DNA from: Pontiellaceae bacterium B12219
GTDB lineage: Bacteria > Verrucomicrobiota > Kiritimatiellia > Kiritimatiellales > Pontiellaceae
Direction: 5' to 3'
DNA length: 33,589 nucleotides
Assembly: GCA_029432795.1 (NCBI GenBank)
Contig: JARNMJ010000050.1
Coordinates: forward strand, 1 to 33,589
Part shown: positions 1 to 33,589 of the stretch, piece after piece
Position numbering within the stretch: the stretch's first letter is position 1
Layout: each line of letters starts with the position of its first letter
Program-made: the position numbers and the translations under genes
Notes under the pieces: generated by a model
The model's database searches: none
Told to the model about the DNA's origin: nothing
Seen by the model: only the letters and a program-made list of their open reading frames with translations

Positions 1-32
1 TTAAGTCGAGTAGCCATAGACATATTCCGTTA

Positions 33-47
33 AGACTGAATCAGTCT
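33..47. promoter_or_regulatory. 15-bp palindrome downstream of the lacI-type gene
   Basis: The sequence contains perfect 7-base arms AGACTGA and TCAGTCT around a single central A. It lies about 45 bases past the stop of the regulator at 91-1134 and no T-run follows it. It could be an operator for a gene to the left of the window or a small hairpin. The rest of bases 1-90 shows nothing recognisable. Confidence 0.3.
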
Positions 48-90
48 ACATGGTATTTGTTAACTGAAAAAGGATAAGTCCGACAGACTG

Positions 91-1134
91 CTAGATCTCC
101 GCCGCTACGATTTCCGGTTTGATCAGGAGCTGCGCCTGCGCAACATCCGTCGGATGAGCCATGCGCCAAAACAACTGTTCAATAGCCCGCTCCCCCACCA
201 TATCAAGCTTGATATTAATCGTTGCCGGCCGCGGATGCATTTGATCCATAAATTGTCTATCGTTGTTGCAGCCAATCAGATCAATAGCTTTCCCCGGTTC
301 ATATCCATGCTGCTGAAGTCGGTTGAAGACCCGAACCATCAGGTCATCGCTACCGACAAAGATCGCCGTCGGTTTCTCAGCACTCAAATGCAAGTCCTGC
401 ACCACCTTTTGCGCAATCTCATCCAATTGCACCGGCAGCACATCATGAGAATTGGACGCGGCCCCCTCAACCACCAGCACTCTGGCTCCGTGCGCTTCAG
501 CCGTTTCAACAAATTGATTCCGGCGCTGTGCCAGCGCCTGATGATTCGACCGCGACCCAGCAAACATCAGATTTTTATGGCCCCGGTTCATCAGATAGTC
601 CGCCGCCATTTTCCCCACCTGCGAATTATCGTAAAGAACATGATCAAAATCAGAACCTGGCGCAACGGAATCGCGCAGGAAACACCAAACCGCCGGAACC
701 CGGTTCAATGCCTCTTTCAGCTCGGCGGAAAGGGTATCCACCCCGAACAGCAAAACGCCATCAGCCCGACGCCGGGCCAGAACAGGCGGAACCACTTTCC
801 CTTCCGGCAAATGTGCCAGCACCAGTTCCATACCGTGTTTTTCGACCCCCCGCTGAATCCCCCCCAACAGGGCCGGAAACGCCGGCATACGATACATGTC
901 CATTGGAGAAAATGATCCGACCGAGATAAAGGCAAGCGTCCCCGTACTCACACCCTTCCGATTCTGAGGCTTCGGACCCGGGCGCACAGCACGCGGAACA
1001 TAACCCAGCTCTTTAATCGCATTTTCTACATTTTTCGCCGTCGCCGGAGCAACATTGCGCGCGTCATTCAAAATGCGAGAGACCGTCGCGACCGAAACAT
1101 TTGCCAGTTTTGCAACATCAACAATAGAAGCCAT
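91..1134 (-). CDS. LacI-family transcriptional regulator
   Basis: The 347-residue product has the full LacI/GalR layout. An N-terminal helix-turn-helix (about residues 3-25, VDVAKLANVSVATVSRILN) is followed by the hinge segment and a periplasmic-binding-protein-like effector domain (about 60-345). The conserved signature around GHKNLMFAGSRSN and the segment FVGSDDLMVRVFNRLQQHG are typical of the sugar-binding half. The ATG at 1134 is preceded by AGGGA at good spacing. The gene is the last of the minus-strand series, after a 148-base gap containing its own candidate promoter (1175-1203) and a palindrome (1141-1170), so it is probably transcribed separately and perhaps autoregulated. The effector is unknown; a sugar released by the neighbouring enzymes is the natural guess. 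Family assignment is secure, target genes are inference. Confidence 0.93.
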   Translation of the reverse strand: MASIVDVAKLANVSVATVSRILNDARNVAPATAKNVENAIKELGYVPRAVRPGPKPQNRKGVSTGTLAFISVGSFSPMDMYRMPAFPALLGGIQRGVEKHGMELVLAHLPEGKVVPPVLARRRADGVLLFGVDTLSAELKEALNRVPAVWCFLRDSVAPGSDFDHVLYDNSQVGKMAADYLMNRGHKNLMFAGSRSNHQALAQRRNQFVETAEAHGARVLVVEGAASNSHDVLPVQLDEIAQKVVQDLHLSAEKPTAIFVGSDDLMVRVFNRLQQHGYEPGKAIDLIGCNNDRQFMDQMHPRPATINIKLDMVGERAIEQLFWRMAHPTDVAQAQLLIKPEIVAAEI

Positions 1135-1140
1135 ACCAAT

Positions 1141-1170
1141 TCCCTATGTAAATACACGTATGTATAGGGA
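1141..1170 (-). promoter_or_regulatory. Inverted repeat over the start of lacI-type transcript (operator or SD-masking hairpin)
   Basis: Arms TCCCTAT (1141-1147) and ATAGGGA (1164-1170) enclose 16 bases. On the minus strand the promoter-proximal arm lies at the expected transcription start, and the promoter-distal arm contains the AGGGA that serves as ribosome binding site for the ATG at 1134. The repeat could be the regulator's own operator, or an mRNA hairpin that pairs the ribosome binding site. The two readings are not exclusive. Confidence 0.4.
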
Positions 1171-1174
1171 TCTA

Positions 1175-1203
1175 TATATAATTCTCAAACGATAAACACT
1201 CAA
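1175..1203 (-). promoter_or_regulatory. Candidate sigma70-type promoter for the lacI-type gene
   Basis: On the minus strand TTGAGT (1198-1203) and TATATA (1175-1180) are separated by exactly 17 bases. The predicted start is about 40 bases before the ATG at 1134, at the edge of the inverted repeat 1141-1170. The evidence is consensus similarity only. Confidence 0.4.
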
Positions 1204-1242
1204 CCTTTTTTACATTTATTTCCCAATCAATTACCACGCCTC

Positions 1243-1265
1243 ATACCCCTTTAAAAAAGGGGTAT
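1243..1265. terminator. Strong hairpin between the oxidoreductase and lacI-type genes
   Basis: Perfect 10-base arms ATACCCCTTT and AAAGGGGTAT enclose a three-base loop. The hairpin lies 18 bases after the stop of the oxidoreductase gene, where the long minus-strand series would end. The A/T runs are inside the stem and no separate T-run follows on the minus strand, so it is a probable but not classical intrinsic terminator. Confidence 0.5.
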
Positions 1266-1282
1266 TCCAAGCTTTTTAAATT

Positions 1283-2644
1283 TTACACACAAAGAAATCC
1301 ACCTTGATTTAACAGCAGTTTCTGAATTTTATCAGCATCCACATCTCCGACCGGAACTGCATCCTGCACCGCGATCGCCGCCGCAATACCGCCGGCCTGG
1401 CCGACGGCCCCCATGGTCGGGGTGGTCCGCACCGCACCCTGCGCTTCGAAATCAACCGAAATGCAGCGCCCCACTGTAATCAGGTTTGAAATCTGTCTAT
1501 TCACGAGACAGCGATAGGGAATATTGCAGAAAGTGCCCCATTCCGGCTTCACATGGGCCGTACCTTCACCGTCCGGGCTGTGGATATCCACCGGATAGCC
1601 CGTATGCGCGATCGTATCCGGGAAGCTTTTCCGGGAGTGAATATCCGGCCCGGTCAGGGTATAGCGACCCTTAATCTGCCGCGAACTACGCACCCCGATC
1701 TGCGGACCGGTATAGACCAACACCGAATTTCCAAACCCTGGAATATATTTTTTCAGAAAACGATCCACTTCCAGCGCCTGTCTGCGCCCTTCCATTTCTG
1801 CAAGGCTGAAACTCCAGGGGTCGTTGGCATCAAAGCCGAGCACCCGCGTGGTGTTCACAATCACTTCACCCACATTATTGGCTTCGAAAAACAGAATATC
1901 CTCGCGCGGGAAGTTAAAGTCGCCCGCCTCCCGGCCTTTGGCCAGCGTCTTGACAAAACCACCGATGGAGATACGCGATGCTTTATCGATCTTATTCACA
2001 TCGCCTTCCAACCTCGGGAACTCGTCCGGATTGTTTTTGATATAGTCGCGCACCTGTTGCGTATCGACATTCATCATGCGCATTTTCATCGTCATCGGCT
2101 GGCAGGCACCATCGGACTCACGCCCTTTTGTGCACTCCACACCGGCATGATTTGCCAGATCCGCATCGCCGGTAGCGTCCACAAAAACCTTCGCCGTCAG
2201 CTTCATCAACCCCGACTTGGTGCAAACCGTGATAGAGGTAACCTGATCGCCGTCGGTTTCCACGAAAGCGAGCATGGCGTGGTAGAGCAGCTCGCCCCCC
2301 GCCTCGGTCAGCATCATCTCCAGTTCCCGCTTCATACCTTCCACATCGAACGGCGTAACCGTATAGGTGAATCCGGTCGTATCAAAGATATGTCCCGGCG
2401 ACTGCCCTTTCTCCTGCATTCGGTCAATCAGTTCACCGGTCGTCCCCTGAATCACCTGTTGGTCGCCGGCATGAAAAGTCATCATCGGCCCAACGCCCGC
2501 CGCCGTCAGCATACCGCCGAGAAAACCATACTGTTCCACCACCAGCGTTTTCGCACCGGCCCGCGCCGCACCGATCGCCGCCATGGCTCCGGAAATTCCG
2601 CCGCCAACCACAATCACATCATACACTGTTTCACTTTGATTCAT
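1283..2644 (-). CDS. FAD-dependent oxidoreductase (FAD_oxidored family)
   Basis: The 453-residue protein starts with a dinucleotide-binding Rossmann motif (about residues 10-30, VIVVGGGISGAMAAIGAARAG), followed by the FLGGMLTAAGVGP segment. The FVDATGDADLA motif lies near residue 155, GVRSSRQIKG near 320, and a C-terminal QGAVRTTPTMGAVGQAGGIA segment closes the FAD site. This order is characteristic of the FAD-dependent oxidoreductase group (Pfam FAD_oxidored) that is common beside sugar-degradation genes in PVC and Bacteroidota genomes. Their substrates are mostly unproven. No signal peptide is seen, so it is probably cytoplasmic. The ATG at 2644 follows AGGGA and lies 14 bases after the stop of the upstream esterase gene, so the two are probably co-transcribed. 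Oxidation of a released monosaccharide is a guess from context. Confidence 0.85.
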   Translation of the reverse strand: MNQSETVYDVIVVGGGISGAMAAIGAARAGAKTLVVEQYGFLGGMLTAAGVGPMMTFHAGDQQVIQGTTGELIDRMQEKGQSPGHIFDTTGFTYTVTPFDVEGMKRELEMMLTEAGGELLYHAMLAFVETDGDQVTSITVCTKSGLMKLTAKVFVDATGDADLANHAGVECTKGRESDGACQPMTMKMRMMNVDTQQVRDYIKNNPDEFPRLEGDVNKIDKASRISIGGFVKTLAKGREAGDFNFPREDILFFEANNVGEVIVNTTRVLGFDANDPWSFSLAEMEGRRQALEVDRFLKKYIPGFGNSVLVYTGPQIGVRSSRQIKGRYTLTGPDIHSRKSFPDTIAHTGYPVDIHSPDGEGTAHVKPEWGTFCNIPYRCLVNRQISNLITVGRCISVDFEAQGAVRTTPTMGAVGQAGGIAAAIAVQDAVPVGDVDADKIQKLLLNQGGFLCV

Positions 2645-2658
2645 TCTGTTTCCCTTTT

Positions 2659-5220
2659 TTAAATGGAACGATAGGCCGCGACGAGATAGAGATCCTGATC
2701 AGGCATCGTTACTTTGGTAGAAGCCGCCTTCGGATCCGCTACGGCCTTACCGCCGCCGATCCAGCGATCAAAGACCAGCCCCTCTTTTGCCGGCCCGGCC
2801 GTGATGGTCAGCACACGCCCGACTTCGACGGACCTGGCCGAACCCTCCCCGCCGGAAACCTTCAGTTCATAGTCCGTAAAGTTACGGAAGGGAGCCGCAG
2901 GAAAGCCCGCCCGATTATAAAGCTTATTCGGGGCATCCGGCGTGTTGTGATAGCAATAGCGCACATACACCGGTTTCGAAACCCCGGGGCTGGACACCAG
3001 CACGGTTTCTCCATCGATCGTTGCGTCAGCCTTGTGAAAAACCTTATCGGCTCCGGCCAACTCAAAATTCTGAAGAGCTGCATCCGTTTCCGCCGGCGGT
3101 TCGCGCCCGTTTTTCACCGCGGAAATCAACCCGCCCTCTGCATGATCAAAATGAACCCGCATCCTCGACCCTTCAACCGTTGCCTCGCGAAAGAGCGGAC
3201 TGGAATAAACGAGGTCGCAGCCCAGATCCTGTGCGAGCGCCCAGGCGGCCAGACGGTTCCCCACATCCTCTTTATTGGTCGGGTGAACATCGCGATTATT
3301 GCCGATATCAATGGTGACTGCCATGCCCGTATCCGGCTCTTCCAGAAACCGCTCCTGCGCTTCACGGAACCGGGCCCAATCGGCCTTGGTGGTATAATTC
3401 GGCAACTGGACAAAATAGAACGAGAACCGTTCCTGATTCCATTTGACGCGCCACCCGCGAACCAGCGCCGCCATATGAAGCCGGTAGAGGTCCGCGCCCA
3501 TCCGGCCGGCATCGGCCTCGCCCTGATACCACAGAGCACCGCGTACGCCATAGGGACTCATCGGAGCAATCATGGCATTGTAGTTGGAGAAGTAATAGGT
3601 CAGAACGCGGTCATCGATATCCATCGACACCCCGCCCAGCGACGGAACGGCATCGATTCCTTCCGGTGCAATGAACTCCCGGATCGGACGCCCGCCCCAG
3701 GCGGCATAGAGCAGACCGACGGGTTCGCCGGTAACCGCCTGTATCGCCTTGGCCGTAAAATAGCCCGTTGCGGTAAACTCCCCGGCGATGGATGAATGGC
3801 AGCGCGACCACGTGTATTCAACCACCGGATCGCTCTCCTCTTTCGACGATTTACGGTGCGCCATCTTGATCTGACGAATCAGCGGATGGTTGGCCTGCAC
3901 AATGTCTTCACCCAGCATCAGGCCGGTGAGCGTTCGATCCATATTAGATTGTCCGGAGCAGATATAAACATCCCCGAAAACCACATCGTTCAAAACCAGT
4001 GCATTTTCGCCGGGCGTTGAAACCGTCAGCGTATGTACCACTCCGCCGTCGCCGGCATGTGCTCCGATCCGCGCCAGCCAGTTGCCCCGGGCATCCGCCG
4101 TAGCGGTCGCAACCGGCTGACCATCCAGATTCAAAGCAACAGCGGATCCAGCCGGAGCAGTTCCCCACACCGGCACATTCATATCCCGCTGCAGTACCAT
4201 GAAATCATCAAACATGACGTCAAGTTTCAGCGACGACTCAGATTCAACGGCCACCGGCGTCTTCTCACCAGCTTTCACGCGAAGCGTATCCGGAGAACCG
4301 GAACCATCGGTATCGACAAAAGAAAAACTCCAGATGGATGCGTCAACGGTGGGCGCCAGTTTCAACCCATAATCAACCAGCATGCCTTCCCAGTGCATGA
4401 CGTCCCATTCGCCCTTTTGCTTGGCATCCAGAAAACCGACATCCAGCAATGCACCGTCACAAAAGAGCACATTCCCGTCGCCATCCAGCGGGTCCTGCGT
4501 GTCATCAATAAAAATGGGGGTTATTCCGGATGTCGCAATGCGGCACTTCAGCGTACCGCCGGTTTGCTGAAACCATGCCCCGTCGCCGGAAGCATAACTG
4601 CCGATACGAATGTCCGAAGCGTTATTTCCAAGCACAGCAAAGGTTCCATACGAAGAAATGAGAACATCCGTACGCGTCTGCAACGAGCCTCCGGAAATTT
4701 CAAAAAGCCCTTTTGCACGTCGATCGCTATCCCCCAATCGCAAGCTGTAGTGAGCCACTGCGCCGCTAACCGTCAGATCCCCGCCAGAGAGGATTACACG
4801 CCCCTGACTTTGGGAGTGTCCCATGCCAAGCTGAAGCGCATTAATCGTCGCAGTGCCGCCCGTCATTCGGTAGGTCCCGCTGTGCTTGTTGCCGCCCAGA
4901 CGGCTTGCACCATGCCCAACAGAATGCGCGTTAAGCGTGCCTCCCGTCTGCACCAACTCACCATCCCCCTCCGAATAACCGATTCGCAGTCCTGCAAAAT
5001 TGGGCGTTGTTCCGCTGGAGAGTGTCGCTTTCCCTGCTGCGGCGGTTCCGACGATTACATAATTATTGCCTCCAACGGGCGCCTCATTCCAGTTCGCGGG
5101 TTGATTAAAGTCATCATCGCCCCTGCTGTTCGTCCAACGATATTCCGCAGCATGAGAAACCGTTGCACCCAGCAGTGCAATCACCAGAGCCATCCGACCG
5201 TACATCTTTTTTTTATCCAT
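2659..5220 (-). CDS. Secreted sialate-O-acetylesterase-type protein with N-terminal beta-solenoid module
   Basis: A longer open frame reaches 5700, but it runs back through the esterase gene at 5432-6253. I therefore take the ATG at 5220 (853 residues), where AAGGA lies nine bases upstream and a signal peptide follows (MALVIALLGATVSHA); an ATG at 5226 is possible. Residues about 20-317 form a Gly-rich repeat module with many TGGT and SGGS turns, ending in SIWSFSFVDTDGSGSPDTLR. Next is the Ig-like MVLQRDMNVPVWGTAPAG segment and an SGNH-type esterase domain. SGQSNM (near residue 421) supplies the Ser, GALWYQGEADA is the conserved oxyanion block, and DVHPTNK (near 644) supplies Asp and His. The C-terminal 60 residues resemble an InlB B-repeat (VFDRWIGG and MPDQDLYLVAAY). 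It probably removes acetyl groups from polysaccharide; true sialate is unlikely. Confidence 0.88.
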   Translation of the reverse strand: MDKKKMYGRMALVIALLGATVSHAAEYRWTNSRGDDDFNQPANWNEAPVGGNNYVIVGTAAAGKATLSSGTTPNFAGLRIGYSEGDGELVQTGGTLNAHSVGHGASRLGGNKHSGTYRMTGGTATINALQLGMGHSQSQGRVILSGGDLTVSGAVAHYSLRLGDSDRRAKGLFEISGGSLQTRTDVLISSYGTFAVLGNNASDIRIGSYASGDGAWFQQTGGTLKCRIATSGITPIFIDDTQDPLDGDGNVLFCDGALLDVGFLDAKQKGEWDVMHWEGMLVDYGLKLAPTVDASIWSFSFVDTDGSGSPDTLRVKAGEKTPVAVESESSLKLDVMFDDFMVLQRDMNVPVWGTAPAGSAVALNLDGQPVATATADARGNWLARIGAHAGDGGVVHTLTVSTPGENALVLNDVVFGDVYICSGQSNMDRTLTGLMLGEDIVQANHPLIRQIKMAHRKSSKEESDPVVEYTWSRCHSSIAGEFTATGYFTAKAIQAVTGEPVGLLYAAWGGRPIREFIAPEGIDAVPSLGGVSMDIDDRVLTYYFSNYNAMIAPMSPYGVRGALWYQGEADAGRMGADLYRLHMAALVRGWRVKWNQERFSFYFVQLPNYTTKADWARFREAQERFLEEPDTGMAVTIDIGNNRDVHPTNKEDVGNRLAAWALAQDLGCDLVYSSPLFREATVEGSRMRVHFDHAEGGLISAVKNGREPPAETDAALQNFELAGADKVFHKADATIDGETVLVSSPGVSKPVYVRYCYHNTPDAPNKLYNRAGFPAAPFRNFTDYELKVSGGEGSARSVEVGRVLTITAGPAKEGLVFDRWIGGGKAVADPKAASTKVTMPDQDLYLVAAYRSI

Positions 5221-5347
5221 TATCATTTTTCCTTCATTACACCTTTCAATAAAATGCTGAGTACTTCGGTGCTTATTCCGGTCAAAGGCCCCAAATACAC
5301 GCATTAAAACGCTCACAATCGGCATTGCTTTACCGCTCTTCAGATAA

Positions 5348-5377
5348 ATTACAATTAATTTACATCCACATTTACAA
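5348..5377 (-). promoter_or_regulatory. Candidate promoter for the 2659-5220 esterase gene
   Basis: The 205 bases between the two esterase genes include an AT-rich patch. On the minus strand TTGTAA (5372-5377) and TGTAAT (5348-5353) are spaced by 18 bases and would give a leader of about 115 bases before the ATG at 5220. The match is modest. The rest of the gap shows no gene. Confidence 0.25.
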
Positions 5378-5431
5378 AATATCCGCATTAAAGCAAATGG
5401 GTAGACGGTTAATTCACCGGGTTGAAAATAC

Positions 5432-6253
5432 CTAATGCTGAAACTGCTGATCAATAAAATGCATCTGCCGCTGGATCGCATCGTTCCAATAGCCCCACGT
5501 ATGACCGCCGGGCATCTCGGTGTAGCCATGCTTGATCCCTGCGTCCAGCAGTTGCTGGTGCAGCACCCGGTTGACCTCAATAAAAAAGTCTTCGGAACCG
5601 CAGTCGATCGATATGGCAAGCTCGCCATCCTGCAACGCCTTGGCCTGATTGATGACCGTATAGGTTTCCCAGTTTTCCGGATGGGTCTCCACATCACCAA
5701 TCCGCTTTTTTATATCCCACTTTCCGGGAAACGGACGGATATCCACCCCACCGCTGAGCGGCACCGCCACGCTGAACACATCGGGATGGCGAATGGCCAG
5801 AAAAAGGGCTCCATGCCCGCCCATACTGTTCCCGGACAGCGCGCGACAGCTGCGCTCTGCTTTTGTGCGGTAGTTATGATCCATATGCGCCACACACTCT
5901 TTAGCCACAAAGGTTTCATACTTATAGGCCGGATCGACCGGACTGTCAAAATACCAGCTGGTTCTTCCGCCATCAGGACACACAATAATCACACCGTAAG
6001 TATCGGCCAGTGGTTCCACATCGGTCTTATCAACCCATTTCCGGTGCGTATCCCCGGCTCCGTGCAGCAGATACAACACGGGATAACGCTCCGAGCCCGT
6101 TTGATATTCATCCGGCAAAATCAACGTGGCCGGAATTTCCCGTCCCATGATTTCACTTTGAATCATAATGGTTTCCACGCTCGCAGCCCGACCGACACAA
6201 ACAACCAGTACAGCCAGCAGCAGTCCTGTCCAAATCTTACATTGCATCTTCAT
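5432..6253 (-). CDS. Secreted esterase, esterase D / feruloyl-esterase-like family
   Basis: The 273-residue protein has a signal peptide (LLLAVLVVCVGRAAS) and an alpha/beta-hydrolase fold. The oxyanion segment is YPVLYLLHGAGD (near residue 60) and the nucleophile elbow is GNSMGG (near residue 143). A C-terminal MPGGHTWGYWNDAI supplies the His near residue 250, and the acidic residue is probably in DCGSEDFF. This is the Pfam Esterase (PF00756) pattern, shared by esterase D, feruloyl esterases and acetyl xylan esterases. Those enzymes hydrolyse carboxylic esters on sugars. The ATG at 6253 follows GGAG by ten bases. It sits between two sialate-O-acetylesterase-type genes, which points to an ester-decorated substrate. 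The exact acyl group cannot be read from the sequence. Confidence 0.88.
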   Translation of the reverse strand: MKMQCKIWTGLLLAVLVVCVGRAASVETIMIQSEIMGREIPATLILPDEYQTGSERYPVLYLLHGAGDTHRKWVDKTDVEPLADTYGVIIVCPDGGRTSWYFDSPVDPAYKYETFVAKECVAHMDHNYRTKAERSCRALSGNSMGGHGALFLAIRHPDVFSVAVPLSGGVDIRPFPGKWDIKKRIGDVETHPENWETYTVINQAKALQDGELAISIDCGSEDFFIEVNRVLHQQLLDAGIKHGYTEMPGGHTWGYWNDAIQRQMHFIDQQFQH

Positions 6254-6417
6254 TAGCGGTATTCTCCAATCACTTAATCTATCTGTCCGTATCCACTTCC
6301 CATCCGTGAGGCATGACGCCCCCCATGCGTTCCTTTGTCATAACCCCGCCGGCCGGGAAGCTCCTTATCGCGACAGGGCCCAACCACAAGACACGATAAT
6401 GATGTGTATACCATCTA

Positions 6418-9400
6418 CTATAATCCTGCAGGAGGCAGAGTCGAATTAGCAGTTCCGCGGAGGTAATAAAATGGTGCCTGCAGCGGATCATCTTCCAGCA
6501 TGATTTCTTTCAGCTTCCCGTCGCCGGTCACATTATAGCGAAAGGGAATCCAGGGACCTGTTACAAGGTTGGTGGAACTGTCTACCGTGTACTGGTGATC
6601 GGCGAGGCTGATGAAACCCAGCAGGATATTTGTGGGGGACACGTCAAATGCTGTGACATCTACTTTTGAAAATGCACGGTCTTCCGCTGTTTTGTAAACC
6701 GCAGTGAGACTGACGTTGCCTGACGGCATGCGCAATGTGGTGCTGGCGGCGTTCACATTGACCACAGTCTGCGTATCGCCGGACCAAACATCAAAAACCT
6801 GACCGGCAGGTGCTTCGGCCGCTTCTATATTAATAATCGAACCGGACTGCGAGGTTCCCCCGCCATAGCCGTTGTTCACAGTGATCGAATAGCTCGTCTC
6901 CGATATTGAGCGGTAGCTGGCCAGCAGATACAGATCATGATCCGGCATTGTAACTGTTGTAGACGACGCATTGGGATTGGCAATCGCGGAGGCAGCACCG
7001 ATCCATCGATCAAAGACCATCCCGCCGGCTGGTGAATCAGCGGTAATTCCGATCGCTGTACCTTCAACCACCTCAGTGGCCGAGCCGGTGCCGGCATAAA
7101 CTTCCAGTTCATAATCGGCATCGGTGCGAAAGGGCGAGGCCGGGAACCCGGCGCGGTTATACAGTTTGTTCCCCCCGACCGGGGCGTTGACATAGCAGTA
7201 ACGTACATAAACGGGATCTGCGACGGATGCAGCGGAGACCAGTACGGTATCGGCATCGATGGTTGCAGTGGCACTGACAAAAACCTTATTCGCCCCGGCG
7301 ATCTCGAAGTTTTCCAATGCACCGGCGGTTTCAACAACCGGATCTTCTCCACTCTTTGTTCCGACCATCAGGCCGCCGTCGGCATGATCAAAAAGGATAC
7401 GTATTTTCGATCCTTCTACAACCGAACCGTAGAACAACGGACTGCTGTAGGGAATCTCATAGCCCAGCTCATTCGCCAGCGCCCAGTGAGCCAGGCGATA
7501 CCCGGGATCCTGCTTATTGGTCGGATGAATATCGTTGTCGTTACCCACATCGATAATGACGGCCATACCGGTATCGGGCTCCGTAATCGAACGTAACTGC
7601 GCTGCACGCAGAATCGGCCAATCAGCGCTGGTGTTAAAGTTGCAAAGCTGAACGGAATAGAAGGAGAAATCATCCTGCGCCCATTTTGAACGCCAGCCCC
7701 GAATGAGGGCCCGCATTTTTAGCTGATAGATATCGCCGTCACCACTGCCGGCATCCTGCTCACCTTGATACCAGATCGCGCCACGCACGCCATAGGGCGC
7801 CATCGGAGCAATCATGGCATTATAGATGTCGTAGTAAGAACTGATCTTTCCGTTCTCAATATTCTGAAGCATGGCGGACAAAGCGGGAACCGCCGCCATG
7901 CCTTCCGGATTTATAAAACGCTGAATCTGCCGTCCGCCCCACGCGGAGAAGAGCAGCCCAACCGGTTCTCCGGTGATGGCCTGCACCTTCTTTGCAAAAT
8001 AATAACCCACTGCGCAGAACTCGCCAGCGACCGCCGGAGTGGAGGACATCCAGCTATAAAGCGTGTCCGGGTCGTCCAGTTCAGAGGAGGATGTATCCAA
8101 CTCAACTTTGACCTGCCGGATCAACGGATAGTTTGCCATCGCGATTTCCGGGAGCGCTCCAATACCTTCAAGGGTCCGCGCCATATTGGATTGACCGGAA
8201 CAGATGTAAACATCACCGAAAACCACGTCTGAAAGCACCACATCAACTTCGTCCGGCGTTGAGACCGTCAGTGTGTGAGCCACACCACCATCACCCGGAT
8301 AGGATCCGATACGCGCCGTCCATTTTCCAGAGCTGTCAGCGGTCGGAGCGGCCACCGTTACGCCATCAAGTTTAACGGTTACCACGGCACCGGCCGGCGC
8401 CGTCCCCCAGACGGGGACATCGATATCGCGTTGCAGTACCATTTGATTCTGGAACATTTTACTCAGGATCAGTTGAGGCGGCGTAACGGTTGAACTGTGG
8501 ATGTCAATTTCCTGATAGACGGTTCCCGAATTCTGACCATCATCCATAAAAATGAATCGAACCTGATCCACATCGCCGGCCAGAACCCCGGCGGAATTGC
8601 TCAGGCTGACTTTCGTTGCTCCGGCGGTGCCACTGGTAAACGGCATATATTCAACCGCTTCCAATAAGGAAAACCCAGTACTGCCCACTTTGCTGACCCA
8701 GACTTCATATTTTTGATTGGCGAGGTTCGCACCGTCGCTTGCCGCACCGGCGAGCGTGGTGATTCCGGTGATATCATATCCGCCCGGATTCAGTTCCGTA
8801 TTCAACGTGAAGGTGTTGGTGGCGGGAAATTGTCCGGTGGAAAAACAGGCGCCGTCCAGGGAGCCATCGTTGAAGCCCGACGCGCCCGTAACCGGTACAG
8901 GAAACTGCATTTCAGACAAGAAGGTTTTCTGTCCGTCGTTAATGTAGTCGTTCGTGCTGACGCTGCTGCTGAAGGCATTGACGTCGAAGTCGTATTCGGC
9001 ATCCACAGCAATGCTGCCGGTTTTGACGCGCAGCGTATCCGGCGCGCCGGATGAATCGGTGTCGACAAATTCAAATCCCCAAACCGAAGGATCAACGCCC
9101 GGTGCGAAGGTCAGCCCGAAATCCGTCAGCGTACCATCCCAGCTCATCACATCCCATTCGCCCTTCAGCGGAGCCCCCAGAAAGTCAACATCAAGCAGTG
9201 CTCCATTGCTGAAGGTGACATTACCAAACCAATCGCCGGAACCCTTATCCGCAACGACAATCGGGGTCAGCCCGCCGCTGTCGATACGCACCTTGAGCGT
9301 GCCTGCGTTCTGAACCCAACGCCCATCAACGGATCCGCTTGTACCGATCCCTATGCTGCTCGCCGCACTGCCGTTGACCGTAAAGGTACAATCGTCATCG

Positions 9401-9954
9401 AGCAAAACGCCGGTCCGGGTAACGAGGGAGCCGCCCGAAATTTCGAAATGGCCGATCCCCCCGGTGCCGATGTGAAGGCTATAGTTGTTAACTCCGCGAG
9501 CGATGCTCATAGCCCCGTTGTTGATTATAAGATTACCGGTGCCGCCACCGAGCCCCAGCTGAATGGCGTTGATGGAGGCTGTCCCTCCATTCATCGTCCA
9601 TGTTCCGGTTTCGCCATTGCGCCCAACGCGGGTGGCGGCTCCCGAGTTGTAGGTGGCGACCAGTGAGCCGCCGGTCTGTTCAAATTCGCCATCGCTCCCC
9701 TCGTAACCAATATGCAATCCCGAGAGGTTGGCAGACGTTCCGACGCTGAGCACGGATTTATCAGATCCCGTCTTATCAATATTCCAGTAGTTGTTTCCTG
9801 CGGCGGGCTCAATATCCCAGTTGGCGGCCGTGATGAAATTATTGTCGTTGAGGTTGTTTTCCCAGTTATACGTTGCGGCACAGGAATCCGTTGCGCTCAG
9901 CAATGCAACAGCCAGGGCCATCCCGCCATAAACCATTTTATTTTCCATCATCAT
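6418..9954 (-). CDS. Large secreted sialate-O-acetylesterase-type protein, five domains
   Basis: The protein has 1178 residues. The ATG at 9954 follows GAGG by five bases; two more ATG codons follow directly and are alternative starts. After a signal peptide (MALAVALLSATDSCA) come five parts. First is the Gly-rich beta-solenoid module (about 27-315). Second is a jelly-roll-like insert (about 320-490) absent from the 2659-5220 protein. Third is the MVLQRDIDVPVWGTAPAG Ig-like segment. Fourth is the SGNH esterase domain with SGQSNM near residue 585, GAIWYQGEQDA near 720 and DIHPTNK near 808. Fifth are two InlB-like repeats (VFDRWIGA and VFDVWSGD), then a tail with the sequence YTVDSSTNLVTGPW that is common at the ends of secreted PVC proteins. 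It is a paralogue of 2659-5220, so two acetylesterases bear the same targeting-like module. The start overlaps the stop of the decayed gene at 9951-10414. Confidence 0.9.
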   Translation of the reverse strand: MMMENKMVYGGMALAVALLSATDSCAATYNWENNLNDNNFITAANWDIEPAAGNNYWNIDKTGSDKSVLSVGTSANLSGLHIGYEGSDGEFEQTGGSLVATYNSGAATRVGRNGETGTWTMNGGTASINAIQLGLGGGTGNLIINNGAMSIARGVNNYSLHIGTGGIGHFEISGGSLVTRTGVLLDDDCTFTVNGSAASSIGIGTSGSVDGRWVQNAGTLKVRIDSGGLTPIVVADKGSGDWFGNVTFSNGALLDVDFLGAPLKGEWDVMSWDGTLTDFGLTFAPGVDPSVWGFEFVDTDSSGAPDTLRVKTGSIAVDAEYDFDVNAFSSSVSTNDYINDGQKTFLSEMQFPVPVTGASGFNDGSLDGACFSTGQFPATNTFTLNTELNPGGYDITGITTLAGAASDGANLANQKYEVWVSKVGSTGFSLLEAVEYMPFTSGTAGATKVSLSNSAGVLAGDVDQVRFIFMDDGQNSGTVYQEIDIHSSTVTPPQLILSKMFQNQMVLQRDIDVPVWGTAPAGAVVTVKLDGVTVAAPTADSSGKWTARIGSYPGDGGVAHTLTVSTPDEVDVVLSDVVFGDVYICSGQSNMARTLEGIGALPEIAMANYPLIRQVKVELDTSSSELDDPDTLYSWMSSTPAVAGEFCAVGYYFAKKVQAITGEPVGLLFSAWGGRQIQRFINPEGMAAVPALSAMLQNIENGKISSYYDIYNAMIAPMAPYGVRGAIWYQGEQDAGSGDGDIYQLKMRALIRGWRSKWAQDDFSFYSVQLCNFNTSADWPILRAAQLRSITEPDTGMAVIIDVGNDNDIHPTNKQDPGYRLAHWALANELGYEIPYSSPLFYGSVVEGSKIRILFDHADGGLMVGTKSGEDPVVETAGALENFEIAGANKVFVSATATIDADTVLVSAASVADPVYVRYCYVNAPVGGNKLYNRAGFPASPFRTDADYELEVYAGTGSATEVVEGTAIGITADSPAGGMVFDRWIGAASAIANPNASSTTVTMPDHDLYLLASYRSISETSYSITVNNGYGGGTSQSGSIINIEAAEAPAGQVFDVWSGDTQTVVNVNAASTTLRMPSGNVSLTAVYKTAEDRAFSKVDVTAFDVSPTNILLGFISLADHQYTVDSSTNLVTGPWIPFRYNVTGDGKLKEIMLEDDPLQAPFYYLRGTANSTLPPAGL

Positions 9955-10414
9955 TTTTTCCTCAGCTGTACATTTCCGACCGAATGGAAACAGACTGCAT
10001 AAACGTGATCATTCTCCACCCTGACACAAAATGTCAGCAAACCGGTTACCTTCAGATTTTCCAGGACCACTCGCTGAGGAGCCGATGTGGCCTCCTGATT
10101 GCTCCACAGCACTTCCTGCTTCACATCGCCGCCCCACAGACGGAGCGTCACCAAATTGGGCTTCTCCGGATCACATTTCAGCGTAACGGCTAAACCGCCC
10201 TCCACCTGAACCATACGCGGCCCGGCTCACCCATACCGCCCTTAATCAGCGGCGCCAGATTAGCCTCCACGTTATGCAGTGACTCCAATGCCGCATTCCT
10301 GAAAACCACAGAATCCAGCAGGTCGGTGGGAGCCAATGCTGCATGGCTGTTTAAACCGTCAGCTGAAGCGGAAAAAACAATCCCTAAAACAAACCGTCGA
10401 AATTGAATGCTCAT
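9951..10414 (-). pseudogene. Decayed secreted-protein gene, frameshifted and shortened
   Basis: The ATG at 10414 overlaps the TAA of the GH95-like gene by one base (TAATG), as in a coupled operon gene. It begins a signal-peptide-like stretch (MSIQFRRFVLGIVFSAS) followed by DLLDSVVFRNAALESLHNVE. The frame ends at 10190, but the next frame continues without a break of sense at about 10211. There VQVEGGLAVTLKCDPEKPN leads to VTLRLWGGDV and ends at 9951. Segments of the form CDPEKPN...VTLRLWGGD occur in N-terminal regions of large secreted glycosidases such as GH127/DUF6805-type proteins, from memory. Only about 150 codons remain, so most of the gene is gone. It could instead be two tiny real genes, but the smooth join and the coupled start favour decay. 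Confidence 0.55.
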
Positions 10415-12678
10415 TAATTTGATTTCACTCCCCAACGCCAGTCGGCATGGTATATTTTATCGACCGCGCCGATTGTATACGATCCGTTATACGCGGCATC
10501 AGAAACAAGCACCGTCGCACCCTTCGGGATCGTCAGCTCGACCAGACCGTCACCCAGCTGCTTCACGTTTTTTGCATCCAGGCCCGTCACTTTGATTTCG
10601 CCCTGAATACCGGTTTGCAGAAGGCATGGCGCTCCGGCCAGACTCTTGATTGAAACAAATTTGGTCTTCCCATCGGCCCGAACCGCACTCACCAGAAAAG
10701 CTCCTTCCGTGCGGAGATCCGCAAAGGATACATCCGGCCATTTCTCAGGAATGGCGGGGAATACCACGATTTTATCGTTCCAGCTCTGGATCAGCATATC
10801 CTCAATCGAACGGGCCGCCGCCAGCGGTGTTTCAATGACCGGAGAACCCTCTTTATAAAAGGTGTTCGGCAGGATCTTATCTTCAAAGAAATCCTGCAGA
10901 CGCTGTTCCGCCATGTTGCCGTTGCCGAAGAGCGAGAACATGGAGGACGAACCGGTGTAGGAATAACCTGCCAGCGCCTCCGGCATGCTCTGCCAATGCA
11001 ACAGCGATTTCATCGCCAGTTCGCGTTCGGCGGGATCATCCAGATCCATCGTGCTGAGCGGATAGATCATCATGAGGTGCGAATAGTGCCGATGCGATTT
11101 GGCGTAAGGCATATCCTTACCGATCATGAAGCCGGTTTCATCAACCGGATACGGTGTAAGACGGGTCAGGATATCTTCCCACGTCGGCAGCAGTGGATCG
11201 TCGAGGTCCAACGTTTCGCACGATTCAATCAACGTCTGACACCCCCAGCGCAGCAGTGACAAATCATACGTACAATCGCGCACATTTCCATATTCGGGCG
11301 ACTGCGTAACCGGCAGGTGCAGCGTTCCGTCGTCCCCTTCAATCAGGAAATGGCGGTAATAGTTCACAGACCGTCTGAGCAACGGGAAGATTTGTTCCTC
11401 CAGCATTACTTCATCCATCGTATAACGATACTGCATATAACAGTTATGCATGGCCCAAAGCAGGTTGCCGGTGGAAAGAATGCGCTTCTGGTTCGGATCG
11501 AGCGGATCACCCATCGGCGCAAGAAGATCCTGTCCGGAAACGGTATTGATCGCCGCCGAATCGGCGCGCATAGGTGCGGGCACATTCATCACGAGGTTGT
11601 CTCGATATTTATGAAGGATGTCCACCAAACCAATCGACAGTTCCGGATGGTTGGCCGGAAGCATATGAGAATAAGCCAATTGCACATTCAGGTTCCACCA
11701 TAGCGCCGGCCAGCCGGTCGGTTGCAGCCAGACGCCCTGGTTGTCGGCCAGCAATTTTCCGCCCTTGGTGGCGCAGGCCATTTTATAGTGCTGAATCCAG
11801 AAAAAACTTTCCATGCGTGCATCCGGCAGGGAAACAAAACTCTTCGGATAAAACTGATGCCACCATACGCGATGGCTCTTCAAGAGTTGTTCAATTGGCC
11901 GACCGCTTTCTGACGTCAGAACTGTAGCGGCCTCGTTCTTTGCCGTCGTTTCCGGGAACGTATGTGCCATGCTCGCAAACAGGGTCTTCGTTTTACCTTT
12001 TTCCTTCACGGTCCAGGCCGTCGCGGTCTGTCCGCCGCCGGTCAACGCCTGCGTGCAGATGTCGAAATCCTTAAACTGCTCAACCACCGGCTCCGGATTA
12101 CCGTCATATGCAGGACGATATTCCTTCCCGCCTTTCCGTTTGCCCTTGATGCGCGGGCAGAAAGCTTCTTCCGGATGCCATTCATAGGCAAATCCAACCT
12201 CGCTCAAATCAGCGGTCGTTTGAACTACCAGCAGATTTATTTCAGAATGGATAAAAGCGAGAAGTTCAAGATCACCCCGATCCGTGGTGATCGTTCCGGT
12301 GATCTCCGCATCCCACAGGTTCAGGCGCAGGTCGCAACCGATAATTTTTCCCACCGTATTCAGCGTGAAATAACCCACCGGCAAACGCGATGAATCGGGA
12401 AGCACTTCACCGGTCGCATTCTTGCCCGATACCGTGCGGTGTTCCTGCACATCGCCGCGCCCGATCTGAATGGTCAGTTGCTTTTCCGAAGTCTGGAAAA
12501 TCATACTCCCCATCACCCCGTTACCGATAAACGGCGCTTCGTCCCACAGCTGAGGCACTTTTTTGAAAACCAGATCCTGCTGCCCGATGTATTCCGGCCA
12601 ATCCACAGACACCGTTTCAGCGAAGCCTGTGAAAACACAAATAAACCATATCCAAATTATCCCTGTATATCTATGCAT
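10414..12678 (-). CDS. GH95-like secreted glycoside hydrolase, copy A
   Basis: I choose the ATG at 12678 (754 residues) because GGAG lies six bases before it and the product then begins with a signal peptide (YTGIIWIWFICVFTGFAE). An ATG at 12699 in frame lacks a good ribosome binding site. The N-terminal beta domain carries APFIGNGVMGSMIF, matching the PIGNGRLG motif of GH95. The (alpha/alpha)6 part has WNLNVQLAY (Asn329 and Asn331 match the paired Asn of GH95), SPEYG (Glu462 fits the catalytic acid) and SHRHYSHLMMIYPL. The usual DGNFG motif with the catalytic Asp is replaced by ETPLAA (Glu616). GH95 enzymes act on alpha-L-fucose or alpha-L-galactose ends. A close paralogue is at 19835-22117. 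The specificity is uncertain because of the altered motif. Confidence 0.82.
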   Translation of the reverse strand: MHRYTGIIWIWFICVFTGFAETVSVDWPEYIGQQDLVFKKVPQLWDEAPFIGNGVMGSMIFQTSEKQLTIQIGRGDVQEHRTVSGKNATGEVLPDSSRLPVGYFTLNTVGKIIGCDLRLNLWDAEITGTITTDRGDLELLAFIHSEINLLVVQTTADLSEVGFAYEWHPEEAFCPRIKGKRKGGKEYRPAYDGNPEPVVEQFKDFDICTQALTGGGQTATAWTVKEKGKTKTLFASMAHTFPETTAKNEAATVLTSESGRPIEQLLKSHRVWWHQFYPKSFVSLPDARMESFFWIQHYKMACATKGGKLLADNQGVWLQPTGWPALWWNLNVQLAYSHMLPANHPELSIGLVDILHKYRDNLVMNVPAPMRADSAAINTVSGQDLLAPMGDPLDPNQKRILSTGNLLWAMHNCYMQYRYTMDEVMLEEQIFPLLRRSVNYYRHFLIEGDDGTLHLPVTQSPEYGNVRDCTYDLSLLRWGCQTLIESCETLDLDDPLLPTWEDILTRLTPYPVDETGFMIGKDMPYAKSHRHYSHLMMIYPLSTMDLDDPAERELAMKSLLHWQSMPEALAGYSYTGSSSMFSLFGNGNMAEQRLQDFFEDKILPNTFYKEGSPVIETPLAAARSIEDMLIQSWNDKIVVFPAIPEKWPDVSFADLRTEGAFLVSAVRADGKTKFVSIKSLAGAPCLLQTGIQGEIKVTGLDAKNVKQLGDGLVELTIPKGATVLVSDAAYNGSYTIGAVDKIYHADWRWGVKSN

Positions 12679-12717
12679 TAAAGTCTCCAGTATTTTCATT
12701 TTCTATTTACGGGGAAA

Positions 12718-12736
12718 CTGTACGCTCCACGTACAG
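12718..12736. promoter_or_regulatory. Compact hairpin between the lyase and GH95-like copy A genes
   Basis: Perfect 7-base arms CTGTACG and CGTACAG enclose a five-base loop. It lies 36 bases past the stop of the lyase gene and 40 bases before the next start. On the minus strand it is followed only by TTTCCCC, so it may be a weak terminator, an mRNA stabiliser or an operator. Confidence 0.4.
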
Positions 12737-12772
12737 ATGGATCACCCTCAAACTTTCTTTTCGATCGGGTAA

Positions 12773-15700
12773 TTACTCAGAATGAGCCTCCTGCCGGATG
12801 AGCTTGCCATCCCTGAACTCCTGAATCATCACCTTGATGTCCTGCCCTTTTTCCAAGCCCTGGAAACTTATTTTGTGCGTGCGACCGTCTTTCAGCTCAA
12901 CAGTCAGCTGATTCGCGGACTGTGCCGTGACCTTTTCGACGATACTCTCTGTTTCGAACGGCTCAATCAAAGTCAGATACTGCGCCTGTTTTCCGGTGGT
13001 GCGGAAACTGAGCGATTTGCGGCGCTGCGCCTCATTCCCCAGCGGATAGTCGCCGCCCACCTGCGCTTTAAACCGAACAGCGTTGAGTGAGCTCAGATCC
13101 AACGTAATCGTTCCGTCGACATTTTCTTTTACCGGATTGGCCGGCACAGAAGCAGCGAACGGTTTACCGGCAATTTTAACCGGCCCGCCATAGTAGTCGA
13201 CGCCGCTTTCCGGATCGTTACGGATCTGGTCGAACGACAGGCCCAGATCGCTCAATGCAATTTCGTTGCCGTCTTTTGTCACAATCACGGGGTTGCCCCA
13301 GAACAGGGTTTTCTTGGCGTTGGCACGCGCGTCAGTTTTCGTAACGAGCGTCAGGGTTTTCATCCCCGCAACCGAAACATCAATTTCGTCACGACCCAGC
13401 ACCCATGCACCGAACTTTCCTTCGACGAGCGTCTGATCATCGCCTTTGACGGTGTACCAGAACTTACGGTTCACGCGGTGCGATTCCGGCAGGGCCCCGA
13501 TCATCACTTCACGGTCTCTCGGCCAGGCGGAATAGACATCCATTTTCAGTACGCCGTCTTCTCCGTAAATGCGGGTCCCTTCATTATCGGCCCCGTCCCC
13601 ATACTTCGTTTCGAAGCTGACTTTGGCGGTGCCTTTGGCATCATACCAGCTGCAGTCGGTAATCAGTTGCGCCGCCAGAATAGGATCCGGATTCATCTGC
13701 TCCGTATGACGCACCGGCTCGCTCCCCTGCTCGGCTTCCAACCCCTGGAAACCTTTAATGTTGAACAGGCAGTCATAGGTGTGCTCTTCATCACCGGACA
13801 GATAGTCGGCCAGCACAAAATAGTCGTCCGTCATCAGCATCATCCGGCGCTGGGTGACGCGGTCGGTCGACCACTCCCCGATGGAGCCGTAAACCGGCTC
13901 GTTTTCGGGCAGTGGCATATAGCGCCCTTCGGCCCAGCACTTTTCCTGGAACGTACCATCGAAGGCCTCATAATTCAGGCCTCCATACGGCGGGTTGGAC
14001 CAGCGCGCTTTGGTTTCAACCGCCGTCACCTGCATCAGCTCATTGGTGCTGAAGAAGAGCTTACTGCTTTCCACGGCTTCCTGCTGCTTCATGTCGACGA
14101 CAACCATATTGTGCGGTAACGAGGTCTGCACAAAGAAGGCATACATAAAATTCGGATAGCCATACCAGATGTGCTCCGGATTATAGAAACTGCGACCGTA
14201 ACGCATCATGGAGTTCAGTGCCGTGCGGTCAAAATGTCCGTGATAGCCGCCGTGCGATCCATATTTCAGGACGGCCTGAATGCGCTCGGCCGGCTCCTCC
14301 TGCGTGGAGCGCAGCATGGCCTGTCCGGCATTATCCGCAAACGCGGATCCAACCCCCAGTTCGGGCGTATTCTCCGGCAGATCTACCACCCCATACAACA
14401 GGTCGCGCTGGTCCAGATTTTTAATGATCGCCGCATAGGTTGGATCGCGGTAGACGTAATAGGCAATCTCGTAATAGTTTTCCTTAAACTTGTTTTCCAG
14501 CGAATCGTTGTTCGCCACCATCACGCCGTTGTAGTCGATGAAGGGCGGCAGGGCATCCCACATATTTTTAATCTTTGTGAATGGTTTATGCACCGGACCC
14601 CACTTTTGGAACGGCTTGCCATAGACCTGTTTTTTTCGCTCCTCAACGCCAACCGAGAAGACGTTGTATTCCTTGGAATAGGTCGCCGGAAATGCGGCAT
14701 CGACATAGTCGTAGCCAAACGGCTGAAGCGCCAGCGCGAGCTGCGTGAATTCGCTGGCCACCCAGGTATTGTAGCTGATGGAACATTCATACCACCAGCC
14801 GTCGGACATCACCCCATTGCGGAACTGATCCACCATCCCGCCGGAGCCGGTAATAAACCGGTCCGCCGTATGCAGATCCTGGATGGCCAGGGCGGAAAAC
14901 GCCGCGCCGGTCAGCATCGAAACGCGCCAGTTACCCGTGATGCACCAGTTCAGCGAGGAGTCGATGATTTTCTGATAGAGCCGGAACGTATGCGCAATGT
15001 TCGTGTGGTCTTCTTCCGATAACGCAGCGGAGTTATAGATCAGGTCGTAGGCAATCGCCATACGCTGAAAAAAGTGCCCTTCCTGAACCAGGCTGGCATT
15101 ACAACCCTGATTGGTTTTCGGATAGCCTTCTTCCGGATCGGACAGTTGCCGAAGAAACAGCGCCACCTTTTCGGCATATTTCTCATCGCCGGTCAACTGA
15201 TACGCAATCGCCGCCGCCTCTACATTTTTCTCTTCATAGGTCGAATAGAGATAAACCTGATTGTTTGAACGGGAAATCCCGTCTTTGTTGAGCGCCGGAA
15301 CCGTCCAGTTATCCGCCTTGGCGATATATTCCTGCGCAGCCTCCTTCGCCCATTCCACGGTTTCCGCTTTTTTGCGGATGGCATCCCAGCCCTCTTTGGT
15401 GAACAGGATATACGGATGCTCCAGATAACTGACGGTGGTGTATTCAATCGTGCCGGCATCTTTGCCGTTGGCCGAGGCACGGATCAGCTGCTTTTCATGG
15501 CCGCCCGGTGCCACACGCGAAGAGACCGCCACATTGACCTGGCAGGTTGCGCTTTCTCCGGGCGCCAGCGTCAGCTCCGCCGGAACAATCTCGGTGGTCA
15601 TCGTTTCGCGGCCGCGCGACATATAAGAGAGATCAATCAGCTGTTCTACGTCGGTACAGTTTGAAAGCTCCAGCGTGTAGGTGACTGTTTCACCGCCTTT

Positions 15701-16267
15701 GGCCGAAACCGAACGGATTTCACTGTCGAGACTAACGATGTCCGCCTTGACCACACGCGGATTTTCCAGCTTCACGTTGGCTTTCGATCCATCCGCCATC
15801 GCCGCTTTCAGACGGAATGTTTTGATGGTTTCGAGCAGAACCACGCGGCGCTGCAGGTCGAAGGAGTCGAACGGAACCGTGACCGTATGCCATCCCTTGC
15901 CCGCCACGCTGAGTTTGGAAGAAAAGGTATCGATGACGTCTTCGCTGCCTCCGTTGACCTTGCGCGGCACAATGTCCAGCTCGGCTACCGCCTTCAGCGG
16001 CTTGTCGTTGGGAAGGTATAGGTCGAAGCGCACCCCGTACTGGCCGCACCAGTTGCCGGAACCATCGTGGGCCGTACCAAGCCCGACACGATGCCAGCCC
16101 TTTTCTCCATCAGGATAGGTGTAGGAAGCAACGCCCGGCACCGTTAAGGAAGCCTCTCCCGTATTGGAGACCTCATTGAGCCCGTTCCATTCCTTCAAAT
16201 TGGTAAAATCAGCCCATACTGCCTGAACCAGACCAAGCACACAGAACCCTATTGTCTTCTTCATCAT
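12773..16267 (-). CDS. Secreted heparinase II/III-like polysaccharide lyase, full length
   Basis: The 1164-residue protein begins with a signal peptide (IGFCVLGLVQAVWA). Residues about 20-165 look like a carbohydrate-binding beta-sandwich, and about 170-285 like an Ig-type domain (TYTLELSNCTDVEQLIDLS). Residues about 285-640 form an alpha-helical toroid starting HPYILFTKEGWDAIRKK. Residues about 640-900 form the heparinase II/III beta-sheet domain with YGSHGGYHGHFDR near 668 and an SLPHNMVVVD segment. A further beta region follows to the end. The His- and Tyr-rich HGGYHGHFDR block is the recognisable active-site region. Lyases of this superfamily split uronic-acid polymers by beta-elimination (heparin, alginate, ulvan and others), and the sequence does not identify which. 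AAGGA lies ten bases before the ATG at 16267. A paralogue lacking the first 230 residues is at 30601-33492. Confidence 0.9.
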   Translation of the reverse strand: MMKKTIGFCVLGLVQAVWADFTNLKEWNGLNEVSNTGEASLTVPGVASYTYPDGEKGWHRVGLGTAHDGSGNWCGQYGVRFDLYLPNDKPLKAVAELDIVPRKVNGGSEDVIDTFSSKLSVAGKGWHTVTVPFDSFDLQRRVVLLETIKTFRLKAAMADGSKANVKLENPRVVKADIVSLDSEIRSVSAKGGETVTYTLELSNCTDVEQLIDLSYMSRGRETMTTEIVPAELTLAPGESATCQVNVAVSSRVAPGGHEKQLIRASANGKDAGTIEYTTVSYLEHPYILFTKEGWDAIRKKAETVEWAKEAAQEYIAKADNWTVPALNKDGISRSNNQVYLYSTYEEKNVEAAAIAYQLTGDEKYAEKVALFLRQLSDPEEGYPKTNQGCNASLVQEGHFFQRMAIAYDLIYNSAALSEEDHTNIAHTFRLYQKIIDSSLNWCITGNWRVSMLTGAAFSALAIQDLHTADRFITGSGGMVDQFRNGVMSDGWWYECSISYNTWVASEFTQLALALQPFGYDYVDAAFPATYSKEYNVFSVGVEERKKQVYGKPFQKWGPVHKPFTKIKNMWDALPPFIDYNGVMVANNDSLENKFKENYYEIAYYVYRDPTYAAIIKNLDQRDLLYGVVDLPENTPELGVGSAFADNAGQAMLRSTQEEPAERIQAVLKYGSHGGYHGHFDRTALNSMMRYGRSFYNPEHIWYGYPNFMYAFFVQTSLPHNMVVVDMKQQEAVESSKLFFSTNELMQVTAVETKARWSNPPYGGLNYEAFDGTFQEKCWAEGRYMPLPENEPVYGSIGEWSTDRVTQRRMMLMTDDYFVLADYLSGDEEHTYDCLFNIKGFQGLEAEQGSEPVRHTEQMNPDPILAAQLITDCSWYDAKGTAKVSFETKYGDGADNEGTRIYGEDGVLKMDVYSAWPRDREVMIGALPESHRVNRKFWYTVKGDDQTLVEGKFGAWVLGRDEIDVSVAGMKTLTLVTKTDARANAKKTLFWGNPVIVTKDGNEIALSDLGLSFDQIRNDPESGVDYYGGPVKIAGKPFAASVPANPVKENVDGTITLDLSSLNAVRFKAQVGGDYPLGNEAQRRKSLSFRTTGKQAQYLTLIEPFETESIVEKVTAQSANQLTVELKDGRTHKISFQGLEKGQDIKVMIQEFRDGKLIRQEAHSE

Positions 16268-16283
16268 AATTTTCTTATCCTTC

Positions 16284-18617
16284 TTAAAACTTCAATATTT
16301 TGCGTTCTCCGCACTTCAGGTGCAACGGTTGCACACTCCCGCGACAACGCACTTGAAAAACCCCGTCTCTCGTGGCTTCAATTTCAGCCACAACGAAATC
16401 CTCCGACCATTTCAAATTTACAATAGCGCCGTCCCGTGTCCGCAAGCCGCGCACTTCACCCTCCGGCCAGGCGTTTGGAAGCGCCGGAAGCAACCAGAGC
16501 ACCCGTTCGCCGCTTTCCAGTTTCATCTGGCTCTGCAGCAGCATCGTGCAGACCCCGCTGGTGTACCCGAAGTTGCCATCAATCTGGAACGGCGGATGCA
16601 TATCAAACAGATTCGGGTTAATCAGTTTCGACACCAGCGTCCGTATATTTCCATAGGCCGCTTCCGGACGCATCAGACAGGCTTCGATATTGATCAGCCA
16701 GGCACGGCTCCAGCCCGTATGCCCGCCGCCGTTTGCCAGTCGGAAGTCCAGCGAGTTCTGAATCGCTTTGACCATTTCGGTATCTTCAATAACGTTGTAC
16801 TGGCGCCCCGGGAAAAAGCCGTAGGCGTGGCTGACATGGCGGTGTCCCGCATTATTTTCCTTGAACGGCTCACGCCACTCCAGCAGGCGGCCATCTTCAC
16901 CAATTTTTCCCTCTCCAAGCTTTGGAAGAACGTCCTTTGCCTTTCTAACCTGATCATTTTCAATGCCCAATTCCTCGGCGGCTTCAACCAGATCCGAGAG
17001 CGATTCCCAGGCAATCATCAGATCGTGCGTATTGCCGCAGGAAATGGAGGCCTTCAGCTCCTCATCGCCCTCCATATAGATAAACTGGTTTTCCGGTGAC
17101 GTTCCCGGTCCCGTGATCCACTCACCGGATGCTTCATCAAAGTGAATCCAGCTCAGGATAAAGCGGGCATTGTTCTGAATCAGTGGCCAGGCCATGTTTT
17201 CCAGAAACTCACGGTCGCCGCTGTAACGATAATGCTCCATCAGGTGGGCATTGATCCACGCACCGTTCATCAGACTGGCCGCCCACATGGCGTTACCGCC
17301 GGAAAACGTTGTGTTTTTCCAGGCATTGATTGCATGCCCGCAGGTGAACCCTTCATAACCCAACGCATTGGCGAATGCCTGCCCCGCCGGCTGCATATCA
17401 CGCACCAGCTCGAGCATCGGCATGTGCAGGTCCCCCAGCCCCGTCACTTCGGCCGGCCAGTAGTTCATCTGCAGATTGATGTTCAGGTGATAGTCGCCCG
17501 ACCACGGGGCAACCAGCCCTTCGCTCCAGATGCCCTGCAGGTTATTCGGCAGACCGGTTTCGCGGTTGCTGGCCACCAGGGCATAGCGACCAAATTGAAA
17601 GAGCAATGTTTCAAGCTCCGGATCAGCTCCGCCGTTTTTATACTTCTTAATCCGTTCAGCGGTCGGCAGCCAGGCCACCTTTGGATCGCTCGTGCCCAGA
17701 TTGATCTCAAACCGCTCCATATAGGAACGCATCTCCGCCTGACCTTCGGCCAGCAACCCGTTCCAATCACTGGAAACGCCTTTGGCAAAATCTGCCTCAA
17801 TCTGCCCTTCCCAATCGATGAGCGGCTGATTCGGGTCGTCGTTATTATAATCCGTCCGCGCAGTAAAAAAGATCAGGGCTTCCTGTCCGCCTGTAACCCT
17901 CAGCGCACCCGCTTCCTCAGCGACATCTACGCCATGAATGAGCAGATGGCTTTGATATTTCGTGCCTCCGGTCGCCGCCTGCCCGCTCAGGATCAGTCGA
18001 TTTCCTTGAACCGAAACTTCATCGCGCGGATGCGTCAGCTCCACCGTAAAATCGAGTCCGCTTTTCCGTGTGGTCGAGATACGCAGGACAATCACATCGC
18101 GCTCCCGCAAGGCAATGGATTCGCACAGAATGACGCCATCCTTGTAAACAGCCTCTGAACGGTTCAGACCGGTGGAGAGATCGAGTTCATTCAGGATCGA
18201 TTCCGGTTCACCCACGCCGTTATGTATCAGTCTGGCCATCCCGGCAAATTCATAACTCTGCGGACGCCAAATCGGATCATCCGGATTCTTCGGCTGCAGG
18301 AGTTCTTTCGTCCAAAGCGCCTCGGCTTCTGCATAATTTCCGTCCACCGCCAAAGCCCGGACCTTTTCCATGACATCCGCGGCGTTGTCCGGATATTCGA
18401 CTTCCTGACGCGCCCAGATGGAATGCTCATTGAGATACAGTTTTTCTTCAGGAAACCCGCCGAGGGTCAGCAGACCGAGCCGTCCGTTACCGATTGGATA
18501 CCCTTCGTCCCATGCTGCAGCACCCTGATTGGAACGAACGATCAACTCCGCCTGAGCAAAGACACCTGCCGCCGAAACCAGCCCTATCATTCCGACCATC
18601 AACTTTATTTTATTCAT
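16284..18617 (-). CDS. Glycoside hydrolase family 95 (alpha-L-fucosidase type)
   Basis: The frame is open to 18758, but the ATG at 18617 has GAGAGGG just upstream and gives a signal peptide ([17 protein letters not shown]), so I use 777 residues. The N-terminal beta-sandwich starts with the [22 protein letters not shown] block of GH95. All catalytic landmarks of the family are visible. [14 protein letters not shown] carries the paired Asn379 and Asn381, SPENQF carries the acid Glu509, [13 protein letters not shown] is present, and DGNFG carries Asp680. GH95 members are inverting exo-enzymes removing terminal alpha-L-fucose or alpha-L-galactose, often from xyloglucan, mucin-like or algal glycans. 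The gene starts 80 bases after the GH43 stop and ends 17 bases before the lyase start. Among the three GH95-type proteins here this is the only one with an intact catalytic set. Confidence 0.93.
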
Positions 18618-18696
18618 AACCCTCTCTCCACACTCAACGATTTTCTGCTTTTCCCTCCCCGGCGCCTGTCGGCAAAGGAAACGCCGTGATGGAAAT

Positions 18697-19599
18697 TTAT
18701 GTTTTAATACGAATATCGCCGCAAACCTCTTCAATCTCAATAAAGGTCGGCCGCTCATCCGGGGTCTTGTTGGGACTGTGGAAGGTCAACATGAGTTGCT
18801 CATCAAACGTACGGAAAATCATTCCATGCCCGCCGTCTTTCTTCCATAACGGTTCCTCTTCCTGAATCCAAGGTCCGCTGATGGTTCCCGATTCCGACCA
18901 AGCAAAGCCCATGGCATAACCGGAGTCGCCCGTGCTGGACCAAAGCATGATGAGTTTTCCATCGGCCATTCGGTGCACAAACGGACCGTCTGTAACATAG
19001 GCGGGCATACGATGCCGTTCCCCATCCCCCTCTTCCGACCAGGTCTTGAGCGGACGCACCCAGGAAGCTTCCGTCGCATCAAAAAGAAAGACCGGTTTTC
19101 CATCGGCCGTTTTTAAATCGGGCGAGAGCGGCATGGCGCAGATGGAGCCATTGTGAATCTGCGTCCACTCATGACAAAAAACAATCCATGGCTTGCCGTC
19201 GTCATCCACAAACAGCGTACCGTCGAGGCACTCCCAATTGTGCGGCGTCACCGGTCCATCTGTGAGCGGTTCATAGGGGCCCTCGATGGAATCCGAAACC
19301 AGAATCTGCGTTCCGCGATACCGCTTGTCCGCTTTGAAAGTCGCAAACATATAGAACTTGCCATTGTAGGCGTGCACTTCCGGCGCCCAATAGTTTTTCG
19401 TGGCCCAGAAATTTTCCGAAGGTCGGAACGCCGCGATCGGCCCCTCCCACTCCTCCAGATCGTTGCTCTTATAACAATCAAATCCGGTACCCGGCGGCAG
19501 CCAGCAGTTTTTATCGGTCGTGCCGAACATGTAATACATGCCCTCTTCTTTCATTGTCAGAATGAAGGGATCACGGATCTGAATTTCGTTCGTTTTCAT
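18697..19599 (-). CDS. Glycoside hydrolase family 43, cytoplasmic
   Basis: The 300-residue protein is a single five-bladed beta-propeller domain with no signal peptide, unlike nearly all its neighbours. IRDPFI near the start supplies the general base Asp10. [11 protein letters not shown] (about 124) supplies the second Asp, and HGMIF near residue 258 supplies the conserved His. At the usual catalytic-acid position the sequence is TDGPFVHR (Asp204) rather than the EGP form with Glu. GH43 enzymes release arabinose, xylose or galactose from side chains. The cytoplasmic location suggests that it finishes imported oligosaccharides. AAGGA lies five bases before the ATG at 19599. The 235 bases upstream hold remnants of another gene rather than a clear promoter. 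Confidence 0.88.
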
Positions 19600-19675
19600 G
19601 TGTATCCTTTTTACTTAGGTTCTAATTGGTAAAATTTTAAATTACGGAATTGTGATGCATACGCACCAAACCGAA

Positions 19676-19815
19676 GTTCGTTGCTTCCACCCAATAGGTC
19701 AGGGCCGGATCAGCAAATACGATCGAAAGTAACGCTCATCAGCAGCCGCTGGATAGACGGCTCCATGCGGACCCAACGCCCTATGAATCAGGCCTAAGCG
19801 TCGAAACCGTTTCCA
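19676..19815 (-). pseudogene. Remnant(s) of a secreted-protein C-terminal tail
   Basis: The 235-base gap between the GH95-like copy B and GH43 genes contains coding debris. On the minus strand about 19679-19722 reads ADPALTYWVEAT. This nearly equals ADPTLTYWVEAT in the tail of the beta-helix protein (about 22330-22370), and the match is clear at the DNA level. Near 19790-19815 the minus strand reads FWKRFRRL, like HWKRFLRL at the very end of that same protein. The order of the two pieces is reversed relative to the intact gene, so this looks like rearranged or repeated tail fragments. No open frame of useful length joins them. Confidence 0.55.
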
Positions 19816-19834
19816 AAAGCTTTCAAACAGTGTG

Positions 19835-22117
19835 TTAGTCACTTAATCCCCAACCCCGATTGAGATGATATTTTTTATCAACCGCCCCGATGGTATACGG
19901 ACCTTTATAAGCCGCATCATAAATAACCACCGATTTTCCCTTCGGAATCGCCAGTTCAATCAAACCATTTCCCAGTTGTTTCACGTCTTTTGCATCAAGT
20001 CCCTTCACGCTGATTTCGCCTTCGATACCGGTTTGCAGAAGACAAGGCGTACCGGCCAGACTCTCAACAGAAATAAAGGCGGTCCTTCCACTCTTCCGAA
20101 CCGCACTCACCAGAAAGGCCCCCTCTGTGCGAAGATCGGCGAAGGAGACGTCCGGCCATTTGGACGGAATGGCGGGGAACACCACGATTTTATCGTTCCA
20201 GCTCTGGATCAGCATGTCCTCGATCGAACGGGCGCCAGCGGGCGGTGTTTCCAACACCGGAGACCCTTCGGTGTAGAACGTGTTCGGCAGTACCTTGTCG
20301 TCAAAGAAATCCTGCAGGCGCTGTTCCCCCATATCGCCATCGCCGAAGAGCGAAAACATTGAAGAAGAGCCGGTGTAGGAATAGCCCTGCAAGGCTTCCG
20401 GCAGACTCTGCCAATGCAACAGCGATTTCATTGCCAGTTCCCGTTCTGCGGGATCATCCAGATCCATAGTGCTCAGCGGATAGATCATCATCAGATGCGA
20501 ATAGTGGCGGTGCGATTTTGCGTAAGGCTTGTCCTTCCCGATCATGAAACCGGTTTCATCCACCGGATAGGGCGTGAGTCGATTCAGCATATCTTCCCAC
20601 GTCGGCAGCAACGGATCATTGATATCCAGAATTTCACAACACTCAATCAGCGTTTCACATCCCCAGCGCAACAGGGCCAGATCATAGGTGCAATCCTCCG
20701 CTTCCCCGTATTCCGGCGAACTGGTTTCCGGCAAATGAATCATTCCATCTTCGCCTTCTATCATGATGTGGCGGTAAAAGTTGATAGAGCGCTTCAGCAG
20801 CGGGAAGATCTTTTCTCGCAGCAGTTCTTCATCCATCGTATAGCGATACTGCATGTAGCAGTTATGCATCGCCCAGGTCAGGTTGCCGGTGGTCACACCG
20901 CGCCGCTGTTTCGGATCGTTCGGGTCGGCAACCGGCGAGATAAGATCCTGGCCGGAAACCACATTGATCGCCGCCGAATCGTGGCGCATGCCTTCGGGCA
21001 CATTGTTCGCCAGATTATCGCGATATTTCCAGAGCTGGTTGATCAGCCCCTCCGACAGTTCCGGATGATTGCCCGGCAGCATGTGGGAATAGGCGAGTTG
21101 AATATTGAGGTTCCACCAACAGGCCGGCCAGCCGGACGTGGAATTCATCCACACGCCCATATTATCTGCCAACAGGGTTCCGCCCTTCGTGGTACTCGCC
21201 ATCTTGTAATGCTGAATCCAGAGAAAGCTTTCCATTCGCGCATCGGGGAGCGAAACAAAGCTCTTCGGATAGAATGCATGCCACCAGGCACGATGCCCTT
21301 TCAGCAGCTCTTCCAGCGATTTTTTCTGTCCGAAGATGACGTCGGCAGATGCATGGTGCTGCGCATTTTCATCCGGATAGGTATGGCCGACGCTTGCCAG
21401 CAGCGTTTTCGTATTTCCATCTTCTTCAATGCTCCAGACCGTAGCCGTCTGACCGCCGCCGTGGAGCTTCTGGATGCAGGACGTATAGTCCTTGTCTTCT
21501 TTCATTTCCGGAGGCGGGTTTCCGCAGTATTCCCACTTATGACTCTCTCCATGAATCTTGCGCCCGCCGCGTGTTCTCGGACAAAAGGCTTCCTCCGGAT
21601 GCCACGTATAGTCGAAATCGGCGTCACCCTTATCCGCAACCGTTTTAACCACCAGCAGGTTTTTCTCCGAATGGATAAATGCCAGAATATTGAGTTTGCC
21701 GCGATCCGTGGTAATGGTTCCGGAAATTTCCGCATCCCATAGATTCAGGCGCAGGTTGCACCCGGTGATTTTTCCCACTGTATCCAATGTGAAATAACCC
21801 ACCGGCAGGCGCGATGAATCCGGCAGCGTATTACCCATCGCATGTTTTCCAGACTGCGAGCGATGTTCCTGCACATCGCCCCGGCCGATCTGAATAGTGA
21901 GTTGGTTTTCCGAGGTTTGGAAAATCATCGACCCCATCACGCCGTTACCGATAAACGGGGCTTCAGTCCAAAGCTGCGGCAACGCAGTAAAATAGAGATC
22001 CTGTTTCGCCATATAGGAAGGCCAATCCACATTCACCTTCACCGCGGCAGCTCCGCTCATGGTCAACCCCATTAACAGTCCGGCGACCAAAACAGTCCGC
22101 CAGTATATTCCTCTCAT
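19835..22117 (-). CDS. GH95-like secreted glycoside hydrolase, copy B
   Basis: I use the ATG at 22117 (760 residues), with GAGAGGAA immediately upstream and a signal peptide (VLVAGLLMGLTMSGAAA); an ATG at 22132 is a weaker alternative. The product is collinear with copy A (10414-12678) along its whole length. It has APFIGNGVMGSMIF, WNLNIQLAYSHMLPGNHPEL, SSPEYGEAEDCTYDLALL, SHRHYSHLMMIYPL and the closing segment GPYTIGAVDKKYH. The catalytic Asn pair and the acid Glu of GH95 are kept, while the DGNFG motif is again replaced, here by ETPPAG. Long stretches of near-identical DNA with copy A (for example around 20168-20220 and 10751-10803) indicate duplication within the locus. A 15-base palindrome lies 20 bases upstream of the start. 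Confidence 0.82.
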   Translation of the reverse strand: MRGIYWRTVLVAGLLMGLTMSGAAAVKVNVDWPSYMAKQDLYFTALPQLWTEAPFIGNGVMGSMIFQTSENQLTIQIGRGDVQEHRSQSGKHAMGNTLPDSSRLPVGYFTLDTVGKITGCNLRLNLWDAEISGTITTDRGKLNILAFIHSEKNLLVVKTVADKGDADFDYTWHPEEAFCPRTRGGRKIHGESHKWEYCGNPPPEMKEDKDYTSCIQKLHGGGQTATVWSIEEDGNTKTLLASVGHTYPDENAQHHASADVIFGQKKSLEELLKGHRAWWHAFYPKSFVSLPDARMESFLWIQHYKMASTTKGGTLLADNMGVWMNSTSGWPACWWNLNIQLAYSHMLPGNHPELSEGLINQLWKYRDNLANNVPEGMRHDSAAINVVSGQDLISPVADPNDPKQRRGVTTGNLTWAMHNCYMQYRYTMDEELLREKIFPLLKRSINFYRHIMIEGEDGMIHLPETSSPEYGEAEDCTYDLALLRWGCETLIECCEILDINDPLLPTWEDMLNRLTPYPVDETGFMIGKDKPYAKSHRHYSHLMMIYPLSTMDLDDPAERELAMKSLLHWQSLPEALQGYSYTGSSSMFSLFGDGDMGEQRLQDFFDDKVLPNTFYTEGSPVLETPPAGARSIEDMLIQSWNDKIVVFPAIPSKWPDVSFADLRTEGAFLVSAVRKSGRTAFISVESLAGTPCLLQTGIEGEISVKGLDAKDVKQLGNGLIELAIPKGKSVVIYDAAYKGPYTIGAVDKKYHLNRGWGLSD

Positions 22118-22136
22118 AACTTCCTCTCCCATATTG

Positions 22137-22151
22137 AGTTGAAATTCAACT
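22137..22151. promoter_or_regulatory. 15-bp palindrome upstream of GH95-like copy B
   Basis: Perfect arms AGTTGAA and TTCAACT flank a single central A. It lies 20 bases before the ATG at 22117 and 35 bases after the stop of the beta-helix protein. The position and symmetry suit an operator or a small mRNA hairpin. No protein can be assigned to it. Confidence 0.35.
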
Positions 22152-22185
22152 TACTATTCATATCCAAATTCGAACCGATGTGCCT

Positions 22186-23436
22186 TTAGTTCGATAACTT
22201 CAAACGCAGAAACCGTTTCCAATGATTGGAAATCAGCTCGGTGTCCTCCACCGTCACGGCCCCCGTGGTATTCGACGTTCCGGTACTCAACCAAATCGTG
22301 TTCCAATCATTGGAAACTAAACTGGAAGACGTTGCTTCCACCCAATAGGTCAGAGTCGGATCAGCAATGCGGTCGAAGGTTACGGTCATCCTGGAACCGG
22401 AAATTCCAAGGATTGGAAGCGCATTACTGTTGAAACCATTCGGATCCAATCCGGCCCCGTACTCGATCAGGTTGCTGAAACCATCCCCATCCGGATCAGC
22501 TGCATCGGCTGCGTCCCCTGTATTGGAATAGGTTCCGAACCGGTCGAATCGCCACTGTTCCAGTGCGGAATAGGCCGCAGGAGCAAACTCCAGATAAAGA
22601 TCTCCAGCAGATTCCGAAATTGAAAACATACCGCCGTCCAGCTCGAAGGCCGAAGCATCGATGGTGAAGTTTTCAGCCGCAAAACCCGATACGCTGCCGG
22701 CCTCGACCACTTTCCAGACATTGGAAACTCCGGTATTAATTCCGGCAACATCCGCAGGCAGCACAATCTGGAAGGCGTCGCCGGCAAACGTCAGCGTTCC
22801 GCCAATCCTCAGCGGCTCATTAAAGTCAACGGTAAGTCCTGCTCCATCCTGAAGGATTACATTCCCGCTGAGCATACCCGTTCCGCCGAGCTGCCCGGCA
22901 TTCACAACCGTGTCTTCGCTATGGTTGCAGACCCCGTTGAGAAAGAGCGTTGTACCCGCACCGTTTTTCACCACGGCAATCCGCCCCGCAATGGTTCCGT
23001 CAAATGAACTGTCTTCCGTTGAGCTGTTCACCGTTAGCGTCTGTGTGGAAGCCGTTGAGGTGGTGGTCACCGCGCCGCTCCCGCTCAAGGATCCGATGTT
23101 GGCACTGAACGCATTGGCATCGGCAGCTCCGCGATCATTCAGGCAGAGTGTGCCCTCCAACACGGTGCTGTTTGCAGTCCCCTGATTAACCGCCCAGTTT
23201 CCGTTAAAAGCAAACTCGGCACCGGCGGCAATCTCCAGATCGTTACGGACATTATTCGAACGTGCACGCACTTTTCCTTCCAGTATTCGGAAACGTCCGT
23301 CAAAAGAAGCACTCTGCTCCATGGTCAGCTGACCGGCACCGATTTTGGTCAGGTTGCCCGTTCCGTAGATATTTCCGACCAGCAGTTCGTTACCTGCAAT
23401 GCCGACCCCGATCGAGGCATCGCCCAACAGGTTGAG
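22186..23436 (-). pseudogene. C-terminal part of the beta-helix protein, downstream of an in-frame amber codon
   Basis: This stretch continues in exactly the same frame as 23437-26094, separated only by the TAG at 23437-23439. It resumes with LNLLGDASIGVGIAGNELLVG. The pattern LVGNIYGTGNLTKIGAGQLTM is the autotransporter-associated beta-strand repeat. It is followed by more beta repeats, a Ca-binding-like DAADPDGDGFSNLIEYGAGLDP and a C-terminal tail with LTYWVEAT and ending HWKRFLRLKLSN. On its own it lacks a signal peptide and a good start, although a TTG at 23427 could be read. It is best seen as the 3' part of one gene of about 1302 codons (22186-26094), broken by a nonsense change or by a base-call error. 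Confidence 0.8.
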
Positions 23437-26094
23437 CTAACCACTGCCGGAACAGAGGCGGGTGCTGGTATCATTTTTTCCATCGGAATAGACCGCCCCC
23501 TGCCCGTCGTTGCCATCGCCCAGCAGGTAGATCGTTTCCCCCTGCAGCCCAAAGCCGGCTTCCACTTCGAGCGTGCCGTTACTGACAACAGTTCCACCGC
23601 CCCCGAGTCCGCCCAGCGAATCGTCGCGGTCGACCAGAAGCGTACCATCGAACACGACAACCGGAGCACTCGGGACGATTAGATTTCCAGAACTGTCGTA
23701 TTGCGCCCAGCTCACATTGGTCGGATTCGACGGCGTGGTCCAGGTGTCTTCATATTCAATCTTTGCCGGCACCAAGGTGGTACCGACATATTCGTTTCCA
23801 CTTCCTTTATTAATGACACCGGCGGTCGAAACACAGCCGGTATTTCCGGTGGCATTCGGACCGAACACCATAATCTGTCCGGTCAGATTGGTGACAAAAT
23901 TTCCGCGGGAATATTCCTGAATGTTGTTTCGGTAATACGCATCCAACCCACCGTCATTTCGATGCCGCCACTCGCGGAATTTTTGCGACAGGTTTACGTA
24001 AGCACCCGGGGAATAGACCCCCGGCGATGCGGAGCTGGTCAAGGTGATCCGGCTGTCGTCGCCGCTGATCAGCGCAATCGGCCATACGCCGTGGCCGGGT
24101 GTGTCGCCGGTCAGCTCGATCTCGATATCGGCCGGATAATCAACCGAACGCTGGAAAAAGAGCAGCGGACCGTTCAGGGCATCGCCCTTGCAGCGCTTGA
24201 TTGTTGTTTCGGTTCCATTTCCCGACGGCGAATAGCCCATTTCATTTTCTACCAGCACGGTATCGTACACCCGTAAATAGCCGCTGGCATCGGCGCAGCC
24301 GATCGCCTGTCGCATACGAGCAACATAGCAGTTGGTGATCGTGATATTTTCAACAAAGTACGGATAGCCATTCTCCGCTTCCTGACCATTCGGATACACG
24401 CGAAACGCATCTTCGTGGCGGGAGATTCGGATGTCTTCGGGAATGGGGGCATCATAGGTGGCATGACCCCACTTCTGATATTCGGGGTGAGCAATGATGA
24501 TGTCTGAATCCACCATTTCGTCGCCCAGCACCTTGCAGTCTTTAAAGAGAATATCCTTCACACCGCGCTGCATATAAAAGCCATGACCGTAGCTGCGCAT
24601 ATTGAGCGTGACGTTATCCACCACGACATTGGTTGCACCATACGTAATCAGAAACCCGCTCTGTTTATAGTGGGTCATCCAGGCGGAATCGGTTACGCCG
24701 TCCGTATTGGGGCGCGTGCCCTTCCCGAACGCGTCACCGTAGCCATAGGGGTGCGAGCCGCCGGAGGTGAATTCACAGTTTTTAATCACCGTATCCGACC
24801 CGGTCACCACCACAATATTTCCGCCGCGGTCGGCATGATATTCTTTCGGATTCCCATAGCTGTCGGTTCGGCCATTGTTCGGAATCTTCACCATCGTCAA
24901 CGTCAGACCATCCACAACGACTCCGTCGCCGCTTACATTTAAAACATTAACCTCTGTTTGGGAATTGTACCCCGGAAGCTGATCCGTGTTCATTTTGATT
25001 TCAACACCGGTCAGATTAAATGTGTTGTTCGACCCGCTGAATTCAAGAAAGTCAGGTCCTGCGCCGTCGTTCATCCAATAGGTTCCCGGCGTCATCGTAA
25101 TCGTTAAATTACTCTCTTTGGCATACTGACGAAGCGCGGCAATGCTGTTAACTGTCACGTTTGTGATTTGGATGGGATCGCCAACGGCCGTTACGGTGAG
25201 CTTTTTCTGGGCGTTATCCAGATTAAAGCTCCAGATATCCGTATCGACGCCCGGAGCAAAAACGAGCCCGTTATCAGTCAGATTTCCTTCCCATTCCATC
25301 ACTGTGAAGGTTCCGCCATTGGTGAATGCTCCGGCAAAATCCACATCGAGTTCACAGCCGCTTTCGAATGTAACATCGCCACCGCCGTCATCGTTGTAGT
25401 CTTCAATAAATATAGGCGTCACGCCGGTTGTGGTTTGGTCAATCTGCACACGCAATAAAGCGCCTGAATCCTGCGTCCAACTGCCATCCGTGGTTCCGGC
25501 GGTTCCGATTCCAATGGAAGTCGCTGCAGAGCCGACCACGGCAAAGATCCCTCCATCATAGATCCGCGCCGTTCCATCCGTATTGAAGCTTCCTCCGCTG
25601 ATGGTCATCGTGCCGGTTGCACCACTTTCGCCCACCGTAAACTTTCCGCGCCCATTGATTATTGTTCCGCCGCTGAGATTAAAAATGCCGGTGCATCCAG
25701 AGCCGATCCCAATGGCCAGATCCTGATTGATTTGCCACATGCCACCGCTTTGATTGATGACACCGGTATTTCCATTTTGGCCGAGTCGCGTATCGCCGCT
25801 GCCCCGGTTGCATTGGAGTGTGCCGCCGGTAAAATCGAGCTGCCCGTCGCCATGAATCCCCACGCGGATATCGTCGACCGATACCGTGCCGGAACTCATA
25901 ATCGCCCGGTCGTTCCCATTCAGACTGACATTCAGAAAGTTGTAGCCGCTGGATGAGCGCAACTGAAAATTATTCATATTCGAAAAATCATTATCGCCCA
26001 GCGCATTGCTCCAGTCCCATTCATCTGCCTGCACGGCAACCGCTCCGATGACCAATAGTGCGGCACCAATGATTTTAATTCCTCTGCGACTCAT
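23437..26094 (-). CDS. Secreted right-handed beta-helix protein (N-terminal part of a broken gene)
   Basis: The 885-residue reading frame starts at an ATG eight bases after GGAG and has a signal peptide (IIGAALLVIGAVAVQA). Residues about 25-303 form the same Gly-rich module as in three neighbours, closing with TDIWSFNLDN. Residues about 310-800 form a right-handed parallel beta-helix domain with repeated VVVTGSDTVIKNCEF, VVVDNVTLNMRSYGHG and ENITITNCYVARMR turns. Such folds occur in pectate-lyase-like lyases, epimerases and glycosidases. RHEDAFRVYP and SYGHGFYMQRG are conserved-looking but I cannot name the family. At 23437-23439 a TAG interrupts the frame, and the continuation lies at 22186-23436. 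As read, the product would lose its autotransporter-type repeats and C-terminal tail. The intrinsic terminator at 26127-26153 lies just upstream, so its promoter must lie in a short space or transcription must read through. Confidence 0.82.
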   Translation of the reverse strand: MSRRGIKIIGAALLVIGAVAVQADEWDWSNALGDNDFSNMNNFQLRSSSGYNFLNVSLNGNDRAIMSSGTVSVDDIRVGIHGDGQLDFTGGTLQCNRGSGDTRLGQNGNTGVINQSGGMWQINQDLAIGIGSGCTGIFNLSGGTIINGRGKFTVGESGATGTMTISGGSFNTDGTARIYDGGIFAVVGSAATSIGIGTAGTTDGSWTQDSGALLRVQIDQTTTGVTPIFIEDYNDDGGGDVTFESGCELDVDFAGAFTNGGTFTVMEWEGNLTDNGLVFAPGVDTDIWSFNLDNAQKKLTVTAVGDPIQITNVTVNSIAALRQYAKESNLTITMTPGTYWMNDGAGPDFLEFSGSNNTFNLTGVEIKMNTDQLPGYNSQTEVNVLNVSGDGVVVDGLTLTMVKIPNNGRTDSYGNPKEYHADRGGNIVVVTGSDTVIKNCEFTSGGSHPYGYGDAFGKGTRPNTDGVTDSAWMTHYKQSGFLITYGATNVVVDNVTLNMRSYGHGFYMQRGVKDILFKDCKVLGDEMVDSDIIIAHPEYQKWGHATYDAPIPEDIRISRHEDAFRVYPNGQEAENGYPYFVENITITNCYVARMRQAIGCADASGYLRVYDTVLVENEMGYSPSGNGTETTIKRCKGDALNGPLLFFQRSVDYPADIEIELTGDTPGHGVWPIALISGDDSRITLTSSASPGVYSPGAYVNLSQKFREWRHRNDGGLDAYYRNNIQEYSRGNFVTNLTGQIMVFGPNATGNTGCVSTAGVINKGSGNEYVGTTLVPAKIEYEDTWTTPSNPTNVSWAQYDSSGNLIVPSAPVVVFDGTLLVDRDDSLGGLGGGGTVVSNGTLEVEAGFGLQGETIYLLGDGNDGQGAVYSDGKNDTSTRLCSGSG

Positions 26095-26126
26095 TTCATT
26101 ATCTCCAACGACTCTTCAGCTTGTGG

Positions 26127-26153
26127 AAAAAAACAGGGCGACAAATATCGCCC
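26127..26153 (-). terminator. Intrinsic terminator after the beta-solenoid gene
   Basis: On the minus strand arms GGGCGA (26148-26153) and TCGCCC (26136-26141) enclose a six-base loop and are followed after two bases by seven T residues (26127-26133). This is the clearest rho-independent terminator in the window. It lies about 60 bases past the stop of the gene at 26215-28452 and separates that transcript from the beta-helix gene. Confidence 0.8.
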
Positions 26154-26171
26154 GTTCCTAGGTTTGGAACA

Positions 26172-26202
26172 CATGCTGTGCTTCAGTCCGAAGAACAGCA
26201 TG
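26172..26202. terminator. Long hairpin just upstream of the terminator
   Basis: The outer arms CATGCTGT and ACAGCATG and the inner arms CTTC and GAAG form a 12-pair stem with one mismatched pair and a five-base loop. It lies 13 bases after the stop of 26215-28452 and 19 bases before the terminator hairpin. It has no T-run on the minus strand and may protect the mRNA 3' end. Confidence 0.5.
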
Positions 26203-26214
26203 CGGTAGTGAGAA

Positions 26215-28452
26215 TTATTCTACACCGACCTCAAAGAATACAGTCGATGCTGATGGGATGCTCGAAGTCACCGATGTTTCGCCATCTTCGCCAATGATTC
26301 CGGCGGCCGCAACACCAGGACTTGGATACACCAGGCCGGTATTGGTAATGATGCTGTAGCTCTTGCCGGCAACGGATTGCCACGTCAGCACATAATCCGT
26401 ACCGATCGATCCCATGGAGGTAACCTTAAGAACCGAATTTTCATTCATCGGATCAGTCCCTGCAATATACTCCTCCCAGGTCAGCATACCGTCACCGTCG
26501 TTATCGATAATGTCATCTGCCGCATCCAGGCCATACTCATAGAGCCAGAGAATCGGCGTTCCATTTGCGGTTGTACCTGGATCAGCAATCACTTGCAGGG
26601 TGTCATTGGTCCCGTCATTATCACTATCTGCAAAAGCAAAGCTCCAGATGTCGGTATTTACATTCGTACCGAGTGTGAGACCTTCATCCACAAACTCACC
26701 GTTCCAGGTCATGACATCAAAGACTCCGTAATTGGTCACGCCGGCGGACCAGGCAACATCAATAATCGAATTCGATGCGAAGCTCACACCGCGATCCCCG
26801 TTGATGACAATCGGCGTGATGCCGCCACCGTCAACCGCCAGAGACAAGGTGCTTTCAGCTCCCTGATACCAATAACCATGAGCACTGGTAATGGTACCAA
26901 ACCCAAATGACGTAGCAGCGGACCCTTCCACATGCACTCTGCCGATACCCCCCTCCACGCCGACATAGGCGCCGAAGCGCGAATCAAAACTTCCCGCGGT
27001 AACGTTCAACTCTGCATAGCCGCCCGTTCCCCAGCCGAGAATCGCACCGGTATCAACCCCGTTGTACCGATATGCGGATGTCGATGTATAGGTTCCTCCG
27101 TTGATGTTAAAAGCCGCCGAAGCGGAATTCATGCCGGAGCGGAAATACTTCAGGTTCAGTGAACCACTATTCAGATTGAGTATTCCGCTTCCGCTGTATG
27201 CACCGAAGCCAATTGTCGCTCCTCCGGAAAAGTTCAAATCACCACTGTTCATGTTAAACACTCCGGAGCGGCGATCACCGATCAGCAGACTGTTTTGATT
27301 CGCTACAGTCCCGCCAACATAGTCAACAATCGAGGTGACAGCAGCATCCGGAACCAATAGGTAGTGACCGATTCTCCAGGTATCATCAGAGTAAACGCCC
27401 CAGGAGGCAGGCGTACCGCTCACATCTACAGCCCAGTTGTCCGCTTCGGTCGGGTCGGTTGTACCTCCCAGCCCGGTCCAATAGAGATCACGTGCTTCCG
27501 TCGGCGGCAGATTGGTTTCCGGTGGTGTAGAACCTACGCCATAGGTGAGCGCTAACGAATTATTCGTAACTGCAAAGCTCCAGATATTGAAATCAACATT
27601 GGTACTGAACTGCAGGCCGTTGTCCATCGTGTCTCCCTCCCAGGTCATCACTGTCCAGGTATTGGAAACCGGGGTAACGCCAGAAGCAAAATCAACGTCA
27701 AGCAACGCACCAAACGCAAACGTCACATCACCGCCACTGCCGTCATTGTCATAGTCCAGAACATGGATCGGAGTTACCCCGTTATCATCAATTCTGATTT
27801 CAAGCGTACCGCCGGTGCGCTGGTTCCAGTAGGAATCATTACTTGCATACGTACCAATCGTAATTGCAGTGGCATTGCTTCCATGCACTGCAAAGGTTCC
27901 GCTTCCGAAAATGTCCGCATAACCACGAGTACCGAATGAACCACCGGAAATCTCCATGCGGCCTACATTATTGGCTTCACCGATGGTAAATTTCCCGGCG
28001 TCATTGCGGACTTCGCCACCGCTGAGGTTAAAAGTCGCTTTGGATGCGGCACTGATACCGAGCGCCAGATCCTGGCCGATTTTCCAGAAGCCGCCGCTCA
28101 TATTCACCAAACCGTCATATCCATTCAACCCGATTCGGGTATCTCCGCTGCCGCGGTTACATTGCGTATAACCACCCGTGATTTCCAGCTCACCATCGCC
28201 GTGAATCCCGACGCGAATGTCCGAGACCACATTCGTCTCCCCCGCGCCGATGATCGCCCGGTTGGCATTCGTCAGGCTGATATTGCGGAAATCATAGCCG
28301 CTCACACCGCGCACGCTCCAGTTGTTGGTGTTTGAAAAATTATTATCCAACTGCGTATTTTCCCAATCCAACTCATCCGCATAAGCAGTGATACTGCCGA
28401 ACATTGCAATCAGTACCGCTGCTGAGCCTATATTCTTAATCATCGCTCTCAT
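26215..28452 (-). CDS. Secreted protein with two tandem beta-solenoid modules
   Basis: The 745-residue protein has GGAGGG just before its ATG and a signal peptide (AAVLIAMFGSITAYA). Residues about 27-305 are one copy of the Gly-rich module found in three other proteins here. It includes IRVGIHGDGELEITGG, the repeated SGG turns, GVTPIHVLDYDNDG and FNIWSFAV. A second, diverged copy fills about 320-625 and ends TDIWSFAFADSDNDGTNDTLQ. Then comes a Ca-binding-like DAADDIIDNDGDGMLTWEEY and a tail with KSYSIITNTGLV. I see no enzyme domain. The protein may bind a polysaccharide or coat the cell, but this is inference. It follows the PEP-CTERM gene by 65 bases and ends at a strong terminator, so these two genes probably form one transcript. 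Confidence 0.8.
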   Translation of the reverse strand: MRAMIKNIGSAAVLIAMFGSITAYADELDWENTQLDNNFSNTNNWSVRGVSGYDFRNISLTNANRAIIGAGETNVVSDIRVGIHGDGELEITGGYTQCNRGSGDTRIGLNGYDGLVNMSGGFWKIGQDLALGISAASKATFNLSGGEVRNDAGKFTIGEANNVGRMEISGGSFGTRGYADIFGSGTFAVHGSNATAITIGTYASNDSYWNQRTGGTLEIRIDDNGVTPIHVLDYDNDGSGGDVTFAFGALLDVDFASGVTPVSNTWTVMTWEGDTMDNGLQFSTNVDFNIWSFAVTNNSLALTYGVGSTPPETNLPPTEARDLYWTGLGGTTDPTEADNWAVDVSGTPASWGVYSDDTWRIGHYLLVPDAAVTSIVDYVGGTVANQNSLLIGDRRSGVFNMNSGDLNFSGGATIGFGAYSGSGILNLNSGSLNLKYFRSGMNSASAAFNINGGTYTSTSAYRYNGVDTGAILGWGTGGYAELNVTAGSFDSRFGAYVGVEGGIGRVHVEGSAATSFGFGTITSAHGYWYQGAESTLSLAVDGGGITPIVINGDRGVSFASNSIIDVAWSAGVTNYGVFDVMTWNGEFVDEGLTLGTNVNTDIWSFAFADSDNDGTNDTLQVIADPGTTANGTPILWLYEYGLDAADDIIDNDGDGMLTWEEYIAGTDPMNENSVLKVTSMGSIGTDYVLTWQSVAGKSYSIITNTGLVYPSPGVAAAGIIGEDGETSVTSSIPSASTVFFEVGVE

Positions 28453-28475
28453 TGTACCCTCCTGTAATTACGCTC

Positions 28476-28500
28476 GGAACGTGTGTTTAAACCTCGTTCC
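28476..28500. repeat. Inverted repeat between the PEP-CTERM and beta-solenoid genes
   Basis: The arms GGAACG and CGTTCC enclose 13 bases in the 65-base gap between the two genes. On the minus strand no T-run follows. It may slow transcription between the two genes or stabilise mRNA ends. Confidence 0.3.
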
Positions 28501-28517
28501 AAGCTCCGTTTAAAATT

Positions 28518-29363
28518 TTAGATCATGAAACGACGACGGCAGAACAGCAGACCGCTACCAAACGCGGAAATCAGCCCCAGCGTGGCAGGCTCAGGAATGA
28601 CATCCGTAAACGTGTCACCCATGCGGACTTCATCCCAAGCGAGTGCATCATTCACGTTGTAACGCGCAAAAGAGATGCGATCGAACGACATATCAACACC
28701 ACCAACCGTTACGCCGCCCGTGGGGTCACCGGAACCGGTAAGATCCGGATTCTGCCAAACCGTCACAGAATCGCTGCCAGCCTCTGTCGAAAAATCAAAC
28801 TTCACGACAAACAAATTCACATTGGTATTCAGTGCGTCCAGCTGATCCTGATAGGCGTTATTGTTCACTAACCGAAAGCCGAATTCCGTCGTGCTTCCGA
28901 AGTTATTACCCTGAACCCCCAACTGGAACTTGCGGTTGGCCGCATCATCAAACCCACCGTCATGCAACTCAAACGCTTTGTATTGGGTGGTATTATTATT
29001 CGACAACGTCTGCATCAGGAAACTCATATAAACAGTCCCCTCGGATGCCGAGTTATAAGCCGTGTCCAGCAAACGACCGACTCGTTTCCCAGAGGTATTC
29101 GCAATCACACTGCCTCCCGTTCCATTTGCATAATTGGCATCCGCATACGTCAACCCCGTCTCACGGACCGCAGTCGAATCGTTATTCAGCCAGGCCCCGT
29201 TCATGCCGGAGACAGCAACATCCTGCCCAAGCAATTCCCCCTCACTATATGCATCCGCACCAACCTCAAACGAATCGCTTACCAACAAAGCCGCTTGAGT
29301 CGAGGCTGCGCCCAAAAGCGCGGCACAGACCAAACAACTTTTAATCTTAAAACCTGTTTCCAC
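28518..29363 (-). CDS. PEP-CTERM sorted exported protein
   Basis: I choose the GTG at 29363 (281 residues) because AAAAGGAG lies seven bases upstream. The ATG at 29405 in the same frame has no such site, and an ATG three bases earlier than the GTG is out of frame. A signal peptide (SCLVCAALLGAASTQA) is followed by a jelly-roll-like, Asn- and Gly-rich domain with LLVSDSFEVGADAY, GTVYMSFLMQTLS and YKAFELHDGGFD. This resembles PEP-CTERM proteins with a LamG-like fold. The C-terminus is a complete sorting signal: VIPEPATLGLIS, a hydrophobic stretch, then the basic CRRRF. An exosortase would cut here, and the host must carry one elsewhere. It is the first gene of the transcript divergent from the LacI-type gene at 29516. 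Confidence 0.88.
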   Translation of the reverse strand: METGFKIKSCLVCAALLGAASTQAALLVSDSFEVGADAYSEGELLGQDVAVSGMNGAWLNNDSTAVRETGLTYADANYANGTGGSVIANTSGKRVGRLLDTAYNSASEGTVYMSFLMQTLSNNNTTQYKAFELHDGGFDDAANRKFQLGVQGNNFGSTTEFGFRLVNNNAYQDQLDALNTNVNLFVVKFDFSTEAGSDSVTVWQNPDLTGSGDPTGGVTVGGVDMSFDRISFARYNVNDALAWDEVRMGDTFTDVIPEPATLGLISAFGSGLLFCRRRFMI

Positions 29364-29394
29364 GTCATTTCTCCTTTTCTGTTTCCGTTCTATC

Positions 29395-29416
29395 AAGGGA
29401 ATCATCTAACTCCCTT
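29395..29416. promoter_or_regulatory. Leader inverted repeat upstream of the PEP-CTERM gene
   Basis: The arms AAGGGA and TCCCTT enclose ten bases, about 30 bases before the GTG at 29363. The arms share the AGGGA/TCCCT core of the inverted repeat at 1141-1170 in front of the other regulator gene. It could be an operator half-site pair or a leader hairpin. Confidence 0.3.
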
Positions 29417-29456
29417 TTCCCAGATGTTCGAATAAAATCACCTGACCCGAAAAAAA

Positions 29457-29468
29457 CGAAGCACTTCG
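29457..29468. promoter_or_regulatory. Candidate operator in the divergent intergenic region
   Basis: The arms CGAAG and CTTCG flank two central bases, in the middle of the 152-base region between the divergent PEP-CTERM and LacI-type genes. LacI-type operators are short near-perfect palindromes of about this size. A regulator that controls itself and its divergent neighbour would bind here. Support is from symmetry and position only. Confidence 0.35.
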
Positions 29469-29515
29469 AAACTTTCCTTGTAAAGTAAGAGCAAATTAAG
29501 GATAGTTCTTTAATC

Positions 29516-30559
29516 ATGAGTCATCAAAACCAACCCCGTAGAATAACCATCCGCGATATTGCCAAGGAACTGAACGTGTCGCATACATCAGTGTCTCTTG
29601 CCTTACGCAACCGGAGCGGAATTTCCGAAGAGCAACGTGCCCGGATCAAGGCAAAGGCCGCTGAGATGGGATACTTTCCCGACCCCATGCTCGCGGCGCT
29701 GTCGAACTATCGCCTCCAAAACCGGGAACATCCCGTCCAGGCCGCACTGGCCTGGATCAATACGTGGGATCATCCCGAAGAGCTACGCGGTTATCATGAG
29801 TTTGACCTCTACTGGAAAGGGGCCTTCAAAGCCGCTTTAAATCTGGGTTACCATCTGGAAGAATTTATCATCAAAGACATTCCGCTCCATCGACTGGCAC
29901 AGGTATTAAAAGCCCGCAATATCTCAGGGGTGCTGCTTCCGCCGGACCGCAGTTCCCATATCGATTGGAAAGGATTCGATTGGAGCCCCTTTGCCACCGT
30001 ACGCTTTGGGCGAACCCAAAAGCCGCCACAGGTAAACTTTGTCACCAGTGCACAGGTACAGAATGCTATGATGGCCTTCGATGAGATTCTAAAAAGAGGC
30101 TATAACCGCATTGGATTTATCGGCGAAAAAGGACGCGAGGAAACCTTCGGGGCCGGGTTTCTTTGGGCTCAGCAGGAATTGCCGATCCGCCAGCGCCTGC
30201 CCGTACTGCTTTTCAATCCTTCCGCTACCGATTCGGAATGTCGGGCCTCCCTCGACTCATGGATGAAAAAGTACCGACCCGATGCCATCTTCACCCGCGA
30301 CAAAACACTTCCCGACCTGCTGACTTCCCTCGGATACCGAATCCCCGAAGACGTCGGTCTGGCCACCACCAGCATTATCGACACACCCATCGACACGGGC
30401 ATCGATCAGAATTCGGAGGAAATCGGCCGCGCAGCCGTGCTATCCGTCGTTTCACAGATCAACAACTCCAGTTGGGGGATCCCCCCCATTCAGCATGAAT
30501 CTCTCATCAACGGCCGTTGGGTTGACGGTTCAATGCTTCCCGATCGACTCGGCGCATAA
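29516..30559 (+). CDS. LacI-family transcriptional regulator (only plus-strand gene)
   Basis: The 347-residue product has an N-terminal helix-turn-helix (about residues 9-32, ITIRDIAKELNVSHTSVSLAL), the GISEEQRARIKAKAAEMGY helix typical of LacI/GalR proteins, and an effector-binding half. That half includes ISGVLLPPDRSS, LKRGYNRIGFIGEKGRE and DVGLATTSIID. It ends with a short stretch resembling the NGRWVDG tail of this subgroup. It differs clearly from the regulator at 91-1134, so the two are not recent duplicates. The start is uncertain: AAGGA lies 13 bases before the ATG at 29516, which is longer than usual. It is divergent from the PEP-CTERM and beta-solenoid genes and convergent with the truncated lyase, and it may control the former. 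Confidence 0.92.
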   Translation: MSHQNQPRRITIRDIAKELNVSHTSVSLALRNRSGISEEQRARIKAKAAEMGYFPDPMLAALSNYRLQNREHPVQAALAWINTWDHPEELRGYHEFDLYWKGAFKAALNLGYHLEEFIIKDIPLHRLAQVLKARNISGVLLPPDRSSHIDWKGFDWSPFATVRFGRTQKPPQVNFVTSAQVQNAMMAFDEILKRGYNRIGFIGEKGREETFGAGFLWAQQELPIRQRLPVLLFNPSATDSECRASLDSWMKKYRPDAIFTRDKTLPDLLTSLGYRIPEDVGLATTSIIDTPIDTGIDQNSEEIGRAAVLSVVSQINNSSWGIPPIQHESLINGRWVDGSMLPDRLGA

Positions 30560-30600
30560 GCCGTAAAACCGGGAGCGACGTCCTGTTAACACCTGCTTGT

Positions 30601-33492
30601 TTAATGCACTTCCTCACGAATAAGCCGGTTGCCTTTAAACTCCTGAATGGCGGCCTGCAGACCTTCACCTTTTTCCAATCCCTGAAACGTGATGACCTGC
30701 GTGCGCCCGTCCTTCAGCTTCACGGTCACTTCATCGAACGATCCGGCCTCCACCGATTCAATGACGGATTCTTTTTCAAACGGCTCGATGACGGTCAGGT
30801 AGCGCACCTGTTTTCCGGTGGTGCGGAAACTGAGCGATTTGCGCCGTCCCATTTCATCGCCGAACGGATAGTCGCCGCCGACGCTGGCTTTAAAACGCAC
30901 GGCGTTCACACCGGACAGATCCACTGTGATCATTCCCTCCTCGCCCGACTCCACCGGATTGGCCGGCACAGAAGCAGCGAACGGTTTACCGGCAATTTTA
31001 ACCGGCCCGCCGTAATAATCTTTTCCAGGGGTTGGAACTTCCGCGATCTGCTCGGCGCTCAAAGGAAGCTCGCTCAACGGAATTGCTGACCCGTCCGCGG
31101 TCACAATCACCGGGTTGCCCCAGAAAAGGCTGTTCGGCGCTTTGGAATCAAACTCGGCTTTTGTGGTCAGGGTTAATGTTTCCAATCCCTGGATATCCAC
31201 ATCGATTTCATCGCGACCGAGCACCCACGCGCCAAACGCTCCTTCGGCCAGTAATTGCTCATCGCCCGCCACGGTGTACCAAAACTTGCGGCTTTCGTTG
31301 TGCTGCTCCGGTAGCGTACCGATCATCACTTCCCGTTCTTTCGGCCAGGCCGAGTAGACATCCATTTTCAGCACGCCGTCTTTGCCGTAAATCCGCGTTC
31401 CGGCGTTATCGGCCCCTTTGCCAAACTGCGTTTCAAAACTGACTTTGGCAGTGCCTTTCGGTTCGTACCAGTTGCAGTCGGTAATCACCTGCGCCGACAG
31501 CACCGGATCGGGATTCATCTGGTCGGTGTGGCGCACCGGCTCCGCGCCCTCCTCCGCTTCCAAGCCCTGGAAACCCTTGATATTGAAAAGGCAGTCGAAG
31601 GTGTGCTCTTCGGGCGAATCGAGATAGTCGGCCAACACGATGTAGTCGTCGGTGACGGCCAGCAGTCGCCGCTGCGTGACGCGCTCTGAGTACGGCCCCG
31701 GCACGCCCCACTTCGGTTCATTCTCCGGCACCGGCATATAGCGTCCTTCCTCCCAGCATTTTTCCTGAAAGGTATCGCCGGTAAACCACGGATAGTTGAT
31801 GCCGCCGTAGGGCGGCGCCGACCAGCGTGCTTTTGTTTCCACCGCCGTCACCTGCATCAGCTCGTTGGTGCTGAACATCAACTTGCTGCTCTCCACCGCC
31901 TCCTGCTGTTTCATGTCCACCACCACCATATTATGCGCCAGCGAGCTCTGCACAAAGAAGGCGTACATGAAGGAGGGATAACCCTGCCAGACATGCTCCG
32001 GATTGTAAAAACTGCGCCCATAGCGCATCAGCGAATTAAGGGCTGTCCGATCAAAGTGGCCGTGATAGCCGCCATGTGTTCCATACTTCAGCACCGCCTG
32101 AATCCGCTCGCGCGGCTCCTCCTGTGTGGAGCGAAGCATCGTGGCGCCGACGTTATCCGAGAAAGCCGATCCCTCGCCCAGCACCGGCGTTTCTTCCGGC
32201 AATTCGGGAATGCCGTAAATCAGATCGCGCACGCCGGAGCTCTTTATGATGGAGGCATATTTCGGGTCGCCGTAAGCGAAGTAGGCAATCTCGTAGTAGT
32301 TGGCATCAAACCGGTTTTCAACGGCGTCGTTGTTGGCAAACATAACGCCGTCATAATCGATGTACGGCAGCATGGCGTTCCACATGTCCTGAATTTTGAC
32401 ATACGGCTTATAGACCGGCCCCCACTTTTGAAACGGCTTGCCGTAGATATACTGCTTCCGCTTTTCGGCATCGACCGGGAAGATGCTGTATTCTTTGGAA
32501 TAAGAGGCGGGAAAGGATGCGTGGAGATAGTCTACGCCCCACGGCTTCAGCGCCAGGGCAAGCTGCGTGAATTCACTCGAAACCCAGCCGTTGTAACCAA
32601 TCGCACACTCATACCACCAGCCGTCGGCCATGATGCCGTTGCTCACCTGATCGAGAAAACCGCCCGGTCCTTCAATGAAACGTTCGACCGCCGCCAGATC
32701 CTGAATGGCGAGTGCGCTGTAGACCGCACCGCACAGCTGGGCCACTTCCCAGTTGCCCGTAATGCCCTGACTGATACTCTGATCGATCACCCCGAAGTAG
32801 AGCCGGAAGGTTTTCGCCATGTTTGCGTGATCCTGTTCGGTCAGGGCGCCGGAATTATAAATGGTGTCATAGGCCCACGCCGCATGCTGGAAGAAAACGC
32901 CTTCCTGCACAAGGCTGCCGCTGCTTGCCTGCAGCGTGACCGGATAGCCCGTTTCCGGATCGGAGAACCGACGCAAAAAAAGCGCGACCTTTTCGGCATA
33001 GACCGGATCACCGGTCAACTGCCAGGCCACCGCTGCTTCATAGGCACGTTGAACCGCGCCCTTTTGAATCAGATAGATGCTGTTGCTGGCCCGTGAAATT
33101 TTATCCCGATTCACTTCCGGGACCTCCCATTCATCGGCTTTCTTAATATAGTCGGCGGCTTCCTTTTTGGCCCAGTCCACCGTTTCCGCTTTTTCGCGCA
33201 CGGCATCCCAGCCCGCCTGATCATGAATCAAATAGGGATGCGGCAGATACGCCGCCGTAATAAACTCAATCTTCCCCGCTGCATTCCCATTCGCCAGCGC
33301 CTGAATCGTCTGCGTTTCATGCCCGCCCGGTGCCACGCGTTCGGAAACGGTCACCGTGACCGCGCAGTTGGTACTCGCATTCGGCGGCAGTATAAAGCTG
33401 ACTACCTTTGCAGGACGAGCTTGTAGGGCGGGAACGGTTGACGAAGGAGACCTTCCCGCCGCCTCGGCTGGAAGGTTTTGTACCTCAACCAT
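30601..33492 (-). CDS. Heparinase II/III-like lyase, 5' end replaced by a repeat element
   Basis: The frame encodes 963 residues. From residue about 29 onward it aligns with the lyase at 12773-16267: Ig-type remainder, helical toroid starting HPYLIHDQAGWDAVREK, and the heparinase II/III domain with YGTHGGYHGHFDR near 468. The C-terminal beta region contains the identical PVKIAGKPFAASVPANPV. The first 28 residues come from a double-hairpin repeat (33427-33499), not from the family. Compared with the paralogue, about 228 residues are missing, including the signal peptide and the carbohydrate-binding-like domain. A stop codon lies upstream in frame. The ATG at 33492 has a passable GAAGG six bases away, so a cytoplasmic product is possible, but an inactive or mislocated remnant is more likely. 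The catalytic region itself looks intact. Confidence 0.75.
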   Translation of the reverse strand: MVEVQNLPAEAAGRSPSSTVPALQARPAKVVSFILPPNASTNCAVTVTVSERVAPGGHETQTIQALANGNAAGKIEFITAAYLPHPYLIHDQAGWDAVREKAETVDWAKKEAADYIKKADEWEVPEVNRDKISRASNSIYLIQKGAVQRAYEAAVAWQLTGDPVYAEKVALFLRRFSDPETGYPVTLQASSGSLVQEGVFFQHAAWAYDTIYNSGALTEQDHANMAKTFRLYFGVIDQSISQGITGNWEVAQLCGAVYSALAIQDLAAVERFIEGPGGFLDQVSNGIMADGWWYECAIGYNGWVSSEFTQLALALKPWGVDYLHASFPASYSKEYSIFPVDAEKRKQYIYGKPFQKWGPVYKPYVKIQDMWNAMLPYIDYDGVMFANNDAVENRFDANYYEIAYFAYGDPKYASIIKSSGVRDLIYGIPELPEETPVLGEGSAFSDNVGATMLRSTQEEPRERIQAVLKYGTHGGYHGHFDRTALNSLMRYGRSFYNPEHVWQGYPSFMYAFFVQSSLAHNMVVVDMKQQEAVESSKLMFSTNELMQVTAVETKARWSAPPYGGINYPWFTGDTFQEKCWEEGRYMPVPENEPKWGVPGPYSERVTQRRLLAVTDDYIVLADYLDSPEEHTFDCLFNIKGFQGLEAEEGAEPVRHTDQMNPDPVLSAQVITDCNWYEPKGTAKVSFETQFGKGADNAGTRIYGKDGVLKMDVYSAWPKEREVMIGTLPEQHNESRKFWYTVAGDEQLLAEGAFGAWVLGRDEIDVDIQGLETLTLTTKAEFDSKAPNSLFWGNPVIVTADGSAIPLSELPLSAEQIAEVPTPGKDYYGGPVKIAGKPFAASVPANPVESGEEGMITVDLSGVNAVRFKASVGGDYPFGDEMGRRKSLSFRTTGKQVRYLTVIEPFEKESVIESVEAGSFDEVTVKLKDGRTQVITFQGLEKGEGLQAAIQEFKGNRLIREEVH

Positions 33493-33499
33493 TCCAGCC
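33427..33499. repeat. Tandem double-hairpin repeat element
   Basis: Two hairpins of identical design lie side by side, five bases apart. The first has GGCGGGAA (33427-33434), an 18-base loop and TTCCCGCC (33453-33460). The second has GGCTGGAA (33466-33473), an 18-base loop and TTCCAGCC (33492-33499). A third pair, CGGTTGAC (33435-33442) and GTCAACCG (33514-33521), links the outside to the first loop. The layout is like REP or BIME elements or small palindromic elements. It covers the first codons of the lyase frame and marks the point where homology to the intact paralogue stops. The outer limits may reach about 33410 and 33525. Confidence 0.65.
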
Positions 33500-33589
33500 C
33501 TTCTATGGGGGATGTCAACCGGATGGCATATAATTCTTTCGCTAAATCAACTCAAGACTGCCCGGTTGCTTTGAGGTTCCAACCGGTTA

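Follow-up and report, generated by a model that had tools for sequence, protein, structure and literature searches.

The locus studied here raises a simple question: why should one non-catalytic part be reused across several exported proteins of a single polysaccharide-degrading gene cluster, and what does it do there? To our knowledge, it is not settled how Verrucomicrobiota and Kiritimatiellia hold their extracellular enzymes against large sulfated polysaccharides, and a recurrent part of this kind could bear on the problem.

Five copies of one module in four exported proteins

The window, i.e., the whole stretch of DNA that was analysed, is one contig of 33,589 bp from a Pontiellaceae genome of 4.75 Mb in total. 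It encodes five full-length copies of a module of ~290 residues in four exported proteins, all on the minus strand. The copies, as delimited by HMM envelopes, are listed with their scores against the module HMM and against an HMM made solely from non-window copies:

4270..5148, minus strand: module copy A, N-terminal in SASA-type esterase 1; HMM 434 bits, non-window HMM 289 bits
9019..9873, minus strand: module copy B, N-terminal in SASA-type esterase 2; HMM 423 bits, non-window HMM 281 bits
25189..26025, minus strand: module copy C, N-terminal in FdlA-type lyase; HMM 404 bits, non-window HMM 291 bits
27550..28377, minus strand: module copy D1, first module of a doublet; HMM 406 bits, non-window HMM 256 bits
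26581..27492, minus strand: module copy D2, second module of the doublet; HMM 355 bits, non-window HMM 189 bits

The initial annotation, made from the sequence alone, had placed the five copies at these sites, with coordinates that were right to within ~15 bases. Every pair of the four module proteins was recognized by BLASTP (30-54% identity, E 1e-18 to 1e-87). The non-window HMM, together with shuffled sequences, served as a control against a composition effect: the five window copies scored 189-291 bits, while 200 composition-preserving shuffles of each reached at most 9.9 bits. The landmarks proposed for the module, a W..NW start, a GxTPI strand and an xIWSF end, are present in the alignment of the window copies, and in general the module ends with a strand xWSF followed by a last hairpin. 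The DTDxxGxxDTL stretch that had been described as closing the module does occur in copies A, B and D2 (three of five), but with 15 of 81 copies overall it is not a general closing element.

The proteins and domains that surround these copies are the following:

2659..5226, minus strand: protein A, 855 aa; signal peptide, module, SASA esterase, InlB-like repeat
3244..3972, minus strand: SASA (PF03629) domain of protein A, E 1.2e-16
6418..9954, minus strand: protein B, 1178 aa; signal peptide, module, SASA esterase, InlB-like repeats
7519..8214, minus strand: SASA (PF03629) domain of protein B, E 1.6e-16
23437..26094, minus strand: protein C, first reading frame; signal peptide, module, FdlA-type fucoidan lyase
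24031..25173, minus strand: FdlA-type lyase domain of protein C, 7xzf_A E 1.8e-24
22186..23427, minus strand: continuation of protein C past a frameshift, uninterrupted in homologues
26215..28452, minus strand: protein D, 745 aa; signal peptide, two modules, C-terminal beta-sandwich, no enzyme domain
26218..26571, minus strand: C-terminal DxDxDG stretch and beta-sandwich of protein D, common to many proteins of the same genome
28518..29405, minus strand: small PEP-CTERM protein without module, 65 bp upstream of the gene for protein D; TIGR02595 18.7 bits, cut-off 16

Both fusions to sialate-O-acetylesterase-type (SASA) enzymes that had been proposed are real; the two esterases proved to be paralogues, 60% identical over 523 aa, one of which carries extra C-terminal repeats. 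The reading frame of protein A as called from a TTG at 5700 overlaps the neighbouring esterase gene (5432-6253). Because a signal peptide lies near 5226, the true start was moved there from the annotated position 5700.

Protein C had been described as a right-handed beta-helix protein. The fusion stands, but the module's partner proved to be a fucoidan lyase of the FdlA type, encoded by a gene with a frameshift. FdlA acts on sulfated fucoglucuronomannan, where it cuts the mannose-glucuronate linkage (PMC9410043), and its residues K141, H176, R240 and Y242, reported to be important or catalytic (PMC9410043), all align with identical residues in protein C, which on this sequence evidence is predicted to carry an FdlA-type lyase with a conserved active site. 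The frameshift lies near 23430, and both pieces match consecutive parts of uninterrupted homologues of 1306-1350 aa in loci L070, L085 and L090 (BLASTP); it is either an assembly error or a recent defect. Protein D is the doubled, enzyme-free protein of the initial annotation, with copies D1 and D2. Pfam and NCBIfam scans of the four window module proteins yielded neither a translocator beta-barrel family nor a cohesin or dockerin domain, and none of the four C-termini bears a PEP-CTERM tail.

The window also encodes three GH95 proteins, which, together with the FdlA-type lyase, point to a fucose-containing polysaccharide as substrate. Two of these GH95-like proteins (10414-12699 and 19835-22132) are similar to each other but divergent, and score far below the third (16284-18758) with the GH95 model. 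Two further, closely similar proteins (12773-16267 and 30601-33492) resemble alginate lyases or heparinases; the latter may be truncated, as it has no signal peptide and begins near the contig end.

The module forms a family of its own

With a 69-row profile we found 60 full-length copies (207-331 bits) among the 28 genomes of the genus, all of them in five genomes. The next match reached 98 bits and no other exceeded 77 bits; these were mostly partial and often restricted to profile positions 3-165, which suggests that the C-terminal half of the module is specific, whereas its N-terminal half is similar to other solenoids. In the phylum sample, 10 of 388 genomes contain the module. Related loci were sought with a 12-row module alignment, and named carriers include Haloferula rosea, Roseibacillus persicicus, R. 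ishigakijimensis, Pelagicoccus, Puniceicoccaceae 5H and two planctomycete MAGs, one of which has only the C-terminal half of the module, followed by PEP-CTERM.

Scans of the module against Pfam, NCBIfam and PHROGs gave nothing over cut-off. None of the 69 copies matched any Pfam domain except for the PEP-CTERM tail, nor any CBM family among the Pfam profiles; no viral homologue and, in the literature search, no paper describing the module was found. TIGR04393, the T5SS/PEP-CTERM-associated repeat, matched 6 of the 69 copies weakly (best E 5.6e-4), and the window copies remained at 6.6 bits or without match, below its cut-off of 23 bits. It is the closest named element, as a weak, below-cutoff relative. 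Like TIGR04393 and the PATR or autotransporter-type repeats, the module consists of glycine-rich right-handed beta-helix rungs, and some members of its family have PEP-CTERM tails; it differs from TIGR04393 in its fixed ends, its specific C-terminal half and its W..NW start. The module belongs to the broad group of PEP-CTERM/autotransporter-type beta-solenoids, yet as a family of its own.

We regard the module as a new domain family with an already known fold and PEP-CTERM context. Neither the profile libraries nor the literature searched contained the family with its boundaries, its recurrence on enzymes, on doublets and on proteins sorted by exosortase, or the link to FdlA-type enzymes. The HMM search that the initial annotation had suggested thus delineated a separate family with a list of partner enzymes and no match to a characterised domain. 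The likeness between the copies exceeds that of generic solenoids, and the core of the claim, one discrete, non-catalytic and unnamed module with common fold boundaries that is reused across exported proteins, was borne out.

A predicted compact beta-helix with some adhesive fold neighbours

In the AlphaFold2 model of copy C (33 alignment rows; mean pLDDT 96.1, pTM 0.93), the module is one rigid, compact right-handed beta-helix, and it is accordingly modelled as a discrete, autonomously folding domain of ~290 residues. Foldseek found no PDB match to this model at E<=1e-3. When its candidates were re-aligned (VIA-align), matches with Z 14-17 and 3.4-4.0 A at 7-14% identity extended over nearly the full length. 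These matches are to the C-terminal passenger parts of EspC, IcsA, pertactin, EspP and Ag43, as well as to tapirins (Z 14); the fold neighbours also include TibA and SRRP. The best matches, EspC 722-1002 (Z 17.1) and IcsA 426-740 (Z 15.7), have ends that coincide with those of the module; the IcsA autochaperone region (3ml3) matched with Z 9.0. Ag43, TibA, tapirin and SRRP are self-associating and adhesive proteins, and tapirins bind cellulose. In the PDB, 4peu/4phb, the cellulose/pectin-binding beta-helix Cthe_2159, was weakly matched by the 5-copy profile at E 1.3e-4, but the match was gone with the 69-copy profile; it was ascribed to Gly-rich composition and discarded.

In the less certain model of the whole doublet protein D (pLDDT 76), two solenoids are accompanied by a disordered linker and, at the C-terminus, a beta-sandwich. 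Conservation analysis of the module copies revealed no conserved catalytic-type residue set, so the module itself is probably no enzyme. Gly, Trp and aliphatic residues predominate at its best-conserved positions; conserved arginines are few (R153 in 59 of 69 copies), and all 81 copies have a net charge of -10 to -32.

Three architectures and a divided doublet

The module was found in about 65 distinct reading frames, which come from Pontiellaceae, from other Verrucomicrobiota and from a few planctomycetes and show three architectures; it nearly always comes first after the signal peptide (L089 g4 is an exception). The first architecture combines a signal peptide, one module and a PEP-CTERM tail (10 proteins by pattern); TIGR02595 is over cut-off in such proteins of L126, L102 and L072 and slightly below in L074 and L094. 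The second has two modules and a C-terminal beta-sandwich, with 11 doublets in the tree set including protein D, and in the third, one or two modules precede an enzyme. Three single-module proteins (L068 g6, L078 g5, L092 g5), which cluster as a single group in the tree, have no PEP-CTERM but a short hydrophobic C-terminus (..LGLLL, IGLIL). In five loci, the window, L074, L076, L084 and L085, the doublet gene is preceded by a PEP-CTERM gene at a distance of 65-92 bp. This upstream gene bears a module in L074, L084 and L085, and has none in the window and L076. The exosortase TIGR02602 is present in the genome of the window (161.7 bits, cut-off 105.6) and is over cut-off in 24 of the 28 congeners. 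Since the module occurs in five of these 28, we rejected it as a mark of all exosortase users.

The two halves of the doublet behave differently in the tree. All 11 second modules (D2) group together (SH-aLRT 86), whereas first modules, single-module proteins and FdlA fusions are intermixed; the window copies D1 and C are sisters (SH-aLRT 96). D1 modules are closer than expected to modules of their own locus (permutation p=0.005), and D2 modules are not (p=1). As judged from these sequences, the pattern fits a doublet with a constant half (D2) and a locus-matched half (D1), although local duplication would give the same pattern. The modules of alginate-lyase-like fusions form one group of nine across genera (SH-aLRT 99).

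Several side observations concern the ends and the neighbours of these proteins. Most module proteins without PEP-CTERM end in a stretch, observed at 26218-26571 of the window and in the C-termini of 33 module proteins, which the model of protein D renders as a beta-sandwich and whose last residues read much like F[FY][RKE][VIL]; 42 of 279 other long ORFs of the module loci have it too, and it may be another signal for sorting or secretion in these bacteria. Among the neighbours that recur, L074 g9, L082 g3 and L092 g9 as well as L071 g9 and L092 g8 have a membrane segment at the N-terminus (GAPSGFVISLLVHAAAFMLAGLLVVF and similar) and look, by eye, like TonB-type energy transducers. In L101, the sole such case seen, a module doublet is fused to a PQQ-type propeller-like sequence (by eye) instead of a polysaccharide-degrading enzyme.

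Most identified partner enzymes fit one substrate class

The main fusion partners are FdlA-type fucoidan lyases, alginate-lyase-like enzymes that carry CBM6/CBM35/Fn3, and one glycosidase-like family, putative glycosidases with CBM6 and F5/8 domains. Further fusions involve CBM96 plus beta-helix proteins and SASA esterases. Many of these enzyme fusions have CBM6, CBM35, CBM96 or LamG C-terminal to the module; no autotransporter barrel family was detected in those scanned, and none of the 69 module copies matched cohesin or dockerin in Pfam and NCBIfam. Most identified partners fit one substrate class, namely fucose/uronate-containing polysaccharide, and a general use of the module for unrelated substrates was therefore not argued from substrate diversity.

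Within the genus, FdlA homologues (counted at E 1e-20) occur in four of the five module genomes vs none of the 23 others (p=2.4e-4); the module genome without FdlA is 72% complete. Of the genomes in the phylum sample, six combine module and FdlA, four have only the module, four only FdlA and 374 neither. Co-occurrence thus amounts to 6/10 vs 4/378 genomes (p=9e-9, a statistic that ignores relatedness), and outside the genus p is about 1.3e-4. Genomes G125 and G217 have module copies with PEP-CTERM only, and FdlA is absent there at the threshold used. Compared with the widespread exosortase, this co-occurrence indicates that the module goes with one substrate apparatus, while exosortase sorting is background.

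What the module may do

We tentatively favour, among several readings none of which we hold to be probable by itself, a retention module that keeps seaweed-digesting enzymes at the cell surface or in its matrix, with location, binding and partner as we infer them. Pontiellaceae and some other marine Verrucomicrobiota place the module directly behind the signal peptide of enzymes for fucose/uronate algal polysaccharides. The exosortase-sorted single modules and the doublet would be located at the cell surface or in the extracellular matrix, where enzyme-borne copies would hold their enzymes, via module-module contact or a common matrix ligand, so that digestion could happen at the cell. This reading is favoured by the exosortase-sorted single modules, the operon partners and the doublets, by the CBMs on many enzymes, which make an additional substrate-binding role of the module less needed, and by its negative charge, which would suit it poorly to a sulfated polyanion. 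The self-associating and adhesive fold neighbours, the locus-matched D1 and jointly grouped D2 modules, and a clear family with fixed ends and a single rigid domain lend further support. The idea of a cell-surface role in the initial annotation thus gained new backing from single modules with PEP-CTERM tails, which in three loci adjoin the doublet gene, and its interpretation as a whole is partly supported.

A close, somewhat less probable reading is that every copy has one and the same fucose/uronate-containing algal polysaccharide as its ligand, as a CBM or surface glycan-binding protein would. PEP-CTERM and doublet proteins would then present the polysaccharide at the cell, and the enzyme copies would target the enzymes. 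Such binding would account for the association with FdlA-type genes in genus and phylum sample and for the fusion of the module to the same few enzyme families (mainly FdlA-type, alginate-lyase-like, glycosidase-like) across genera, and it is in keeping with tapirins among the fold neighbours and a few conserved arginines such as R153. It sits less well with the acidity of the module towards a polyanionic substrate, with fusions that often have CBM6/35/96 already, with the lack of any CBM family match, and with the PEP-CTERM-only copies of G125 and G217. Against the retention reading, the close tie to FdlA-type enzymes across distant genera is equally what a substrate-specific binding module or whole-cluster transfer would produce, the similarity of D1 to its own locus can come from local duplication, and fold matches show no function. 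Many loci, moreover, have no adjoining module-bearing PEP-CTERM protein; the window's neighbour has the tail and no module.

It is rather unlikely that the module is a passive stalk or a folding and secretion aid without ligand, like the C-terminal beta-helix or autochaperone of autotransporters, even though its best structural matches are such passenger segments (EspC, IcsA, 3ml3) with coinciding ends and its best-conserved residues are mostly structural. The module is N-terminal, the proteins scanned have no autotransporter barrel, and a pure stalk would account neither for single-module PEP-CTERM proteins that stand alone nor for the narrow link with a single set of enzymes. We give very little credence to common descent of generic glycine-rich solenoid repeats with local duplication and no shared purpose. 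The weak matches of profile positions 3-165 to many other solenoid proteins and of six copies to TIGR04393 would agree with it; the score gap (207 vs 98 bits), the full-length boundaries, the one-domain model and the recurrence of the module before the same enzyme families in distant genera speak against it.

Comparison with known systems

The right-handed beta-helix fold is shared with the C-terminal passenger helix of type Va autotransporters (EspC, IcsA, pertactin, Ag43). The module proteins differ in that no translocator barrel was found in them, the module is N-terminal, and they combine a signal peptide with PEP-CTERM or beta-sandwich ends. Exosortase and PEP-CTERM surface proteins form a known system (PMC1569441), to which the single-module proteins, with their signal peptide and PEP-CTERM tail, and the exosortase of the genome correspond; most module copies, however, lack PEP-CTERM and are fused to enzymes or doubled. 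CBMs and surface glycan-binding proteins of polysaccharide utilisation loci are likewise non-catalytic parts common to enzymes and enzyme-free exported proteins, whereas the module matches no CBM family, is acidic and often stands beside true CBMs. The analogy to dockerins drawn in the initial annotation holds as a functional likeness only: as in cohesin/dockerin systems, one non-catalytic part recurs on several enzymes and on a multi-copy enzyme-free protein, but here all partners carry one and the same module, and neither cohesins nor dockerins turned up in the window proteins or the module copies.

A bolder variant, which we consider doubtful, is that the module is the building block of an enzyme assembly without cohesins and dockerins, in which exosortase-sorted single modules and doublets form a surface scaffold where fucoidan enzymes dock. 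Contact would be from beta-helix to beta-helix, with D1 matched to the locus and D2 constant, and the enzymes of the anaerobic Pontiellaceae would dock through their own copy. As a clearly bounded, recurrent non-catalytic domain of enzymes, doublets and exosortase-sorted proteins, the module provides a testable candidate for how extracellular enzymes are held against large sulfated polysaccharides, and it may serve as a marker for further FdlA-type fucoidan loci.

Follow-up and report, generated by a model that had tools for sequence, protein, structure and literature searches.

According to the available text of PMC12282258, N423 is the proposed base of the GH95 enzyme AfcA, with D766 as its activator and E566 as the acid. 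For BT0984 from family GH139, the same text gives N412 as the proposed base, N729 in place of D766 and D723 as the activating residue. In the GH65 hydrolase FjGH65A, Glu472 is the acid and Glu616 the base, and both Gln mutants have less than 0.1% activity (PMC8626586, part available to us). Asp766 is shifted relative to GH65 according to Nagae 2007, as cited in the accessible part of PMC8395109. Here, we compare with these systems two GH95-like genes, copies A and B, from a 33,589-nucleotide stretch of DNA of Pontiellaceae bacterium B12219, which is referred to as the window.

The two GH95-like copies and their predicted fold

The main genes of the window are transcribed from the minus strand and flanked by two LacI-type genes. 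The set in between encodes SASA esterase-like proteins, an esterase, a large lyase-like protein, GH95 and GH43 (Table 1). The positions assigned to the open reading frames in a previous sequence-only reading hold for copy A and the canonical GH95, while the end given for copy B (22117) is a later in-frame Met and the reading frame extends to 22132.

Table 1. Positions of genes and active-site residues in the window
Feature	Position	Strand	Remarks
GH95-like copy A	10414..12699	-	761 aa, intact ORF
GH95-like copy B	19835..22132	-	765 aa, intact ORF
Canonical GH95	16284..18758	-	PF22124 440.6 bits, PF14498 124.4 bits; start in sequence-only reading 18617
Large heparinase/alginate-lyase-like protein adjoining copy A	12773..16267	-	weak sub-threshold Pfam matches DUF4962, Alginate_lyase, Hepar_II_III_C
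GH43 family enzyme	18697..19599	-	PF04616 134.5 bits
Copy A N336-L-N338, GH95 Asn pair	11686..11694	-	hhalign
Copy A E469, general acid column	11293..11295	-	Glu in 108/108 GH95-like
Copy A Y579, replaces GH95 stacking Trp	10963..10965	-	Tyr in 102/108 GH95-like; Trp in 18/21 GH95-type
Copy A E617, replaces GH95 His	10849..10851	-	Glu in 105/108 GH95-like; His in 15/21 GH95-type
Copy A E623, replaces GH95 catalytic Asp	10831..10833	-	Glu in 108/108; hhalign 6/6
Copy B E622 (E617 of copy A)	20267..20269	-
Copy B E628 (E623 of copy A)	20249..20251	-

Both copies exceed the curated Pfam cut-offs for PF22124 (27 bits) and PF21307 (27.6 bits), copy A with 107.6 and 34.9 bits and copy B with 113.8 and 32.9 bits, respectively. 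The N-terminal domain PF14498 is not listed for copy A and stays with 15.5 bits below its cut-off of 27.7 in copy B. Judged by eye, the N-terminus of copy A looks like a signal peptide. The two proteins are 74% identical over 734 columns and appear as sisters in our tree (87). The ratio dN/dS between them is about 0.19 (0.211/1.114, NG86), with dS near saturation. Copy B shares 22% identity over 288 columns with the canonical GH95 protein.

An AlphaFold2 model of copy A based on 36 sequences (mean pLDDT 90.5, pTM 0.92) matches the GH95 structures 2rdy (Z 34.9, rmsd 2.5 over 650 residues), 7kmq (Z 34.5, rmsd 2.9, 650 residues) and 4ufc (Z 34.3, rmsd 2.5, 646 residues), the GH65 hydrolase 7fe3 (Z 33.4, rmsd 2.9, 581 residues) and the GH139 structure 9hyq (Z 28.5, rmsd 3.6, 607 residues). 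Z values for the GH95 structures and 7fe3 lie within about 1.5 of each other. Foldseek listed GH95 first (E 4e-39), then GH139 (1e-24) and GH65 (6e-22).

Active-site columns and relation to GH95, GH139 and GH65

Conservation was assessed in an alignment of 108 GH95-like proteins (16 from the B12219 genome and related genomes, 92 from 80 loci) and 21 GH95-type sequences, from which two matches shorter than 600 aa were left out. The GH95-like set was picked by similarity to copy A and is thus representative of the clade rather than of GH95 relatives at large. In the canonical GH95, the sequence-only reading had named N379, N381, E509 and D680 (numbered from the Met at 18617) as the catalytic set, and each of these residues is confirmed. 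Its statement that both copies keep the Asn pair and the acid Glu and lack DGNFG agrees with BLASTP, MAFFT and six of six hhalign runs. The hhalign runs also align E469 with the acid and N336/N338 with the Asn pair, and the Glu of the copies (E623 in copy A) is placed on the canonical Asp by all three methods. GNF, which follows the catalytic position, is absent from both copies, as had been noted. The second Asn is present in 108/108 GH95-like proteins and the first in 102/108, the other six having Asp. HRH is likewise kept in 108/108, and copies A and B retain the HRHxSH motif of GH95 with H536 and H541, respectively. The other active-site residues of copy B are N341/N343, E474 and Y584.

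The catalytic-Asp column is occupied by Asp in 18, by Glu in two and by a gap in one of the 21 GH95-type sequences. Given Glu in 108/108 GH95-like proteins, the exchange is no chance event. It had been proposed to predate the duplication of A and B, and it is indeed older, not only than the duplication but also than the whole family. Two further exchanges present in both copies had gone unmentioned: Trp is replaced by Tyr, and His by Glu in a column six residues before that of the catalytic Asp. Three of the 108 GH95-like members (L007, L023 and L028) lack E617 and keep E623; they are natural variants that bear on the role of the base. Two GH95-type proteins with Glu for Asp retain GN or AN: L030 with EGNF is an intermediate and sister of the GH95-like clade, and L038 is an otherwise canonical GH95.

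In an unrooted tree of 71 sequences and 677 columns, calculated after removal of five partial or poorly aligned sequences, 37 GH95-like sequences cluster together (UFBoot 91, rising to 100 with L030 added) and 14 GH139-type sequences form a clade of their own (UFBoot 100). The GH95-like group is therefore a well-supported clade of its own, probably set apart from classical GH95, and the earlier proposal of a distinct, conserved group beside a normal GH95 finds support, also from Glu in 108/108 members. With GH95 (AfcA 2eab, Xac1774 7kmq, BACOVA_03438 4ufc, FucOB 7znz) the copies have in common the three-domain fold, the Asn pair, the acid Glu and HRHxSH. They differ in the exchanges of Asp to Glu, His to Glu and Trp to Tyr, in the loss of GNF and in their probably separate clade. 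As the catalytic Asp was looked for and is absent, the clade should not be classed as ordinary GH95.

GH139 (BT0984 9hyq, 9hmb; a 2-O-methyl-fucosidase) resembles the copies in its related fold and acid Glu; it likewise deviates at the GH95 Asp and carries a carboxylate six residues upstream. In 14 GH139 sequences, the catalytic-Asp column contains Asp in six, Asn in three, Glu in one and a gap in four. GH139 differs, however, by an adjacent Gln-Asn instead of Asn-x-Asn, by the retained Trp, by the lack of HRH and by its own clade. The GH139 signature of adjacent Gln-Asn and an Asp six residues before Asn/Asp is absent from the copies, which have NLN and Glu. An equivalence of GH139 Asp723 and E617 was rejected: in profile alignments E617 stays unaligned in five of six runs and meets a Phe in the remaining one, the spacing of six being the sole agreement. 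Nor was the GH139 Asp placed on the GH65 base in any of six GH139-GH65 alignments.

GH65 hydrolases (FjGH65A 7fe3, human PGGHG 9sd4) resemble the copies in having Glu both as acid and in the column of the general base, whereas identity in the structural alignment is about 12% and FWDxD takes the place of the Asn pair. From 12 GH65 loci, 11 were aligned (three hydrolase-like and eight others; L163 was left out). In L153, the base follows the acid by 144 residues (473/617), the same spacing as between Glu472 and Glu616 of FjGH65A. Twelve hhalign runs (two GH95-like alignments, two GH65 sets, three modes) placed E617 on the general base of GH65 hydrolases in 12/12 profile alignments and E469 on the GH65 acid in 11/12. 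Canonical GH95 brought a His onto the GH65 base in 6/6 runs and its acid came to lie one column off in 6/6, so the column matches are inexact. Judged from these sequence alignments, E623 is at the position of the GH95 Asp and the second Glu, E617, at that of the GH65 base. In our reading, the clade is placed between GH95, GH139 and GH65.

Possible catalytic mechanism

Most likely, members of the clade work as inverting (alpha/alpha)6 alpha-glycosidases. We tentatively propose, at a little under an even chance, that the copies are secreted, competent inverting exo-alpha-glycosidases with E469 as acid and E617 as base aided by E623 and N338. Glu469 would thus serve as general acid, and water would be activated at a rebuilt base site in which N338 is kept, Glu623 stands for the GH95 Asp and Glu617 is added. 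E617 would take the base role with the help of E623 and N338, and the chemistry would then be closer to GH65/GH15 than to the Asn-Asp relay of GH95. Against this proposal, E617 is missing in 3/108 members and E623 in none, which favors E623 as the essential partner. The sequence-only reading had derived an altered mechanism from the Asp to Glu exchange. This exchange alone does not imply it, because the otherwise canonical L038 also has Glu; His to Glu617 and Trp to Tyr provide the better argument. Since Tyr takes the place of the stacking Trp and Glu that of His, the sugar in subsite -1 should differ from plain alpha-L-fucose. Our guess is that an alpha-linked residue, substituted or acidic, from glycans carrying sulfate or uronate is the most likely candidate. 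If E617 is the working base, the clade would show how carboxylate and amide bases interconvert within one fold, and comparison would offer a direct test of the uncommon mechanism with Asn as base that has been proposed for GH95.

The invariance of N338 speaks against E617 as base, as it is expected of a GH95-type Asn base. Together with invariant E623 (both 108/108) it fits a clade that has a distinct substrate and follows ordinary GH95 chemistry, with Asn338 as base, Glu623 as its activator and Glu617 engaged only in sugar binding. This is a sizeable possibility, though we would not call it probable. It gains from the occurrence of the Asp to Glu exchange in canonical L038 and in intermediate L030, which keeps EGNF, and from the variation of the catalytic-Asp column in GH139, where BT0984 has Asn and retains the Asn base (PMC12282258, accessible text). 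A mere swap of Asp and Glu, however, leaves unexplained why GNF is lost and why Glu617 coincides with the GH65 base column in 105/108 members. That the copies are pseudoenzymes or glycan-binding proteins without turnover appears improbable, since conservation across phyla extends to the acid, the Asn and both glutamates of the base site and dN/dS between the copies is about 0.19. In its favor, the acid is missing from a GH139 homologue of solved structure that was inactive, as stated in the part of PMC12282258 at hand.

Assignment to another named family, GH139 or GH65, is very improbable despite structural matches to both. Weak matches to DUF5703_N (PF18961) in 4/16 GH95-like members (best 3e-7) would argue for GH139, but copy A reaches only 13.3 bits with a cut-off of 26.7, copy B is not listed, and GH139 forms its own clade. 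For the GH65 catalytic domain PF03632, neither copy has a match at E<=1, and one of 16 relatives has one at 1e-4. NCBIfam offered no better-fitting family, with no match for either copy, and a PDB profile search retrieved GH95 and GH139, with weaker matches to (alpha/alpha)6 proteins, GH65 among them. As far as sequence comparison goes, no other Asp of the copies takes the catalytic position and no different known family accommodates them, the two outcomes that would have spoken against the sequence-only reading. Returning to E617 as base, a bolder and rather doubtful extension would make the clade an unassigned GH family in which a Glu base of GH65/GH15 type occupies a GH95-type pocket along with the Asn pair. 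Such a family would connect GH65 (clan GH-L) to GH95/GH139 as a missing link and, in gut Bacteroides, would account for a so far undescribed exo-glycosidase step of heparan sulfate degradation.

Distribution and genomic surroundings

The B12219 genome (4.75 Mb, 273 contigs, 96% complete) contains 19 PF22124 matches, 12 of them strong (353-577 bits, canonical GH95) and seven weak (72-115 bits, GH95-like). Pipelines using GH95 Pfam models would score the clade as GH95 fucosidases, in this genome 7/19 GH95-domain matches, and fucosidase counts in such genomes may thus be inflated. Matches of at least 245 bits were present in 11 of 58 related genomes, one being a fragment. When named genomes were scanned with a profile built from 16 members, at least 551 confirmed stretches were obtained. 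The best 80 loci among these (best-segment identity 40-71%) include Streptomyces, Nonomuraea, Amycolatopsis, Lentzea, Paenibacillus, Bacteroides, Phocaeicola, Alistipes, Melioribacter, Planctomycetota, Verrucomicrobiota, Hydrogenedentota and others. Glu in the E623 column occurs in Actinomycetota, Bacillota, Bacteroidota, Planctomycetota, Verrucomicrobiota and other phyla. Actinobacterial loci (L042, L046, L053, L057, L061, L063, L064, L069, L079, L081, L096, L102) contain two GH95-like genes, in many cases arranged in tandem, which makes duplication a common event in this family. The clade is real, ancient and widespread and apparently uncharacterized: literature and PDB searches retrieved no characterized member. 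The NCBI product name "glycoside hydrolase family 95-like protein" is already attached to WP_055278190.1 from Bacteroides finegoldii, a homologue from the same clade that is 42% identical to copy A and shares the ESGPVIETPLS motif with it. The name is a label only and is also carried by some Rhizobium matches of about 24% identity.

Two large proteins encoded at 2659-5700 and 6418-9954 in the window have a common architecture of a SASA acetylesterase domain and divergent InlB B-repeats. The lyase-like protein next to copy A (PDB match 8bdd, E=3e-6) is 68% identical to a second one at 30601-33492, which is probably truncated at the contig end. Paired SASA/InlB, GH95-like and lyase-like genes suggest repeated local duplication. 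The lyase-like proteins have six matches in the B12219 genome, including the window protein itself, are barely recognized by Pfam and possibly constitute an undescribed lyase family. In two related genomes, G005 (contig C2) and G001 (contig C33), a homologue is situated at most about 10 kb from the GH95-like orthologue.

Elsewhere in the B12219 genome, three GH95-like genes reside on contig C218 among GH29, sulfatases, GH43 and a GH141-insertion-domain protein in a fucoidan-like island, and a tandem GH95-like pair adjoins GH28 on contig C255. A tally of 67 neighbor proteins from 19 non-actinobacterial loci gave five sulfatases, four GH29, three heparinases and three GH88. Actinobacterial loci were only sampled because neighbor calls in these high-GC loci were unreliable, with many antisense frames. 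The genomic surroundings suggest glycans that are acidic or contain fucose as targets. Deduction of the substrate from neighbors was rejected, as the genes occur in varied settings (a heparan-sulfate PUL, a fucoidan-like island, a GH28 pair and an alpha-galactosidase locus).

In B. finegoldii L119, the GH95-like gene is flanked by two HepC lyase genes and followed downstream by SusC/D, a DUF4995/GH88 protein, a third HepC, a sulfatase, ROK and MFS. In the PDB, the third HepC matches heparinase III 5jmd with 1432 bits and the sulfatase matches 5g2v with 1164 bits; we take these entries to be BT4657 and BT4656, respectively. The locus parallels the B. theta heparan-sulfate PUL, for which the available text of PMC9067506 does not mention GH95. 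In B. finegoldii, a heparan-sulfate-type PUL thus includes a GH95-like gene together with an additional gene of heparinase III type (L119:17665-24586), and it is possible that this pair accounts for an undescribed step of heparan sulfate use. Homologues of the HepC profile occur in 5/83 sources, all Bacteroidota (L043, L055, L080, L091, L119), and HepC directly adjoins the GH95-like gene in L043, L080 and L119. A DUF3604/Tat-signal protein (L119:37029-38657) sits at the place of the N-sulfatase predicted in the accessible part of the B. theta review, going by a deduced gene order, and is kept at 78% identity in L080.
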